Positions 1 through 64,000 of a DNA stretch of 64,000 nt are shown here, in pieces. The translations under genes and the position numbers were made by a program. Position 1 is the first letter of the stretch. Each line of letters starts with the position of its first letter. Origin of the DNA: Bacteroidota bacterium (GTDB lineage Bacteria > Bacteroidota > Bacteroidia > Cytophagales > Cyclobacteriaceae); the NCBI GenBank assembly GCA_018266055.1, contig JAFDYT010000002.1:468081-532080 (forward strand). Direction: 5' to 3'. The notes beneath the pieces were generated by a model. It saw nothing but the letters and a program-made list of their open reading frames with translations. It ran no database searches and was not told where the DNA came from.

Positions 1-59
1 AAACTCATCCCGACGACTACCACCAACACTATTGAAAGTAAAATTTTCAATCCCTTCAT
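1..59 (-). CDS. Start of an unidentified exported or membrane protein (clipped by the window)
   Basis: An ATG on the minus strand at 59-57 opens a frame that stays open to the window edge. It reads M-K-G-L-K-I-L-L-S followed by a run of Val/Leu/Ile and Gly-Met-Ser. This is the start of a signal peptide or first membrane helix: a positive N-terminus, then a hydrophobic core. It begins 10 bases after the radC stop on the same strand, so it is probably co-transcribed with radC. Only about 19 residues are visible and no family can be assigned. The real-gene call rests on the signal-like composition and the operon-like spacing. Confidence 0.6.
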   Translation of the reverse strand, partial: MKGLKILLSIVLVVVVGMS

Positions 60-69
60 TCTTTACAAA

Positions 70-771
70 TCAAATTACTCCTTCGTCGGCAAAGCTATAA
101 TATTTGTCGCGTGCGATAATCAAATGATCAAGTAAGGAAATATCAAGCAGCTTTCCTGCTTCTTTTATTTTTTTGGTAAGCGTGATGTCACTTTCGCTGG
201 GTTTCATATTCCCAGAAGGGTGATTGTGCGCTACGATGATGGCGCTGGCCAGTTCTTCCACAGCAAGTTTGAAAATAATTTTCGGGTCAGCCACCGTGCC
301 GCTTACACCACCTTCGCTTATTTTTTTCTTTTTGATCAGCCGGTTCGCCCGATTGAGCAGCAGCACCCAAAACTCTTCGTGTGGCAAATCCATCAGCTCG
401 CCGCGAATCAACTCGACGGCTGTTTTTGATCCGTCTATTTTTGGTTTCTCATCGGGGCTTTGGTCTTTGCGCCGCCGGCCCAACTCCAGCGCAGCCACAA
501 TCGTGATAGCACGCGCTTCGCCGATGCCTTTGGCTTTCATAAGTTCTTTTACCGTGAGCTTTGCAAGGCTGTCGAGATTGTTATCAACATGTGCCAGTAC
601 TTTTTTGGCCACGTCCACCGCGCTGAGTTTGGTAGTTCCTGATCCTAATAAGATTGCGATCAACTCGGCATCAGATAACGCTGATGTTCCTTTGAGCAAA
701 AGTTTTTCGCGAGGCCTGTCTTCCGGCGACCAGCTTTTGATGTTGAGTGATTGGCCATCTTCTATTTTCAT
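70..771 (-). CDS. radC: RadC family protein (JAB/MPN metalloprotease fold)
   Basis: The 233-residue protein has the RadC layout: an N-terminal helix-hairpin-helix-like UPF0758 region (K-G-I-G-E-A near residue 82) followed by a JAMM/MPN domain. The zinc motif H-N-H-P-S-G is at residues 182-187 and is followed by S-x-x-D. Length matches the family (about 220-230). RadC was linked historically to DNA repair, but its biochemical role remains uncertain; the JAMM residues predict a zinc hydrolase. It lies 27 bases downstream of prfB on the same strand and ahead of a clipped exported-protein gene. The family call is firm and the function is not. Confidence 0.96.
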   Translation of the reverse strand: MKIEDGQSLNIKSWSPEDRPREKLLLKGTSALSDAELIAILLGSGTTKLSAVDVAKKVLAHVDNNLDSLAKLTVKELMKAKGIGEARAITIVAALELGRRRKDQSPDEKPKIDGSKTAVELIRGELMDLPHEEFWVLLLNRANRLIKKKKISEGGVSGTVADPKIIFKLAVEELASAIIVAHNHPSGNMKPSESDITLTKKIKEAGKLLDISLLDHLIIARDKYYSFADEGVI

Positions 772-798
772 CCGGAAAAATTACACCACAAATCAGAT

Positions 799-1894
799 TT
801 AATTGGTTGTCTTCTCCTGCGCTTCCAATAAAAAGGCTTTGATAAAATCATCAAGGTCGCCATCAAGTACGTTTTGCGCATCGGTGCGTTCCACGGCCGT
901 GCGTGCGTCTTTCACCAGTTTGTAAGGATGCAACACATAGTTGCGTATCTGCGAGCCGAAATCAATTTTCATTTTGCCCGCTTCAATCTTATCGCGCTCT
1001 GCGTTGCGCTTTTCCAACTCGCGCTGATACAATTTCGATTTCAACATCTGCATGGCTCGCTCGCGGTTAGCGTGCTGGCTACGTTCCACCTGGCACACAA
1101 TCACAATGCCTGTGGGCTTGTGCGTGAGTTGCACTTTGGTTTCCACCTTGTTTACATTCTGACCGCCGGCACCACCTGATCGTGAAGTTTGCAACTCTAC
1201 ATCGGCCGGGTTTACTTCTATCTCTATGGTGTTGTCCACTTTGGGATACACGAAGATGGAAGCAAATGACGTGTGCCTGCGTTGGTTGGAGTCGAACGGC
1301 GAGATGCGCACCAGACGATGCACGCCGATTTCTGATTTTAATTTTCCGTAAGCAAAAGGTCCTTCAAATTCCAGCGTCGCGGATTTTATTCCCGCCACGT
1401 CGCCGGATTGATAATCGATCTGCGAAACTTTGTAGCCGCTCTTTTCTCCCCACATGATGTACATGCGGTTGAGCATATCGGCCCAGTCCTGACTTTCCGT
1501 TCCGCCTGCACCGGGATTAATTTCCATCACCGCGCTGAGCTGATCTTCCTCTTTGCTTAACATTTTTTTGAACTCCAGCTCTTCAATTGCTTTTGAAGTA
1601 GCCAGATATTCACGGTCAAGTTCATCTTCGCTCACGTCGCCGGCTTCGTGAAATTCGTTGAGCACCTGAAGGTCGTCCAGTTGCTTGGTCACTTTTTCGT
1701 ACGCGTCAGTCCATACCTTTTTTGTGCGGATGCTTTTCAACAGAAGCTCAGCCTGTTTGGGGTTATTCCAAAAATCGGATTGATGCGAAATCGCCTCTTC
1801 GTCTTGAATCTCTACAATCTTGCGATCGTAGTCAAAGATACCTCCTCAAAGCCACTGTACGGGCTATCAAGTCTTTCAACTTGTCTATAGTCAT
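799..1894 (-). CDS. prfB: Peptide chain release factor 2 (programmed +1 frameshift)
   Basis: RF2 terminates translation at UGA and UAA. The gene is in two frames. ATG at 1894-1892 gives 20 codons ending in Leu (CTT, 1837-1835), then an in-frame TGA (1834-1832). Skipping one T and continuing with GAC (1833-1831) gives 344 further residues, so the full protein is 364 residues, close to the E. coli length of 365. The peptidyl-transferase motif G-G-Q is at residues 243-245. The stop-codon recognition motif S-P-F typical of RF2 lies upstream of it (R-I-S-P-F-D-S). An annotation starting at the internal TTG (1740) would lose the first 51 residues. Confidence 0.97.
1831..1846 (-). promoter_or_regulatory. 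prfB: prfB autoregulatory +1 frameshift site
   Basis: Read on the minus strand, AGGAGG (1846-1841) is followed directly by TAT CTT TGA C (1840-1831). This is the canonical RF2 shift signal: an internal Shine-Dalgarno-like stimulator, a slippery CTT, then UGA-C. When RF2 is scarce, slow termination at the UGA allows the +1 shift. The spacing is the same as in E. coli prfB. Confidence 0.97.
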
Positions 1895-1943
1895 AAGAAT
1901 AAAATTTTGCGAAGGTAATCAGTTGACGCGAGAAAACTAATTA

Positions 1944-2453
1944 TCAGTGCTGATAAAATGGCGAATTGTAGTCGATGGTGTGAAGAAAATAGCCGCTGCC
2001 CACGTGCTGATAGCGTGGTGGTTTGATCATCAGAAAAATTAATCCGGCGCCAGCCGCGATAGAAGATGCTTTGATGACCGACGGGTCAATATCCTGACTT
2101 CCTATGTTATTGACTGAATAATTGAGGCGGTCTAATGCGATATAGCCAAGCCCGCCGATGAGCAGTGCCCCTCCTACTATTTTGGTATAGCCAGCACCAC
2201 GCTGCTTGTGCACATCGACTTTCAAAATATCTTTAAACTGAATCGTGTCGCTGGAGGTGATCATGTAAAAATCATAAAGCTCGATGATGTGACCTTCGGT
2301 GTAGCGGTGATTTTTCTTGAGAATCAGACGGATGTACTGGCCTTCGCCAAACCGGGCGACGATATCGCCGCGATGCAGCATCACGAGTTGCTTTTGTGAA
2401 AAGCCTGAGCCTGCTACTATCAGAAGCAAGCTTAGTAGAACAATTTTTTTCAT
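1944..2453 (-). CDS. Exported hypothetical protein with two C-terminal hydrophobic segments
   Basis: This 169-residue protein begins with a clear signal peptide (M-K-K-I then a Leu/Val core, ending near S-G-F-S-Q). The middle has a compact strand-rich section (L-H-R-G-D-I-V-A-R-F). Two hydrophobic, glycine-rich stretches follow (around I-V-G-G-A-L-L-I-G-G and S-I-A-A-G-A-G-L-I-F-L-M-I). I do not recognise the family. It sits 3 bases downstream of the SIMPL gene and about 50 bases upstream of the prfB ATG on the same strand, so it is probably the end of the cdsA-SIMPL transcript. An envelope location is the only supported statement. Confidence 0.8.
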   Translation of the reverse strand: MKKIVLLSLLLIVAGSGFSQKQLVMLHRGDIVARFGEGQYIRLILKKNHRYTEGHIIELYDFYMITSSDTIQFKDILKVDVHKQRGAGYTKIVGGALLIGGLGYIALDRLNYSVNNIGSQDIDPSVIKASSIAAGAGLIFLMIKPPRYQHVGSGYFLHTIDYNSPFYQH

Positions 2454-2456
2454 TCG

Positions 2457-3149
2457 CTACTTTAATTCAAACCGCACAAGAATAGAATACTCCAACACCA
2501 TTTTCCTAAAATCAACATCTTCAAACTTAATATGAGCTAAACTAGAGCCATAAATGGAAGAAGTATTTGCCGATATCCTCTCTATATCAACATTATCAAC
2601 TTCTTGAATAAAAATCGCTCGTCCGATATTTTGATCGATTGCTTTAGCCAACGCTAAGGCTTTTTCTCTTGCGGCCTTGATCGCGTTGATTTTTACCTCT
2701 TTGCGAAACTCTGCCACTTGGGTATGATCAACATGATCGATGGAGACATTGGAGATATCTATTTTCTCAAGCTCAAGAAAGACTTTACTCGCCGTTGCCG
2801 CATCGTGAACCGTTAGCAAGTACTCTTTGGTAACAATCACATCCGATTTAGTAAACACTTTGCCGCGAAAGAAACTGAGTAGGTCATTCAGCTTCAAATC
2901 TTTCTTCACATCAATGCCCAGCTCCTGAAATTTTGAAATCATCTGAGATTCCAACACCGTCACTGGTACGCGGTTTTTTGTGTCTTTTTCGCTGAGTACA
3001 ATTTTTATATAAATCAAATCAGGAACTATCGAAAGCTGAGCCTTTCCGGTAACCTCAATATAATTCTGATCGATAAAATTTTTCTCGCCGGTTTGCGCAT
3101 TCGCGAAAGCGAAACAAAACATTACAAAAAATCCAAAAAGATATTTCAT
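2457..3149 (-). CDS. SIMPL domain (DUF541) exported protein
   Basis: The 230-residue product has an N-terminal signal peptide ending at A-N-A-Q. It then has the SIMPL pattern: Y-I-E-V-T-G-K-A-Q-L-S-I-V-P-D, resembling the G-x-G-x-x-x-x-x-P-D start of the family, a middle region with T-K-E-Y-L-L-T-V, and a C-terminal helix A-I-K-A-A-R-E-K-A-L-A-L-A. Family members are periplasmic or outer-membrane proteins of unclear role, some oligomeric. It lies between cdsA and a small exported protein on the same strand. The coding strand looks more AT-rich than cdsA. Domain call is confident, function unknown. Confidence 0.88.
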   Translation of the reverse strand: MKYLFGFFVMFCFAFANAQTGEKNFIDQNYIEVTGKAQLSIVPDLIYIKIVLSEKDTKNRVPVTVLESQMISKFQELGIDVKKDLKLNDLLSFFRGKVFTKSDVIVTKEYLLTVHDAATASKVFLELEKIDISNVSIDHVDHTQVAEFRKEVKINAIKAAREKALALAKAIDQNIGRAIFIQEVDNVDIERISANTSSIYGSSLAHIKFEDVDFRKMVLEYSILVRFELK

Positions 3150-3208
3150 GACTATTTATTTACAGGCGAATAGAAACGCTTCAGTAAAATAAAATTACAT
3201 CTTTCTGA

Positions 3209-4030
3209 TCAAAAAATTTCCAGAAAGGCTACGATGAAGGGCGCCGAGATAAAAAGGCCGTCGAAGCGATCGAGGAAACCACCATGGCCCGGAAGACTGT
3301 TGCCACTGTCTTTGATTTCAATGCTTCGCTTAAGCAGCGACTCCACCAGATCGCCATACGTACCACCGATGATGATAATCGGCCCGATGCACAACCACTG
3401 CCACAAAGCCAGCGATGTAAAATACACCGAGGCTCCGTACGCAAAAACCATAGCCAGTATGGCACCGCCGACAAAACCTTCCCACGATTTTTTGGGCGAG
3501 ATGCGCTCAAACAATTTTCGTTTTCCAAAAATTGATCCGGCGAAATATGCGCCTGTGTCTGTTGCCCAAAGAATCAAAAGGCTTCCTAAAATAATCTGGT
3601 AGTTGTATTTCTCGTTTTCATAGGCTGCAATGTTGAGCAGCGCGAATGGAACTGCGTTGTAGAAAATACCCAGGAAGGTAATGGCGATGTTGGTAAATGG
3701 CTTCCGCTCAAATTGCTTGTACAACTTGATGATGTACACACACGACACAAGCGGAAAGATGAGGTAATAATATTTGGGCGACACTTCGCCACGCTCAATA
3801 AAAAAGGAAAGTGAATAGATAGCGAGTCCGCAAAACAGTCCAAATGTTTTTTGCGGAACCATGCCATCAAGGCCAGAGAGTTTGTAAAACTCAAGCATGG
3901 AAAACAAAACGATGATGAAGAACACGAGGAAGTAAGTCCACTCGCTAAAGGCTACGCCAAAAATTATTCCGGCGGCGCCAAGGATGCCGGTGATCAGTCG
4001 GGGAACGAGGTTAGAGAATTTACTGGCCAT
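3209..4030 (-). CDS. cdsA: Phosphatidate cytidylyltransferase
   Basis: CdsA makes CDP-diacylglycerol from phosphatidate and CTP, the branch point of phospholipid synthesis, in the inner membrane. The protein is a string of hydrophobic helices and ends in the CDS signature (K-R-S-I-E-I-K-D then G-H-G-G-F-L-D-R-F-D). I start it at the ATG at 4030 (M-A-S-K-F-S-N-L), giving 273 residues, the usual family size. A longer open frame upstream lies inside the preceding gene and codes for unlikely sequence. The start overlaps the CPBP protease stop by 11 bases, indicating coupled translation. Confidence 0.95.
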   Translation of the reverse strand: MASKFSNLVPRLITGILGAAGIIFGVAFSEWTYFLVFFIIVLFSMLEFYKLSGLDGMVPQKTFGLFCGLAIYSLSFFIERGEVSPKYYYLIFPLVSCVYIIKLYKQFERKPFTNIAITFLGIFYNAVPFALLNIAAYENEKYNYQIILGSLLILWATDTGAYFAGSIFGKRKLFERISPKKSWEGFVGGAILAMVFAYGASVYFTSLALWQWLCIGPIIIIGGTYGDLVESLLKRSIEIKDSGNSLPGHGGFLDRFDGLFISAPFIVAFLEIF

Positions 4031-4940
4031 CCGGTTGAGTTCTTTTTTTGTCGAAAAATAATTTAAAATAGTAGAGCAGTGCTGCGCCGAGCAACGCAGA
4101 GAAAATGGCGGCTGGCCACGGCGCAGCGTCAGGAGAATCGATGTCAATGTCGATTACGCCAAGCTGGCGTAAGTAGATCATCACCACGGAGAATGAATTG
4201 TTGGTGAAATGAGCGAACATCGGCACGGCGATATTGCCAGACCAGTAGTACAAATAGCCGAAGAGCGCACCCAATAGCATGCGTGGAACGAATCCAAAAA
4301 ACTGAACGTGAATGGCGCTGAACAAAAAGGCAGAAGCCCATATTGCCACGTGAATATTTTTGGTGCCTCGGTAAAACTCGTTTTGTATAATTCCGCGAAA
4401 CAAAAACTCTTCGCAAATTCCAGCCAGTACTCCAACTACGATGATGGCGGTAATAAACTCGACAGGCGAATGAAAGTCGGTGAACATTTTAGTGAGCGCC
4501 GCCAACTCGTCTTCTTTCAGGCGCGCCCAGTCTTCAAATGCTTTTAGGAATTCCGGGAATTTGATATTCTGATTCCATTCAATAACTACAGAGTCTGCGA
4601 TGGTGAACATCAAGACTAATCCGAGCACCATCGGAATCGAAAAAAGAAAAAATGGCTTTTTGATAAAGTAATTCGATTGTCCATTTCTGAAAATCCGAAG
4701 TGTAAGAAACGGAAAAAGCAAGAAGCTAAATAGTGAAACGACACCTTGCATCACCAGCAGCGGCGTACTTAAATTCTCTCCGGAAGAATTCTGAATGGCT
4801 TGAAAGAAATTGTGGTCACCCTGATAAATCATCGACCCCAGTAAAGCGCCAACCCCGGATCCTACTACCATCCCGACACCTGCACTCAACACCACCGACA
4901 AAAGCACAAACCAAACCGGTTTTTCCTGGTATCCTTCCAT
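4020..4940 (-). CDS. CPBP family intramembrane metalloprotease
   Basis: This 306-residue polytopic membrane protein belongs to the CAAX-protease/bacteriocin-processing (Abi, CPBP) family. The diagnostic E-E-F-L-F-R-G motif is present in the third quarter (G-I-C-E-E-F-L-F-R-G), followed by S-A-I-H-V-Q and a final M-F-A-H-F-T-N-N. These supply the glutamates and histidines of the metal site. About eight hydrophobic segments are visible. Substrate cannot be predicted. It overlaps cdsA by 11 bases. It is divergent from dusB, with only 70 bases between the two chosen starts. Confidence 0.93.
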   Translation of the reverse strand: MEGYQEKPVWFVLLSVVLSAGVGMVVGSGVGALLGSMIYQGDHNFFQAIQNSSGENLSTPLLVMQGVVSLFSFLLFPFLTLRIFRNGQSNYFIKKPFFLFSIPMVLGLVLMFTIADSVVIEWNQNIKFPEFLKAFEDWARLKEDELAALTKMFTDFHSPVEFITAIIVVGVLAGICEEFLFRGIIQNEFYRGTKNIHVAIWASAFLFSAIHVQFFGFVPRMLLGALFGYLYYWSGNIAVPMFAHFTNNSFSVVMIYLRQLGVIDIDIDSPDAAPWPAAIFSALLGAALLYYFKLFFDKKRTQPDGQ

Positions 4941-4966
4941 GCTCAGGTTTTAATTACGAGAAGTAT

Positions 4967-4974
4967 TAATTTTG
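4967..4974 (+). promoter_or_regulatory. Candidate -7 promoter element of dusB
   Basis: TAATTTTG matches the Bacteroidota -7 consensus TAnnTTTG exactly. No convincing TTTG lies at the expected upstream distance, so the call is tentative. If it is used, transcription would start near 4981, which supports the GTG at 5011 as the dusB start over the TTG at 4972. Confidence 0.4.
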
Positions 4975-5010
4975 CACGCAAACAACGGTGTTTTCATTGA
5001 ATTAACCAAC

Positions 5011-6000
5011 GTGGCAAAGATTGGCAGCATTGATTTGGGCGATTTTCCGCTACTCCTCGCTCCGATGGAGGATGTGAGCGATCCGCCGTTTCGTGCCGTG
5101 TGCAAAGAAGGCGGCGCCGATCTGATGTACACCGAGTTCATTTCGTCGGAAGGGCTCATTCGCCACGCGGCCAAAAGCAAACAAAAGCTAGACATCTTTG
5201 AATACGAACGCCCCATCGGCATTCAATTGTTTGGCGGCGACATTGGCAACATGGCGGAGTCAGCCAGAATTGCTACGGAAGTAAATCCTGACCTGATCGA
5301 CATTAATTATGGTTGCCCGGTAAAAGCTGTGGCGTGCCGCGGAGCCGGAGCTGCACTTCTTCAGGATATCCCCAAGATGGTCAAGATGACGGAAGAAGTA
5401 GTGAAAGCAACGCACTTGCCGGTAACAGTGAAAACGAGGCTGGGTTGGGATGAGAAGACAAAAAACATTGTAGAAGTGGCCGAGCGCTTGCAAGACATTG
5501 GCATTCAGGCGCTGACCATTCACGGACGCACACGCGTGCAGATGTACAAAGGAGAAGCCAACTGGGAACTGATTGGCAAAGTGAAGGAGAACCCGCGCAT
5601 GCACATTCCTATATTTGGCAACGGCGATATCGACTCACCTGAAAAAGCGGTGGAGTACAAAAACCGTTTTGGTGTGGATGGTGTGATGATTGGTCGCGCG
5701 GCCATTGGCTATCCCTGGATTTTCCGTGAGATCAAACACTTTGTAGCAACCGGTGAAAAACTTCCGCCGCCAGAACTTATTGAGCGGGTGAATGCAGCCC
5801 GCAAGCACGTAGAGTTTTCTATAAAATGGAAAGGCCCCAAGCTCGGCGTGTTTGAAATGCGCCGTCACTATGCCAGTTACTTCAAATCACTTCCTGATTT
5901 TAAACCGTACCGTACGCAACTGGTAGAAGCGCCAACTGCCCAAGAGGTGTATGCTATCCTTGACAAGATCAGCGAAGTGTATTCAATGATAAATGCCTGA
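5011..6000 (+). CDS. dusB: tRNA-dihydrouridine synthase (DusB type)
   Basis: This flavoprotein reduces specific uridines in tRNA D-loops to dihydrouridine using FMN and NADPH. The TIM-barrel N-terminus shows the FMN-binding start L-A-P-M-E-D-V-S-D. The catalytic-cysteine motif is I-N-Y-G-C-P-V-K. Further conserved blocks are T-I-H-G-R-T-R, I-F-G-N-G-D-I and G-V-M-I-G-R-A-A. From the GTG at 5011 the protein has 329 residues, as expected. The frame extends upstream to a TTG at 4972, but those extra residues lack family similarity and overlap the likely promoter. Confidence 0.95.
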   Translation: MAKIGSIDLGDFPLLLAPMEDVSDPPFRAVCKEGGADLMYTEFISSEGLIRHAAKSKQKLDIFEYERPIGIQLFGGDIGNMAESARIATEVNPDLIDINYGCPVKAVACRGAGAALLQDIPKMVKMTEEVVKATHLPVTVKTRLGWDEKTKNIVEVAERLQDIGIQALTIHGRTRVQMYKGEANWELIGKVKENPRMHIPIFGNGDIDSPEKAVEYKNRFGVDGVMIGRAAIGYPWIFREIKHFVATGEKLPPPELIERVNAARKHVEFSIKWKGPKLGVFEMRRHYASYFKSLPDFKPYRTQLVEAPTAQEVYAILDKISEVYSMINA

Positions 6001-6003
6001 TAT

Positions 6004-6420
6004 TTACAGATTGAATTTTACAAATTCATCGGGCGTCAGCACAGCTATCTCAGCGCCTTTGAAATCTTTTACGTTTCGAGTAATGATGCAATTTATTTTA
6101 TCCACTGATTGGGCTGCTATAATCTGAATCGCATCCTCAAAGTCTTTGTGTTTCGATTTTAAGCTTCTTTGGATCACATGCTCGTCAATTGGAACAATCG
6201 TGATAAAAGTTATCAAACTCAGAAGTATTTGTCTAAGTTCAGCTTCATTAATGTTTTTTTTCAGCAGATAATGGACGGTTGCCAATGAGTGAGATGAAGC
6301 GAATAAATCGATTCTCTTTTTTTCTGCTGCATCGAATATTTCGATCGCAAATTTACTAAAGGGTTTTCGGTCCGCGATAAGATCAATTATAATATTCGTA
6401 TCAACAAAAACCCTTTTCAC
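6004..6420 (-). CDS. PIN domain ribonuclease toxin (VapC-like)
   Basis: The 138-residue protein has the PIN acidic pattern: F-V-D-T-N-I-I-I-D at the N-terminus, H-K-D-F-E-D-A-I-Q in the middle, and I-I-T-R-N-V-K-D-F near the end. These place the metal-binding Asp/Glu residues of a single-strand RNA nuclease. Its ATG overlaps the stop of the upstream antitoxin gene by four bases (ATGA). That arrangement is typical of a translationally coupled type II toxin-antitoxin pair. The natural RNA target cannot be read from the sequence. Its stop lies 3 bases from the dusB stop (convergent). Confidence 0.93.
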   Translation of the reverse strand: MKRVFVDTNIIIDLIADRKPFSKFAIEIFDAAEKKRIDLFASSHSLATVHYLLKKNINEAELRQILLSLITFITIVPIDEHVIQRSLKSKHKDFEDAIQIIAAQSVDKINCIITRNVKDFKGAEIAVLTPDEFVKFNL

Positions 6421-6659
6421 AGATGCTTCTTTTCAAAATAAGACCTTAACTCTTTTTTCTCGTCAAAGTTATTTGGCAGTTTCACAGAACCCACAATTTT
6501 TTTTAATCGTGATGATACCTCCACGTCCTTTTTTTCATGCGTGAGCTCATCAAGATAATTTTCAATCAATTCAGACAAACTCCGACCTGTGCTTTTAGCG
6601 TAAGATTTAGCTCGTTCAATGACTTCTTTTTCAACAGTCAAAGTAAGTTTTGTTACCAT
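6417..6659 (-). CDS. DUF6364-like antitoxin of the PIN toxin
   Basis: This 80-residue protein begins with a short basic strand (M-V-T-K-L-T-L-T-V), then helix A-K-S-Y-A-K-S-T-G-R-S-L-S-E-L-I-E-N. This is the ribbon-helix-helix pattern of antitoxins in the DUF6364 group. The charged C-terminal half would wrap the toxin. Its start codon overlaps one arm of a perfect inverted repeat (6658-6665), which suits autoregulation. It forms a two-gene unit with the PIN toxin. Confidence 0.88.
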   Translation of the reverse strand: MVTKLTLTVEKEVIERAKSYAKSTGRSLSELIENYLDELTHEKKDVEVSSRLKKIVGSVKLPNNFDEKKELRSYFEKKHL

Positions 6660-6690
6660 ACACGTGTGTTTTTTACAAAAGTACGTGTAT
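6658..6690 (-). promoter_or_regulatory. Inverted-repeat operator of the toxin-antitoxin operon
   Basis: ATACACGT (6658-6665) and ACGTGTAT (6683-6690) form a perfect 8-base inverted repeat with a 17-base spacer. One arm covers the antitoxin start codon and the other overlaps the -7 element. Two separated half-sites fit binding by ribbon-helix-helix dimers. Binding by the encoded antitoxin is inferred. Confidence 0.7.
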
Positions 6691-6706
6691 TATTTGTTTT
6701 TTCAAA
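6676..6706 (-). promoter_or_regulatory. Promoter of the toxin-antitoxin operon
   Basis: On the minus strand TTTG (6706-6703), a 19-base spacer and TACTTTTG (6683-6676) match the Bacteroidota consensus exactly. The -33 box lies only 6 bases below the stop of the macroglobulin gene, so the operon has its own promoter packed against its neighbour. Confidence 0.75.
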
Positions 6707-6711
6707 CAAGC

Positions 6712-9700
6712 TCACTGCACCTTCACTTTTTCTACGCTTACATTTTGTCCTTTCACGCGGGCGTAGATACTGTGGTCGTACATGGCTTCGCAGCTTACAG
6801 CCGGCAAGTAGAACGAACCCGCGTAGCTTGCGGTGAGCAACACTTTGAATGTCTTACGTTGATTGGCGCCGAGATCGAAATAGGTATAAACACGGTCGTC
6901 GCGAATGTCCTGATATGTCGCTTTGTCGCCGCTCAGTCTATCTTCGGTTCCTTCCAATCGCAGGTTGTTGATCTCCCAACCTGAAGGGAAGATTTGTTTC
7001 AAGGCAAGATTTTTATAAACGGTTCTCAGGCCTGCGTTAGCAATGGAAACCGTCGCTACAAATTCTTTTCCTTGCTCTAAGCTTGAAGGGTCAATCGCAT
7101 TTCCGTCAGTATCGGTGTAATACACTTCCATCGTCAGGTTGTTGCTGGCGCTCTCATCCTGGCCGCGTGCTGGAGTTCCTTCGGTGATCACTCGCACAAA
7201 AAGAATTCCCTTGCTGTCGTTGGTGAGTGAAAGGTTGGCCTTGGCATCACCGGCAAGGTTTACCTGCGCCACAGCGAGTTCGGTGTTGGCCGAAACTTCT
7301 TTGCCGTTGAAGCTGTATTTGAAACGTAAGTCTCCTTTTTGTTCTACGCCGGCAAACGCGCCGACCGCTTTCAAACACCAGGCTGTCGATTGCGTGCTCA
7401 TCCAGTAATTATCGTTGCTGAGCGAAGCCGAAATTTCTTTAAGCAGTTGAAATCCTTTGTCGCGCTCGCCCAGTAGCACCAGTGTTTCGAGAATCACAGC
7501 TTTGTCGCGCGCGTCGGACCCGTACGAGTACGCGAGTTCCTGATAAGGCTTCACGCTGGTAGAAAGATTGGCGATCAATTTCTTGGCGGCTTCAGGTTGT
7601 CCCGCTTTCGCGTAAGCGGCCGCGAGCATCCATCCGGCTACCGGAGGCAAGTCAGCCATTTCGCGCAAGCGGTTCATTGAACTCAGGTCAGGATCGCCCG
7701 ACAGGGCAAGGGTGTACAAGCGATAGGCCTGGTTCAATTCACTGCTGGAGTATTCCTGATTTTTTCTCCAACCCTGCGCTTTTGATTTCTGATATTTTTT
7801 CCAGCGCTTAATCATGTCGCTGGGCACAAAATATCCTTTTGCTTCCGCTTCGTTAAGGAAGTGACCCGCATAGGTTGTTCCCCAGCTGTCGGAGTCTTCG
7901 CCGCCCGGCCAGTACGAGAACCCGCCGTCGCGGTTTACAAAAGATTTCAGTCGCTCAATGGCAGCGCCAACATTTTTTTGTATCGCCGACTTCTCGCCGT
8001 CAGTGAGTTGCTTAATGTTCGACAAATACAATTGCGGAAACACCGACGACGTGGTTTGCTCAATGCAACCGTACGGATATTGAATCAAATATTTCAAACG
8101 CTGGCCAAGGTTTACCGGTGGCAAGCTCGAAACTTCGAGTACAGCCGAGTTGGTTCCTGTTAAACCAACGGGTGTGATAGACGCCGTCCAGTTTTTCCCT
8201 GCTTCCAAAATCGCCTCTTGTACTTTGCTCACCGGCGGATTAGGATTTCTGATTTCAATGTTAATCACGTCGGTAGCTTTATAACTTCCCGAGGCGGCTG
8301 TCACTTCTATTTTAGCAAATCCGGTGGCGCTCTTCACGGACAAATCAAAGTCGGTAGTGATGTCGCCGATGCCCGGGAAATTTACCGTGCGGCTCGCTCC
8401 GTTTTGCAACGACACCGGCCCGCTTACTTTTATCGTGACGGTTGCATTTTTTATGTTTTTCTCATTCGCGAAAAGCGTGATCGGAAGTTTTACATTTTCT
8501 TCCGGGCCAAGCACGCGCGGCAATGTGGCGAGAACCATGAGTGGCTTGCGCACAGGCGTTGCTTTTTCAGTCCGACCATAGGCGCCTTCGTAGCCAGCCA
8601 CCAGCATCGTCTTCACCGAGCCGATGTACTGCGGCATGGTGAATTTGTGTTCGTTGCTGCCGCCGTCGAGTGTGAAGGGGCCGAAATATTTTACTACAGG
8701 CTTAAAGCGATTTGATTTGGAATCGTCTTCTTTGGCCGCGACAGTTCCATCGCCACCGATGGCGAGCAGTCGTTCTATTTTTCCGCCAAAGGCGCCCATC
8801 ACCTGATCGTACAAGTCCCACGTTTTCACACCGAGTGCCTCGCGTGCATAAAAGCGCGTCCACGGGTCTGGTGTTTTGAAATGCGTGAGGTCGAGTAAGC
8901 CTTCATCCACTACGGCGAGTGTGTAGGTCATCCTACGTTTTGACTGCTCGGAAACTTTTATGGTCACCTCCTGCCCTGGTTCAAGTACGTCGGGCATAGA
9001 AAGAATTGGCGTCAAATGTGTTTTGGGATTTTCCACCTGAAGTGGAATCACGCCATACATGCGAATCGGCAAGTCGTTGGCTGTTTGTGCGTGCGGTTGA
9101 AGCAACGTGACATTCACAAACACATTAGGTGTCATCTCGTCGGTGACTTCGAAGTTAAATGTATTGTCACCTTTTTTGGTTTCAAGCCAGAATGTTTCGA
9201 TGACTTTACTTCCGTTTTCAACGCTGATCAGAGCGCGTCCATTGTCGCTGCCTGGAATGGTGAGTGTTGCTTTCTCACCAATGTCATACGCAGGTTTGTC
9301 TGATGAAAATGAAAGCATGGTAGCGCCACTGCCTTCGTTGCGGGCGCGGCCTGCCCAGCCTGGCCAATCGATGTACACAACTTTTGCGGTGCTATGACCT
9401 GATACCGGATCTACGGCTTTAATTAAGAACCGCCCCCACTCCGGATATTTTACTTTAAAGGTCCACACTCCTTTGCCGTTTACGGTGTTGATCTCGCCGG
9501 AGGAAATCGCAGACGCATATTGTCCGGTCATGTAATTCACATCACCTTCGGAAGAGCTATCCCACCACCAGCGCCAATTCAATTTATAAATGCTCATGGC
9601 AATGCCTTCGTGCGAAACGGGATTTCCATTGGCATCTACCGTAACAACTTCCACGCGATGTGTAGTATCGGTCAGCAGCATGCCGCGCGACTTGTCGCCC

Positions 9701-12282
9701 TGCGGGGTACGAATGCCAGTAAACGAAGTGTACGGATAGAATGGGATCGAGAAATTATCAATACTGAAGTTGCCGCTCTCTTCAAATGCTTTGCCGCGGA
9801 ACACGGCGTTGAGCACGCCTGGCGCATCACCGGTGAGTTCCAGGTTTGCATTTACCGTAGCGTGGCCGGTGTCGTCGGTGTAGCCTTCAAAGATGGGTTT
9901 GGATTCGGCTGAGAAATTTTTTGATGGATCTTCAAAAACGAAATCGGGATATCGGGCGAATTTGGTTTCGCCTTTGGTGAGCAGCACTTCAAACTGTGCT
10001 TTCAGGTTTTTTCCCGGCGCACCATGCAGCCAATCGACCTGCAGGCTTCCGCCGATGTTGGTGTTATCGCGGGTAATTTTATCGACGCCAAAATCAAGTT
10101 TGATTTTTAGGCGATTGGGTTTCACCATTTCGATGCGAATCGGCTGCGTAAACTCGGCGCCACCTACTTTTACTTTCCCGGTCCAATATCCGGTTGGAGC
10201 ATCTTCGGCCGTGGCGGTAGCAAATTTGTAAAAACCATTTTCGGCAGTAGACTTCACCAAACGACTGGCCACCTGGCCTTGCGGATTCTGTAATTCAAAA
10301 ACAACAGGATGATTAGGCGGCAGCAATTTCATTTTATCTTCCAAAATAAAGGAGAGATACAGCGAGTCGCCCGGGCGCCACACTCCACGTTCACCGTATA
10401 AAAATCCTTTGATTCCTTGTTTCACCTGCTCGCCACCGACGTCAAAGTTGCTGAGCGAAAGTGATTCGCCGTCCTGCAGTTTGAGGTAGCCTCGCTGTGC
10501 TCCATTTTTGGCAATCAACACAAACGGATTTCGTTTGGTGGCAATCACGCCTTTACCGTCATTGCCGGTAGTAGCTGTGCCGAGGGATTGTTGTTGGTAA
10601 TCAAACAACTCAAGTTGCACGCCCGACAGAGGCTCTGTGGATTTTAAATCATTGGCAACAATAATGGTGTTTCCGTCAGAGCCGCGCTTGGCCAGCAAAC
10701 CGATGTCAGAGGCAATGACGTTACGCGTAATGTTGCGCGAGCTGGTGTAGTAGGCGGCATTGCATGGATTGTCGCGCTCGTTCCAGTTGTAATTTTCATC
10801 GTAATAATAATCTTCATACGAATCCCAATAACTGTTTTCACGCTCACCTTCTTCGTCAAAGTTTTCCGCATTGGCGTCGGCCACTTCGGTAGTATTGTCA
10901 CTTCCCTCACAGGCATACGAAGCGTTGGCTTTGCGGAAGCTGAGGCGAACCTGGTAGATCGCGCCGGGCTCGGCGTTGATCAGCTTGGCCAGGTCGAGCG
11001 TAAAGCGATTCCACTTTGAGATGTCCGTAACGCCGGCATTTTCGAGCGACACCGTTTTTTTAAACACAGGCTTACCTACTCTTCGCAGTTCCTGGCTTCC
11101 ATCCATTTCGTTGACTTGCAAAAACTGCAGGATATTATTTTCAAAAATTTTCACCACTTGCACATTCACCGACTTCAGGTTGACTGCCTCAAAAGGCAAG
11201 ATCAGCCCGTCACTGCTGGGGAGAATATTTCCCTTTCCGGTAAAGCGTACAGCCGGCGCGAGTTGCTCAAAGGCGATGTCGAAGGTTCCGCCAGTAGGCA
11301 TACGGTAGTCGAGCGAATTGCGAATACCTGCCTCGATGGTAATTTGCTTCGCACCTTTCTGACGCACCGGCGGAAACACCATCACCTGATTGTCTTTTAT
11401 TTCAAAATCAAGACTTTCAAGGCCAGCGATTGAAATGAGACCTTCCAGGTTTTGCTTGTCGTTAAGTGGATCAGAAAACTGAATCACCACATGTTGATTG
11501 CTTCCTTGTTCCACATTCACGTTAGTCACTTTAAAATCGCCAAGCGCGGGAATCTCCACATCCTTTTCCTCCACGTGATCGATGTCCAACACTTTTCCAT
11601 TTACCGCAATATGCACAGCGCTGGCCGCTTCTTTGCGCTCTACCTCTTCCACCACAAATGCATGTTGTTTGCCCTCGGTCGTATGCGCCCAGGTAACCTT
11701 CAGCGATTTGCTTTCCTGTTCTGCTGAAAACATTTTCTCTACCTCAGCGCTCTCGGCAAAATCGGCGGTGAAAATATTGCCTTCAATTTTCTGGCGTGTC
11801 AGTTTTGTCTTTTCATAAGGCAGCACGTTGGTCACCAGCAATTCAAAATTCTGTGGCAGTACCTGAAAGGAATATTCCATCGTGGCCAAATCCTTAGGCA
11901 CAGTGGAAATCACTTTCGACAGATAAAAAGAAACTTCATAGACCTGGCCTGACTTTAATCGGCCTGAAGGCCTGAATTCAATCGTACGCCGGTCGAGCCA
12001 CACCGTGGTGCCTTTCACTGACGGACTAAAATCAAAAAGCTTGGTGGAGGTTTCGCCGATGGCAGAAGAATCAACGGCGTCTTTGGTTAAAATAATTCGA
12101 ATTGTTGAACCTGATGTCACTGAATACGCGGTGTAGGAGGAGATGTATTCAACAAAAGCCGGATTGATGGTGGCCGATGGAGTCTTCGCTCCGCGGCCTG
12201 CTGCGAAATAATAAACTGCTCCCGCAATAAGGATGGCAGATAAACCAATTAATGCAGCTTTTTTGGTCAAAAAATTTTTCAT
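6712..12282 (-). CDS. Bacterial alpha-2-macroglobulin with thioester motif
   Basis: This 1856-residue envelope protein belongs to the alpha-2-macroglobulin family, which traps proteases through a bait region and a reactive thioester. It starts with a single hydrophobic anchor (A-A-L-I-G-L-S-A-I-L). A series of MG-type beta domains follows, and then the thioester motif G-C-I-E-Q at residues 1405-1409 (Cys1406). An alpha-helical domain with G-G-E-D and W-C-L-K-A-V motifs comes next, then a C-terminal beta domain. An acidic, Tyr-rich linker lies near residues 460-510. Many bacterial homologues adjoin pbpC; here there is none. It is divergent from the CHAT operon across 163 bases. The family call is firm; the protease target is unknown. 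Confidence 0.95.
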   Translation of the reverse strand: MKNFLTKKAALIGLSAILIAGAVYYFAAGRGAKTPSATINPAFVEYISSYTAYSVTSGSTIRIILTKDAVDSSAIGETSTKLFDFSPSVKGTTVWLDRRTIEFRPSGRLKSGQVYEVSFYLSKVISTVPKDLATMEYSFQVLPQNFELLVTNVLPYEKTKLTRQKIEGNIFTADFAESAEVEKMFSAEQESKSLKVTWAHTTEGKQHAFVVEEVERKEAASAVHIAVNGKVLDIDHVEEKDVEIPALGDFKVTNVNVEQGSNQHVVIQFSDPLNDKQNLEGLISIAGLESLDFEIKDNQVMVFPPVRQKGAKQITIEAGIRNSLDYRMPTGGTFDIAFEQLAPAVRFTGKGNILPSSDGLILPFEAVNLKSVNVQVVKIFENNILQFLQVNEMDGSQELRRVGKPVFKKTVSLENAGVTDISKWNRFTLDLAKLINAEPGAIYQVRLSFRKANASYACEGSDNTTEVADANAENFDEEGERENSYWDSYEDYYYDENYNWNERDNPCNAAYYTSSRNITRNVIASDIGLLAKRGSDGNTIIVANDLKSTEPLSGVQLELFDYQQQSLGTATTGNDGKGVIATKRNPFVLIAKNGAQRGYLKLQDGESLSLSNFDVGGEQVKQGIKGFLYGERGVWRPGDSLYLSFILEDKMKLLPPNHPVVFELQNPQGQVASRLVKSTAENGFYKFATATAEDAPTGYWTGKVKVGGAEFTQPIRIEMVKPNRLKIKLDFGVDKITRDNTNIGGSLQVDWLHGAPGKNLKAQFEVLLTKGETKFARYPDFVFEDPSKNFSAESKPIFEGYTDDTGHATVNANLELTGDAPGVLNAVFRGKAFEESGNFSIDNFSIPFYPYTSFTGIRTPQGDKSRGMLLTDTTHRVEVVTVDANGNPVSHEGIAMSIYKLNWRWWWDSSSEGDVNYMTGQYASAISSGEINTVNGKGVWTFKVKYPEWGRFLIKAVDPVSGHSTAKVVYIDWPGWAGRARNEGSGATMLSFSSDKPAYDIGEKATLTIPGSDNGRALISVENGSKVIETFWLETKKGDNTFNFEVTDEMTPNVFVNVTLLQPHAQTANDLPIRMYGVIPLQVENPKTHLTPILSMPDVLEPGQEVTIKVSEQSKRRMTYTLAVVDEGLLDLTHFKTPDPWTRFYAREALGVKTWDLYDQVMGAFGGKIERLLAIGGDGTVAAKEDDSKSNRFKPVVKYFGPFTLDGGSNEHKFTMPQYIGSVKTMLVAGYEGAYGRTEKATPVRKPLMVLATLPRVLGPEENVKLPITLFANEKNIKNATVTIKVSGPVSLQNGASRTVNFPGIGDITTDFDLSVKSATGFAKIEVTAASGSYKATDVINIEIRNPNPPVSKVQEAILEAGKNWTASITPVGLTGTNSAVLEVSSLPPVNLGQRLKYLIQYPYGCIEQTTSSVFPQLYLSNIKQLTDGEKSAIQKNVGAAIERLKSFVNRDGGFSYWPGGEDSDSWGTTYAGHFLNEAEAKGYFVPSDMIKRWKKYQKSKAQGWRKNQEYSSSELNQAYRLYTLALSGDPDLSSMNRLREMADLPPVAGWMLAAAYAKAGQPEAAKKLIANLSTSVKPYQELAYSYGSDARDKAVILETLVLLGERDKGFQLLKEISASLSNDNYWMSTQSTAWCLKAVGAFAGVEQKGDLRFKYSFNGKEVSANTELAVAQVNLAGDAKANLSLTNDSKGILFVRVITEGTPARGQDESASNNLTMEVYYTDTDGNAIDPSSLEQGKEFVATVSIANAGLRTVYKNLALKQIFPSGWEINNLRLEGTEDRLSGDKATYQDIRDDRVYTYFDLGANQRKTFKVLLTASYAGSFYLPAVSCEAMYDHSIYARVKGQNVSVEKVKVQ

Positions 12283-12419
12283 GATGGCGGTTTTTCGGAT
12301 TGGAAATATCGCGAATAGAAGAGTGAAATACTTGTTTTATTATCGCTTTTTATTGGCCGAATACTTTGATCGTAAAATGGTTTTGTCGTACGTCAAAAAA
12401 TCCCTAGTATAGTCTTTCC

Positions 12420-12445
12420 TAACCACCTGGAAGGTTTAACCACCT
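12420..12445 (+). repeat. Direct repeat before the CHAT gene
   Basis: TAACCACCT occurs at 12420-12428 and again at 12437-12445, directly before the ATG at 12446. A 17-base period would place both copies on roughly the same helix face plus a half turn. It could be a regulator site or chance. The rest of the 163-base divergent region (12283-12445) shows no consensus promoter that I can defend. Confidence 0.4.
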
Positions 12446-15400
12446 ATGAGAAAACTTGTCTTTTTGAAGGTATTCATCCTGTCTTTCTTTTTTGCACACG
12501 GCCAAAGCTGGCGAAGCAGCTACGAGCAGGCCAAAGACCACTACGCCAAAGAAAACTACGAGGAGGCCTTCGCCTCGGCGAGCACCTCGCTCAAACAATA
12601 TCGTGAAGAGAATGGTGCCACCAACGAAAATTACGCCGCTATTCTGCGGCTCCTAGCCAACATCAGTTTTGTGCAGGAGAAGTACTCGGAAGGATTGGAT
12701 TTTGTAAATCAGGAAGTTCAGATCCTGGCCAATAAAAAAGACTCAACCTACGCCGGAGCGCTAACCAACCAGGCACTGTTCAACAAAGCGCTTGGTCACT
12801 ACGAAGCTTCCATTCAATCGCTGCTTGAGTGTCACTCGATTTTGATGAATTATTCGGCCGAAAGCAGCAGGATGATTGAATGCGAAATGAATCTCGGTAT
12901 TGTGTACTACATGCAAAACGATAACGAGAATGCCATTCACTGGCTGTCGCATTCGCTGTTACTGGCAGCGCAGAAAAAAGACTATCCTGACAACAGCATT
13001 GAAGCATTGTACTATTTCGGCGGACTTCAGCTTGAATCCGGTGAGACTGAAAACGCGATCGAAACTTTTTCATTGGCAAAACAACAGTGCGAATCAGCCG
13101 GACTCACCGCCAGCGTGACTTATGCACAGGTATTATCCGGACTTGCCAAAGCCTATAGCCGAAATAAAAACTACACTACTGCAGAAGATACATTTGCGCA
13201 GGCACAAGCCATCTGCGAAAAAGCGGAAGACAAAACCGACAACGATTATTTTGAAATTCTCAACTCGCGCGCGCTCAATCTTCAGTTGATGGGAAAAGCG
13301 GCACAAGCCGGTGAGTTGCTTTCCAAAATTAATGCTTCTGCTTCAGGCCAAGCTTCGCTGGCTTCTTCACTCAGCAACCACGCTGCCATCTATCAGGCCA
13401 ATGGCGACTACGTGAAAGCCGAAGCGCTATATCGCGAAGCACTGGCCAAATACGATCTTCAAAACAAAGCTGCATTGCCTGCGTATGCCGAGACGTTAAA
13501 AAACTTTGCTCTGATGTATTCGGCCCAAGGCAATTACAACGAAGGGCTCGCGAAAATTTCTGAAGCCAAAGACTTGATTCAAAAATTGTATGGTCCCGGT
13601 CATCGAAAATACCTGAACGCACTTACCGTACAAGGAACGATCCTTACGCAAAAGGGAGAGTTGGCCGGAGCAATTGAAACGTACCGAACTATTTTAAGTA
13701 CGATAGCCACCTTGCCGGTAAAGCCGATGTCAGAGCAACTCGCCGCGCTCAACGGGCTCGCTACTACTTACCAGCGAGAAGGAAAATTTTTACGGGCTGA
13801 TTCCATTTATAAGACTTTGGTGCAACGCTACTCGTCGGGCGAATTTCCACAGGACGCGTATTACCTTTCAACACTCAATAATTTTGCGGCAAGCAAACAA
13901 GTGCAGGGACAACTTTTAGCTGCAGTTGACCTTTTGAAAAGACAAGCGACTGTGACGGCCAAGATTTATGGAAGAACGAGCGTTGACTACGCGCATGCGC
14001 TGGATAATCTCGTCATAGTATACCTCAGGCAAGGCGACTTGAGCAACGCCAAACCAGCGATCGACTCAACCTTGCAGATTCTTGAAAATGAATCGAAGAA
14101 AAATTCGGTGGACTATGCCCACAGCCTGATCAACCTCGGCCGGTACTTCGAGCTTACCGGCGAATACACGAAGGCCGAGCCTTACCTCAAAAGTGCCCGC
14201 GATCTCATTCTTACACAGCGCGGGAAAGAAAGTGCCGATAACGCCGAGTCGCTTAACGAACTTGCTCTTCTTTATCAAAAGCTGGGCAACTACCGCGATG
14301 CGTCGGCTTTGTTAAAAGAGTCTAAAGAAATTATAGAAAAGAGCAATGGCAAAATAAATACGGAATATTCCACCGTAGTGCAGAACCTTGCCACACTCTA
14401 TCAACTGGAAGGAAAATACGATCAGGCCGAACCGTTGCTAAAAGAAACGCTTGAGCTCGACAAGAAACTTGTCGGGGAAACTAGTCCGCAGTATGCAATC
14501 GCGCTTCAAAATCTTGCCACATTGTATCAGAAGCTGGGCAATCAAAAAGACGCTCAGGCGATCATGGAGCAGGTGCTGCGCATCACCGGCGCCACGCTCG
14601 GAACTGAGCATCCGTCGTACATCACTACGCTGAGCAACCTTGCAGCGCTTTATCAGGACAAAGGAAATTTCGATCTCGCCGAGTCAACCTGGAAACAGAG
14701 TATTGCATTACGCAAAAAAGTATTGGGTGAAGGTCATCCCGATTATGCCAAATCGCTTTATGGATTGGCCGGTGTCTATCACGCCAAAGGTCAGTTGGAA
14801 GAAGCTAAAAAATATTACGAGCCAGTCATTGCCAGCTTTCAAATGCAGGTGAAAAATTTCTTTTCCACGTTAAGTGAAAAAGAAAAAGGCGCATTCTACG
14901 CCAAGATCAAACCGGTGTTTGAGGCCTACCAGGATTTTTGCGTAGACTATATAGTGCACAACCCGGCGCAGCAAGATGAAACCCTGAAGCAACTGTACGA
15001 CCTGCAACTCGCGACCAAAGCGATTTTGCTGGAAGCGAGCAGCAAAGTCAGAGCGAGGATCCTGGCCAGCAACGACACTGCTGTGATTGGGCAGTTTAAG
15101 AAATGGCTGGCGGTGAAACAGGAAATGGTGCGCTACTACAACTACACTCAGGCTGAACGCGACCAGCAAAACATCAGTCTCTCTGCACTTGAAGCAAAGG
15201 CCAACGACCTGGAAAAAAAGCTGGCTGAGAAGTCAGATGCTTTCCGCAGCCAGGTAGATAAAAATGCCATCACATGGCAACAAGTTCAAAATGCATTGCA
15301 GCCCGGTGAAGCCGCGATTGAAATTTTGCGCGTGAAGAAAAGATTCACGAAAGACTCTGTGTATTATGCGGGTCTGCTGATCAACAAAACAACTGCTAAT

Positions 15401-16426
15401 CCGCAATTGATTTTGTGGCCCACCGGCAATCACCTGGAGAATCGTTGGTTTAAATACCACCGCAACACCATCAAGTTTCAGATGCACGATACGATATCGT
15501 ACAAAAATTTTTGGCTGCCGATTCAAAAGAAATTGTCCGGCGAAAATCTTCTCTACATCAGTTGCGATGGCGTGTTTAACAAAGTGAATTTCAATTCGCT
15601 CTTCAATCCAGCAACGAAACAGTGGATCATCGACAACTACACCATACGCCAACTGAGCAGCACCCGTGAATTGATTGAACAACGTCAAGCTCACATTGAA
15701 AAGCCAACCGCGATGCTCTTTGGGTTTGCCGATTTTAATCTTGGATTGCCAAACGTGCAAAGTAGCACCAAGCGCGGCACCGCGCGCGCCTACGGCTTTG
15801 AGGGCGAAGAAATACCCGTGCTGCCCGCTACAGAAAAAGAGATCACTGGAATTTATCAGGTGCTTCAATCCAAACAATGGAATGTTCAGTTGTTCGAAAA
15901 AGAAAATGCCACCGAAGATCGCATTAAAGAAATTGAAAACCCCGGATTGATTCACATTGCGACGCACGGCTTTTTTCTCAGTGACGTAGATGTCAATGAA
16001 AACGATGAGTTGCTGAGCAATCCATTGTTCCGCTCGGGCGTGTTGCTTGCCGGGGCTGGTGTTGACCGAAGTCTATCGCCACTGAAGGAAGATGGTGTGC
16101 TCACGGCCTACGAAGCCATGAACTTAAACCTTGACCAAACTGAACTGGTGGTTTTATCTGCGTGTGAAACCGGTCTGGGCGAAATCCGAAATGGCGAAGG
16201 AGTGTATGGCTTGCAGCGTTCATTTATTGTGGCTGGCGCACGCACGGTATTGATGAGCCTGTGGCAAGTGGACGACACCGCCACACAGGAATTGATGAAC
16301 AGCTTCTATTCGCTTTGGATCGCAGGCACTGAAAAACACAAGGCCTTTCGCGAAGCTCAATTGAAATTAAAATCGCAGTACGAAGCGCCGTATTATTGGG
16401 GTGCTTTTGTATTAATCGGAAATTAA
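12446..16426 (+). CDS. Exported TPR-repeat protein with C-terminal CHAT (caspase-like) domain
   Basis: This 1326-residue protein starts with a signal peptide ending near A-H-G-Q. Residues about 30-830 are tandem tetratricopeptide repeats; the later ones are kinesin-light-chain type, with A-L-Q-N-L-A-T-L-Y and L-G-E-G-H-P-D-Y-A. A helical linker follows, then a CHAT peptidase domain in roughly the last 330 residues. The catalytic dyad is visible: His1174 in I-A-T-H-G and Cys1240 in L-S-A-C-E-T-G, followed by the conserved G-A-R-T-V-L-M-S-L-W. CHAT proteins are clan CD cysteine peptidases. It is the first gene of a three-gene operon with an OmpA-type protein. Activity and substrate are inferred only. 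Confidence 0.94.
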   Translation: MRKLVFLKVFILSFFFAHGQSWRSSYEQAKDHYAKENYEEAFASASTSLKQYREENGATNENYAAILRLLANISFVQEKYSEGLDFVNQEVQILANKKDSTYAGALTNQALFNKALGHYEASIQSLLECHSILMNYSAESSRMIECEMNLGIVYYMQNDNENAIHWLSHSLLLAAQKKDYPDNSIEALYYFGGLQLESGETENAIETFSLAKQQCESAGLTASVTYAQVLSGLAKAYSRNKNYTTAEDTFAQAQAICEKAEDKTDNDYFEILNSRALNLQLMGKAAQAGELLSKINASASGQASLASSLSNHAAIYQANGDYVKAEALYREALAKYDLQNKAALPAYAETLKNFALMYSAQGNYNEGLAKISEAKDLIQKLYGPGHRKYLNALTVQGTILTQKGELAGAIETYRTILSTIATLPVKPMSEQLAALNGLATTYQREGKFLRADSIYKTLVQRYSSGEFPQDAYYLSTLNNFAASKQVQGQLLAAVDLLKRQATVTAKIYGRTSVDYAHALDNLVIVYLRQGDLSNAKPAIDSTLQILENESKKNSVDYAHSLINLGRYFELTGEYTKAEPYLKSARDLILTQRGKESADNAESLNELALLYQKLGNYRDASALLKESKEIIEKSNGKINTEYSTVVQNLATLYQLEGKYDQAEPLLKETLELDKKLVGETSPQYAIALQNLATLYQKLGNQKDAQAIMEQVLRITGATLGTEHPSYITTLSNLAALYQDKGNFDLAESTWKQSIALRKKVLGEGHPDYAKSLYGLAGVYHAKGQLEEAKKYYEPVIASFQMQVKNFFSTLSEKEKGAFYAKIKPVFEAYQDFCVDYIVHNPAQQDETLKQLYDLQLATKAILLEASSKVRARILASNDTAVIGQFKKWLAVKQEMVRYYNYTQAERDQQNISLSALEAKANDLEKKLAEKSDAFRSQVDKNAITWQQVQNALQPGEAAIEILRVKKRFTKDSVYYAGLLINKTTANPQLILWPTGNHLENRWFKYHRNTIKFQMHDTISYKNFWLPIQKKLSGENLLYISCDGVFNKVNFNSLFNPATKQWIIDNYTIRQLSSTRELIEQRQAHIEKPTAMLFGFADFNLGLPNVQSSTKRGTARAYGFEGEEIPVLPATEKEITGIYQVLQSKQWNVQLFEKENATEDRIKEIENPGLIHIATHGFFLSDVDVNENDELLSNPLFRSGVLLAGAGVDRSLSPLKEDGVLTAYEAMNLNLDQTELVVLSACETGLGEIRNGEGVYGLQRSFIVAGARTVLMSLWQVDDTATQELMNSFYSLWIAGTEKHKAFREAQLKLKSQYEAPYYWGAFVLIGN

Positions 16427-16454
16427 AAGTAAATCTGCATCGTAGAAAAATATT

Positions 16455-18524
16455 ATGCGAGTTTCACTATTAACAACTCTTGGCTGCGCCTTTCATCTGC
16501 TCGGGATGGCGCAAACTCAGCCAACGGTTACATCACCCGTCGTCGATTCAATGGCTTATTATAACAACACCAAAAAGCCAGCCATCGGAAATCCTTCATT
16601 CATCGAATATGCACCTACCATTCAGGCCGACGGAAAAACGATTATCTACCAGCGTAATGACGGAAAAAAATATAATCTCTACCTCACTAATTTTGAAAAT
16701 GGAAATTGGAGCGAAGGCAAACCGATTGACAAAATAAATGCCTCGGGAGATTCAACCGGATTGATTGGAGGGCCGAGCCTGAGCTTTGATGGGAATACAC
16801 TTTATTTTTTCAGGTCGCTCGAGCGAGGCGACCACGATATTTTTTACAGTCAGCGCACCAAAGATGGTTGGAGCGCCCCGACGAGTATTGGTGCACCGAT
16901 CAATCTTGCACCCACTGTAAACAAAGACAAAGAAACGGTGGGCGGCTACGACGGATTCCCGTCGGTGAGCGCCGATGGCAAAACACTTTATTTCGTACGC
17001 CAAAACCTGGAAGGCCCGCGCGATAAAGATTTAAAAAAGCAACATGCCTTCTGCACTTGCATTTACAAATCCGAAAAAGAAAGCGATGGAAAATGGAGCA
17101 AGCCTGAAAAACTTCCGTGGCCCATCAACCAGGAGTGTGAAAAGGCGCCACGGATCATGGCCGACGGAAAGACATTAATCTTTTCATCCAACCGCCCCGG
17201 TGGAAAAGGTGGCTACGACATGTACCAATCAAAGCTAAATGAATTAGGAGAGTGGGATCTGCCAGTGCCGCTCAATTTTGTGAACACCGAAAAAGACGAT
17301 CAACTTCCCTGTATTTCCGCGCAAGGTGACCTGATGTATTATACGTACAACAACGTCGATATTTATTCCGTGGTGATCCCTCCTAAACTTCGGCAGTTCA
17401 TGAACAACGTGGTACAAGGATTTATCACTGATCTTGACAGTGGTGAAGGCATTGGCGCTACCGTAGTGGTGACTGATGCTATCACTTCGGAGATTGTGGT
17501 TCAACTTGAAAGCAATCCTTCCGACGGTCGCTACACGTTGGTGCTTCCCGTTGGTCGTAACTTTAATATTGAATATAGGAAGGCTGGTTATTCTTCCTTC
17601 ACGCGGGCACTCGACCTGAGAAGCACGCAAAAATATGAGGAGCGATCGGTGGATGTGAAACTCTTTCGCAAAGTGAAACTTATGCTCACGGTTAGCGACA
17701 AAGAACTTTTTGAACCTATCCTTGCCGACATTAAAATCAAAAGAAAGGGTGAAGATAATTTCATCGCCGAAACAAAAAACAATGCCAAAGATGGAAGCCT
17801 TGTAGGCGACCTTCCGTTGGGCTACGAATATGAAATCGTCATCAGCGCACCAAATTTCAAAAGCACCGCACTCAACTTCGATGTAAGCGGGCTCGTGATG
17901 TATCGTACGTTTGAAAAATACGTGGAGCTCGTGCCTGAAAAGAAGGACGTGATGGTAAATGTTTCCGATCTGGTGAACAACAGCAAAGTAAAAGCGCGAG
18001 TGGTGTTGAAAAATAAAAACCGCGAAGAAGTCATTGAAGTCACCGGAAACCAAATGGTATCGCTGCGCTCGGGCGACCGCTATGAAATGGAAGTGACCAG
18101 CGATCAGGGGTACGCCTTCAGCTCCGGAGTGGTTGATGGCTCAACGCCCATTGACGTGAAGCTGATGAAGCTGGAGCAAAATGCAAAGCTCACGCTTCGT
18201 GACATCAACTTTGAATCCAACTCGGTAAAACTTTCCGACATCAGCTTTACAGAACTTAACCGCGTGGTTCAGCTCATGAAAGAAAACCCATCGCTGAAAG
18301 TGGAAGTGGCAGCCCACACCGACGACGTGGGCCTGGATACCTACAATCTTGAACTTTCGGACAAGCGAGCCCGGAGCGTGGTAGATTTTCTATTAGAAAA
18401 TAAAATAAACCCCGAGCGGTTTGTGGCGAAAGGCTATGGCGAATCGCAAAGCAAAGTACCCAACGACAGCGATGCCAACAGGGCGATTAACCGCCGGGTA
18501 GAACTAAAAATCATCAGCATTTAA
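16455..18524 (+). CDS. PD40 propeller / carboxypeptidase-regulatory-like / OmpA-domain protein
   Basis: The 689-residue protein has a signal peptide (cleavage near G-M-A-Q). PD40/WD40-like propeller repeats follow (P-S-L-S-F-D-G-N-T-L-Y-F, P-S-V-S-A-D-G-K-T-L-Y-F, R-I-M-A-D-G-K-T-L-I-F). Next is a carboxypeptidase-regulatory-like beta domain (about residues 318-400). The C-terminal OmpA peptidoglycan-binding domain starts at D-I-N-F-E-S-N-S and includes A-H-T-D-D-V-G and N-R-R-V-E-L-K. The domain order resembles PorE-type proteins of the type IX secretion field, but without an N-terminal TPR. It starts 28 bases after the CHAT gene and shares one base with the next gene (TAATG), so the three are almost certainly one operon. 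Confidence 0.93.
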   Translation: MRVSLLTTLGCAFHLLGMAQTQPTVTSPVVDSMAYYNNTKKPAIGNPSFIEYAPTIQADGKTIIYQRNDGKKYNLYLTNFENGNWSEGKPIDKINASGDSTGLIGGPSLSFDGNTLYFFRSLERGDHDIFYSQRTKDGWSAPTSIGAPINLAPTVNKDKETVGGYDGFPSVSADGKTLYFVRQNLEGPRDKDLKKQHAFCTCIYKSEKESDGKWSKPEKLPWPINQECEKAPRIMADGKTLIFSSNRPGGKGGYDMYQSKLNELGEWDLPVPLNFVNTEKDDQLPCISAQGDLMYYTYNNVDIYSVVIPPKLRQFMNNVVQGFITDLDSGEGIGATVVVTDAITSEIVVQLESNPSDGRYTLVLPVGRNFNIEYRKAGYSSFTRALDLRSTQKYEERSVDVKLFRKVKLMLTVSDKELFEPILADIKIKRKGEDNFIAETKNNAKDGSLVGDLPLGYEYEIVISAPNFKSTALNFDVSGLVMYRTFEKYVELVPEKKDVMVNVSDLVNNSKVKARVVLKNKNREEVIEVTGNQMVSLRSGDRYEMEVTSDQGYAFSSGVVDGSTPIDVKLMKLEQNAKLTLRDINFESNSVKLSDISFTELNRVVQLMKENPSLKVEVAAHTDDVGLDTYNLELSDKRARSVVDFLLENKINPERFVAKGYGESQSKVPNDSDANRAINRRVELKIISI

Positions 18525-20767
18525 TGTTGTCAACCATGAGAATCGTTACTCTTTTTCTTCTGTTCATTCTGACAACATCACTTTCTGCACAGCACCTGCG
18601 GTACAAAGACATTTTTCCCTTGTTTCCAGAAATGGGTAATCAGGAATTAAAAAATACATTAAAAGAATATATCTCAACGGATCCCAATCATGCCCACGCC
18701 AATTTCAGACTGGCGATGGCGTATGAAAAAAGTTACAAGGCCGCCGATGTGCTTACCAATCCTCAGTACGTTTTAGCCAATGCGCAACAAGCCAAGTTGC
18801 GGTTTTTCAAAGCCAAGTTGGTGGTTGACGACAAAGAAGTGGACCGCAACAACGAATACTATTTTCAAACTTTTAAAATATCCGACAGCAAAGGGAAACC
18901 CGCTGTGCCCTTTGGAGTGGTTCAGAAAAAAATATTAAACGGACTTGACTCGGCCGACATCTGCCTGCAACGAGTTCCTCCTATTTATTCTAGCTTCACC
19001 AAAAGCGTAAAGCACTACGACAAAGCGGTGAAAATTTTCGCGACGATCAACAGTACCTATGTGACGCTGAACGATTTGTATTTGTATTACAATCAGGACA
19101 CCGAAAAACAGCTCAACGAATTGCAGCTCAATTACGATTCTGCCAAATCTTACTTTGACGATTACCTTGCGCTCGTCAGCAGCTACCCGATTCCGGATCA
19201 TCATCAAAGCTACCGCATCAAACCAATTGTGACTTACCGGCTCGACGGCTTGATTACCAGCCTTAATTTCCTGACTGACAAAATCGAGTTCTGGGATTAT
19301 ACGAGTTGGGCACAGGAGATTCAGCATTTTATCAACGGAGATATCCGGTCGCTGCGCCGCAGATTGATGGAAGAAGAAGATAAGCTGGATCAGTCGCTTA
19401 CCAAAATTGATCACTCCAATGGCGAAGGAATCGTGCCGGTAAAACTGGATAAACAGCTGGCGTACACACTGAACAATTTTGATCGCCAATCATTGACCCT
19501 GTCGCTACTCGATTACAAAGCCTATAAGCAAGAGTGGATGTTAAAACGCAAATCATTCACACCCGACACCGTGGTCAGTTATCGTAATGCCGAAAACTAC
19601 AGCGCATTAATTTATTTTGATCGCAAAGCAGACACACTCGCGCAGGTAATTAAAAGCCGGTTAAATCAGGATAAATTCCGGAAGCATGCCGATTTTCTTA
19701 ACAAATATTATGGAAGCCTCACCGGTTTGCAAGGGTATCTCGCCAAGGAAAAAACAGAGATCGACAATTCGTACAAAAACTATGGCGCCCAACTGGAGAA
19801 AGAAATCGTGGGCTTAATTATTCCGCCGCCAATCAAACCAGAAGAAAACAAAATCCTTAAAGTGGGAAAATGGAATATCCCCAACAATGTGGTGGAGCCT
19901 TCACAGGAACTGATTGACAAAGGCGATCCACTTCCATTAAAGAAATTAAAAACCGTTGACGGGGGTTATTACCTTGCGGGGATTTATAAAGCCGATAAAA
20001 AAATTGCTAACCTGTCTTCATTCTTAGTTAAGGTTAATCCAGATGGCAAACCGGCATGGATAAAAAACTTCGAGAATAAAATTGACAGCTTGAGCAAAGT
20101 TCCCGACGCCAATAATTTTATAGCCAGTGTTGAATTAACTAAAGAAGGGTGCGCCGTAGTGCTTCAGTCGGCCGGAACTTCCACAGCAGTAAAACTCAAT
20201 ACATTTTACTATTTCAACGACAAGGGCGAACCGAAATTAAAAATAAAGCTGAAAGACACGGGCTACCCGCGCCAGTTGAGCTATCTCGAAAAGAGCAACT
20301 CCTTTGTATTAGTGTTGAAAGGGAACGAGGAAAAAAATAATGCTTCAGTAAATGAGCCGATCACGATTATCGGTTTGAATATTCTGGGCGAACTTCAATG
20401 GAAACGATCAGTAGAATTGACTGGCTCATTCACCGAATGGGTGAACTTAACTACCGGAAGTATGCTGGTGGGCAACTACTCACTCCTGAAAGATCACAAC
20501 GATCAGGAACTTCGCACCAAATCGGCTGCAGAATCAAATCCGTTTTTGGTGATGATGAATAGTCAGGGTGATATTTCGCGGATCATTCCCCTTGCTGTTC
20601 CGGAGTCGGTACGGGTTTTTAAAGTCGTAAAAGTAAATGACACGTCGATTAATCTGATCGGCCGCAAAGAAGCAGACAGCTCCGAAATAAAAGCCATTTC
20701 AGCCGACGAAAAATTAGTACACCTAATGGTCAGTCAGGATGGTCAGGTGATTTATTCCAATTTGTAG
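18524..20767 (+). CDS. Exported protein of unknown function, third gene of the CHAT operon
   Basis: The 747-residue protein has a signal peptide ending near S-L-S-A-Q; ATG 18524 and ATG 18536 both keep it. Residues about 20-110 look TPR-like (D-P-N-H-A-H-A-N-F-R-L-A-M-A-Y). The middle third is helical and charged. From about residue 480, four or five blocks recur with the pattern hydrophobic strand, x-V-N-P-D-G-K-P-A-W, suggesting a small beta-propeller. Examples are L-V-K-V-N-P-D-G, Y-F-N-D-K-G, N-I-L-G-E-L-Q-W and M-N-S-Q-G-D. I recognise no named family. Its ATG overlaps the stop of the OmpA gene. Confidence 0.85.
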   Translation: MLSTMRIVTLFLLFILTTSLSAQHLRYKDIFPLFPEMGNQELKNTLKEYISTDPNHAHANFRLAMAYEKSYKAADVLTNPQYVLANAQQAKLRFFKAKLVVDDKEVDRNNEYYFQTFKISDSKGKPAVPFGVVQKKILNGLDSADICLQRVPPIYSSFTKSVKHYDKAVKIFATINSTYVTLNDLYLYYNQDTEKQLNELQLNYDSAKSYFDDYLALVSSYPIPDHHQSYRIKPIVTYRLDGLITSLNFLTDKIEFWDYTSWAQEIQHFINGDIRSLRRRLMEEEDKLDQSLTKIDHSNGEGIVPVKLDKQLAYTLNNFDRQSLTLSLLDYKAYKQEWMLKRKSFTPDTVVSYRNAENYSALIYFDRKADTLAQVIKSRLNQDKFRKHADFLNKYYGSLTGLQGYLAKEKTEIDNSYKNYGAQLEKEIVGLIIPPPIKPEENKILKVGKWNIPNNVVEPSQELIDKGDPLPLKKLKTVDGGYYLAGIYKADKKIANLSSFLVKVNPDGKPAWIKNFENKIDSLSKVPDANNFIASVELTKEGCAVVLQSAGTSTAVKLNTFYYFNDKGEPKLKIKLKDTGYPRQLSYLEKSNSFVLVLKGNEEKNNASVNEPITIIGLNILGELQWKRSVELTGSFTEWVNLTTGSMLVGNYSLLKDHNDQELRTKSAAESNPFLVMMNSQGDISRIIPLAVPESVRVFKVVKVNDTSINLIGRKEADSSEIKAISADEKLVHLMVSQDGQVIYSNL

Positions 20768-20777
20768 TTCGAAGTGA

Positions 20778-21437
20778 TCAGGGTTTGTGCGCCAACGTGC
20801 CACGCACAATCAGAAACACCGCCGCCGAATAGGTGGCCATCACCCACACGCCTGACGCCGGAATGGTGTGATAAAATTTGTTGATCGCGAGAAGCGAATC
20901 GGAAAGAAGAAAAGAGACAGCACCAAAAAATAGCGTCCAAAAACTTTCTGGCGTGGTGCGCCTCATTCGGAACACCGACTGCAATACCATGAGAGTGATC
21001 ACCAACGCATACACCATCACAGGAATTTGTAGTTCGCCAAGCTTAGGATAAAGAATAACCACCAGCCCAGAACCTGCCATAATAATTGGGAATGACAACC
21101 GCGCGATGGTTGGACCAACCGAAGTGCTTTGAGAGAACCTCAATTGCCGATAGGCCGCAATAAAAAATAAATGCGCGATCAGAAACGAGCTCAGTCCAAA
21201 AATAAAAAAGAGCGGATGCGCTGGTTCAAACATCAACAATACGTCGCCCATCCAACAAAAAATTAAAGCAATCACGAATGTTTTAGTAATTCGCTCTGCA
21301 TTCATCACATAATAAATCACCAGAGACAAAACGATGAGCGGCTTGGCCACCAGATGCAGCGTGTGCATTGCAAATAGCTCTGAAAAAATTTCCACGGTAG
21401 CAGCCAGGAAGAACAACAGCAACGACTTCTCCTTCAT
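20778..21437 (-). CDS. YhhN family protein, probable lysoplasmalogenase
   Basis: This 219-residue protein has seven or eight membrane helices. It shows the YhhN family pattern: K-P-L-I near residue 33, C-W-M-G-D in the second helix pair, F-G-L-S-S-F-L-I-A-H, G-A-V-S-F-L-L-S-D-S-L-L-A-I-N-K-F and a final Y-S-A-A-V-F-L-I-V-R-G. Characterised relatives cleave the vinyl-ether bond of lysoplasmalogen (TMEM86B, Legionella LpLase). Its start overlaps the stop of the MFS gene (ATGA), so the two are translationally coupled. It converges on the CHAT operon with 10 bases between stops. Family call is confident; substrate is by analogy. Confidence 0.88.
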   Translation of the reverse strand: MKEKSLLLFFLAATVEIFSELFAMHTLHLVAKPLIVLSLVIYYVMNAERITKTFVIALIFCWMGDVLLMFEPAHPLFFIFGLSSFLIAHLFFIAAYRQLRFSQSTSVGPTIARLSFPIIMAGSGLVVILYPKLGELQIPVMVYALVITLMVLQSVFRMRRTTPESFWTLFFGAVSFLLSDSLLAINKFYHTIPASGVWVMATYSAAVFLIVRGTLAHKP

Positions 21438-22597
21438 ACTTTTTTTCTGTTAGAATGGATAAAAAGAAAACTCAACGCCACCAACGCCAGCGTGCTACAA
21501 ATGGCAAAACTGGTAAAAATATTTTCGGCTGAATTGCCATATACAAAACCCGACGTGAGCGCCCCCACACCTATACCCAATTCCATTGAAATGTAAAGAG
21601 AAGCGATGCCGCGACCGCGGTGTTGCTCGCTGCTCAGGTCGGTAGCCCAGGCGAGCAGCGTGGGCGAGGTAGATCCTTGCGCCAGTCCATAGATACTGAT
21701 TCCCACAATCAACATCCACGGCTCATCGGCAAGTCCGATGATGAGCATCGATATGACAATCAACAGCACCGTTACTTTCAGCACCGGCACACGTCCATAA
21801 ATATCCGAAGCCTTGCCGGCAATGAACCTGACCACCAGCGACGAAACTGTGAGGTAAGTAAACAGCAGGCCTTTGTTTTCAATGCCCAAATGTTTGCCGT
21901 GGTCGGGCATTAAGGTATAGACCGCTCCGTACGCGTAGGCTGCAAGTACCATCACCAGGCACGGTGCAATCACCAGCGGGTCGAACAAATCACGTTTTTG
22001 AATCTTTAACAACGCCCAGGAAACTTCATGGCGACCTTTCAGAGTTTCTTTTACACTGAGCGTGATGGCCACAGCGACAAGAGCGAAGAATGACGAAGTA
22101 TAAAACATCGTATCCAATCCAAACCTGAGCGCCACTGCGCCACCGATGGCCGGGCCCGAGGCCATGCCTACCGCACCGGCTGTACCGATAAAACCCATTG
22201 CCTCGCCGCGTTTATTGGCCGGAATAATATCCGAAACATAAGCCGACACGCCCGTTGGCGAAAAGCCGGTAGAAAAACCATGAAAAAGCCGGAGCATAAA
22301 AAAGCCGAAGAGCGTGGTGAGCAGCGGATAAAACAAACTGCAGATGAGGCAGACTAGCCCGCCAAAAATAATCACCGGCTTACGGCCCAGACGGTCGGCC
22401 AGCTTGCCGCTGAACGGACGAGAAATCATCGCGGTAAGCGTAAAGAGAGAAATAATCAGCCCTTTGTAGTCGGCGCCGCCCAGTTTGGTAAGAAACTCAG
22501 GCAGCTCAGGGATAATCATGTTGAAGCTGGCGAAGAAAAGTGTCGCACTGGCGCACAAAAGCCAGAATTGAGAAGTATAAACTCGGTCTTTACTCAC
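21434..22597 (-). CDS. MFS transporter
   Basis: This membrane protein has 12 predicted helices. The MFS loop motif lies between helices 2 and 3 (G-K-L-A-D-R-L-G-R-K-P), and a second copy is in the C-terminal half (G-K-A-S-D-I-Y-G-R-V-P). It resembles the efflux-type (arabinose-efflux-permease-like) group, with 387 residues from the GTG at 22597. A longer frame opens at an ATG at 22633, but that codon lies inside the rpsT terminator hairpin, so I prefer the GTG (V-S-K-D-R-V-Y). It is coupled to the lysoplasmalogenase gene. Substrate unknown. Confidence 0.9.
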   Translation of the reverse strand: MSKDRVYTSQFWLLCASATLFFASFNMIIPELPEFLTKLGGADYKGLIISLFTLTAMISRPFSGKLADRLGRKPVIIFGGLVCLICSLFYPLLTTLFGFFMLRLFHGFSTGFSPTGVSAYVSDIIPANKRGEAMGFIGTAGAVGMASGPAIGGAVALRFGLDTMFYTSSFFALVAVAITLSVKETLKGRHEVSWALLKIQKRDLFDPLVIAPCLVMVLAAYAYGAVYTLMPDHGKHLGIENKGLLFTYLTVSSLVVRFIAGKASDIYGRVPVLKVTVLLIVISMLIIGLADEPWMLIVGISIYGLAQGSTSPTLLAWATDLSSEQHRGRGIASLYISMELGIGVGALTSGFVYGNSAENIFTSFAICSTLALVALSFLFIHSNRKKV

Positions 22598-22603
22598 GCT
22601 TTC

Positions 22604-22640
22604 AAATAAAAAACCCTCCCTCGCGCTCGGCAAGGAAGGG
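22604..22640 (-). terminator. Rho-independent terminator of rpsT
   Basis: On the minus strand CCCTTCCTTGC (22640-22630) pairs with GCGAGGGAGGG (22624-22614) over a 5-base loop, including two G-U pairs. TTTTTTATTT follows. It lies 27 bases beyond the rpsT stop. Confidence 0.85.
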
Positions 22641-22666
22641 AAAAATAATATCGGTCAGGCACTGGC

Positions 22667-22921
22667 TTATGCCAAGGCGTTCACACGCTTGGTCAGGCGG
22701 CTTTTTTGGTTAGCAGCCTTTTTCCAGTGGATAATGTTCTTCTTGGCCAGCTTGTCAAGCATTGCTACTACTTCATTCAACAAAGCCTTCGCCTCGTCTT
22801 TCTTGGTAGTTTCCAGCAATTTTTTCACTTGAGTGCGGGTAGTCTTGTTCTGGTAGCGATTGCGTACGCGCTTAGTTTCGTTGGCACGGATACGTTTTTC
22901 TGCTGATTTGTGATTTGCCAT
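22667..22921 (-). CDS. rpsT: 30S ribosomal protein S20
   Basis: This 84-residue, very basic protein starts M-A-N-H-K-S-A-E-K-R-I-R and continues with the S20 helical pattern (R-V-R-N-R-Y, K-K-N-I-I-H-W-K-K-A-A-N-Q-K-S-R-L). It binds 16S rRNA early in 30S assembly. Length fits the family. It is a single-gene transcription unit with a clear promoter (22945-22975) and its own terminator. Confidence 0.98.
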   Translation of the reverse strand: MANHKSAEKRIRANETKRVRNRYQNKTTRTQVKKLLETTKKDEAKALLNEVVAMLDKLAKKNIIHWKKAANQKSRLTKRVNALA

Positions 22922-22944
22922 AATGCTTTTTCTAAAAAGGACTG

Positions 22945-22975
22945 CAAATGTAGCAGGTTAAAGGAAGTAAGCAAA
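22945..22975 (-). promoter_or_regulatory. Promoter of rpsT
   Basis: On the minus strand TTTG (22975-22972), 19 bases, then TACATTTG (22952-22945) match the Bacteroidota consensus perfectly. The -7 element is 23 bases ahead of the start codon. This is the reference example for the promoter type in this window. Confidence 0.8.
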
Positions 22976-22996
22976 GCCCATTCACAAAAACTAAGG

Positions 22997-24592
22997 CTAA
23001 TTCTCCTGAATTTCACCTTCAAAAAGGAGCCATGTGCCCGGGTCGAGCGAAACCTGGATCGGCCTGGAAGCAACAGGGATGGTGAAGGATTGCGTTTTTT
23101 GATCAAAAAACAACTTTTTAACCTCGGCACCAAGCCCAATCTCCACGGGGATTTTAAATATCGCCCCAGGTTGCTCCTGGTTTAGCTTCATCACTACGAC
23201 CTGCGATTTTTTATCGTAATGCCAGGTTCCTGAGAGTTTCGGCAGGCTGGCGCGGTAAATCCATTGTTCAAAAAATGAGGAAAGGTCCTTTCCGGAAACT
23301 TCTTCCATCACCCGCTGAAAATCCGCCGTCAAGGCATTTCCATTTTTATAAGGAGATAATATTTCTGGATTCCCTTCCAAAACGTGAGATCGCCTACCTC
23401 ATGGCGAAGCATGTGAAGCACCCAACCTGCCCGCTGGTAAGTGTTGGTGGTGAGCAGCTTGGCGAGGTCTGTGATGGTGGTATCCAAAACCGATCCCGGA
23501 TTCTTATGAAAATAATCGATCACTTGCTTGCGCTGGTTGGCTGCTTCTGCTACCAGCCGGTCATGGCCGTAAGTATGCTCCAGATACAAGCCCGCAAAAT
23601 AAGTAGCAAACCCTTCGCTGAGCCACACATGATGCCAGTCTTGCTCTGTTACCGAATTGCCAAACCATTGGTGCGCTTCTTCGTGGGCAATCAGCGACTC
23701 AGCCTGGCCCTTTCCGGTGATTGAATTTTCATAGTAGAAAATAGTGTTGGCGTTTTCCAATCCACCCCAGCGGGTCTTCGATTGTACGTTGGCAAGTTTT
23801 TTATACGAATACGGGCCGACGTGCGTGTGAAAGAAATCGAGTACGCGGGTAGCTACGGCATAATCATAAAATCCTTCTGCTTTGTTTTGCGGATACACCC
23901 AGCTTTCCACCGGAATGCCGTCCACCTTTCCTGCCAGCTCGGTGGCGAATCGGGCGATACCCACCACCATTACCTTGACGGGAATGGGCACTTCCTCATG
24001 CCAGCGAGTCAATTTTCTTTTCTCGCTAATAAAACTCTCTTCCACCTTGATGCCATTGGCTACAACCGAATAATGCAAGGGCGCATTGATCGAAAAATCA
24101 ACCGACGATTTATCAAAGGGATGATCTACCACCGGAAGCCAGTGGTGCGCGCGGTCGGGCCAGTTGTCGCCAAAGAAGCCGCGGTCGCCGTATTTATTTT
24201 TTCCGATGATCAGCCCATCCTGAGGTTCGCCTTTGTACTTGATTTTGAAAATCACCGTTTGATTTTCATGTGGCAACGCGCTAAGGTTAATGTGGATTTT
24301 GTTGTTGGCGTGGGAATAGGTTAATACGACGCCACCCGAGCTCACCTCCAACACCTCCATTCCTCTGCCCAGATTGTTTTTATTGGCCAGATCCAGGTCG
24401 AAAGAGGCGATTGATTTTTTAAAAAGGATTGTTTACAGAGGCCTCTCCATAGATCACGTCAGTGCTGTCGTTTACTTCCAGGTAAAACTGATAGTGCGTG
24501 ACATCGATGAATTTATTTTTAGGGTAGGGATCGGTGGCCTCGCAATAAAGGTTGAACAAAAGCGCCACTACGACTAAAATATTTTTTTTCAT
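22997..24592 (-). pseudogene. M1 family aminopeptidase interrupted by two frameshifts
   Basis: The gene is a gluzincin aminopeptidase of about 531 residues if repaired. Frame A starts at ATG 24592 with a signal peptide (M-K-K-N-I-L-V-V-V-A-L-L) and stops at a TAA in a T5-A6 run (24415-24425). Frame B carries the core to 23329: the zinc motif H-E-E-A-H-Q-W-F-G-N and W-L-S-E-G-F-A-T-Y. Near 23352-23362 the sequence lacks one base and continues in frame A (Y-K-N-G-N-A-L-T-A-D-F) to 22997. So one base is gained at 24415-24425 and one lost about 1060 bases later. The mutant could be a real pseudogene or consensus errors; without repair neither the signal peptide nor the last 120 residues join the catalytic part. 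Confidence 0.85.
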
Positions 24593-24697
24593 CGTCTCAT
24601 TATTTTAATCACAAATTAGTACTTATTCTAAAACTGTGAGTTGTATTCGATTGAATTTGCGTTGAGTGGTAAATAAACCAAATTTCAAAAAATCGGA

Positions 24698-24726
24698 TTG
24701 CCCAATTTTCAAATTGCACTATCTTG
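24698..24726 (+). promoter_or_regulatory. Candidate promoter of dnaX
   Basis: TTG (24698-24700), a 19-base spacer and TATCTTG (24720-24726) approximate the Bacteroidota promoter. The dnaX ATG follows only five bases later, so the transcript would be nearly leaderless. The -7 box is imperfect. Confidence 0.4.
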
Positions 24727-24731
24727 CGCCC

Positions 24732-26431
24732 ATGGACACGTTTGTAGTTTCTGCGCGCAAGTATCGCCCCCTCGGTTTCGACGAGGTGGTGGGGCAGGAA
24801 CACATCACCACCACCCTCAAAAATGCGATCGACAACAACAAGTTGGCACAAGCTCTATTGTTTTGCGGTCCACGTGGTGTAGGAAAAACTACGTGCGCGA
24901 GAATTGTGGCCCGCCTTATCAACGGCTTTGAAGAAAAAGCAGAAGTCAACTCGCTCAACATCTTCGAACTTGATGCAGCCTCCAACAACTCGGTGGAAGA
25001 CATCCGCAGCCTGATCGATCAGGTGCGCTATCCTCCACAGTTCGGAAAATACAAAGTCTATATCATCGACGAGGTGCACATGCTCTCCAACGCAGCCTTC
25101 AATGCTTTTTTGAAGACGCTGGAAGAGCCGCCTTCCTATGCCATTTTTATTCTGGCTACCACCGAGAAGCATAAAGTTATCCCGACGATTTTATCGAGGT
25201 GCCAGATTTTTGATTTCAACCGGATTCAGGTTTCTGATATTTCGAGGCAGCTCAAAAAAATCGCTGACCGCGAAGGGATTGCCGCCGAAGAGGAAGCGCT
25301 TCACCTGATCGCCCAAAAGGCAGACGGCGCATTGCGCGACGGTCTTTCGATCTTCGACCTGATGGTGACCTTCTCGGCCAATCACAAAGTCACTTTCAGC
25401 GATGTGCTCAACAACCTGCACATCCTCGACTACGATTATTACTTCAAAATGGTGGATGGCCTGTTGAGCGAAAACACCAGCGGCCCGCTGTTGCTGCTCG
25501 ACGAGATTTTGAAAAAAGGTTTTGACGGTCAGAATTTTATCACAGGACTTGGTGAACACTTGCGCAACCTTCTGGTATCGCAAGATGCGCGTACGGTAAA
25601 CCTCATGGAAGTGCCTGAAAGTGTAAAGCAAAAATACCTGGTACAAGCACAGGCTGCGCCACCTTCGCTCCTGCTTTCCTGGCTGAGCATCGCCAGCACA
25701 TGCGACATCAACTACAAAGCCAGCCGCAACCAGCGCTTGCTAGTAGAACTGGCGCTAATGAAAATGGCGTATGTAAACTCGGCCGTAAAAGCCAGCAGCA
25801 ACTCTTCGGCAGAAGCAGGCTTAAAAAAAAAATTGAATTAGAACCTGAAGCGGTAAAACCTCAGGGCGAAACCGTTAAAGAATCTCTGCCGGCTAAAGAA
25901 GTCACTCCGGCAATTCCTTCATCTTCATCGAAGCCAAGCGAGCCAGCTGCAGCAGAATCAAAAGCAACCACATCAGCCTCACGGCCAAAGTCGACCTTCA
26001 ACCTCAACGATCTTTTTAAACCAAAGGAGCAGCCAAGCATTGTTGTCACGCCGGTAGAAGAGCCAAAAAATGTAAAGCCTCTCACCGAGGATCAGTTGCG
26101 CGAAGCCTGGGCCGAGTACGCACGCCTGCGCAAAGATCAGGTAGCAGAGTTTCATCTATTGAGCCGTGAAGTAGGTGTGAATGGATCAATCGTTACGGTG
26201 GCGCTGGCCAACCCTATCGAAGAGCCTTTGTTGCAATCGATGATGACAGATTTGGTGTCGTACTTACGCAATCGCCTCAGTAACAATTCCATCAAAGTGG
26301 AGAGCGTGATGCAGGAGGCGGAAGTAAAACGGATGGCTTACACCAACAAAGAAAAATTTGATTTGTTGGTGGAAAAAAATCCAATCCTCGCCGAGCTGAA
26401 AGAACGATTCGGCCTCGATCCTGATTTCTAA
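24732..26431 (+). CDS. dnaX: DNA polymerase III subunits gamma and tau (two frames joined at an A10 run)
   Basis: DnaX is the clamp-loader ATPase; tau also binds the polymerase core and DnaB. From ATG 24732 the first frame encodes Walker A G-P-R-G-V-G-K-T (about residues 45-52), Walker B I-I-D-E-V-H-M-L and the S-R-C sensor. It ends at TAG 25839-25841 after 369 residues, covering domains I-III. The -1 frame continues without break from the A10 run (25823-25832) to 26431, giving a 566-residue tau with an Ala/Pro/Ser linker and a C-terminal domain. The zinc-binding cysteine block normally found after Walker A is absent. I exclude the in-frame upstream start at 24666 because M-D-T-F-V-V-S-A-R-K-Y-R-P is the family start. 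Confidence 0.93.
25823..25832 (+). promoter_or_regulatory. dnaX: A10 slippery run in dnaX
   Basis: TTA AAA AAA AAA TTG is the zero frame, leading to a stop 7 bases on. A -1 ribosomal shift, or one extra A added by RNA polymerase, gives AAA ATT GAA TTA and the tau frame. The position at the end of domain III matches where E. coli and Thermus make gamma. A weak GCAGG lies just upstream; I see no strong downstream hairpin. A sequencing error remains possible. Confidence 0.65.
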
Positions 26432-26446
26432 AAAACTATCCGCTAA

Positions 26447-26794
26447 CTATTTCTTCTTCGCTTTTGAAGCGGTTGATTTTGCCGAAGTTTTAGCCGGAGC
26501 CGGTTTAGATTCTGGAGCTGGTTTAGACGTTACCGCTACTTTTGGAATATGTGGCAACTGATTGTTGGCCATCTTTTCGATGTCGCGAATCCTTCCGAGA
26601 ATTTTCTTTTCCGCGGAGGTATCAATTTTTTCTTTGCTAAGCTCTTTGTTGATGGCCTGGTCAGCCAGAAGTACTGTGCCCGACAATTTTTGGCGATTAG
26701 TGCCAATGCGATGGTAAAGATCGTCGAAGCGCTGACGCACAGTTGCCTTTAGTTTTTCAAGTTGATCGGCAGTAAGGGCTTTGCTGGTTTCCAT
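26447..26794 (-). CDS. Small hypothetical protein with helical body and Lys/Ala/Pro tail
   Basis: This 115-residue protein has no signal peptide. Residues 1-75 look helical and charged (L-T-A-D-Q-L-E-K-L-K, R-F-D-D-L-Y-H-R-I-G). The tail is low complexity: K-P-A-P-E-S-K-P-A-P-A-K-T-S-A-K and a basic end A-K-K-K. A tail of this kind is seen in nucleic-acid-associated proteins, but that is only a guess here. It converges with dnaX, with 15 bases between stops. No family recognised. Confidence 0.75.
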   Translation of the reverse strand: METSKALTADQLEKLKATVRQRFDDLYHRIGTNRQKLSGTVLLADQAINKELSKEKIDTSAEKKILGRIRDIEKMANNQLPHIPKVAVTSKPAPESKPAPAKTSAKSTASKAKKK

Positions 26795-26928
26795 AAATTT
26801 CTATTTGTAATGTCGAAGGTAGGGATAACTATTGTTTTTTGTGTTCTTTTCTTTCAGAAGGAAATCAAATTCATTTACAATCAAAGATAAAATGCTAGTT
26901 TGAACCAAATTCATTTTTTTCTATCACC

Positions 26929-27420
26929 ATGAAATATGTATTGATATTCGGATGTTTTGTTTACGTGATAGTTCGAGCTGTACTTCATTACTTGAAAAAG
27001 ATCTCACAGAATAATATCATAAGCAAAATAAAAAGAGATCCTGACCAAGCGTTGGGCTACATTCATAATCTCGACATGCCCTACAAGCGAATAGAGAATT
27101 GTGAGCCAAAGCTTTTTGATCTACTCAAAGAAACAATTAGCAAGGTACGTACAGTTGATAATTATCTAATCCTTCATTGTGTATCTGTTTCCCCTGACAA
27201 GTTTCTGGTGTTCACAGAAATTACTTACACGGATTTTGACGTAAACGCTTTCGGGAAGGCAACTGATCAAAAAAACAAAAACTATCATGATTTTCTTTTT
27301 GAATATCAGCCTGAGAAAAAAGACCTCTACATTTACTCTAACATGTACGGCAACTCAACCGACAAGTTTCAAAAAGAAAGTTTTATAAAGTCTGTTTTGC
27401 GTGTGCAAAACGTTGCTTGA
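26929..27420 (+). CDS. AT-rich single-pass membrane hypothetical protein
   Basis: This 163-residue protein begins with one hydrophobic helix (V-L-I-F-G-C-F-V-Y-V-I-V) and then a soluble domain (I-K-R-D-P-D-Q-A-L-G-Y, Y-L-I-L-H-C-V-S-V-S-P-D-K-F). The gene and its 130-base upstream region are visibly more AT-rich than the flanking dnaX and SMP-30 genes, with many AAA, AAT and TTT codons. That could mean horizontal acquisition or relaxed selection. I recognise no family and the neighbours give no functional hint. Confidence 0.7.
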   Translation: MKYVLIFGCFVYVIVRAVLHYLKKISQNNIISKIKRDPDQALGYIHNLDMPYKRIENCEPKLFDLLKETISKVRTVDNYLILHCVSVSPDKFLVFTEITYTDFDVNAFGKATDQKNKNYHDFLFEYQPEKKDLYIYSNMYGNSTDKFQKESFIKSVLRVQNVA

Positions 27421-27454
27421 TTAAGCCTCTTCGTCAACTACAGTGCGCTATAGC

Positions 27455-28441
27455 TTATTGCGCAAGTTTCACGCGCAGCAAATACATGTCGCTGGTGAGG
27501 TACAAGGTTTTGCCATCAGCTGAGAATGCACAGTTAGCCGTAGCCTCTGGCAGATGAAGTCGCCCGAGGGCTTTTCCTTCGGCATTGAAAATCCAAATTC
27601 CGCCGGGACCAGTCGCGAAAATATTTCCATTCTTATCCACGCGCATTCCATCGGGTGCACCTTTCTCTCCTTCGGCATATTTTGAAGCGTAAAATACTTT
27701 GGCATCGGTGAGAGAATCTCCTTTGATGAGAAAGGAATACCACTTGGCTACCGGTGCATCGGAGTTTGCCACATACAAAGTTTGCTGATCGGGGCTTAGT
27801 GCAATACCGTTGGGCCGCGTGAGGGAATCCACAAGCAGCACCACAGTGCCATCGGTTTTGATTTTGTAAACTCCCTGAAAAGGAATTTGCTTTGACGAGT
27901 CGTTCACATTTTTCAAAAGGCCATACGGCGGATCAGTGAAGAAAAGATTTCCCTGCTTGTCGGTGACAACGTCGTTAGGGCTATTCAGTTTTTTTCCTTG
28001 ATAGTTGTCGGCCAGCGTCTTGAATTCTGCTTTGGGTTCTTTGTACGATGCTGTGAGCAACGCAATGCGGCGATCGCCGTGTTGGCACAATACCAGGTGA
28101 CCGTCATTATCCAATGTAAGACCGTTAGAACCCGGTTCGCCACCACGCGGAATTGTACCCGTATATCCCGACGGTGTAAGGAATGACTCCACACCTTTTT
28201 CTTCCGTCCATTTATAAATCACATTCTTGGGCACATCTGAGAACAAAAGCATTTTTTCGCTTTCCACCCATACCGGGCCTTCGCTCCACTCGAAACCTTC
28301 GCCAATAATTTCGGCTTGTGTGCCGGGTGCTATCAATTGGTCGAGGGCAGGGTCAAGTCGCTCAAGAGATCCGACCAATTTCTTTTCTTTAGGTGCCGAA
28401 CAGGCCGCTAGCATAACCAGCAGCAACGGTAAGTGTTTCAT
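27455..28441 (-). CDS. SMP-30/gluconolactonase-like lipoprotein
   Basis: This 328-residue protein is a calcium-type six-bladed propeller of the SMP-30/LRE family. The metal-site motifs are present: G-F-E-W-S-E-G-P-V-W (Glu), N-S-P-N-D-V-V (Asn) and G-A-P-D-G-M-R-V-D (Asp). I start at ATG 28441 because M-K-H-L-P-L-L-L-V-M-L-A-A-C-S is a lipobox signal peptide; the longer frame upstream spoils it. Relatives hydrolyse aldonolactones or related esters. Here lipidation predicts an envelope location. Neighbours are unrelated. Confidence 0.92.
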   Translation of the reverse strand: MKHLPLLLVMLAACSAPKEKKLVGSLERLDPALDQLIAPGTQAEIIGEGFEWSEGPVWVESEKMLLFSDVPKNVIYKWTEEKGVESFLTPSGYTGTIPRGGEPGSNGLTLDNDGHLVLCQHGDRRIALLTASYKEPKAEFKTLADNYQGKKLNSPNDVVTDKQGNLFFTDPPYGLLKNVNDSSKQIPFQGVYKIKTDGTVVLLVDSLTRPNGIALSPDQQTLYVANSDAPVAKWYSFLIKGDSLTDAKVFYASKYAEGEKGAPDGMRVDKNGNIFATGPGGIWIFNAEGKALGRLHLPEATANCAFSADGKTLYLTSDMYLLRVKLAQ

Positions 28442-28567
28442 GAATTTAGGTTTTAAAACTAAATGTAAAAGGAAGAAGTTGAAGGGGCAAGAAGTTCTTT
28501 TCAAGTCTGCATAAAGAGTAAGCTGTTTTTTAAAAACTTTTTAATCGCTATCTTCATCATTCCAACT

Positions 28568-29119
28568 ATGAAAAAGCTACTCTTCATCGCCATGCTGGCT
28601 GCGACGAATGTGCATGCTCAGCAATACCGCAAGTTTCTTGTTGCAGTTCAGTTGGGGTTACCCAATAGTCACGGCTTTATCAGTTCGTTTACTATTGAAC
28701 CTGGATACCGTTTCAGCGACAAGATGCAGATTGGTTTTAGAATGGAGACGCAGAATATGATGCCTTACACAGGAAGCAACAGTATGCCCGTAAGCTCAAT
28801 GGGCCTCAACGCGCACTATTATTTGTACAAGCGCGCCTTCGTTGGCGCTGGTGTAGGGCTATTCAACCCGAGCAATAATTTTATCATGAACAGCACCGAG
28901 CATCAAAATCAGCGAAACGGTGTCGGTCTGTATCCACGATTGGGCTATGACCTAGGCCACTTTCGGTTGATGGTGGAGTACAATTTTGTTCAACCCATGA
29001 AAGACTACATTTCTTATCCAATGCCGGGTTATGTGGGTCATTACGAAAACGTCAACAAAAGCTACCTCTCGCTAAAGGTTGGATTTTTTATTGGCGGTGG
29101 TAGAAAATATGTGAAATAG
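28568..29119 (+). CDS. Outer membrane beta-barrel protein (small)
   Basis: This 183-residue protein has a signal peptide (cleaved near V-H-A-Q-Q) followed by alternating hydrophobic strands rich in Tyr, Phe and Gly. Examples are F-I-S-S-F-T-I-E-P-G-Y-R-F, M-Q-I-G-F-R-M-E-T-Q and Y-L-S-L-K-V-G-F-F-I. This fits an eight-stranded outer membrane barrel of the OMP_b-brl type. Its exact family and ligand are not visible. It converges directly with the next gene: stops are adjacent at 29119/29120. Confidence 0.82.
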   Translation: MKKLLFIAMLAATNVHAQQYRKFLVAVQLGLPNSHGFISSFTIEPGYRFSDKMQIGFRMETQNMMPYTGSNSMPVSSMGLNAHYYLYKRAFVGAGVGLFNPSNNFIMNSTEHQNQRNGVGLYPRLGYDLGHFRLMVEYNFVQPMKDYISYPMPGYVGHYENVNKSYLSLKVGFFIGGGRKYVK

Positions 29120-29545
29120 TTAGTTAGGACTTTTTCTCAATAAAAAGTAGTACATCCCATATATTACCCAAAGAGTAATAGTCCAGAAGAAATAGAGAGT
29201 TAGATTCACAATGACCTGAGTCTGGATATTAGGAACATACCTGTCTCCTGATAAATCTTCAATGAAGAGAATTTTCAAAAGTGGCACTGCAATGATAGAG
29301 CCGATGAAAATAGCGATCGGCCAAAAAACAATGACCAGAACTATTCTCTCCCCAATTGGAATATTAATTAAGTGCCAGGTAAGAAGTATTCCGATTCCGG
29401 CAGTGCCAAAAGCAACAATGAACAGATACCAAAAATTTACTTCGTTAGTTTTAAACGGAGACGGAGTAACAAGTGATAGAACTAGAATTGCCCCCAGTGC
29501 CCACATTAGGCGGTGACGAGAAACAAATTTCACTTTATGATCCAT
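29120..29545 (-). CDS. Four-helix membrane hypothetical protein
   Basis: This 141-residue protein has four hydrophobic segments: L-M-W-A-L-G-A-I-L-V-L-S-L, F-W-Y-L-F-I-V-A-F-G-T-A-G, I-V-L-V-I-V-F-W-P-I-A-I and L-Y-F-F-W-T-I-T-L-W-V-I-Y. The ends are short and charged. No catalytic motif is apparent and I do not recognise a family. It is 27 bases downstream of the acyltransferase gene on the same strand and could be co-transcribed with it. Confidence 0.75.
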   Translation of the reverse strand: MDHKVKFVSRHRLMWALGAILVLSLVTPSPFKTNEVNFWYLFIVAFGTAGIGILLTWHLINIPIGERIVLVIVFWPIAIFIGSIIAVPLLKILFIEDLSGDRYVPNIQTQVIVNLTLYFFWTITLWVIYGMYYFLLRKSPN

Positions 29546-29572
29546 TTAGATTTCTTTGTATAAACAAGGAGC

Positions 29573-30679
29573 TTATACCTTCACGTAAATCTTCTTCTTG
29601 TCCATCCAGTAGCCAACACTCCAGCAGATGAGCATCCAGGAGATGGCAAAGAGCAGCGACCCAAGATAATCGCCCACACGGCTATATACATTTTGAAACA
29701 GCCAGCTGTACAAAATCTGTCCGTCGATTTTTACCGCATAGAAAATAACGATACCGATTTCCGAAAGAAGATAAACGAACAGCGTATTCTTGCCGAGCAC
29801 TTCAAAGAAATACGTCCAGCCCGACTGCTTTTTAATATCAATTATATAAATCAAAACCGGAAGGATCAGTAAGTCAATGCCCACCGTACAAAGCACGAAG
29901 GAACTCGTCCAAAGTTTTTTGTTGATCGGGAAGACCATATTCCAGGCTAAGGCAACAAACAAGAGCAGCACGCCGGTCATCATCAGCTTAGAAATAGTTT
30001 CATAGGAGTTTCCTTTCTTCTGAATAAAATGACCGGTCAGGTATCCGGCGATAACATTAACAATAGCCGGCAACGTGCTAAGCAAACCTTCCGGATCGAA
30101 GGCGATGCCTTCACCATGGTAGAGGTGATTGGGACCAAACAAAGCGAGGTCAAGTTTCAAGACCGCGTTCCCCATGAGGGAATAATCACCGTAGGCAAAC
30201 AACAAAAACCAATAGGCGAGTAAGGCAAATGCGCTAAACAAAATGGCACCTGTCTCACGCCAGTAATGTAAAATCAGCGAAGCAAAAAGATAGCCCAACG
30301 CGATGCGCTGCAACACTCCAAAAATCCGGGTGTTGCCCAATTCATTGAATACAATCTGACCATGGTCTTCGTGCACAAACGGAAACCAGTACATGAGAAA
30401 TCCCAGCAGAAAAATAATGGCTGCACGCTTGAAGATTTTTTTCAGAAAAGCTCTCTCCCCTTTCGATTCATATTTCACCAGACTAAAGCTCATGGCGTTG
30501 CCCACCACAAACATAAAGGTAGGAAATACCCAGTCGGTAGGAGTGAATCCATTCCAAGCGGCGTGTAGCAGTGGAGCAAAAGTAGTGTCGCCGTTGCCGG
30601 GTGTGTTCACAATGATCATTAACGTCACGGTGATACCGCGGAGCACATCGAGCGAAAGATAGCGTGATTGATTTTCCAT
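29573..30679 (-). CDS. HGSNAT-like (DUF5009-type) multipass acyltransferase
   Basis: This 368-residue protein has about ten membrane helices. Its start is typical of the heparan-alpha-glucosaminide N-acetyltransferase/NagX group: R-Y-L-S-L-D-V-L-R-G, then P-T-D-W-V-F-P-T-F-M-F-V-V-G. L-Q-R-I-A-L-G-Y and D-P-E-G-L-L-S-T-L-P are further family blocks. Relatives transfer acetyl groups to amino sugars across the membrane or take part in N-acetylglucosamine use. I start at ATG 30679 (M-E-N-Q-S-R-Y), as the 26 preceding residues do not fit the family. Confidence 0.9.
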   Translation of the reverse strand: MENQSRYLSLDVLRGITVTLMIIVNTPGNGDTTFAPLLHAAWNGFTPTDWVFPTFMFVVGNAMSFSLVKYESKGERAFLKKIFKRAAIIFLLGFLMYWFPFVHEDHGQIVFNELGNTRIFGVLQRIALGYLFASLILHYWRETGAILFSAFALLAYWFLLFAYGDYSLMGNAVLKLDLALFGPNHLYHGEGIAFDPEGLLSTLPAIVNVIAGYLTGHFIQKKGNSYETISKLMMTGVLLLFVALAWNMVFPINKKLWTSSFVLCTVGIDLLILPVLIYIIDIKKQSGWTYFFEVLGKNTLFVYLLSEIGIVIFYAVKIDGQILYSWLFQNVYSRVGDYLGSLLFAISWMLICWSVGYWMDKKKIYVKV

Positions 30680-30756
30680 GTATTCTGCAAAAACATGAAT
30701 GTAAGAAAAGGTGTCAACAGGAGGAAATAGTTTTTTAACGTCTAAGGCAAATTGCA

Positions 30757-30785
30757 CAAAAAGAAAAGGCGCCCGGAGGCGCCTT
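30757..30785 (-). terminator. Rho-independent terminator after hmuY
   Basis: AAGGCGCC (30766-30773) and GGCGCCTT (30778-30785) form a perfect 8-base stem with a 4-base loop. On the minus strand it is followed by a T-rich tract. It ends the hmuR-hmuY transcript and separates it from the acyltransferase gene. Confidence 0.88.
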
Positions 30786-30810
30786 CACTGATATTATAAT
30801 CGAATAGGAT

Positions 30811-31497
30811 TTAGAAACTCTTCGAGCCGTTGGGCTGATATACGTACGCAAATTTGTAATAATCAGGCAGCGACGTCATTGAAGGAGAATCCGGCGCATC
30901 TTTATAATAATTCAGAATTTCCAGTTTGGCATATTTGCCACCGGCAGTTTTTACCACGATTACTTTGCCTGCTGTAGCTGTAATCACGTGGGTGCTGATG
31001 TTGTACGAATACCAACCGTTGCTGACGCTTACGTTGTTGCTAGGTGCATTGGCAGTAGTTGGAATCGCCAGGTTAGACGACCCACTTTGTCCATACAGTT
31101 CTGACTTGCTAGAAACATTGTCAGTCTTGTAGCCCGCATCGGGAGCAGTTTTCAAATTTTCAAAGACACCGTCTTGTACCAATGCGGCGGCTGAACCTGG
31201 TCCGCTGGTGCCAGAGTTTACGATGATGGTAAGTCCATTGAACCCGATATCCCACTTGGTGGTAGCGCTATCCGCATTGCTCACGATGGCTCCGGTGCTA
31301 AAACTGAAAAGGGTGAACTTTCCTGTTTTTCCAATTGGTGCGCCGTTGGTGGGGTTAAAGCTGGTTGCCGGATCGGCCGGAAGGTTAGAATAAATTGTAG
31401 CCTGCAATGCAGGCGTGGCATCATTTTTTGAACACGAAGAAAGCCCGGCAAAACCAGCGATCAGCACTAATGACAAAAACAGTTTGGTCTTTTTCAT
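30811..31497 (-). CDS. hmuY: HmuY family haem-binding lipoprotein
   Basis: The 228-residue protein starts with a lipoprotein signal (A-G-L-S-S-C-S-K). HmuY-type features follow: N-A-D-S-A-T-T-K-W-D-I-G-F-N-G near residue 75, a Gly/Ser-rich middle, and the C-terminal strand block Y-A-K-L-E-I-L-N-Y-Y-K-D. In Porphyromonas gingivalis HmuY takes haem from host proteins and hands it to HmuR. It lies 23 bases downstream of the TonB receptor, the usual partner. Haem ligands are not certain from sequence alone, so the ligand could be another iron compound. Confidence 0.88.
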   Translation of the reverse strand: MKKTKLFLSLVLIAGFAGLSSCSKNDATPALQATIYSNLPADPATSFNPTNGAPIGKTGKFTLFSFSTGAIVSNADSATTKWDIGFNGLTIIVNSGTSGPGSAAALVQDGVFENLKTAPDAGYKTDNVSSKSELYGQSGSSNLAIPTTANAPSNNVSVSNGWYSYNISTHVITATAGKVIVVKTAGGKYAKLEILNYYKDAPDSPSMTSLPDYYKFAYVYQPNGSKSF

Positions 31498-31520
31498 ACG
31501 ATTAATTTTTATTTAGATGA

Positions 31521-33674
31521 TTATTGTTGATTTACATTTTTAGAAAAGGAAAAACTCACACTCACATACAGCAGGCGGCCAGGCAGATTAGGAATGTACA
31601 TCGGCTCGCGATGATTGAAGAGATTATCAACTCCAGCCTGCACCCGGTATTTTTGGTCAAAGGTTTTGGCGACTGACAGATTCACCAGAAAATATCCGCT
31701 CACAAAATTGTCGTACTTGTCAAGGATGCCATTGCTATTGGTATCGGTCACGGGCGGGTTAAGTCCCTGGATATTTCCTTGCAAACTTCCTGCGCCGTAT
31801 TTGCCGCGATAAATCACGCGCAGGCTCGACTCCCATCCGGTTTCTTTGTCGCTATAAAAAAGTTTGAAGTTGCCTACGTGACGCGACCGGTTAAACAAGC
31901 CGAAGTATTCCGAAGGCTTCAGTTGCCGGGTAGCGAGCGTTGCAGGATCGCGGTAATAAATTTTTCCCTCTTTGATCTGATCGACAATGTCTTTGTCTTT
32001 CGCGTAAAGCAGTTGATAGCCGAGCGAAGCGTTAACGTTTCTGAAAACCGGATAATTGATGCCCGCTTCAAGCCCTTGCGTAAACACGCGATTCAAATTA
32101 CGGTAGCTGTAAATATTCTGATTTGACGTAGTGACGGCTACTATCTGGGTTTCGATGATGTTGTCGATATCGTTGCGGAAAAGATTTACATCGACGGCCA
32201 ATTTATTTATCGGTGAAATTTGTGCGCCAAGGTTAAAGGAGCGCGAGTGCTCGGCTTGCAATTTCCCGATCAGGTCGGGATTGTAATAATACGATCCGAC
32301 GAGCCCCTGGCTCTCAAGTGTCTGAAGACGCTCTTTTACGATCTCGGTGCCGAGCACGCTGTATCCACCTGCGGCGCTGTTGTTAAAGTTGAGGTACAGT
32401 TGCCGAAAATCGGGCGACTTGAAGCCAACTCCAAATGAGCCTTTGAGGGTAAGCTTTGAATTGATTTTATAAAGTGAAGAAAGTTTTGGGCTAAGCTGTG
32501 AGCCATAAATCGAGTTGATGTCCATACGGGCACCAGAGATCACCTGAAGTCGCTCGATCGGTTGCCACTCATATTGAAAAAAGGCATAGCTGGTCTGTTG
32601 CTTGCGTTTCAGTTCATCGGCATAGCGCGAAGTTTGCACCGACTCAAAAATTGTTCCGGCTCCAAGTGTAATGATGTTGTTGGAGTTGATAAAATATTCT
32701 CCCAACACCTCAGGCCGTGTGAAAGATTGTGTAAAATCATCGTGATAGTACGCCGAGTCTGTTTTCGTGTTGATCAGATTTGTTTGCGAAGCATAGTGCG
32801 TGGCGTACAGCCTTGCTACCGTTTTGAAGTGATTTGAAAACCGATGGGTCAGCACCGGATTCACATTCCAGTCGTTGACATCGGCATGACCGGAAGTAAA
32901 AATTTTTTCCGTTGGCGACACATCCACATCGTAGGCTGGCTTTTGATTTTCTTTAAACCACCGGCCTGAAATGCTGAAATCAGTTTTAGAAGTTGGCTTA
33001 AAGAAAAGTCGGGTGGTGAGTGTGGTATTATAATACGGCGACACTGTCTGACCGTGAGGATCATCGGTAAGGTTATAACCATCGGTGCTGTAGCGGTTGG
33101 CAAATGCAATCGCGCTCCACTTTTCTCTTTTCAAACTCAGTTCCCCGGAAAGGTCGGCGGTATTGAACGTGCCATAGCGTGCAGAAAAATTGGCTTTGTC
33201 TCCTTGCGGGCGATTCGTGATAATATTGACCACACCAGCCAGCGCCTCAGAACCGTACAGACTGGAGCAGGGCCCTTTCACGATTTCAACTTGCTTAATA
33301 TTTCCCACCGTCACGCGGCTAAGCTCCAGCGACCCAGTATAGCGACCAATCAGCGGCTCACCATCTACCAGTATCAACGTATAGGCCGGGTCAAAACCCT
33401 GAAGCTGAAGGCCGTTGCCTACGCCATTCACCTGCGGAATCACCACCAGTCCATTTTGTTCGGTGAGTACATCATTAAGGCGCACAGAACCCATCGTTTT
33501 GATCTGGTCTTTGTTGACAAGTGTGACTGACATTGGCAATGCGCCAAGATTTCGCTCGTTGCGGGTAGCAGTTACCACCACCTCCTGCAGCTCTTTGGAA
33601 ACCAGCGTATCGGCTTTCTGCGCTGCGCAAAAGACAGGTAAAAGAAGAATTGAAAGGGTTATCCGCAAAAACAT
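31521..33674 (-). CDS. hmuR: TonB-dependent receptor, HmuR type
   Basis: The 717-residue outer membrane receptor has a signal peptide and a TonB-box-like L-Q-E-V-V-V-T-A-T-R. The plug domain follows (V-R-L-N-D-V-L-T-E-Q, G-P-C-S-S-L-Y-G-S-E-A-L-A-G-V-V-N-I-I-T). The barrel ends with Y-V-S-V-S-F-S-F-S-K. It imports haem or another iron chelate with TonB energy. Pairing with HmuY points to haem. It is divergent from an AraC-type regulator across a region with two inverted repeats, so iron or haem-responsive control is likely. The symbol rests on operon context. Confidence 0.9.
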   Translation of the reverse strand: MFLRITLSILLLPVFCAAQKADTLVSKELQEVVVTATRNERNLGALPMSVTLVNKDQIKTMGSVRLNDVLTEQNGLVVIPQVNGVGNGLQLQGFDPAYTLILVDGEPLIGRYTGSLELSRVTVGNIKQVEIVKGPCSSLYGSEALAGVVNIITNRPQGDKANFSARYGTFNTADLSGELSLKREKWSAIAFANRYSTDGYNLTDDPHGQTVSPYYNTTLTTRLFFKPTSKTDFSISGRWFKENQKPAYDVDVSPTEKIFTSGHADVNDWNVNPVLTHRFSNHFKTVARLYATHYASQTNLINTKTDSAYYHDDFTQSFTRPEVLGEYFINSNNIITLGAGTIFESVQTSRYADELKRKQQTSYAFFQYEWQPIERLQVISGARMDINSIYGSQLSPKLSSLYKINSKLTLKGSFGVGFKSPDFRQLYLNFNNSAAGGYSVLGTEIVKERLQTLESQGLVGSYYYNPDLIGKLQAEHSRSFNLGAQISPINKLAVDVNLFRNDIDNIIETQIVAVTTSNQNIYSYRNLNRVFTQGLEAGINYPVFRNVNASLGYQLLYAKDKDIVDQIKEGKIYYRDPATLATRQLKPSEYFGLFNRSRHVGNFKLFYSDKETGWESSLRVIYRGKYGAGSLQGNIQGLNPPVTDTNSNGILDKYDNFVSGYFLVNLSVAKTFDQKYRVQAGVDNLFNHREPMYIPNLPGRLLYVSVSFSFSKNVNQQ

Positions 33675-33694
33675 ACCTGCAAAGGTGTTTCTGC

Positions 33695-33710
33695 TATTTT
33701 TTAAAAAATA
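33695..33710. promoter_or_regulatory. 16-base palindrome upstream of hmuR
   Basis: TATTTTTTAAAAAATA is a perfect palindrome 21 bases before the hmuR start codon. It may be a regulator site or simply an AT-rich curve in the promoter. It does not match a standard Fur box. Confidence 0.4.
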
Positions 33711-33751
33711 CCTCTAAAAGTATAATTAATACCAACTACCCGTTTTTTACC

Positions 33752-33767
33752 GTTTATGGGCATAAAC
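33752..33767. promoter_or_regulatory. Inverted repeat in the hmuR-araC divergent region
   Basis: GTTTATG (33752-33758) and CATAAAC (33761-33767) are perfect 7-base arms with a 2-base spacer. The site lies between two divergent iron-uptake genes, one encoding an AraC-family regulator, and could bind that regulator or a repressor. Confidence 0.55.
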
Positions 33768-33813
33768 CTGAAATGAATCACTTTTATTGAGGTTATTATG
33801 TATAATGATTTGT

Positions 33814-33821
33814 TACTTTTG
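33814..33821 (+). promoter_or_regulatory. Candidate -7 element of the AraC regulator gene
   Basis: TACTTTTG matches TAnnTTTG. The nearest TTG upstream is 24 bases away, longer than usual. If used, the transcript begins after the first possible start (33798), favouring the ATG at 33834. Confidence 0.4.
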
Positions 33822-33833
33822 TCACTCGGGGCT

Positions 33834-34721
33834 ATGACCAAAATCATGGAAGAAAACATAAATACCCAAATAAGAAAATTTGATCCGATCTATTCGCAAG
33901 ATAATGTCGAGCTAACGGTTGGAGAAAACAATCTGGCGGAAGCCTTTACCATTGCTGGAAAAGTAAATCAAAACGTCATCCATTTTTATTTCTGCCTTGA
34001 AGGAAAGGGGGTTTTTAAGTTTGGACCACATTATGTGCGCGAAATTGCGGGGCACCGAAATTACTTTTTCTACAATCCCGATCGCGACCTTCCTTTTGAA
34101 CTGGATCTATCGCCAAATTCAAAAATTGTAGAACTGTCGATTTCGCTGGAATACCTCCACAAACTTTTCACCAACGACTCGATTCCGTTTTTGAAACCGG
34201 AAAATGCAAAGTCTAAATTTTATGACGAGCGCGAAATTCCTGCATCGTTGTTTGTAGTACTCACTCAACTATTCAGCGTAAACCTTGACGAAAATTCGCG
34301 GCGGCTTTACTACCAGGGAAAAGTACTTGAAATCCTGAGCCTTTATTTCTCTGAGAAAAAACCGGATACTGAAAATTGCCCGTTTTTAAATGATCAGGAA
34401 ACAGTGCGAAAAATAAAGCACGCCAAAGAATACTTATTGAAAAACGCCGATTCGCCACCCAGTTTGAAAGAGTTGGCCAAATACGCAAGCCTGAATGAAT
34501 ACCAACTTAAAACAGGCTTCAAGGAAATATACGGCAACAGCGTTTTCGCTTTTCTTCTGGATCACAAACTGGACCACGCCCGTGTCCTTCTTGACACTCA
34601 TAAATTTCAGGTGAACGAAGTAGCCTACCAAACTGGGTACACCAATCCGAGCCATTTCATCGCGGCATTCAAGAAAAAATTTGGCATAACGCCAAAAAAA
34701 TACCTGATGGGCAAAAGCTAA
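33834..34721 (+). CDS. AraC family transcriptional regulator of the haem/iron locus
   Basis: The protein has 295 residues from ATG 33834 (an earlier ATG at 33798 is possible). The N-terminal ligand domain contains F-C-L-E-G-K-G-V-F-K-F-G. The C-terminal double helix-turn-helix has S-L-K-E-L-A-K-Y-A-S-L-N-E-Y-Q-L-K-T-G-F-K-E and the AraC signature V-A-Y-Q-T-G-Y-T-N-P-S-H-F-I-A-A-F-K-K-K-F-G. This resembles PchR-type regulators, which sense iron-siderophore ligands. Divergent placement from hmuR suggests that it controls that operon. Confidence 0.9.
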   Translation: MTKIMEENINTQIRKFDPIYSQDNVELTVGENNLAEAFTIAGKVNQNVIHFYFCLEGKGVFKFGPHYVREIAGHRNYFFYNPDRDLPFELDLSPNSKIVELSISLEYLHKLFTNDSIPFLKPENAKSKFYDEREIPASLFVVLTQLFSVNLDENSRRLYYQGKVLEILSLYFSEKKPDTENCPFLNDQETVRKIKHAKEYLLKNADSPPSLKELAKYASLNEYQLKTGFKEIYGNSVFAFLLDHKLDHARVLLDTHKFQVNEVAYQTGYTNPSHFIAAFKKKFGITPKKYLMGKS

Positions 34722-34749
34722 TTGCTTTTCTTGCGTCATAATTGGCACC

Positions 34750-35193
34750 ATGGATTTTACCTCGCACGATTATTTTATGGGTGAAGCGCTGAAAGAGGCG
34801 CGAAAGGCTTTTGACAAAGGCGAGGTGCCCGTGGGCGCAGTGGTAGTGTGTGGCACTAAAATCATTGCGCGTGCGCACAACCAGACGGAGCAACTTACCG
34901 ACGCTACTGCTCATGCCGAAATGCTGGCCGTAACGGCAGCGGCGCATGGGCTCGGGTCAAAATACCTGAATGAATGTTCGCTTTACGTAACCCTGGAGCC
35001 TTGTGTGATGTGCGCCGGGGCGCTTCACTGGGTGCAGTTGCAGCGGTTGATTTATGGTGCCGACGACTTGCAGCGGGGTTTTTCGCTGGTCAAGACGCCG
35101 CTTCTTCATCCAAAAACAGAGATTATTAAGGGCATAAAAAAAGATCCTTCCAAAGAATTGATCGATTCGTTCTTCAGAAGGATCCGTAATTAA
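34750..35193 (+). CDS. tadA: tRNA-specific adenosine deaminase (TadA-like)
   Basis: The 147-residue zinc deaminase carries H-A-E-M (proton-shuttling Glu and zinc ligand) and P-C-V-M-C-A-G-A (two zinc cysteines), plus V-P-V-G-A-V-V-V early in the fold. TadA converts the wobble adenosine of tRNA-Arg to inosine. Related nucleoside deaminases share these motifs, but the C-terminal R-G-F-S-L and the length suit TadA. It starts 28 bases after the AraC gene. Function is well supported. Confidence 0.92.
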   Translation: MDFTSHDYFMGEALKEARKAFDKGEVPVGAVVVCGTKIIARAHNQTEQLTDATAHAEMLAVTAAAHGLGSKYLNECSLYVTLEPCVMCAGALHWVQLQRLIYGADDLQRGFSLVKTPLLHPKTEIIKGIKKDPSKELIDSFFRRIRN

Positions 35194-35203
35194 AATTTCA
35201 GGC

Positions 35204-35440
35204 CTACGCCTTTTCTTTCTTCTTCTTGGCTTCTTTTTTCAGACTATCTTCCACACGTTTTCCGCTCTTATGTTCGCCCAATACAATCACATCTTTGGTT
35301 GTTTCATATTGGCGGGCTGCCTGCATCATCGCTTCATAGCTGTCGCGGATGAGGATGAGGCCGGATTTTGCGCCTTTGTTGCGCACTTCAATGTACCAGC
35401 CGTCTTTTTTCTTTTTTGGTAAAATCGGAGGTCTTCCCAT
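35204..35440 (-). CDS. Small basic hypothetical protein
   Basis: This 78-residue lysine-rich protein begins M-G-R-P-P-I-L-P-K-K-K-K-D-G-W-Y-I-E-V-R and ends with A-K-K-K-K-E-K-A. The middle (L-I-R-D-S-Y-E-A-M-M-Q-A-A-R-Q-Y) is helical. It looks like a conserved Cytophagales small protein, perhaps nucleic-acid binding given the charge, but no family is recognised. A TACCTTTG box lies upstream at 35493-35500 without a clear -33 partner. It converges with tadA. Confidence 0.78.
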   Translation of the reverse strand: MGRPPILPKKKKDGWYIEVRNKGAKSGLILIRDSYEAMMQAARQYETTKDVIVLGEHKSGKRVEDSLKKEAKKKKEKA

Positions 35441-35627
35441 AATATTTATGATTTTTTAGCGGCTTGCAAAGCCTGTTTTGGATAAGCAACCGCAAAGGTA
35501 CAATTTTTGTTCCAAATTGACCCTATCCCCTTCTGCCGGGCTCCTGCCACATAAATTGATGAACGGCTGGCTTTGCGGCTCAAAAAAATTTATCTTTCAG
35601 TTTACGAACCTCAAAACTCTATTTTTT

Positions 35628-36542
35628 ATGATCCAATCCAGAAGAACTTTTCTTAAGAATTCGGGCCTTGCCCTGGCAGGTGCTTCGCTGGCAAGCCAAT
35701 CTTTGTTTTCATTTCCGAAAAGCACCCAGTTGCTGGGCATTCAATTATATACCGTGCGCGATGCCATGGGAAAAGATCCGCTTGGTTCGTTGAAAAAACT
35801 ATCGGCCATGGGCTACCAAAATGTGGAGCATGCCTGGTACAGAGATCGTAAATTTTATGGCTACGCTCCCGCGGAGTTTAAGAAGATTCTTGCAGACCTC
35901 GGTATGAAGATGCCAAGCGGCCACACGGTGTTGGCCAAAAACCATTGGGATGAATCCAAAAAGGATTTTACCGATGCCTGGAAATACACTGTAGAAGATG
36001 CCGCCACTGCCGGCCAACAATATGTAGTAAGCCCGTGGCTTGACGAAACTCTGTATCAAACGGAGGACAGCCTGAAGCACTTCATGGATGTGTTCAATAA
36101 ATGTGGGGAACTGTGCAAAAAATCAGGAATGAAGTTTGGCTATCACAACCACCACTTCGAATTTGCCAAGAAAGTGAACGGCAAAATTCTCTACGACCTT
36201 ATCCTCGACAACACCGACAAAAATCTGGTGGTGCAACAACTTGATACCGGCAACCTTTTCAATGCGGGTGTAAAAGCCATCGACATCGTGAAGAAATTCC
36301 CCGGTCGGTTTGAGCTCATGCACGTGAAAGACGAAATCGTAGCCAAAGGCAAAGAGCACGAAGAAGAAAAATACGAGAGCGCTATTTTAGGCCAGGGAAT
36401 TGCTCAGATAAAGGAAGTGATCGACCTGGGCAAAGCAGCCGGCACCAAAATCTTCATTGTAGAACAAGAAGCTTATCAGGGAAAAGATCCATTCGATTGC
36501 TCGAAAGAAGATATCGATGCGATGAAAAAATGGGGATACTAA
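35628..36542 (+). CDS. Tat-exported sugar phosphate isomerase/epimerase-like TIM barrel
   Basis: The start at ATG 35628 gives a twin-arginine signal (S-R-R-T-F-L-K-N-S-G-L-A-L-A-G). A xylose-isomerase-like AP endonuclease-2 TIM barrel follows, 304 residues in all. Metal-site blocks are G-Y-H-N-H-H-F-E-F, Q-Q-L-D-T-G-N-L, E-L-M-H-V-K-D-E and I-F-I-V-E-Q-E. Such exported proteins act on sugars or inositols in the periplasm of Bacteroidota; the exact substrate is unknown. The 187-base region before it (35441-35627) has no gene. Confidence 0.9.
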   Translation: MIQSRRTFLKNSGLALAGASLASQSLFSFPKSTQLLGIQLYTVRDAMGKDPLGSLKKLSAMGYQNVEHAWYRDRKFYGYAPAEFKKILADLGMKMPSGHTVLAKNHWDESKKDFTDAWKYTVEDAATAGQQYVVSPWLDETLYQTEDSLKHFMDVFNKCGELCKKSGMKFGYHNHHFEFAKKVNGKILYDLILDNTDKNLVVQQLDTGNLFNAGVKAIDIVKKFPGRFELMHVKDEIVAKGKEHEEEKYESAILGQGIAQIKEVIDLGKAAGTKIFIVEQEAYQGKDPFDCSKEDIDAMKKWGY

Positions 36543-36572
36543 ATCAATACTAAGGTTTTTAAAATTTAAGTT

Positions 36573-38003
36573 TTGAGTTCTGACCCTAAACAAGGACAAC
36601 TCGTCCGATCGCTCGGCTTGTTGTCCGTTTTTTTTCTTGTAATCAGTTCAGTAATCGGGTCGGGAGTTTACAAAAAAGTAGCTCCCATGTCAGAGGTGCT
36701 TCAATCGCCCATGCTGGTTTTACTGGCCTGGACGTTAGCCGGAGTGCTTACGTTATTTGGCACGCTGAGCAATGCCGAAGTGGCTAGTATGCTGGCTGAC
36801 TCTGGCGGTGAGTTTGTGTATTATAAAAAAATCTACAACCGGTTCTTCGCATTTCTCTACGGGTGGACGGGCTTCACCGCCATCCGGTCGGCTTCCATCG
36901 CCTCAATTGCTTACGTGTTTGCGCAGTCGTTTAATTCGCTGGTGCCGTTGCCCACACTCTCGCATGAGCTGGCGAGTGTTACGGTGTTCGGATTTCTCAC
37001 ACCGTTCGATAACTTCGGCGTGAAAGTGCTTACTATCGCACTGATCCTGGCTCTTTCTTATCTTAATTACATTGGGCTAACCTTAGGCCAGGTGTTCAGC
37101 CGGATAATTCTCTACATCGTCATCTCCAGCATCATTCTGATCGTCATTCTCGGGTTGACTATCGGAGGTGGAAGTTGGGCCAACATTCAGACCCACGGTG
37201 CAGCCTATGTATCGCAATCGTGGACCGATTCTATTTTCATTAAGAGTATGTTCGCAGCGCTGTTGTCAGCGTTTTGGGGTTATGAAGGGTGGAGCACGAT
37301 TGGCTACCTTGGCGGAGAAATCAAAAACCCGCAGCGCAATCTTCCACTCGGTTTGGTGTTGGGCATGCTGGCCATCATGGCCATATATCTGGCTACCAAT
37401 TTCACATATCTGTACGTTCTCCCGATTGATCAATTGCTTGGCGAGCAGCATTCTGAAAACACGATCGCTGCCGTGGTGGTAGTAAAACACATGCTTGGCG
37501 ACTGGGGAGGATTTCTAATTTCTATTCTGATTTTGCTCACCACACTCGGCTGCACCAATACAACTATACTGGCTTCGCCGCGGTTGTACTTTGCAATGGC
37601 CCGCGAAGGATTATTTTTCAAAAGTGCAGCGAATGTCCATCCGAAACATCACACGCCGACCAACGCGCTGATTTACCAAGCCATCATTTCCAGTGCGCTG
37701 GTGATCAGCGGAAGCTTTGACCAACTCACAGACATGTTGATTTTTGCTTCGTTCATCTTTTATGGGGCGACCGCGCTCGGTGTATTTGTGCTTCGCATTA
37801 AAATGCCTGATGCGCCCCGCCCTTACAAAGCGTGGGGGTACCCCGTTGTGCCTGCAATCTTCATTTTATTTTGCATTGCCCTGCTCATTGTAACGTTTGC
37901 TGCCAAACCCCGCGAAGCCATGATGGGACTTGTCCTCATGCTGTCGGGCGTTCCTTTTTATTTTTATTGGAGAAAAGTAAATCGCGACACAGCGATCAAA
38001 TGA
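36573..38003 (+). CDS. APC family amino acid permease
   Basis: This 476-residue protein has 12 membrane helices. The amino-acid-polyamine-organocation start is visible: V-I-S-S-V-I-G-S-G-V-Y, then S-N-A-E-V-A-S-M-L-A-D-S-G-G-E. Another conserved helix is S-A-F-W-G-Y-E-G-W-S. The best start is TTG 36573. It resembles LAT-type exchangers or amino acid carriers. It begins 30 bases after the TIM-barrel gene and sits 7 bases ahead of the ethanolamine-type permease, implying co-transcription. Confidence 0.92.
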   Translation: MSSDPKQGQLVRSLGLLSVFFLVISSVIGSGVYKKVAPMSEVLQSPMLVLLAWTLAGVLTLFGTLSNAEVASMLADSGGEFVYYKKIYNRFFAFLYGWTGFTAIRSASIASIAYVFAQSFNSLVPLPTLSHELASVTVFGFLTPFDNFGVKVLTIALILALSYLNYIGLTLGQVFSRIILYIVISSIILIVILGLTIGGGSWANIQTHGAAYVSQSWTDSIFIKSMFAALLSAFWGYEGWSTIGYLGGEIKNPQRNLPLGLVLGMLAIMAIYLATNFTYLYVLPIDQLLGEQHSENTIAAVVVVKHMLGDWGGFLISILILLTTLGCTNTTILASPRLYFAMAREGLFFKSAANVHPKHHTPTNALIYQAIISSALVISGSFDQLTDMLIFASFIFYGATALGVFVLRIKMPDAPRPYKAWGYPVVPAIFILFCIALLIVTFAAKPREAMMGLVLMLSGVPFYFYWRKVNRDTAIK

Positions 38004-38010
38004 TTCACCC

Positions 38011-39309
38011 ATGTCCGCTGAACTAAAACGAACACTCTCCCCGCTGATGGTTTGGGGACTTGGTGTTGGTTATGTTATCTCCGGCAATTATTTCGGGTGG
38101 AACCTGGGCCTTGAAAAGGGTGGTACCCTCGGCATGGCTATTGCGCTTTTCTTCATCATTGTACTGTACGTAACGTTTACCTTCAGCTACACCGAGCTTG
38201 CTTGTGCGATCCCCAAATCAGGTGGCGCATTTGATTATGCCAAGCGAGCCCTTGGCGACAACATTGGGTTCATCGCCGGCATGGCGCAAAACATCGAATT
38301 CATTTTCGCACCGCCAGCCATCGCCTTTGCGTTAGGCTCGTACTTCAACATATTTTTCCCCGCGATACCCGTTGTTGTCATTGCTATAATCGCCTACATC
38401 GTCTTTTTTTTATTGAATGTGGCCGGCGTCAAAGTAGCGGCAGTTTTCGAATTGGGCGTCACTTCCCTTGCCGTTGCCGCCGTTTTTCTATTTTGTGGAA
38501 TTACCTTTCAGCACTTTGAATTTTCTCACTTGACGCAAAATGCATTTCCACATGGATGGGACGGTGTGTTTGCCGCGGTGCCCTTTGCAATCTGGTTCTT
38601 CCTAGGAATCGAAGGCGTCGCCAATCTGGCGGAAGAAACCATCAACCCGAAACGTACTATCCTGCTGGGTTTCGGCTCGGCAATTTTTACGCTGGTAGTG
38701 CTGTGTTTGCTCACGTTCACCAGTTCCATTGGCATCGCCGGTTGGGAGGCCATTGTTTTCAAACCTGACGGCACCACCTCTGACTCTCCGTTGCCACTGG
38801 CCATGGCCCATATTGTAGGAGAAGGCAATTGGCTTTATCAGCTTTTAATTACCGTTGGATTGTTTGGCTTAGTAGCTTCGTTTCACGGACTGATGCTTGC
38901 CGCAGGACGCTCCACCATGGAGTTTGGACGAGCAGGATATGCCCCGGCCATCCTCGGAAATGTGCATGCCCGCTTTCAAACACCGGCCAACGCTTTATTG
39001 CTAAACATGTTGATTGGAATCGTTGCTCTTCTTACAGGAAAAACCGGAGAGATCATCACCATTTCCGTATTTGGCGCCCTTACATTGTACATCATTTCGA
39101 TGATTTCCTTACTTAGGCTTCGCAAAACGGAACCCAATCTGGCAAGGCCTTTCCGCGTGCCGGCTTTTCCTTATTTTCCAATCCTGGCGCTGGCTATTGC
39201 CTCCTTTTCCTTTGTGGCGATGGCCGTGTATAACCTGAGGTTGGTGCTCATCTATTTCGTAATTCTTGCACTAAGTTTTGCCCTGTTTACTCTAAAAAAG
39301 AAAAAGTAG
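38011..39309 (+). CDS. eat: Ethanolamine permease-like APC transporter
   Basis: The 432-residue, 12-helix transporter shows the signature of the ethanolamine permease branch of the APC superfamily: W-G-L-G-V-G-Y-V-I-S-G-N-Y-F-G-W-N, G-G-A-F-D-Y-A, and E-G-V-A-N-L-A-E-E. The substrate assignment rests on resemblance and the nearby GS-like ligase. It precedes a histidine kinase. Together with the GS-like ligase at 41068 and the operon at 57415-60651 it could start an amino-alcohol degradation route. Confidence 0.85.
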   Translation: MSAELKRTLSPLMVWGLGVGYVISGNYFGWNLGLEKGGTLGMAIALFFIIVLYVTFTFSYTELACAIPKSGGAFDYAKRALGDNIGFIAGMAQNIEFIFAPPAIAFALGSYFNIFFPAIPVVVIAIIAYIVFFLLNVAGVKVAAVFELGVTSLAVAAVFLFCGITFQHFEFSHLTQNAFPHGWDGVFAAVPFAIWFFLGIEGVANLAEETINPKRTILLGFGSAIFTLVVLCLLTFTSSIGIAGWEAIVFKPDGTTSDSPLPLAMAHIVGEGNWLYQLLITVGLFGLVASFHGLMLAAGRSTMEFGRAGYAPAILGNVHARFQTPANALLLNMLIGIVALLTGKTGEIITISVFGALTLYIISMISLLRLRKTEPNLARPFRVPAFPYFPILALAIASFSFVAMAVYNLRLVLIYFVILALSFALFTLKKKK

Positions 39310-39335
39310 AGTATCTTGGTTGATCAATTGTGTCA

Positions 39336-40640
39336 ATGGCTGGCAAAAAATCCAAGGTTTCCTCACTTCAATCTGTCCGAAAGGAATTAAAGACTCTCAA
39401 GTCGACAACCAAATCGGCCGTAAAAAAGCTGAGCGAGGCTTCTTCCCAAAAAGGAGGTAAAGCATTGTCCTCCCTCGTAGCTCAGACCAGCAAACGTCAA
39501 ACCAAACAGGTTGATTCACTCACCAAAAAAATAGAAGAACTTAACCAGAAATTCGAACAGGAGCTCACGCGAAAGACTAAAACCTTACGGGATAAAGTAC
39601 GGAAACTGGAGCAGCTTAAAGACAGCGCGGCGGCAAACACCTACTTATTAGAATACAAGCGCAAAGACTTGTTGTTGCAGTCGGAAGAGCTTCAGAATTT
39701 CAACGAAGAAATGCAACGCAAGAACGAGGAGCTGCTGGCTCAAAAAGAACAGATTGCGGGTGAGATTGAAACGCTGCGTAAAATGCACGAAGAAATCCTG
39801 GATAAGAAGAACGAACTGGAAGAAAAATCCAATGCGCTGCTCGATCAAGCGGATTACCTTGAAGAAGCCAATAAGGTAATCACCCTGATGCATCAGGAAT
39901 TGAAAGAACAGAAAGAGCAAATCGAAAGTAAAAACAGCGAGCTGCTTAACCTGAATCTTGAAAAAAATAACCTGATCGGGATTGTTGCCCACGACCTGAA
40001 AAGTCCGCTCAATCAAATCAAAGGGCTCACTTCTCTGATCAAGATGACTGCCAAAGACATTGATCCGGAAACGGCAAATATTTTAGGGATGATTGAGGGA
40101 AGTACGCACCGAATGAGTGACATGGTTTCTAAAATTCTGGACATTGAGGCCATTGAATCAAAAAAATTGAACCTTACTATTCAACGTATAAATCTTGCTG
40201 AGATACTGCGTACGATTACAGATCGGTTTGCCCTTGAAGCCAGTAACAAACAAATCAAATTGCACTTCGATCAGTCTTCGCCTTTGTACATCGACGCCGA
40301 CGCAGGCTACATCAATCAGATTTTTGAAAATCTCTTCTCAAATGCGATCAAATTTTCTCCTTCGGGTAAAAATATTTTCATCGCACTTAAACATCAAAAT
40401 GGAAATGTCACGGCCATGGTGAAAGACGAAGGACCGGGCATGACCGACGACGATAAGAAAAAGCTTTTCAACAAATATCAGAAGCTAAGTGCCCGCCCCA
40501 CAGCTAACGAATCGTCTACCGGTCTTGGCCTTTCGATTGTAAAAAAATTCGTGGAAGACATGAACGGAAAAATCTGGTGTGAGAGTGAGACAGGAAAGGG
40601 AGCCGCTTTCTTTGTTCAGTTTACGAATTCCGGGAACTGA
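39336..40640 (+). CDS. Cytoplasmic coiled-coil sensor histidine kinase
   Basis: The 434-residue kinase lacks membrane helices and any recognised sensor domain. Residues about 1-210 are Lys/Glu/Gln-rich coiled coil (L-T-K-K-I-E-E-L-N-Q-K-F-E-Q, E-E-L-L-A-Q-K-E-Q-I). The H-box is I-V-A-H-D-L-K-S-P-L-N-Q-I. The ATP domain has N-L-F-S-N-A-I-K-F-S, D-E-G-P-G-M and T-G-L-G-L-S-I-V-K-K. No response regulator is adjacent. I use ATG 39336; a GTG six bases earlier is also open. It may sense internal partners through the coiled coil. Confidence 0.93.
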   Translation: MAGKKSKVSSLQSVRKELKTLKSTTKSAVKKLSEASSQKGGKALSSLVAQTSKRQTKQVDSLTKKIEELNQKFEQELTRKTKTLRDKVRKLEQLKDSAAANTYLLEYKRKDLLLQSEELQNFNEEMQRKNEELLAQKEQIAGEIETLRKMHEEILDKKNELEEKSNALLDQADYLEEANKVITLMHQELKEQKEQIESKNSELLNLNLEKNNLIGIVAHDLKSPLNQIKGLTSLIKMTAKDIDPETANILGMIEGSTHRMSDMVSKILDIEAIESKKLNLTIQRINLAEILRTITDRFALEASNKQIKLHFDQSSPLYIDADAGYINQIFENLFSNAIKFSPSGKNIFIALKHQNGNVTAMVKDEGPGMTDDDKKKLFNKYQKLSARPTANESSTGLGLSIVKKFVEDMNGKIWCESETGKGAAFFVQFTNSGN

Positions 40641-40699
40641 CTCTTCTTTTTGAAATCATAAAAGTCGTAACTTTAAAAATTGACTTAAGAAGTTACGTT

Positions 40700-41035
40700 A
40701 TGAAATCTGAAACATCAAAAATTGCATTCCACATTGTATTGATCCTCGCGCTGCTGTGGTTCATGTACATTTTCAAAGTGCTGTCCGAAGAATCGCACTC
40801 TATTTACATCGCCTATAAATCGCATTACGATTCGCTTGCCGCCAACACTGGGTTTCAGCAAATGCCTGCACCTTTGAAAAACGGATCAGCGCATATCAAT
40901 ACCACATTGGCCAAGCACCATATCATTTCTTTTGAAGCCTATACCATCGCAGTGATTCTTTCAGGCGCCGTCATCGCGGTGCTTCTCTTTCAAACGATAA
41001 AACTCATTCGCAATAAGAATAAGGCCGAAGCCTGA
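40700..41035 (+). CDS. Two-helix membrane hypothetical protein
   Basis: This 111-residue protein has an N-terminal helix (I-V-L-I-L-A-L-L-W-F-M-Y), a roughly 50-residue loop probably facing the periplasm, and a C-terminal helix (A-V-I-L-S-G-A-V-I-A-V-L-L-F) ending in Arg/Lys-rich residues. It lies between the kinase and the GS-like ligase on the same strand. No family recognised; a signal partner for the kinase is conceivable but unsupported. Confidence 0.72.
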   Translation: MKSETSKIAFHIVLILALLWFMYIFKVLSEESHSIYIAYKSHYDSLAANTGFQQMPAPLKNGSAHINTTLAKHHIISFEAYTIAVILSGAVIAVLLFQTIKLIRNKNKAEA

Positions 41036-41067
41036 TCACAACGAATTCAAAAAAATCCAAACCACGC

Positions 41068-42423
41068 ATGACACGCCGCCAGATTATCGATTATGTTAAA
41101 GCGCATCCTTCGCAAAAAGTAAAAATTGCGTACTCGGATATCGATGGAATCCTACGCGGAAAATATATTTCATCGGAAAAATTTCTTTCTATCGCTGACG
41201 GCGGTACTACGTTTTGCGATGTCATTTTTGGTTGGGATGCCAATGATGTAGCGTACGACAATGTGAAATTTACAGGTTGGCATTCGGGCTACCCTGACGC
41301 GCCGGCACAGCTTGACCTCGATACATTTAGAAAAATTCCGTGGGAAAATGACGTGCCTTTTTTTCTAGGCGAGTTGGTGGATGCAAAAGGAAATGCCTCG
41401 TATGTGTGCCCAAGGCAGCTGTTAAAAAAAGTGTTGAACGACGCTAGTCGTGCAGGCTTCACACCATTTTTCGCGCAAGAGTTTGAATGGTTCAACTTTG
41501 CAGAAACTCCGCAAAGCGCCCGCGACAAAAATTTCACCAACCTCACGCCTCTCACGCCGGGTATGTTTGGTTACTCGGTGCTTCGCACTACATTACAAAA
41601 TCCATTTTTCACAGACCTGTTCGATCTGTTGAAAAAATTTGGCGTTCCCGTCGAAGGGCTACACACCGAAACGGGCCCCGGTGTTTTGGAAGCGGCCATC
41701 AGTCACTCAGGAATTCTTGAAGCTGCTGACAGAGCTTTACTATTCAAAACGGCGGTGAAAGAAATTGCGTACCGGCATGGCATCATGGCCACGTTTATGG
41801 CGAAGATCAGTGAAAATCTTCCTGGTTGTGGCGGGCATGTTCATCAAAGTTTGTGGGACAAAGCCTCGAAGAAGAATCTTTTTCACGACGAAAAAGACAA
41901 ACACCGCATGAGCGCGATAATGAAAAGTTACATCGCGGGACAATTGTATTGCCTGCCTCATCTGCTGCCGATGTATGCGCCTACCATCAACAGCTACAAG
42001 CGATTGGTGGAAGGAGCCTGGGCGCCAACCACACTGACGTGGGGCATCGACAACCGCACGGTAGCCTTGCGTGTACTCAATGGCAGCGCTAAATCGTGCC
42101 GGCTTGAAACACGGGTCATCGGCGCGGATGTGAACCCCTACCTGGCGATGGCCGCAGCGCTTGCCTCGGGCCTGTACGGAATAAAAAAGAAATTGAAACT
42201 TCAACCCGAATCCATTGGCAATGGCTACCGCGATTACTCGCACGGTGTGTTGCCCGGCACTCTTCATGAAGCCACGGAGCGAATGAAACACTCTCCGGTT
42301 GCGAAAGAAATTTTAGGCAAACAGTTTACAGAACATTTTGTACAAACACGCGAGTGGGAATGGCGCCAACACCTGAAGTCAGTTACCGACTGGGAGATGA
42401 AACGGTATTTCGAGATTATCTAA
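41068..42423 (+). CDS. Glutamine synthetase-like gamma-glutamyl-amine ligase
   Basis: The 451-residue protein keeps the GS fold and ATP/glutamate machinery: F-A-Q-E-F-E-W-F (metal Glu), L-H-T-E-T-G-P-G, G-G-H-V-H-Q-S (metal His), L-T-W-G-I-D-N-R-T-V-A-L-R and R-L-E-T-R-V-I-G-A-D-V-N-P. The start (K-I-A-Y-S-D-I-D-G-I-L-R-G-K) and length match the PuuA/GlnA4-type enzymes, which glutamylate polyamines or ethanolamine, rather than housekeeping GlnA. The APC permeases upstream support an amine substrate. The amine itself cannot be read off the sequence. Confidence 0.88.
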   Translation: MTRRQIIDYVKAHPSQKVKIAYSDIDGILRGKYISSEKFLSIADGGTTFCDVIFGWDANDVAYDNVKFTGWHSGYPDAPAQLDLDTFRKIPWENDVPFFLGELVDAKGNASYVCPRQLLKKVLNDASRAGFTPFFAQEFEWFNFAETPQSARDKNFTNLTPLTPGMFGYSVLRTTLQNPFFTDLFDLLKKFGVPVEGLHTETGPGVLEAAISHSGILEAADRALLFKTAVKEIAYRHGIMATFMAKISENLPGCGGHVHQSLWDKASKKNLFHDEKDKHRMSAIMKSYIAGQLYCLPHLLPMYAPTINSYKRLVEGAWAPTTLTWGIDNRTVALRVLNGSAKSCRLETRVIGADVNPYLAMAAALASGLYGIKKKLKLQPESIGNGYRDYSHGVLPGTLHEATERMKHSPVAKEILGKQFTEHFVQTREWEWRQHLKSVTDWEMKRYFEII

Positions 42424-42430
42424 AATATCC

Positions 42431-42682
42431 ATGATCAAATGCTCTACCGGCAAACGCGTGTACCTTACCGAAGCATTGGCGGAAGATGCATTGCTTGATG
42501 CACACGGCCGGCATCAGTACGCCGGCACCGGGCCAGTTGCCTTTTATCGGTGCGACGATTGTGGGTATTATCACTTCACCAGCAAAGGGCCTATGAATGA
42601 AAAACTCGCCAAACTTCTGGCCAGTGGAAAGTTAAAACTTCAGCAGGAAGCCAACCATTGGGAAAAGAAACTGAAACGGTGA
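42431..42682 (+). CDS. Small zinc-ribbon-like hypothetical protein
   Basis: The 83-residue protein has a Y-R-C-D-D-C-G-Y-Y-H-F-T pattern, a possible half zinc ribbon, with a further Cys at the N-terminus (M-I-K-C-S-T-G-K). The C-terminus is helical and basic. It begins 7 bases after the GS-like gene and converges with the next gene. I know similar small Bacteroidota proteins without assigned function. Confidence 0.78.
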   Translation: MIKCSTGKRVYLTEALAEDALLDAHGRHQYAGTGPVAFYRCDDCGYYHFTSKGPMNEKLAKLLASGKLKLQQEANHWEKKLKR

Positions 42683-42687
42683 AACCC

Positions 42688-44718
42688 TTACGGTTTGCGC
42701 CACTGCTGTTCCAATAATTTTATAAAATAACCACCTACCACGCTTCTCGCCTGAAAGCCTACTTGTTTTCCATCGGTGGTTTCATGCCAGTCATTAAGCG
42801 GTACACGCGTCGGAGTTTCCATGGCAAACTTATAAATCGGATCGATCAGCGCTTCGAAGTCCTTTCTATCCGACGCCAGTGTGGCCGTCCACACGATCCA
42901 GTCCGACTTGGTGTACGTCTTGCGGCTATCGAGTGGGAGTCCAAACGCATTTTGTTTGGTGAGGTAATACTTCACTTCTTTTGAATAGATGTCGGCAGGA
43001 AACAGATTCAGATTTAATAATTTATCCCACACCAGATTGTACTTCTGGCTCCAGGAATTCTTGTTATCAAAAGTGAGTGCAAAGTGGTCACCGGCATCGG
43101 CCATCGGCGCCCACCGTGCGGCGTAGTCTTTTGCGATAGTCTTGTATTTTATTGCCGTTTCTTTTTCACCAAGCATGTCCGCCATTTTCGCGTACGCGCC
43201 AATGCCTACAATCGCCTTCATCGACAAGTTGGCGTTGCGCGCCAGGTGCCCGGCAAAATCGTCTGTGCAAAGTTGATTGGCCGGATCAAATCCATCTTTC
43301 ACTAAAAATTCAACCCACTGCGAAATTGTTTTCCAATGTGCTTTGGAATAATTGGCGTTGCCCTCGGCTTGTGCGATGGCGCCGCAAAGAATAATCATAT
43401 TGCCAGCTTCCTCCACGGGCATATCTTCCGGATAAGTTTGTCCGTTGGCTTGCGGATACGTGCCCAGGTCATGAGCGGGGAAAGGCTTGGTCCATTTACC
43501 ACTTTCGCTGAAGTAAAAAATTCCGTTGAGCATTCCTTTCAGAAAGTCAGGATTGTACGCCAGAAAAAGTGGCGCGGAAGGATACGTCACGTCCACGGTG
43601 TTGATTGACCCATTGCTAAAATTCTCTTTTGACAAGAACAGGATTTCTCCCTGTGGGCTTTTCACCAGTTTGTGCGCCGCGATAGCCTGCCGGTAGGCGA
43701 TGGCACATAATTCAGCGTATTTTTTTCCGCCCGCCTTTTCAGCGGAGGCAAACATCGCCTGGTCAAATTCATCGCAACGTTTTTTTATTGATGAATAGTC
43801 GGTCGCGGCTTTAGCCAGAGCTTGTTCTATGGTAGTACCGTCCAGCTTCCACCATGCCTTGAGGTTCTGATTAAAATATTGAATCGAATACTCGTCGTCG
43901 TATGCGAGTAGTAGTTGGCGTTGCGCTGGCTGTTGACCAATTTTTCCGAGGTCAAACGACTGGCTCATCCAAAGGTCTGTTCCCTTCTTTGCTTTTTCTT
44001 CCACGCCGACTTTGCCGTTGGTTCCAAATTGTGAAAGCATGGAAGTAAGCGTGGTGATTGCGGCTGCTCCGTTTTCCTTATCGCTTGCCGCGAGGTAGGC
44101 GTATCCCCAGTTGATCCGCACGTCGTCGCCTTTTTTGGCGAGAACCGGTTGGGCAGTGGTTCCCGCTTTAATCATCGAAAGATGTGAAGCTGCTGAAGTA
44201 CTTGCCGTAATTTCTTCGCCTGGCACATCCACTGCTACCTGTGTTGACTCACCCACCGCGATCTGCACGTTGTGCGGTTGTTGATCTGTCGACTTAACCT
44301 GAATAGTCAGGTATGAAACAGGACGCGACAACAATTTTAAGTCGCTCATGAGCAAAGGCGAAAGAAATTCGAATGACACTTCTGCCTTGCCGCAAGCCAC
44401 CACATACCTGGTTTGGGTAGCGGTGATCACTACGCTCTGCTGGATGCCTGCAGCGACCTTCGCAGCCTGATCTTCAGCCTTTCCCAGAAAAGAATAAACC
44501 GTTCCGTCCACCCGAATCAAGCCGACCAATGAATGGGGTTTTCCAGTCCAGTGGCGAGTGGGCTGCGAGGTAATATCATCGCTAAAGGCCCAGATGCTGA
44601 AGTATGGATCATGGGTCACCAGAGGATAGGCTGGCGCCTTAGCAGTTTGTGCCCGAAGGGAAATAAAAAGAAGAAAAAAAGCGAGGGTTGAGAATGGTTT
44701 GCAGAATTTCATGATCAT
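42688..44718 (-). CDS. Glutaminase A-like exported protein (DUF4965/DUF5127/DUF1793 type)
   Basis: The 676-residue protein has a signal peptide ending near S-L-R-A-Q-T. It then has the family start P-L-V-T-H-D-P-Y-F-S-I-W, with S-D-D-I-T-S and R-H-W-T-G. The C-terminal alpha/alpha barrel contains A-Y-N-P-D-F-L-K-G-M, H-D-L-G-T-Y-P-Q-A-N-G-Q, M-P-V-E-E-A-G-N-M and R-V-P-L-N-D-W-H-E-T. Fungal GtaA is the namesake; in Bacteroidota many relatives probably act on glycans instead. So secreted hydrolase is the safe call. Confidence 0.88.
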   Translation of the reverse strand: MIMKFCKPFSTLAFFLLFISLRAQTAKAPAYPLVTHDPYFSIWAFSDDITSQPTRHWTGKPHSLVGLIRVDGTVYSFLGKAEDQAAKVAAGIQQSVVITATQTRYVVACGKAEVSFEFLSPLLMSDLKLLSRPVSYLTIQVKSTDQQPHNVQIAVGESTQVAVDVPGEEITASTSAASHLSMIKAGTTAQPVLAKKGDDVRINWGYAYLAASDKENGAAAITTLTSMLSQFGTNGKVGVEEKAKKGTDLWMSQSFDLGKIGQQPAQRQLLLAYDDEYSIQYFNQNLKAWWKLDGTTIEQALAKAATDYSSIKKRCDEFDQAMFASAEKAGGKKYAELCAIAYRQAIAAHKLVKSPQGEILFLSKENFSNGSINTVDVTYPSAPLFLAYNPDFLKGMLNGIFYFSESGKWTKPFPAHDLGTYPQANGQTYPEDMPVEEAGNMIILCGAIAQAEGNANYSKAHWKTISQWVEFLVKDGFDPANQLCTDDFAGHLARNANLSMKAIVGIGAYAKMADMLGEKETAIKYKTIAKDYAARWAPMADAGDHFALTFDNKNSWSQKYNLVWDKLLNLNLFPADIYSKEVKYYLTKQNAFGLPLDSRKTYTKSDWIVWTATLASDRKDFEALIDPIYKFAMETPTRVPLNDWHETTDGKQVGFQARSVVGGYFIKLLEQQWRKP

Positions 44719-44911
44719 TCAGTTTTACAACAAGGTCGAAAAGATCAAGGTAACTTCAAATTCGATTCGTCATCCAAAAAATTATTTGTGCGGATAATTC
44801 TCCTTTTGAGGTAATCCTGTCGATACGATAAAATAGGTTTACTTTTATAGCCGATCCTCATAAAGGGTTTAGTGAGGTCTTCTCTTATTTTTACAGACTA
44901 AATATTCGGTC

Positions 44912-45289
44912 ATGATCAATCGCTACGCGGGAGAGCTTCACATCAACCCGATACGGGTGCTACGAAACGACGACTTTAATAACGATGGCCGGATCGCCAA
45001 CATCGAAGCGACATTGAAAGAGGCCGCTGATCTTAACCAAAAAATTGGTCAACGCCTGCATCAACTTCAGGACTGGCTTGCCGCTAAAAAATTTCCGGGC
45101 TCACTCCAGTTCCACTTCGCCGAAGGCGGCTATATCGGGATGAAAGGCCTGGCCGATGAGCAGCTGAAAGAGCTGGCGCAACTGGGTATCATCGAATTGT
45201 TTGATTTCGCCACCGACAAAGACTGGGTGAAAAAACACGGCCATTTATTTGGGCTGATCTGGGAAGACGGCCGTGCTGTAGAAATCTGA
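44912..45289 (+). CDS. Hypothetical protein
   Basis: The 125-residue protein has no signal peptide or membrane segment. It mixes acidic and basic residues (M-I-N-R-Y-A-G-E-L-H, helical E-A-T-L-K-E-A-A-D-L-N-Q-K-I-G, then G-G-Y-I-G-M-K-G-L-A). I recognise no domain. Codon use is like the neighbours. The 193-base region upstream (44719-44911) has only AT-rich candidate promoter stretches with no consensus match. Confidence 0.7.
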   Translation: MINRYAGELHINPIRVLRNDDFNNDGRIANIEATLKEAADLNQKIGQRLHQLQDWLAAKKFPGSLQFHFAEGGYIGMKGLADEQLKELAQLGIIELFDFATDKDWVKKHGHLFGLIWEDGRAVEI

Positions 45290-45348
45290 GGCCTCGGTGG
45301 GCCAAATCATCGGTTCCATCTTATCCCTGAATTTCCTACCTTTGGAGC

Positions 45349-45495
45349 ATGGTTCAAGAGCTCCTTTTATTATTGGCGGCTTTAGGCGCAGTGTTCTACC
45401 TCGGAAGGATGGTTTACAAGTCTTTTCAGGCTAAAAATGCGTGCTCCACAGGATGCGGCAAGTGCGCTGAAAGTATTGAGAAAAGTAAAGCCTGA
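45349..45495 (+). CDS. FeoB-associated Cys-rich membrane peptide
   Basis: A 48-residue frame begins at ATG 45349. One membrane helix (L-L-L-L-A-A-L-G-A-V-F-Y-L-G-R-M) is followed by A-C-S-T-G-C-G-K-C-A-E-S. This is the pattern of the small Cys-rich peptides often found beside FeoB ferrous iron transporters. No feoAB lies in the window. The stop is 41 bases before ilvA. It could bind a metal near the inner membrane; function is unproven. Confidence 0.75.
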   Translation: MVQELLLLLAALGAVFYLGRMVYKSFQAKNACSTGCGKCAESIEKSKA

Positions 45496-45536
45496 TCGCC
45501 CATCGAAAGTTAATTTCCCACGCTATTTCTATTTCA

Positions 45537-46769
45537 GTGATGATCAATGTTGACGAAGCCTACAAGGTGCTGCAAGGTGTAGCGACGAAAACGCCATTAC
45601 AGTTCCATAAAAAACTTTCAGAAAAATTTCAGGCTGAAGTCTATCTGAAGCGCGAAGACCTGCAGGTGGTGCGCTCGTACAAAATCCGAGGCGCCTACAA
45701 CCTGATTCAAAGCCTCACGGCCGAGCAGCGAAGCCGCGGCGTAGTGTGCGCCAGCGCCGGCAACCATGCACAGGGTGTAGCCTTCTCTTGTCGTATGCTC
45801 AATATTCCCGGCACGATTTATATGCCGGCCATCACCCCCAAACAGAAAATCAATCAAGTGAAAATGTTTGGCAACGGCGTGGTCGAAATCGTTTTGATCG
45901 GCGATACATTCGACGAATGTCAGGCTCATGCCCTCGCTTTTTGCAAAGAAAATAATCGCACGTTTATTCCACCTTTCGATCACATCAAAGTAATCGAAGG
46001 TCAGGCTACAGTAGGTAAAGAAATTCTAGATGAACTGAAAGACATCGACTACCTGTTTGCGCCTCATGGCGGCGGCGGCTTGACGGCTGGTGTAGGGAGT
46101 TATTTCAAGTCCGTTTCTCCAAAAACAAAAATCATAGCGGTAGAACCGGAAGGCGCGCCTTCAATGAAAGAAGCGCTCAAAGCTGGCAAGCCTGTGCTGC
46201 TCGATACGATTCAACGCTTTGTCGATGGTGCCTCTGTAAAAAAAGTAGGCGACTTGACATTTGAAATAGGCCAGAAAGTTGTCGACGACATTTTGCTCGT
46301 TCCCGAGGGGAAAGTATGTACTACCATTTTACAACTCTACAACGAAGACGCCATCGTAGCTGAGCCCGCCGGTGCGCTCACCATCTCCGCGCTCGATCAG
46401 TATGCCGAGAAAATAAAAGGTAAGCGTGTGGTGTGCATTGTGAGCGGTGGCAACAACGACATCGACCGGATGCAGGAAATAAAAGAGCGCTCGCTTTTGT
46501 ACGAAGGCCTCAAGCACTATTTCATCGTACGCTTTGCGCAACGCCCCGGTGCACTGAAAGAATTTTTGATTTCCATCCTCGGCCCCAACGACGATATCGT
46601 GCGCTTTGAGTTCATCCAAAAAAATAATAAAGAGAACGGTCCGGCTTTGATTGGTATCGAATTAAAATCGAGAGAAGATTATATGCTTCTCATTTCAAGG
46701 ATGAACGAGTTCAAGCTCAATTACACCGAGATCAATCAGAACGAAAACTTGTTCGAGTACCTGGTTTAA
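45537..46769 (+). CDS. ilvA: Threonine ammonia-lyase (biosynthetic)
   Basis: The 410-residue PLP enzyme deaminates threonine to 2-oxobutyrate, the first step of isoleucine synthesis. The Schiff-base Lys is in S-Y-K-I-R-G-A-Y-N, and C-A-S-A-G-N-H-A-Q-G-V-A and G-G-G-G-L-T-A-G are typical. The C-terminal 80 or so residues (Y-F-I-V-R-F-A-Q-R-P-G-A-L-K-E-F) form one ACT-like regulatory domain, so feedback by branched-chain amino acids is likely. No other ilv genes adjoin. Confidence 0.94.
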   Translation: MMINVDEAYKVLQGVATKTPLQFHKKLSEKFQAEVYLKREDLQVVRSYKIRGAYNLIQSLTAEQRSRGVVCASAGNHAQGVAFSCRMLNIPGTIYMPAITPKQKINQVKMFGNGVVEIVLIGDTFDECQAHALAFCKENNRTFIPPFDHIKVIEGQATVGKEILDELKDIDYLFAPHGGGGLTAGVGSYFKSVSPKTKIIAVEPEGAPSMKEALKAGKPVLLDTIQRFVDGASVKKVGDLTFEIGQKVVDDILLVPEGKVCTTILQLYNEDAIVAEPAGALTISALDQYAEKIKGKRVVCIVSGGNNDIDRMQEIKERSLLYEGLKHYFIVRFAQRPGALKEFLISILGPNDDIVRFEFIQKNNKENGPALIGIELKSREDYMLLISRMNEFKLNYTEINQNENLFEYLV

Positions 46770-46772
46770 TCC

Positions 46773-47939
46773 TTACTGAAACACGCGGATGTAATCCACC
46801 ACCATTCGCTGAGGAAAAATAGTAGAAGCATCCGGCGCACCCGGCCAGTCGCCGCCAACGGCGATGTTGAAGATAAAGAAGAAGCCTGCGTTGAACGGAA
46901 GCCCGCCTTTGCTGGTATCCATGGTAAAATAAGAAACATCGTCGATCAGCAACTCAATGGAATTCGCCTTCCAGATCATGCTGAATACATGAAACGAATC
47001 CGAAAACGCTCCGCTAGTCAACGAGTAGTTAGTGCCATACGATTGATGCGTTGGCCCCCAATGAAGTGTGCCGTAAACTTTATTAGGTTGCTGGCCGAGC
47101 AGTTCCATCATGTCAATCTCACCACACGATGGCCAGCCAACCGCGTCGATGTTACTGCCCAACATCCAAAGCGCAGGCCAGATGCCCTTGCCTTGCGGGA
47201 GCATGGCGCGAATATCCACACGACCCAGTGTGAAGCTTCGTTTGCCTTTGGTGATCATTCGCGTAGAAGTAAAGTTAGAGCTGGCAAAGTTTTCAACACG
47301 CGCTTCCAGTACTAAATTTCCTTGTGACGTAAAAACATTTTGAGATCGGCCAGTGTAGTATTCCAATTCGTGATTTCCCCAGCCGTTGTTATTGCCGGTT
47401 TCAAAACTCCAATTGGTGTCGTCAATGGTTTTGTTGGTAAACTCATCACTCCACACCAGCGTGTAGCCAGGGTAGCTTGTCGGCGTAGTGTAGCCCGTGT
47501 TGGCTACGGGATAGTATATACCTACGTCGTTATGAATGGTGGCGGTAAGGTGATCAATTGGCAGCGTGCAATTTTTGGGGTTGCTCAATTCAATGGTAAA
47601 ATTCTGGTCGGCTTTTCGTGTGCTGTCGCCAGTGACAGTAATTTTAATCGAACCCGTTTTACTTCCGGCAGGGATAGAAAGTGTTCCCGACGTTGGCAAA
47701 AAGTCTTTCGTCGCTTCTGCTGTTCCCGCTTTTGTGGTGTAGTCGATCGTGGCTTCCGAGGTTGACGTTTTATCCAACGCGATGACGAACTCAAAGGTAG
47801 AAGAAGAAGTGCTTCGGCTTTGCGCGACATCAGATCCGGAAACCGTCGGCAAAACCACAGGGCTCGATTTGCCGCATCCCGACATCATCGATACTAAAAT
47901 GGAGATTGAAAAAAGTGAACTGAGAATACGCCAATTCAT
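46773..47939 (-). CDS. GH16 family beta-glucanase lipoprotein with Calx-beta domain
   Basis: The 388-residue lipoprotein (M-M-S-G-C-G) carries a Calx-beta-like domain (residues about 35-135, T-A-E-A-T-K-D-F-L-P-T-S-G-T-L). The GH16 domain follows. The catalytic motif G-E-I-D-M-M-E-L gives nucleophile and acid/base glutamates. The acceptor-site residues W-P-A-L-W-M-L-G and G-N-H-E-L-E-Y-Y suit laminarinase-type beta-1,3-glucanases. It lies 12 bases downstream of the aminotransferase gene. The substrate is inferred from the family. Confidence 0.9.
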   Translation of the reverse strand: MNWRILSSLFSISILVSMMSGCGKSSPVVLPTVSGSDVAQSRSTSSSTFEFVIALDKTSTSEATIDYTTKAGTAEATKDFLPTSGTLSIPAGSKTGSIKITVTGDSTRKADQNFTIELSNPKNCTLPIDHLTATIHNDVGIYYPVANTGYTTPTSYPGYTLVWSDEFTNKTIDDTNWSFETGNNNGWGNHELEYYTGRSQNVFTSQGNLVLEARVENFASSNFTSTRMITKGKRSFTLGRVDIRAMLPQGKGIWPALWMLGSNIDAVGWPSCGEIDMMELLGQQPNKVYGTLHWGPTHQSYGTNYSLTSGAFSDSFHVFSMIWKANSIELLIDDVSYFTMDTSKGGLPFNAGFFFIFNIAVGGDWPGAPDASTIFPQRMVVDYIRVFQ

Positions 47940-47951
47940 AGCTTGAAATTT

Positions 47952-49259
47952 TTAGTTAACAGAATGAAGATACTCCACAATACCATCGCGAATGGAGGAA
48001 AATATTTTGATCAGCGTTGCTTCGTCTTCTTCCAAAAGGGTAACACGAAAGCCCTGAAGCTCGGAGCAAAACGAAGAGATGGGCACCACACAAACCCCTT
48101 TCGCGCCAAGCAGGTAATACACAAAACGCTTGTCAAACTGAATGTTTTCGGATACCCAGCTTTCTACTTTTTTGCGTACGACTTCGTTTTCAATTTTCAT
48201 TTTCTGCCCAGGCTTCAATGTGCCTTCTTTAAAAATGATCGTGTTGTAAAATGCGCCAAACGTTTCGTTGAACATCAGTTCAGGCACAGCGCCAAGAATT
48301 TCAGAAATGATTTTACTTCGTCTTCCTATGCGCTGATTTGTTTCTTCGCGATACACTTTAAATCTTGGGTCGCCAAGGATTTTTGGAATCGCAAGTTGCG
48401 GCAACTTGGTGGAGCACACCTCGATCATCTTGGCGTTGTCGATGGCGGCGCACAGGCGACTGAAGTCGTGGTCTACCGTGCGGTTGTAATACTCCATCCA
48501 TCCGCAGCGCGCACCCGGCCACGGCAGCTCTTTTGAAATTCCCTTCATGGCAATGCCGGGCACATCTTCAATAATGTCCGCTAAGGCATAGGTCTTCGCA
48601 CCGTTGTACGTGATGTTCAGATAAATCTCATCGCATACCAGAAACAGTTTGAACTCACGCGCAATGGCGACGATCCGTTTCAGCGTATCCAGTGGATAAA
48701 CCATGCCCGTAGGGTTATCCGGATTGATGAGCAGAATACCCACCACATTAGGATTGTATTTTACTTTGTTGTAAAGATCGTCGAGGTCAGGATACCACTT
48801 GTTGTTGGGATCAAGCTTGTAGGTGATCGGCTCGTGGCTGGCGTGAGCGGCCTCGGCGCTGGAGTGCGTGGAGTAAGCCGGCGATGGGCCGATCACGCGC
48901 GACGTGGGCGTGATGTACTGATAGACTTTACCGATGGCGTCGCCAAGGCCGTTGAAAAAACAAATGTCGTCAGCCGTGATTTTTACACCGCCGCGTGCGT
49001 TGGTTTGTTCGGCCAAAAATTTTCTGGTCTCCAGAATTCCCTTTGAAGGGCAATAGCCATACGAATCGTTTTGCCGTGCAAGGTCAGCAATGATTTCGCG
49101 AATCCATTCCGGCAGGATATGATTTTTCTGAATAGGGTCGCCGATATTTTCCCAATAGATCGTTTGGCCTTCGGCCTTTATCTGCTCCGCTTTTTTTACA
49201 ATCTCACGGATTTCATAACTCAATTCCTTAGCGCCTTCGCTCAACAGTGGCTGTCTCAT
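47952..49259 (-). CDS. PLP-dependent aminotransferase, class I/II
   Basis: From ATG 49259 the protein has 435 residues (M-R-Q-P-L-L-S-E-G-A-K-E-L). Fold-type I features are L-I-N-P-D-N-P-T-G, V-C-D-E-I-Y and the PLP lysine in G-I-S-K-E-L-P-W-P-G-A-R-C-G-W. This resembles the AlaT/aspartate-aminotransferase-like group that uses pyruvate or 2-oxoglutarate. The 48-residue upstream extension has no similarity and overlaps the divergent gene, so it is excluded. It could be co-transcribed with the GH16 gene. Confidence 0.92.
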   Translation of the reverse strand: MRQPLLSEGAKELSYEIREIVKKAEQIKAEGQTIYWENIGDPIQKNHILPEWIREIIADLARQNDSYGYCPSKGILETRKFLAEQTNARGGVKITADDICFFNGLGDAIGKVYQYITPTSRVIGPSPAYSTHSSAEAAHASHEPITYKLDPNNKWYPDLDDLYNKVKYNPNVVGILLINPDNPTGMVYPLDTLKRIVAIAREFKLFLVCDEIYLNITYNGAKTYALADIIEDVPGIAMKGISKELPWPGARCGWMEYYNRTVDHDFSRLCAAIDNAKMIEVCSTKLPQLAIPKILGDPRFKVYREETNQRIGRRSKIISEILGAVPELMFNETFGAFYNTIIFKEGTLKPGQKMKIENEVVRKKVESWVSENIQFDKRFVYYLLGAKGVCVVPISSFCSELQGFRVTLLEEDEATLIKIFSSIRDGIVEYLHSVN

Positions 49260-49417
49260 TTCAAAAAAAATAAAAACTAAAATTAAACATTTAGTTTGGG
49301 ATCGTTGCTGCCGAAAATGAAGCAATGGGGGCCGGCAACGCTTAAAACAACGCAAGAAACGGGTTGAAACAAAAGGCAGTGTGGCGCACCTTTGACCCAT
49401 CAAAAAATTATAGCTTT

Positions 49418-50272
49418 ATGATTGTGACCACAGAAAACAACTACAACTATCAGCGTATTGAGCAGGCGATCCGCTACCTGGAAGGAAATTTCAAGCAGCA
49501 ACCTGACCTCGATGAAGTGGCCGAAAAAGTACACCTGTCGCCCTTTCATTTTCAACGCCTGTTTACCGAGTGGGCGGGTATCAGCCCGAAGCGGTTTCTT
49601 CAATATCTCACTGTTGATTTCTTAAAAGAAAAATTGAAGGAGTCAAAGAATATTATTGACGCGGCCGATGCCGCAGGGCTCTCAAGCCAGTCGCGCGTGT
49701 ACGATTTGTTCACGACGCTGGAAGCGGTGACTCCGCAAGAATACAAACTAAGCGGCTCAGGCATCAGGATTAACTATGGCTTTCACGAAACTACCTTCGG
49801 CGTGGCGTTGATCGGCGTAACGGAACGCGGCGTGTGCTGGCTCTCTTTTTTACAACCCGACGAAGAACAACGAATGGAGCTGGAGAAAATGAAAACGCAT
49901 TGGCACAATTCTATTTTTGTTGAAGACAAAAAAATGACTGCGCATTTTGTGGAACAAATTTTCAATCCATCGCACGTCGATCAGCCACTTCACGTGTTTG
50001 TAAAAGGAACCAACTTCCAAATCAAAGTGTGGGAGGCATTGCTAAGAATCCCGATGGGCAGCGTGGCCACCTATCAAACTATAGCGACAAAAATCCAGAG
50101 TCCTCGGGCGATGCAGGCGGTGGGTTCGGCGGTAGGTTCCAATCACGTAGCCTTCCTGATTCCATGCCACCGCGTAATCCGCAAAGATGGAATCCTGGGA
50201 GAATACCGCTGGAGCGCTCCGCGTAAGAAAAGTATTATCGGATGGGAAATGGCGAAAGTGGAAATTCGATAA
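49418..50272 (+). CDS. AraC-type DNA-binding / methylated-DNA-protein-cysteine methyltransferase
   Basis: The 284-residue protein combines an N-terminal AraC helix-turn-helix (D-L-D-E-V-A-E-K-V-H-L-S-P-F-H-F-Q-R-L-F) with an Ogt/AGT domain. The methyl-acceptor motif is I-P-C-H-R-V-I and the Arg finger is in G-S-A-V-G-S-N-H. It resembles Ada, but lacks the N-terminal zinc/methylphosphotriester domain. It repairs O6-methylguanine by suicide methyl transfer and may activate genes. I choose ATG 49418 (M-I-V-T-T-E-N). It is divergent from the aminotransferase gene. Confidence 0.9.
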   Translation: MIVTTENNYNYQRIEQAIRYLEGNFKQQPDLDEVAEKVHLSPFHFQRLFTEWAGISPKRFLQYLTVDFLKEKLKESKNIIDAADAAGLSSQSRVYDLFTTLEAVTPQEYKLSGSGIRINYGFHETTFGVALIGVTERGVCWLSFLQPDEEQRMELEKMKTHWHNSIFVEDKKMTAHFVEQIFNPSHVDQPLHVFVKGTNFQIKVWEALLRIPMGSVATYQTIATKIQSPRAMQAVGSAVGSNHVAFLIPCHRVIRKDGILGEYRWSAPRKKSIIGWEMAKVEIR

Positions 50273-50333
50273 CCAGATCCGGTATTAATTACTATTTTTA
50301 GCTTGGTGAGCCCAATCGCCGCCGCCTGCTGAA

Positions 50334-51845
50334 ATGAAAAATCTTTTCTTCCTCGCTCTGCTTTTGTTTGTCGCTGCCTGCACGCCAACGAAATACGATC
50401 TCATCATCCGCAATGCCAAGGTAAGCTCCGATGGTAAGTCGGCGGACGCTCTTCAAGACATTGCCGTTCGTGGCGACACAATTGCCGCCATTGCCAATGC
50501 GGGAGAATTGAAAGGAGTCGGAACCTCCGAGATAGATGCTCATGGACTTATCCTTGCACCCGGTTTTATCGACACGCATAGTCATCATGGATCCGGCCTT
50601 CTGAAGAATCCTTCTTCCGTGGCCACGATAAGTCAGGGGATCACCACGATCATTGTTGGGCAAGACGGCGGATCACAATGGCCGCTGAAAAAATATTTCC
50701 AGCTGCTTACCGACAGTCCTGTGGTGGTGAATGTAGGTTCCTACAGTGGTCATAACACACTGCGCGACCATGTGTTGAAAACTGATTTCAAAAGAAAATC
50801 TACTCAAGCCGAAATCGACAGCATGGTAGCCATGTTGAAAAAAGACATGGAAGCCGGCGCCTTCGGATTATCCACCGGACTTGAATATGATCCGGGGATA
50901 TATTCTGCCAAAGAGGAAGTACTCCAACTCAGTAAAGTTCTTCCGGAATATCATGGGCGGTACATCAGTCACATGCGCAGCGAAGACCGCTATTTCTGGG
51001 ATGCGCTTCAGGAAATCATCACCATTGGTCGCGAGGTGAAAATTCCCGTGCAGATCAGCCATTTTAAATTAGCCATGCGCGGACTGTGGGGAAAAGCCGA
51101 CACCACGCTGCAGCTACTGGAAGACGCGCGCAAAGAAGGCATTGACGTTACGGCTGATCTTTACCCGTACACATATTGGTCATCCACAATCCGGGTTTTA
51201 TTTCCCGATAGGAATTTTAATGATGAAAAAGAAGCTGCTTTCATTCTGAAAGAAGTGACAAGCCCCGAGGGAATTATTTTCAGCAACTACCAGCCGAACC
51301 CCGAATACAATGGCAAGAGTTTAGCCGAGGTAGCCAAGGCCGAAAAAAAATCGCCCGAGAAGATGCTGATTGAACTGATCAAACGCCTTGACGATTGTGA
51401 TAGAAAAAATGGGGACTGTGACGGTAGCATCGTAGCCACCAGTATGGACGAACAGGATGTGAAGAAGCTAATGCGTTGGCCGCACACCAACATCTGCTCC
51501 GATGGGTCCAGCAGTGGCCGCCATCCTCGCGGCTTCGGTGCGTTTACACGCGTACTTGGGCATTATGTGCGTGAAGAAAAAACACTTTCGCTCGATGAAG
51601 CCGTCTACAAAATGACGGCTCTGGCGGCGGAGCAACTAGGCATTCAGAAGAGAGGAAGTATTAAAGTGGGCTATTATGCCGATCTGGTTTTATTTGATCC
51701 TGACAAAGTAAATGATAAAGCAACCATTCAAAACCCACAGCAAATTTCTGAAGGCATTCTTACTGTGTGGGTGAATGGAGCCGAAGTATTCACCGAAGGA
51801 AAAGCCACCGGAAAGCGAAGCGGCAGAGTCATCTACAGAAAGTAA
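50334..51845 (+). CDS. N-acyl-D-amino acid deacylase-like amidohydrolase lipoprotein
   Basis: The 503-residue protein has a lipobox (F-V-A-A-C-T-P). The amidohydrolase TIM barrel shows F-I-D-T-H-S-H-H (metal His pair), G-L-S-T-G-L-E-Y, I-S-H-M-R-S-E, I-S-H-F-K-L-A and S-D-G-S-S-S-G-R-H-P-R-G-F-G-A-F. These are typical of D-aminoacylases, which need a zinc site. The final blocks (G-Y-Y-A-D-L-V-L-F) are family standard. An envelope D-amino-acid or dipeptide role is likely. Substrate is by family only. Confidence 0.92.
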   Translation: MKNLFFLALLLFVAACTPTKYDLIIRNAKVSSDGKSADALQDIAVRGDTIAAIANAGELKGVGTSEIDAHGLILAPGFIDTHSHHGSGLLKNPSSVATISQGITTIIVGQDGGSQWPLKKYFQLLTDSPVVVNVGSYSGHNTLRDHVLKTDFKRKSTQAEIDSMVAMLKKDMEAGAFGLSTGLEYDPGIYSAKEEVLQLSKVLPEYHGRYISHMRSEDRYFWDALQEIITIGREVKIPVQISHFKLAMRGLWGKADTTLQLLEDARKEGIDVTADLYPYTYWSSTIRVLFPDRNFNDEKEAAFILKEVTSPEGIIFSNYQPNPEYNGKSLAEVAKAEKKSPEKMLIELIKRLDDCDRKNGDCDGSIVATSMDEQDVKKLMRWPHTNICSDGSSSGRHPRGFGAFTRVLGHYVREEKTLSLDEAVYKMTALAAEQLGIQKRGSIKVGYYADLVLFDPDKVNDKATIQNPQQISEGILTVWVNGAEVFTEGKATGKRSGRVIYRK

Positions 51846-51848
51846 AGC

Positions 51849-52919
51849 CTAAACTCGCTGTGCGTATGCCGGCCGCACAATCCAGCTTGCTTTGTTGGGC
51901 TTACGGAAAACAATCCACCAGAAAAAGAAAAGTGCCACTAGCACAATGATGGTCACGATCGACCAATAGGGAATAACGTGACTAAGATCGACCAGCAATC
52001 CGTCGCCGGTGAATTTGCCGAAGCCAAACAACGCCGGAATGCGATACCAGTAATAACATGACACTGCTGAAGCCGCAAACACGCCCGCTATAGTACGAAG
52101 GTATTTGTCGTCGAATAAAAGCGTAACTACGCCGTAGCAAATGATCGTGCCCGCCATGCACAACAGGGGCATTGTGTAAATATCGGCAAGCGACTCCCAG
52201 GATAATCCTCTCACTTGGTCCGGCACATGAAACCAGCCCCAGATAAATCCGGGGAGGCCGCCGACAATCAGCATGGCCGAGATCCGGTGATAAACGGTTT
52301 TGTGATACGACAGCGGGCTTAGGTTTGCGGTAGAGTCAGGGCACGGCGAAACGCATTTTTGACACTGCTGGCAATGGGCGTTGGGTAAGGCAAACATCAC
52401 GTTGCTGCCGTATAATTTTTCCACCGGATGCACGGGGCACAGCGAAGAGCACCAGGCGCTTTTCCACTCATAAAAAAAACCCATTGTTACCGCTACGGTA
52501 GCCACGCCAAATAACAGATATGCAGTGGCGTGACCACTTACGTTAAAGATGAAATGCCTGAGTGGCACAATGGCATAAAGGCATATAACAGAAACAAGGC
52601 TGAGTATGCCCTGCAATTCGGAGCTCATGATCTTCCGTTGCGATAGTCCGAGTTTACGTGGCAAAAGGGCCGTCGTGGCCAGCGGGCAAACATTGCGCCA
52701 CACGCCCACCGCTACCACAATCAACGCTGGAGCCACTGGTATCAAAATATCCCAAAACAGTGTAATGCCAAGAGTAGGGAAAAAAATCAGACTGAGAAAA
52801 ATTGCAGCGCCGACAAACCAGACTAGTGTTTGAACAATTTTCCAGATTAGTTTAGACCGTGAAGATAGTTGGCTTCCTGACTTAAAACGCGCTGTTCCCG
52901 TAGACATACCCTGACTCAT
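51849..52919 (-). CDS. Membrane 4Fe-4S protein (NosR/NapH-like, putative electron transfer)
   Basis: The 356-residue protein has about seven hydrophobic helices. The Fe-S cysteines are in C-S-S-L-C-P-V-H-P-V and C-Q-Q-C-Q-K-C-V-S-P-C-P, with another V-C-P-L motif near the N-terminus. This pattern is known from the membrane ferredoxin subunits NapH/NosR/CcoG. No nos, nap or cco genes adjoin. An Fnr-like inverted repeat lies 43 bases before the start, fitting control by oxygen or redox state. Partner enzyme unknown. Confidence 0.88.
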   Translation of the reverse strand: MSQGMSTGTARFKSGSQLSSRSKLIWKIVQTLVWFVGAAIFLSLIFFPTLGITLFWDILIPVAPALIVVAVGVWRNVCPLATTALLPRKLGLSQRKIMSSELQGILSLVSVICLYAIVPLRHFIFNVSGHATAYLLFGVATVAVTMGFFYEWKSAWCSSLCPVHPVEKLYGSNVMFALPNAHCQQCQKCVSPCPDSTANLSPLSYHKTVYHRISAMLIVGGLPGFIWGWFHVPDQVRGLSWESLADIYTMPLLCMAGTIICYGVVTLLFDDKYLRTIAGVFAASAVSCYYWYRIPALFGFGKFTGDGLLVDLSHVIPYWSIVTIIVLVALFFFWWIVFRKPNKASWIVRPAYAQRV

Positions 52920-52961
52920 TTCTGAAACAACTCAAGCTAGGCTGATTCAGCGTTTTATACT

Positions 52962-52991
52962 ATGATAAAAATCATCAAAATAAATTTTGAT
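52962..52991 (-). promoter_or_regulatory. Fnr/Crp-type inverted repeats before the Fe-S protein gene
   Basis: ATGAT-AAAA-ATCAT (52962-52975) carries the TGAT-N4-ATCA core of Fnr-type sites. ATCAAAAT-AA-ATTTTGAT (52974-52991) overlaps it as a second perfect inverted repeat. The first is centred 49 bases before the start codon. If the transcript starts close to the ATG this is roughly the activator position of -41.5. Confidence 0.55.
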
Positions 52992-53032
52992 ACTTCTTAG
53001 AGAACGAAAGATTTCTCTGGCATTCTAAAGTC

Positions 53033-53064
53033 AAAAAAAACGCCGGTTAGTTTAATAACCGGCG
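53033..53064 (-). terminator. Rho-independent terminator of xylBA
   Basis: CGCCGGTTA (53041-53049) and TAACCGGCG (53056-53064) form a perfect 9-base stem with a 6-base loop. On the minus strand it is followed by eight T (53040-53033). It ends the xylBA transcript. Confidence 0.93.
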
Positions 53065-53086
53065 CTCGTGCGAAACCAAAATTTTA

Positions 53087-54415
53087 TTAAACGAATCGGG
53101 AAATCAGGTTTTCAAAATACTCCTGCTGGCCGCTGATCTGCTCAGGCTCGCCCTTCTTCAACGCCAGTTGCTGCAAATCTTTGAGCGACAGTTTGCCTTG
53201 CTCAAACTGCTTGCCTTTTCCGTTATCAAACGAAGCGTATCGGTTTTTCAATAGTTGATTGTAAGTGCCATCTTCCAGGATTGCGTTGGCCGCAAGCAAC
53301 GCCCGTGCGAACGAATCCATACCGCCAATGTGCGCGTGGAAAATATCGGCCAGGTCGGTGGAGTTACGACGTGTCTTCGCATCAAAATTTATTCCGCCGG
53401 TTTTGAATCCGCCAGCCTTCAAGATCACTAGCATGGCTTCTGTAAGTTCGTAAACGTTATTTGGAAACTGGTCGGTATCCCATCCATTTTGATAGTCGCC
53501 GCGGTTGGCATCCATGCTCCCCATCAAGCCATTGTCAGCAGCCACTTGCAACTCATGTTGAAAAGTATGCTGCGCCAACGTGGCATGATTCACTTCGATG
53601 TTTAATTTAAAGTCGTCCATGAGGTTATGCTCACGCAAAAAAGAAATCACTGTAGCAGCATCGTAGTCATACTGATGTTTCGTGGGCTCCATAGGTTTGG
53701 GTTCGATCAGGAACGTTCCTTTGAATCCATTTCTTCTTCCGTAGTCGCGGGCCGCGTGAAGAAATTTAGCCATGTGCTCTTGCTCGCGTTTCATGTTGGT
53801 GTTGAGTAGCGAAAGGTAGCCCTCGCGACCGCCCCAGAAAACATAGTTAGATCCGCCAAGAGCAACAGTAGCATCAATGGCATTTTTTACCTGAGTCGCG
53901 GCGTAGCAAACTACGTCGAAGTTAGGGTTGGTGGCGGCGCCATTCATGTAGCGCGGATTTGAAAAAAGATTAGCTGTTCCCCAAAGCAACTTCACGCCCG
54001 ACTCTTTTTGCTTTTGCTCCGCGTAGTTCACCATCGTAAATAATCGCTTTTCCGATTCTTTCAACGTCGCGCCTTCTTCTACAATGTCAAAGTCGTGAAA
54101 GCAATAAAAAGGAATTCCGATTTTGGTGATGAACTCAAATGCTGCATCCATTTTGTCGTGAGCGCGCTGCATCGGATCGGTTGCTTTCAGCCAAGGAAAC
54201 ATTTTGGTAGGTGCGCCAAACGGATCGCCGCCGTTGCCGCAGAAGGTGTGCCAGTACGCCACTGCAAAACGCAAGTGTTGTTCCATGGTCTTCTTGCCTA
54301 CTTTGCGGTTGGCGTCGTAGTATTTAAAAGCAAGCGGATTGTCAGAATCCTTGCCTTCATAGCGTATCTTTTTAATTCCCTTGAAAAAGGTTTGACTACC
54401 GGTAGTTACTTTCAT
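53087..54415 (-). CDS. xylA: Xylose isomerase
   Basis: XylA interconverts D-xylose and D-xylulose. The 442-residue TIM barrel has F-C-F-H-D-F-D (catalytic His-Asp pair), [11 protein letters not shown] (metal and ring-opening residues), the N-V-E-A-N-H-A-like block (N-I-E-V-N-H-A-T-L) and M-D-A-N-R-G-D. The start M-K-V-T-T-G and length suit the class II enzymes. It follows xylB by 11 bases on the same strand. No xylose transporter or XylR lies in the window. Confidence 0.97.
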
Positions 54416-54426
54416 ATCACTGGAGT

Positions 54427-55917
54427 TTAAATCAGGTTAAGTTCGTGCAATTTATTTTTCCATCGAATGTACGCTTCCTTATACAATTCTGCTTTTTCTT
54501 TTACAGGAATAATTTCGCTGCGTTTATTGAGGCCGGCCAACGCCTGAGGAATTGAGTCGTAGATTCCTGCACCAACGCCGGCACCAAGCGCTGCGCCAAT
54601 CGCTCCATTGGTATCGTACAATTCCAGTTTCACATTCATTGTGTTCACAAATGCTTCGCGAAACACTGGGCTAAGAAATAAATTACCATCGCCAGCCTTT
54701 ATTGTTTGCGTACTCACCCCCATCGCCGACAAAATTTCAAATCCGTAGTTGAATGCAAAGGCAATTCCTTCCTGCGCCGCACGAAATAGGTGCGCCTGCG
54801 AATGTCGGTTGAAATCCAGACCGAGCATAGATGCCTGGCTGATCTTGTTTTCCAGAATCCGCTCGGCGCCATTACCGAAAGGGATGAACGACAATCCATC
54901 AGAGCCTACTTTCACTGACGCTGCAAGCGCGTTCATATTTTCATACGAAGAGCTGCTTACATTTTTCCGCAGCCAGCTATTCAAAATACCCGTACCGTTT
55001 ACACAAAGTAAAACCCCATTTCGTTTTTGGTCTTTGCGATCATTCACATGCAAAAAAGTGTTGACGCGAGATTTCGGGTCAAAGACATCGCGATCGGTTA
55101 CTGAATACACCACGCCTGACGTTCCGCCGTTGGCAGCCGCTTCACCTGGATTTACTACTCCCAACGCAAGTGCATTGTTTGGCTGATCGCCGGCTCTATA
55201 ACTTACCACCGTCTCGGTAGATAAGCCGAGTTCCTCTGCAATCTTGTTGGTTAATTTTCCTTGTGGAGAAAATACTTCGGCTTGTTCGCAAAGCAAACTG
55301 GTATCGAAGCCAAAATAATCTGTGAGTTTTTTTGAAACTGACTGTGCAGGGAAATCCCAAAAAATTCCTTCTGACAATCCGGTGCTTGTAGTTAGCGCGT
55401 TACCTGTCAGCTTCATTGCGATGTAATCGCCGGGCAGCATAATTTTATAAATCCTTTTGTAAATCTCTGGCTCGTGTTGCTGCACCCATTTAAGTTTTGA
55501 CGCCGTGAAATTTCCAGGCGAATTCAAAAAGTGAGGCAGACAATATTCGCCACCCAAATCGCGAAAAGCCTTGTTCCCGATTTCGACGGCACGGCTATCG
55601 CACCAAATGATAGAAGAGCGAAGAGATTTCAACTCTTTATCGATAAGCACAAGCCCATGCATCTGATAGCCGATGCCTATGGCTCGCACTCTTTTTGGGT
55701 CAACATTTTGCAAACATTTTTTAATACAAAGCTGCGTGTGATGCCACCACAGTTCGGGGTCTTGTTCTGCCCAACCCGTGTGCGGCGCTTCGATGGCCAT
55801 CTCCACGTCGGGAGACTGTGCATGGGCCACCGGCCGGCCGGAAGTCACATCAACCAATGCCGCCTTCACTGAAGAACTGCCAATGTCAAGGCCTAAAAGG
55901 TAATCTTGGTTCATCAT
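54427..55917 (-). CDS. xylB: Xylulokinase
   Basis: XylB phosphorylates D-xylulose for the pentose phosphate pathway. The 496-residue FGGY kinase has [10 protein letters not shown] at the N-terminus, the sugar-site blocks Y-Q-M-H-G-L-V, W-C-D-S-R-A and the C-terminal A-A-N-G-G-T-S-G and K-A-G-D-G-N motifs. It is upstream of xylA. The strong promoter (55940-55968) lies 23 bases before the ATG. Confidence 0.95.
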
Positions 55918-55939
55918 ACTCTGTAAGATAGCCGAAATT

Positions 55940-55968
55940 CAAAATTATCTCTACGTTTTTCATACAAA
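55940..55968 (-). promoter_or_regulatory. Promoter of xylBA
   Basis: On the minus strand TTTG (55968-55965), 17 bases, then TAATTTTG (55947-55940) match TTTG-N17-TAnnTTTG. The remaining 290-base gap to ahpC contains the two repeat elements listed separately and no other gene. Confidence 0.75.
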
Positions 55969-55970
55969 TA

Positions 55971-55992
55971 GTTTGTTAACCAAACAGGTTTG
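55971..55992. promoter_or_regulatory. Triple GTTTG/CAAAC half-sites upstream of xylBA
   Basis: GTTTG (55971-55975), CAAAC (55981-55985) and GTTTG (55988-55992) are alternating half-sites, giving an inverted repeat with a TTAAC spacer and a second with an AG spacer. They abut the -33 box of xylBA. This could be the operator of a sugar-responsive regulator. Confidence 0.5.
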
Positions 55993-56052
55993 TCTCGTTT
56001 GGCGAAAGAAAAATTTGTAGGATACTATTTTGCAAAATGATGGTGTGATGTT

Positions 56053-56076
56053 TTAGGAATAAAAATATTTTCCTAA
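56053..56076. promoter_or_regulatory. Inverted repeat upstream of ahpC
   Basis: TTAGGAA (56053-56059) and TTCCTAA (56070-56076) are perfect 7-base arms around an AT-rich 10-base spacer, 131 bases before ahpC. It does not match the PerR or OxyR consensus. It may serve either neighbour. Confidence 0.35.
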
Positions 56077-56207
56077 CGAAAATCATTTCACTCGTTTGCA
56101 CTTGAACGTAAATTCGAAATGAAATTTTTACTGCGAACAATCCATTTCACAGTGTGTTATCCGTAGTAAATTGCAAACCTATTTTTAAAACCTAACGTCA
56201 AATTAAA

Positions 56208-56765
56208 ATGAGCAAAGGATTATTATCGGTGGGACAACAGTTCCCCGAATTCAAAAAGAAAGCTGTAGTTTCCCTGGAGAAGGGAAAAGAGTTTTACGAT
56301 ATCTCATCGGAAGAACTGATCAATGAGGAAGGACGCTGGACGGTGATGTTCTGGTGGCCTAAGGATTTCACCTTTGTGTGCCCTACAGAAATTGCTGAAT
56401 TCAATAAAAACTTTGGAGAGTTTCGCGACCGCAATACACATTTGATCGGCGCTTCTACCGATTCAGAGTTTGTGCACCTTGCGTGGAGAAACAACCACGA
56501 AGATCTGAAAGGATTGAAGTTCCCCATGCTGGCCGATACTTCAAAGTCACTGGCAGAAGATCTTGGCATTTTAGAAGCGAACGAGAAGGTTGCCTATCGC
56601 GCTACTTTCATCATCGATCCGCAAGGTGTTGTTCGCTGGGTGTGCGTTAACGACTTGAGTGTGGGCCGCAATGTGAAAGAGGTTATCCGCGTGCTGGATG
56701 CGCTGCAAACCGACGAGCTGTGCCCATGCAATTGGGAAAAAGGAAAAGAGACGATTAAAGTGTAG
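56208..56765 (+). CDS. ahpC: Peroxiredoxin, AhpC type
   Basis: The 185-residue two-Cys-like peroxiredoxin has the peroxidatic block D-F-T-F-V-C-P-T-E-I and a C-terminal cysteine pair in E-L-C-P-C-N-W-E-K-G. It reduces hydrogen peroxide and organic peroxides. It is followed after one base by an AhpD-like partner, the arrangement of mycobacterial-type AhpC/AhpD, in which AhpD reduces AhpC. No AhpF is adjacent. Confidence 0.95.
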   Translation: MSKGLLSVGQQFPEFKKKAVVSLEKGKEFYDISSEELINEEGRWTVMFWWPKDFTFVCPTEIAEFNKNFGEFRDRNTHLIGASTDSEFVHLAWRNNHEDLKGLKFPMLADTSKSLAEDLGILEANEKVAYRATFIIDPQGVVRWVCVNDLSVGRNVKEVIRVLDALQTDELCPCNWEKGKETIKV

Positions 56766-56766
56766 T

Positions 56767-57357
56767 ATGGAGACGATGACTTACTCGGAATCTACTCAGG
56801 AATTTCTAACTCTTCTAAATACTCCCGCGGATTTTCAAACGGAAGCGTTGGATCTATTAGAAGCAGGCAAGTCGCGCTACCTTGCCGACCTTAAAATCAA
56901 TTTCAAAAACTCCTTTGAAAGCGAGCATCTTACTAAAAAGGAAGTTTCCCTTTTAGGTGTGGCGTTGGCATCGAACAATAACAACACGCCGCTGTTGAAA
57001 TTTTTTGAAGGCAATGCCAAACAGGAAGGCGCATCGGCCGAAGAGATTGCCGAAGCCATAGCATGTGCATCGCTGCTTAGCGCCAACAATGTGTTGTATC
57101 GCTTTCGCCATTTTGCCAAAAAGGAAAAGTACAATGAGATTCCGGCACGAATCAAAATGAACATTATGGGGCGGCCAGTAAACGGCAAAGAGTTTTTTGA
57201 GTTGATTAGTCTTGCTGTGAGTGCCGTCAATGGCTGCGAGCGTTGTGTGTCGTCGCACGAGGCTTCATTGATCGAGTTGGGCAGCAGAGAAGAGCGCGTG
57301 TTCGAAGCAGTTCGGCTTGCGGCGGTAATCACCAGCGCCTCAAAAATTATTTACTGA
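56767..57357 (+). CDS. AhpD-like carboxymuconolactone decarboxylase family protein
   Basis: From ATG 56767 (M-E-T-M-T-Y) the protein has 196 residues. The family's active site N-G-C-E-R-C-V-S-S-H-E (C-x-x-C-x-x-x-H) is visible near residue 158, with an upstream acidic helix. This is the disulfide reductase that regenerates AhpC. It starts one base after the ahpC stop. A frame reading into ahpC is open upstream (56698), but that would overlap unlikely sequence, so I reject it. Confidence 0.93.
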   Translation: METMTYSESTQEFLTLLNTPADFQTEALDLLEAGKSRYLADLKINFKNSFESEHLTKKEVSLLGVALASNNNNTPLLKFFEGNAKQEGASAEEIAEAIACASLLSANNVLYRFRHFAKKEKYNEIPARIKMNIMGRPVNGKEFFELISLAVSAVNGCERCVSSHEASLIELGSREERVFEAVRLAAVITSASKIIY

Positions 57358-57381
57358 GCTAGAACTTTTAATTTCATCGAA

Positions 57382-57417
57382 AAGGCTCTGGTCAGAAATG
57401 GTCAGAGCCTTTTTTTA
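57382..57417 (+). terminator. Rho-independent terminator of ahpC-ahpD
   Basis: AAGGCTCTG (57382-57390) pairs with CAGAGCCTT (57403-57411) over a 12-base loop, followed by a T-run. The ALDH stop codon on the other strand (57415-57417) lies at the end of this run. Confidence 0.88.
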
Positions 57418-58779
57418 TCCCCGTAAGTGATACGCCTTTGGTTTGGTAAAAGCACGCAAACCGGCATGCGACAGCGTTGCTCCAAATCCGGAATGGTTTC
57501 TTCCGCTCCACGGCACCGCCGCACTCACACGATCGCAGCAATTCCAGTAGCCGGTACCTGCGTTGATCTGTTGTAATATGTCTTCAGCGCGTTTTTGATT
57601 TTGAGAATAGACCGCCGCTGTAAGGCCGTATGCTGTATCCTTCATCAGCGCCATTGCCTCGGCGTCGTCTTTCACCTTCATAATGCCAATCACAGGACCA
57701 AACGATTCCTCACGCATTATTTCCATCGTATGATTTACATTCACCAGCACCGTCGGTTGAAAGAAATACCCTTTGCCGTCAACGGGTTTGCCTCCGGTTA
57801 AAATGTTAGCTCCCTTTTTCACGGCGTCGTCCACTTGCGCCTGCAATACATTGAGCTGATCTTTTCTGCTAAGTGGACCAAGATAAATTCCTGCCTCAGT
57901 AGGTTTTCCCTGTTTCCATGATTTTACTTCATTTACAAACTCGTCAACGTAGGCGTCGTAAATTTTTTCGTGAACATAAATGCGCTCCACGGCGCAGCAA
58001 CTTTGTCCGTTGTTGTAAAAGGCGCCGTCGGCAGTGCCTGCTGCTACCGATTTTATATCGGCTACATCGTCCGCTACATACAACGGGTCTTTGCCGCCCA
58101 GCTCACACTGACACGGCACCATCTTCGCAGCTACCCTTTCGTAGATGTACTTGCCGGTCTTATACGATCCGGTAAAGAAGTATCCATCAAAAGAAGTATT
58201 GAGCAATAGTTCGCCGACCTCGCGGGCGCCGATAGCCACATGAAAAACGGAAGCGGGAACTCCGGCTTCTTTCAACAGCTTTTCGATTTCAAGACCAGTG
58301 AGTGACGAAAATTCCGAAGGCTTATACATCACTGCGTTGCCGGCAAGCAAAGCAGGCACAAACACATTCACACCTACAAGGTAAGGGTAGTTCCACGCCG
58401 AAATATTGGCCACCACCCCGAGTGGTTCATACGCAATTCTCTCCGTCAGCCCGGGTTGTTCAACCATCGTCTCGTCAGAGAGATATTTTGCGGCGTTGCA
58501 TGTAAGCCACTCAATTCGCGCACACGCTCCGTTGATTTCGTTGCGCGATTGCTGCAAGGGTTTGCCTACTTCAGAAGTAAGAACGGCTGCGAGCGGTTCG
58601 ATATTCGCTTTTAAAAGCGCTGCAAATTTTTGCAAAACTTCGATCCGGTTTGTCAAGGGAGTTTTGGCCCACGATGGCTGAGCCGCCTTCAGCTCTAAAA
58701 ATTTCTTACCAATTGAGGTCGCGTTGTCCTCGGCAATATCGTTGATGATTTCCTCGGTGGCTGGGTTAATGATTTTCAT
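57415..58779 (-). CDS. NAD(P)-dependent aldehyde dehydrogenase
   Basis: The protein has 454 residues from ATG 58779. Its Rossmann motif is F-F-T-G-S-Y-K-T-G. The general-base Glu is in C-E-L-G-G-K-D-P and the nucleophile in G-Q-S-C-C-A-V-E-R. It resembles the succinate-semialdehyde/gamma-glutamyl-aldehyde type. In the operon ADH, GATase1 hydrolase, ALDH it is the last gene. It could oxidise the aldehyde made by the neighbouring dehydrogenase to a carboxylate. The substrate is inferred from context. Confidence 0.92.
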   Translation of the reverse strand: MKIINPATEEIINDIAEDNATSIGKKFLELKAAQPSWAKTPLTNRIEVLQKFAALLKANIEPLAAVLTSEVGKPLQQSRNEINGACARIEWLTCNAAKYLSDETMVEQPGLTERIAYEPLGVVANISAWNYPYLVGVNVFVPALLAGNAVMYKPSEFSSLTGLEIEKLLKEAGVPASVFHVAIGAREVGELLLNTSFDGYFFTGSYKTGKYIYERVAAKMVPCQCELGGKDPLYVADDVADIKSVAAGTADGAFYNNGQSCCAVERIYVHEKIYDAYVDEFVNEVKSWKQGKPTEAGIYLGPLSRKDQLNVLQAQVDDAVKKGANILTGGKPVDGKGYFFQPTVLVNVNHTMEIMREESFGPVIGIMKVKDDAEAMALMKDTAYGLTAAVYSQNQKRAEDILQQINAGTGYWNCCDRVSAAVPWSGRNHSGFGATLSHAGLRAFTKPKAYHLRG

Positions 58780-58807
58780 GAACAAAAGTTGATATAGTGA
58801 ACAACAC

Positions 58808-59506
58808 TCACGAGAGCTTGGCGCAATGCTCGAGAAAGCGTTGTTTGATATTTTTTACCAATGGGCTTTGTTGATCCAGCATTCGTTCGGGATGCCATTG
58901 CACTAACAAAAGGAACGCACCGCTACCTGGTTTTTTTCTTTCAATGGCCTCCACAACACCATCCGGCGAAACTGCACTTGTTACCAAACCATTCCCAATC
59001 CGGTCGGCGCTCTGGTGGTGAGCGCTGTTAATTTCTCCCTGGTCAAGCGTAGTGATTTCTCCGAGCAAACTACTTTTATCGATCAACGCCTGGTGGTATT
59101 TATCTTTTCCTTCACGGAATTTTGAGTGACTGAATTTTCCAAAGGTCGGCAGATCAGGGATAAGAGTTCCTCCAAAAAAAACATTGGCTATTTGAAGACC
59201 ACGGCATATTCCCAGCAACGGCAAATTATTTTTTTGCGAATACTCCGTCACCAGCAACTCAAACTCGTCGCGCTGCTGATCCATGTCGTCATCGCAATAA
59301 GGCACAAGTTCGGGGCGATTATAAAATTGCGGGTGCACATCTTCACCACCGGTAAGCAAAATGCCATCGCATTTTTTTATGTCTTCAAAATTGGGAAGGT
59401 GATAGCCCAGGCGAACCACCTCCACGTTTGGTTCAGCCAGCATCCACTTTTCATAGTTGGGATACTTCTCGCAATCCGTAATGCCGATAGTTACTTTACG
59501 ACTCAC
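58808..59506 (-). CDS. Class I glutamine amidotransferase-like gamma-glutamyl hydrolase (PuuD-like)
   Basis: The 232-residue peptidase C26 protein has the nucleophile block L-G-I-C-R-G-L-Q and the His-Glu pair V-Q-W-H-P-E. It also carries I-L-L-T-G-G-E-D-V-H-P, typical of PuuD-type gamma-glutamyl-gamma-aminobutyrate hydrolases. These free the amino acid from its gamma-glutamyl carrier. Its ATG overlaps the ADH stop (ATGA). The absence of a synthase partner supports hydrolysis rather than amidotransfer. Confidence 0.9.
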   Translation of the reverse strand: MSRKVTIGITDCEKYPNYEKWMLAEPNVEVVRLGYHLPNFEDIKKCDGILLTGGEDVHPQFYNRPELVPYCDDDMDQQRDEFELLVTEYSQKNNLPLLGICRGLQIANVFFGGTLIPDLPTFGKFSHSKFREGKDKYHQALIDKSSLLGEITTLDQGEINSAHHQSADRIGNGLVTSAVSPDGVVEAIERKKPGSGAFLLLVQWHPERMLDQQSPLVKNIKQRFLEHCAKLS

Positions 59507-60651
59507 AACGCTTTCAAATAAAGTTGTTTGAAGTCCTCGCGCGACACAGGCTTTGGATTATTCGGATGCGCAAAATCGGCAATCGCCAGGTCAGCTAGTG
59601 TTTCGATATGCTCTTGCTTCACGCCGATATCGCGAAGCTTATGCGGTATGTTTACTTTCGAATTCAAGTCAAACAAATACCTCACTACCGCTTCACCGTT
59701 TTCTTCTTTCAATTCCAGAGTGCGGGCTATTCGCTTGAATTTATCTTCAAAACCTTTGATGTTAAACTCCATCCCGTAAGGAATGTTCACCGCGTTAGCC
59801 AGGCCATGATGCGTATCGAGCAGCGACGACAGCGGGTGCGCTAGTGAATGCACCACGCCCAATCCTTTTTGAAAAGCGACAGCACCCATCAGCGAGGCAA
59901 TCAGCATTTTACTTCGCGACTCAAGGTCAGGTTTGTTCACTGCCTTTTCAAGCGATTGGTGAATCAGCGAAATTCCTTCCAGCGCAATACCCTCGCACAT
60001 GGGGTGCGGCATTTTTGCTACATACGCTTCCATATTGTGCGTGAGTGCATCCATGCCGGTGGCTGCCGTGATGAATGCAGGAAGCTCCATCGTGAGCATC
60101 GGATCTGCAAACACAATTTTCGCCAGCAGCTTAGGTGAGAATAATATTTTCTTCTGATGGGTTTCATCATCAGCAATGATAGCGCTGCGTCCCACTTCAC
60201 TTCCTGTGCCAGCCGTAGTCGGGATCGTGATGAAGTGCGGAACCTCGTTGGTGACGTACACATCGCCGCCAATCAAGTCATCGTATTTGAAAAGATCCTC
60301 GCGATGGTTTACGCGCAATACAATGGCGCGGGCCACATCAATCGCAGCACCGCCGCCAATTCCGACGATGGAATCCCTATTCGTTTGGTCGAATGCATCT
60401 GTGCCTTTGTACACATCCGACTTCACCGGGTTTTTATGAATATTGTGAAATACTTCTACCGACAAATTTTTCTTTTGAAGATCCGCTACGATCGCTTTGA
60501 AAAAGCCGAGCTGAGCCACCGTCGGATCGGTTACAATCAGCGGGCGCGACAGTTTATTTTTAATAAGGTAATCCCCCAGTTCACTGACGGCGCCAGCGCC
60601 AAAGCGAATCGTGGTGGGAAAATTGTATTGATAAATTTTATCGAAAGTCAT
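59503..60651 (-). CDS. Iron-containing alcohol dehydrogenase
   Basis: The 382-residue type III ADH has the nucleotide motif G-I-G-G-G-A-A-I-D and T-T-A-G-T-G-S-E. The metal-binding blocks are M-D-A-L-T-H (Asp), H-S-L-A-H-P-L (His) and D-T-H-H-G-L-A-N-A (His). The family oxidises or reduces short alcohols with iron or zinc. As the first gene of the operon it could oxidise an alcohol group of a gamma-glutamylated amino alcohol. No close substrate match is claimed. Confidence 0.93.
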   Translation of the reverse strand: MTFDKIYQYNFPTTIRFGAGAVSELGDYLIKNKLSRPLIVTDPTVAQLGFFKAIVADLQKKNLSVEVFHNIHKNPVKSDVYKGTDAFDQTNRDSIVGIGGGAAIDVARAIVLRVNHREDLFKYDDLIGGDVYVTNEVPHFITIPTTAGTGSEVGRSAIIADDETHQKKILFSPKLLAKIVFADPMLTMELPAFITAATGMDALTHNMEAYVAKMPHPMCEGIALEGISLIHQSLEKAVNKPDLESRSKMLIASLMGAVAFQKGLGVVHSLAHPLSSLLDTHHGLANAVNIPYGMEFNIKGFEDKFKRIARTLELKEENGEAVVRYLFDLNSKVNIPHKLRDIGVKQEHIETLADLAIADFAHPNNPKPVSREDFKQLYLKAL

Positions 60652-60717
60652 AAAACAAAAATAGCTAATTCTTTTAAGGGAATCAGCTACTTTGAATTAC
60701 GTAATCGTTAAGGGTGA

Positions 60718-61041
60718 TCAGGCTTCGCCCATCGTTCCTCCAAAGTTCATCGGGAACGTCGGCACATCGTTGGTCTGTTTTATCGGGCCAAAGTTGGCTT
60801 CGTACTTGCTGATATTGTCTTTAAGTGCGGCAAGCAATCGCTTGGCATGTTCAGGCGTAATCACAATGCGCGATTTTACTTTTGCTTTGGGCACGCCGGG
60901 CATCAGACGAATGAAGTCGATCACAAATTCACTGTTGGAATGCGCAATCATTGCCAGGTTGCTGTAAACACCTTCGGCAATCTCTTCCGAGAGCTCAATG
61001 TTGATTTGATTTTGCGCCGGATTTTCTTTTTGCTCTGCCAT
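60718..61041 (-). CDS. DUF3467 protein
   Basis: The 107-residue protein shows the DUF3467 pattern: Y-S-N-L-A-M-I-A-H-S-N-S-E-F-V-I-D-F, then L-M-P-G-V-P-K-A-K-V-K-S-R-I-V-I-T-P-E-H-A-K-R-L. It is commonly found just downstream of rpoC in Bacteroidota, as here. Function unknown. It follows the rpoC terminator, so it probably has its own promoter or depends on read-through. Confidence 0.93.
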   Translation of the reverse strand: MAEQKENPAQNQINIELSEEIAEGVYSNLAMIAHSNSEFVIDFIRLMPGVPKAKVKSRIVITPEHAKRLLAALKDNISKYEANFGPIKQTNDVPTFPMNFGGTMGEA

Positions 61042-61063
61042 GAGATTAAAATTTTAATTTGAT

Positions 61064-61106
61064 TTAAAAACAAATTAGCCAATGAGGTTAATCCCATTGG
61101 CTAATT
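61064..61106 (-). terminator. Rho-independent terminator of rpoC
   Basis: AATTAGCCAATG (61073-61084) and CATTGGCTAATT (61095-61106) form a perfect 12-base stem with a 10-base loop. A T-rich tract follows on the minus strand (TTGTTTTTAAATC). It lies 23 bases after the rpoC stop. Confidence 0.85.
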
Positions 61107-61129
61107 GTACATTTTTCATTGACTAAGTT

Positions 61130-64000
61130 TTAGTCTTGCAATTCTCTCTCTTTCGATTTGCGTTCAGGAGCGTTTACCAATTGCTGGTATTCCTCTTCTG
61201 AGCCTACGATCAGATTTTCGAATTCGCGCTGACCAGTACCTGCAGGAATCAAATGACCTACGATCACGTTTTCCTTCAGACCCATCAGTTGATCAGCTTT
61301 ACCGCGGATCGCAGCTTCGCTCAACACCTTGGTAGTTTCCTGGAATGACGCCGCTGACAACCAGCTTTCTGTTTTCAACGATGCCTGTGTGATACCTTGC
61401 AACGTCGGTCTTGACACGGCAGATAAAGCGTCACGCACTTCAACCAACTTCTGGTCTTTTCTACGGAGCGATGAATTCTCGTCACGCAACTCGCGGCTAG
61501 TAATTAACTGGCCTACTTTCAGTCGTTGTGAATCTCCGGCATCCAATACAATTTTCTTGTCGAGGATAAGGTCGTTCACTTCACGGAATTCAAACTTGTC
61601 TACGTATTCGCCAGGAAGGAAAGTAGTGTCACCTGAATCGATGATTTCTACCTTTTGCATCATCTGGCTTACAATCGCTTCGATGTGTTTATCGTTGATC
61701 TTCACACCTTGCAGACGATACACTTCCTGAATCTCATTCACCAGGTATTCCTGTACTGCAGTCGGTCCTTTGATCGACAAAATATCAGAAGGAGTGATCG
61801 CACCGTCTGACAACGGTTGACCTGCTCTTACGAAGTCGTTGTCTTGCACCAAGATGTGCTTGCTCAACGGCACCAGGTATCTCTTCTGTACGCCATCTTT
61901 CGACTCGATGAAGATTTCGCGGTTACCGCGTTTGATACCACCGTAAGTAACTACACCATCAATTTCAGAAACCACCGCCGGGTTAGAAGGATTTCTCGCT
62001 TCGAACAACTCGGTTACACGTGGCAGACCACCCGTGATGTCGCGCGACTTACCCATGGTACGAGGAATCTTGGCAAGCACCTGGCCGGCTTTGATTTTTT
62101 CTCCTTCATCTACCGCCAAGTGAGCGCCTACCGGAATGTTATATCCTTTAGTCTCTTCCTTGCCGTTCACAATGATAGCAGGGTTCTTCGTTTTATCACG
62201 CGTATCAGTGATCACTTTCTCGCGGTGACCTGTCTGCTCATCCGACTCTTCTTTATAGGTCACTCCTTCAATGATCGCTTCGTAGCTGATCTCTCCGTCA
62301 AATTCGGAAAGAATCACAGCGTTGTACGGATCCCAGTAGCAAAGCTCTTCTCCTTTCTCTACTTTTTGTCCGTCTTTCACACGAAGGAACGCGCCATAAG
62401 GAACGTTATTAGAAATGAGTGCACGCTTCTCGCTATCCAAAATCCGGATTTCACCGGTCCGGCCCATTACCACTTTTACTTTCTGATCATCCTTATCGGT
62501 AGTATCCACGGTACGAATTCCTTCGAACTCAATCGTACCACTGAACTTTGCTTTGATGTTAGCATCAACAGCAATATTTGAAGCTGTACCACCTACGTGG
62601 AATGTACGGAGTGTCAACTGTGTACCAGGCTCACCGATGGATTGCGCTGCAATCACACCTACGGCTTCGCCTTTTTGCACCATCTTGCCCGTGGCAAGGT
62701 TACGTCCATAACACTTGGCGCAAGTACCAAATTTGGTTTCGCAAGTAAGTACCGAACGGATTTCAATTTCTTCGATGCTTGTCTCGTCAATCTGCTTGGC
62801 GATCTCGTCCGTGATTTCTTCGTTGGCAGCACAAATCAATGCGCCTGACATCGGATCATAAATATCGTGCACTGACGAACGGCCTGTGATACGTTCTGAC
62901 AAAGGCTCTACGATATCTTCGTTGTCTTTCAACGCCGTTACTTTCAAGCCGCGTAGTGTACCGCAATCTTCTTCAGTGATTACAAGATCCTGCGCCACGT
63001 CCACCAACCTTCTGGTGAGGTAACCTGCATCAGCCGTTTTCAACGCCGTATCGGCAAGACCTTTACGTGCACCGTGTGTAGAGATAAAGTACTCCAACAC
63101 GTCCAGACCTTCTTTGAAGTTTGAAAGGATCGGGTTCTCAATGATAGAACCTACCGAACCTGCCAAATTCTTTTGTGGTTTCGCCATCAATCCGCGCATA
63201 CCACCCAACTGGCGGATCTGCTCGCGCGATCCACGTGCACCAGAGTGCATCATCATGTAGATGGAGTTGAATCCCTGATGATCTTCTTCCAACTGCTTCA
63301 TCAGCGTGTTGGTCAACATCGTGTTGGTTCTCGTCCAGATATCAATCACCTGGTTGTAGCGCTCGTTGTCAGTGATCAAACCCATCATGTAGTTGTTCCA
63401 TACAGAATCAACTTCTTTCTGAGCTTCATCTACCAATTTCTTTTTCTCAGCCGGCACTTTCACGTCGCTCAATCCCATCGAGAGACCTCCGCGATACGCC
63501 ATCTGGAATCCTAATTCTTTAATATCATCGAGGAACTTCGCTGTCTTTGCCTGACCCGCCAGTTTATATACATCGGCGATAATGGTCTGCAATTTTTTCT
63601 TAGTAAGAAGTTCATCTACGTATCCTACTTCTTCAGGAACAACCTGATTGAAGATTACGCGACCTGAAACAGTTTCAATCAATTTTCTTGAAATCACTCC
63701 GGTCTTCTTGTCTTTCAGGTTGGCCTTTACTTTAATGATCGCATGCTTCGACAGCTTGCCTTCATTGTATGCCACGATTACTTCATCGGCTGAGTAGAAG
63801 GTTTTGCCTTCGCCGAGTTCGCCTTTTCTTCCTTTGGTGAGATAATACAATCCCAACACCATGTCTTGAGAAGGTACAGTGATCGGAGCTCCGTTGGCAG
63901 GGTTCAAAATATTGTGTGATGAAAGCATCAACAAAGAAGCTTCCAAAACAGCTTCCTGTCCGAGCGGAACGTGAACGGCCATCTGGTCACCGTCGAAGTC
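61130..64000 (-). CDS. rpoC: RNA polymerase beta' subunit, C-terminal part (clipped by the window)
   Basis: The open frame runs from the window edge to 61130, about 956 residues. The first visible residues are [13 protein letters not shown], the end of the universal N-A-D-F-D-G-D magnesium motif, so the gene starts well outside the window. Further conserved blocks are [26 protein letters not shown] and the Zn-type cysteines in [11 protein letters not shown]. The protein ends in an acidic/basic tail. Certain call; the clipped N-terminus is simply off-window. Confidence 0.98.

Follow-up and report, generated by a model that had tools for sequence, protein, structure and literature searches.

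Five genes in the window, i.e. the whole stretch of 64,000 nucleotides of Bacteroidota DNA that was analyzed, very probably encode a pathway for ethanolamine catabolism that proceeds via glutamate tagging and is independent of EutBC. We infer the substrate and every reaction from gene families, the gene order in relatives, co-occurrence across genomes and active-site residues, and on these grounds the interpretation put forward in a preliminary description of this DNA was supported overall.

A major membrane lipid carries ethanolamine as its head group, and use of the compound therefore ties lipid turnover to the supply of carbon and nitrogen. The eut route, with EutBC, requires vitamin B12 and in some bacteria employs a microcompartment. 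The tagged route, if true, would explain how Bacteroidota could use ethanolamine without EutBC, and would sharpen annotations now given at the family level, such as glutamine synthetase, amidotransferase and 4-hydroxybutyrate dehydrogenase. A profile search for EutB gave no matches in the genome of the window, with E. coli as the sole match among 14 control genomes. No report of the pathway in Bacteroidota was found in the literature searched, which had most subscription journals outside its scope. The chemistry is already published for Chromohalobacter, Streptomyces and Phaeobacter; what appears to be new here is the Bacteroidota setting, with some of the parts swapped.

Genes of the proposed pathway

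All five open reading frames named in the preliminary description were present at the coordinates given there, and its family assignments were borne out by profile searches. On the plus strand, an APC family permease (38011-39309) scored 415.5 bits against the ethanolamine permease model TIGR00908, above the curated cut-off of 381.75, and would import ethanolamine. The glutamine synthetase (GS)-like gamma-glutamyl-amine ligase on the same strand (41068-42423; PF00120, 331.6 bits), a proposed gamma-glutamylethanolamide synthetase, would then use ATP to join ethanolamine to the gamma-carboxylate of glutamate. The remaining genes are located on the minus strand. An iron-containing alcohol dehydrogenase (ADH, 59503-60651; PF00465/PF25137), the proposed gamma-glutamylethanolamide dehydrogenase, would turn the alcohol of gamma-glutamylethanolamide into gamma-glutamyl-aminoacetaldehyde, which an aldehyde dehydrogenase (ALDH, 57415-58779; PF00171, 442.8 bits), the putative gamma-glutamyl-aminoacetaldehyde dehydrogenase, would convert to gamma-glutamylglycine. 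Finally, a class I amidotransferase hydrolase of the C26/PuuD type (58808-59506; PF07722, 148.5 bits), a candidate gamma-glutamylglycine hydrolase, would release glycine together with glutamate, the latter to be recycled. Throughout, the glutamate tag would hold the reactive aldehyde bound, so that both free acetaldehyde and a B12-dependent lyase are avoided. The start of the ALDH at 58779 is an ATG two codons inside the mechanically called open reading frame (57415-58785).

Since the ADH and hydrolase genes overlap by 4 bases, and the hydrolase and ALDH genes are separated by only 28, these three are operon-like, in line with the single operon described earlier. The hydrolase was by far the top-scoring of five PF07722 matches in the genome, and retains the Cys in GICRG and the His-Glu in QWHPE. 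Identity among its relatives is low, 27-63%, and its best solved relative is 7d4r.

About 15 kb separate the permease and ligase genes from the ADH-hydrolase-ALDH genes, and a five-gene operon has probably been broken here into these two parts. A histidine kinase gene (39330-40640, plus strand; PF00512/PF02518) lies between permease and ligase, a position from which it is absent in loci L016-L118 and L131-L145. A second APC family amino acid transporter (36573-38003, plus strand), TIGR00911/TIGR00909-like although below cut-off, ends 7 bases upstream of the permease; among the fetched loci, a copy more than 50% identical was found only in L039 and L049 (77%). A search for inverted repeats near both loci turned up no convincing candidate for a common regulator site.

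Family and active site of the ligase

The ligase scored well below the cut-offs of three profiles, with 226.1 bits against TIGR00653 (GlnA, glutamine synthetase type I; cut-off 429.15), 220 against the type III profile (469.6) and 213.4 against NF045547 (PuuA-type gamma-glutamylputrescine synthetase; 650). In the alignment the metal and ATP residues are kept, as are most of the glutamate residues, while Trp318 occupies the column of Glu327, which belongs to the ammonium pocket of glutamine synthetase. Pro is found at the Asn264 column and Asp is retained at the D50 column; residues of GlnA4 are those given in section 12 of PMC6529630. Two further GS family genes occur in the genome, and on these grounds, together with Trp318 and the low profile scores, a plain glutamine synthetase was rejected as an explanation.

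A polyamine route of the Puu type, acting on putrescine, would account for the presence of PuuA-, PuuC- and PuuD-like families, but we regard it as highly improbable. Besides its low PuuA score, the ligase is only 30% identical to PuuA of E. coli, and the position that an amine oxidase would have to fill is held by an alcohol dehydrogenase, which suits an amino alcohol and not putrescine. No PuuB-type amine oxidase was detected among the window reading frames scanned around both loci, and in relatives the ADH succeeds the ligase, with gaps usually too small for an oxidase gene. On the PuuA score and the nature of the dehydrogenase, the putrescine route was rejected.

By sequence, the best solved relatives of the ligase are 11zs and 5dm3, the PDB entry title of the latter naming Csal_0679. 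Identity was 41% to a plasmid protein annotated as ipuC (gamma-glutamylisopropylamide synthetase), and the closest relatives in the plasmid collection, from Paracoccus versutus, Rhizobium, Burkholderia and Photobacterium, reached 47-48%. The positions of IpuC and PuuA in the GS tree were left unused because long branches join there. The AlphaFold model of the ligase was poor (mean pLDDT 62.1, from an alignment of 9 rows), and Foldseek hits obtained with it, used for their entry titles, are at most consistent with a GS fold.

Gene order and co-occurrence in relatives

In 53 out of 80 related loci, permease, GS-like ligase, iron ADH, C26 hydrolase and ALDH form one run on the same strand, with the permease adjoining the ligase, the ADH following it and the ALDH last. 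Five genes in one order in so many loci, an order that fits the pathway, indicate an association beyond chance, and a chance neighborhood was rejected on this ground. The split described for this genome is real and is shared with some others, but it is not the usual arrangement. Nor is it always the same split: L136 and L137 have permease and ligase in one place and ADH, C26 hydrolase and ALDH in another, whereas in L138 and L139 the ligase stands apart from a permease-ADH-C26-ALDH group. The set has thus been disrupted differently in different lineages, and yet retained. A ligase with no ADH nearby was seen in seven of the 80 loci with full flanks; in three further loci (L082, L092 and L095), where 1.9 to 7.8 kb are visible past the ligase, the ADH is absent from that stretch.

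Among 196 genomes of the family, 59 had a ligase match, namely 42 of the window type, 11 of a second lineage and 6 of neither. ADH was found in 40 of the 42 genomes with the window-type ligase and in none of the other 154, ALDH in 39 and none, and the permease in 39 and 17, respectively, counts for which the Fisher statistics ignore shared ancestry and the identity cut was chosen after viewing the list. Seven permease matches at 45-47% were excluded from the permease count. Eleven of the 17 genomes with a permease but no window-type ligase carry the second ligase lineage. In the six genomes assigned to neither type, ligase identity was 46-57% and the ADH had no match. The co-occurrence predicted for relatives hence holds well within the family, and is weaker at the order level, where 24 of 118 genomes had a ligase match and 12 of these an ADH.

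These patterns also bear on whether the two loci have anything to do with each other. They lie far apart on opposite strands, and could represent a spare glutamine synthetase and an operon for 4-hydroxybutyrate or general alcohol and aldehyde metabolism. The best NCBIfam match of the ADH is indeed 4-hydroxybutyrate dehydrogenase (336 bits, cut-off 500) and that of the ALDH succinic semialdehyde dehydrogenase (372 bits, cut-off 521). Given the contiguity in most relatives, with dehydrogenases and hydrolase beside ligase and permease, and given that at the cut-offs used the ADH never occurred without the ligase in the family or order-level genomes, two unrelated loci are very hard to credit, and the functional link proposed earlier is supported. 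Of 1512 plasmid records, 15 were listed, and in at least seven of these a GS-like ligase match lies some 6 kb or less from the ADH match.

A second cassette behind the permease

In 11 family genomes (L131 and ten others) the same type of permease is accompanied by a different cassette, i.e. GS, short-chain dehydrogenase (SDR), ALDH and glutamine amidotransferase (GATase). A relative of the Chromohalobacter Csal_0679 lineage, its ligase shares 48% identity with the ligase of a Paracoccus TRAP operon, against no more than 36% for the ligase of the window. In that operon the ligase is of the 5dm3 type (603 bits) and the binding protein of the 4uab type (567 bits), 4UAB being Csal_0678 with ethanolamine bound (PMC12410723). 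The tag number of Csal_0678, the ethanolamine-binding protein, is next to that of Csal_0679.

One permease type with two cassettes, one of them Csal_0679-related, favors ethanolamine as their common substrate. Strengthening this, permeases from both cassettes interleave in the permease tree, and a single origin of the second-cassette pairing was rejected (AU p 0.00035) in this tree of 64 rows, which includes roughly half of the named first-type loci. On balance, we lean towards a widespread EutBC-free ethanolamine pathway in Bacteroidota that exists in two interchangeable forms, with one permease lineage having switched at least twice between the iron-ADH ligase lineage and an unrelated ligase lineage with a short-chain dehydrogenase, i.e. 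repeated swapping of whole cassettes behind a constant transporter. Comparing two distant ligases under one transporter family makes the substrate testable.

Ethanolamine as the exact substrate is likewise something we infer. The same tagged oxidation might act on another primary amino alcohol, such as 1-amino-2-propanol, alaninol, serinol or 3-aminopropanol, or on several of them; the ADH and ALDH would suit a range of these, the ligase resembles the ipuC-annotated protein, and its closest plasmid-borne relatives give no pointer to one substrate. We consider this unlikely, as the permease exceeds the ethanolamine equivalog cut-off, this permease type also accompanies a ligase akin to the C. 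salexigens lineage, and ethanolamine is a common lipid head group.

Comparison with known systems

Ethanolamine gamma-glutamylation in Chromohalobacter salexigens (Csal_0678/0679), Agrobacterium and Phaeobacter sp. MED193 shares with the window the GS-like ligase, iron ADH (PF00465) and ALDH (PF00171), and has glutamate and glycine as end products (PMC9397018, PMC10132767). The preliminary description drew on PuuA/PuuD chemistry; the set is better matched by this pathway, including the iron ADH, listed as PF00465 for C. salexigens in Table 2 of PMC9397018, than by a putrescine route put to new use. The C. salexigens pathway (Vetting 2015) was demonstrated according to PMC10132767 and predicted in silico according to PMC6529630. 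The C. salexigens type differs in having a TRAP transporter instead of an APC permease, and a last enzyme of the formylglutamate amidohydrolase type (PF05013; PMC9397018) instead of the C26 hydrolase. Ligase, ALDH and iron ADH genes are also consecutive on plasmid 1 of Paracoccus denitrificans PD1222.

Ligase, ALDH and C26 hydrolase of the E. coli Puu pathway come from the families found here, but the amine oxidase PuuB takes the place of the alcohol dehydrogenase. In the ipuC-annotated cluster of Paenarthrobacter plasmid pTC2 (isopropylamine route), a GS-like ligase likewise has ALDH and amidotransferase genes nearby, but cytochrome P450, ferredoxin and short-chain dehydrogenase genes are found in addition. 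Lastly, the GlnA4 cluster of Streptomyces (SCO1610-SCO1615), as described in PMC6529630, resembles the window in its ligase, dehydrogenase, aldehyde dehydrogenase, putative ethanolamine/amino acid permease and glutamine amidotransferase, and differs in its regulator gene and in the short-chain dehydrogenase at the alcohol step; SCO1615 is placed in the formylglutamate amidohydrolase family in the Discussion of that paper. The second Bacteroidota cassette is similar in gene make-up to this Streptomyces cluster.

Gene content and neighborhood in the window

A five-gene gamma-glutamyl route, split over two loci, had been proposed in the preliminary description for ethanolamine or a related amino alcohol, and all five open reading frames were found to be present as described. 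By HMM-based identification, the permease (38011-39309, plus strand) belongs to TIGR00908, 'ethanolamine permease' (415.5 bits, cut-off 381.75), and the GS-like ligase (41068-42423, plus strand) to PF00120. On the minus strand, the alcohol dehydrogenase (ADH; 59503-60651) is of the iron type (PF00465/PF25137), overlapping by 4 bases with a class C26 hydrolase (58808-59506; PF07722), which is spaced 28 bases from the aldehyde dehydrogenase (ALDH; 57415-58779; PF00171). The genome containing the window amounts to 4.79 Mb in 21 contigs, and its permease is identical to that of a genome of the same genus (G248).

Several other genes surround the two loci. A second APC-family transporter (36573-38003), possibly, as a guess, a glycine or glutamate carrier, lies immediately upstream of the permease; among the fetched loci of relatives, close copies occur in L039 and L049 only. 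A PnpS/PhoR-like histidine kinase (39330-40640), with no response regulator among the neighboring ORFs scanned, and a small ORF without family match (40700-41035) separate permease and ligase, and neither was found in L039 or L049. A GtaA-type glutaminase gene (42688-44718) is convergent to the ligase. Upstream of the ADH operon, at a distance of 66 bases, lies a DUF3467 gene (region 59503-61041) that itself follows rpoC on the same strand. Copies of the glutaminase, rpoC and DUF3467 were not found in the relatives' fetched loci.

Gene order in relatives

A ligase-alignment search of named genomes gave at least 567 confirmed candidates, the best 80 of which were kept for gene-order analysis. 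Of these 80 loci, 53 have an intact run on one strand, in the order permease, ligase, ADH, C26 match and ALDH, the median ligase-to-ADH gap being 35 bases; this supports the earlier proposal that the two window loci form one pathway. The intact loci include the genera Pedobacter, Chitinophaga, Aquirufa, Emticicia, Parapedobacter, Olivibacter, Flavisolibacter and Rhodocytophaga. Among the other 27, the set is rearranged in two (L049, L101), ALDH is on the opposite strand at the edge of the stretch in one (L039), no permease is nearby in one (L050), ADH is absent nearby despite full flanks in seven (L065, L066, L068, L070, L071, L103, L107), and a contig end is near in 16. Of the latter, three (L082, L092, L095) extend 1.9, 3.3 and 7.8 kb past the ligase without ADH, and one (L057) 5.6 kb ahead of it without permease. 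A contig titled Beijerinckiaceae (L062, CAJCIQ010000077.1) also carries all five genes in one run, its ligase being 74% identical to the window's; it may be a Bacteroidota contig that was mis-binned, or may reflect a transfer.

The split arrangement recurs. L049 resembles the window over much of its gene order, i.e. AraC regulator, deaminase, TIM-barrel gene, second APC transporter, permease, ligase and threonine dehydratase, followed by ALDH, hydrolase and ADH on the opposite strand; L039 has the TIM-barrel gene, this transporter, the permease and the ligase in common with the window, and its ALDH lies about 9.5 kb past the ligase on the opposite strand. These window-like orders suggest that the split is older than the window's genome, although the run is intact in the same-genus L140. 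Two further genomes have the set on separate contigs, as permease-ligase and ADH-C26-ALDH (G150) or as ligase and permease-ADH-C26-ALDH (G201).

Co-occurrence across genomes

A ligase match was found in 59 of 196 genomes of the window's family. With an identity cut chosen after inspection of the list, these were sorted into 42 of window type (at least 59% identity, fragments included), 11 of a second lineage (34-37%) and six of neither (46-57%). With kinship ignored in all Fisher tests, ADH was found in 40 of the 42 window-type genomes versus 0 of the 154 others (p 1e-39), ALDH in 39 versus 0 (p 5e-38), and the permease (at least 61% identity) in 39 versus 17 (p 4e-24). Within the window's genus, at the same cut-offs, two of five genomes have all four genes and three have none. 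The co-occurrence seen in the family holds only in part at the order level, where the ligase was matched in 24 of 118 genomes and the ADH in 12, all of them among the 24; of the 12 ligase genomes without ADH, two have the second lineage (L037, L038) and ten a ligase 49-64% identical. The permease is also found with neither cassette nearby in L133, L134 and L135 (63-66%), and without any ligase match in G245.

A second cassette

All 11 fetched loci of second-lineage ligases (L131, L132, L148-L154, L156, L157) also contain genes for a short-chain dehydrogenase and a class I amidotransferase, and nine contain an ALDH of window type (not found in L151 and L153). The permease, at 61-68% identity, is present in all 11 genomes (as a fragment in one) and lies within the same fetched stretch in nine (once as a partial match); none of the 11 has an ADH match.

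Second-cassette permeases occupy two places among first-cassette permeases in a 34-row tree, in agreement with a quick tree of 64 rows viewed before the AU test. A tree that forces the nine second-cassette rows together, a group set by ligase type, was rejected (log-likelihood 53.8 lower, AU p 0.000352). In a quick ligase tree with long outer branches, the two ligase types fall into distinct clades, except for one first-type row (L145, 46% identical) placed with plasmid references. Taken together, interleaved permeases, rejected single grouping and separate ligase clades indicate that the permease-cassette pairing has changed at least twice. Such changes are most readily explained by both cassettes acting on the substrate of the permease, and one ligase lineage is tied to ethanolamine.

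That tie runs through Paracoccus denitrificans, where a ligase 48% identical to the second lineage lies in an operon with an RpiR-type regulator, N-formylglutamate amidohydrolase, TRAP transporter, ALDH and iron ADH. The best PDB match of this ligase is 5dm3 (603 bits), titled Csal_0679, and that of the binding protein is 4uab (567 bits), i.e. Csal_0678, solved with ethanolamine according to an excerpt of PMC12410723.

Active sites

An alignment to E. coli GlnA shows that the ligase of the window conserves the residues for metal and ATP and most of those for glutamate; the Asn264 column holds Pro, and is non-Asn in the other amine-type ligases compared. Phe replaces Tyr179 and Trp318 occupies the Glu327 position, but Asp is conserved in the D50 column. 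For the Glu327 position, PMC6529630 gives Phe331 (GlnA4 model) and Trp296 (PauA7). In the hydrolase, the Cys of GICRG and the His-Glu of QWHPE are conserved.

Comparison with known systems

The interpretation of the five genes as a gamma-glutamyl route is supported, and ethanolamine is quite probably the main substrate. One published example of such a pathway is GlnA4 of Streptomyces, whose post-ligase steps are described as predicted in PMC6529630; the second cassette is similar to the Streptomyces cluster of a figure legend there. Among proteobacteria, excerpts report a Phaeobacter operon raised in growth on phosphatidylethanolamine (PMC10132767) and a C. salexigens set of PF00120, PF00465, PF00171 and PF05013 (PMC9397018). 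In a plasmid collection, 1512 records matched the ADH; among the 15 listed (37-41% identity), match positions and annotations place a GS-like ligase no more than about 6 kb away in at least seven, from Photobacterium, Shinella, Legionella lytica and Paracoccus denitrificans. The closest plasmid-borne ligases among the matches listed (47-48%) include genes of Rhizobium and Burkholderia whose neighbors are an ALDH gene and one for an amidotransferase or a gamma-glutamyl hydrolase. The listings of literature searches aimed at Bacteroidota showed no paper on the pathway there; Flavobacterium is named among ethanolamine-using bacteria, with no pathway in that part of the text (PMC6529630). The window set, which has the iron ADH in common with the proteobacterial form, is a known pathway in a new combination, i.e. 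APC permease and C26 hydrolase with that ADH, and in a new setting, a phylum for which we found no report and in which a second, interchangeable cassette is also present.
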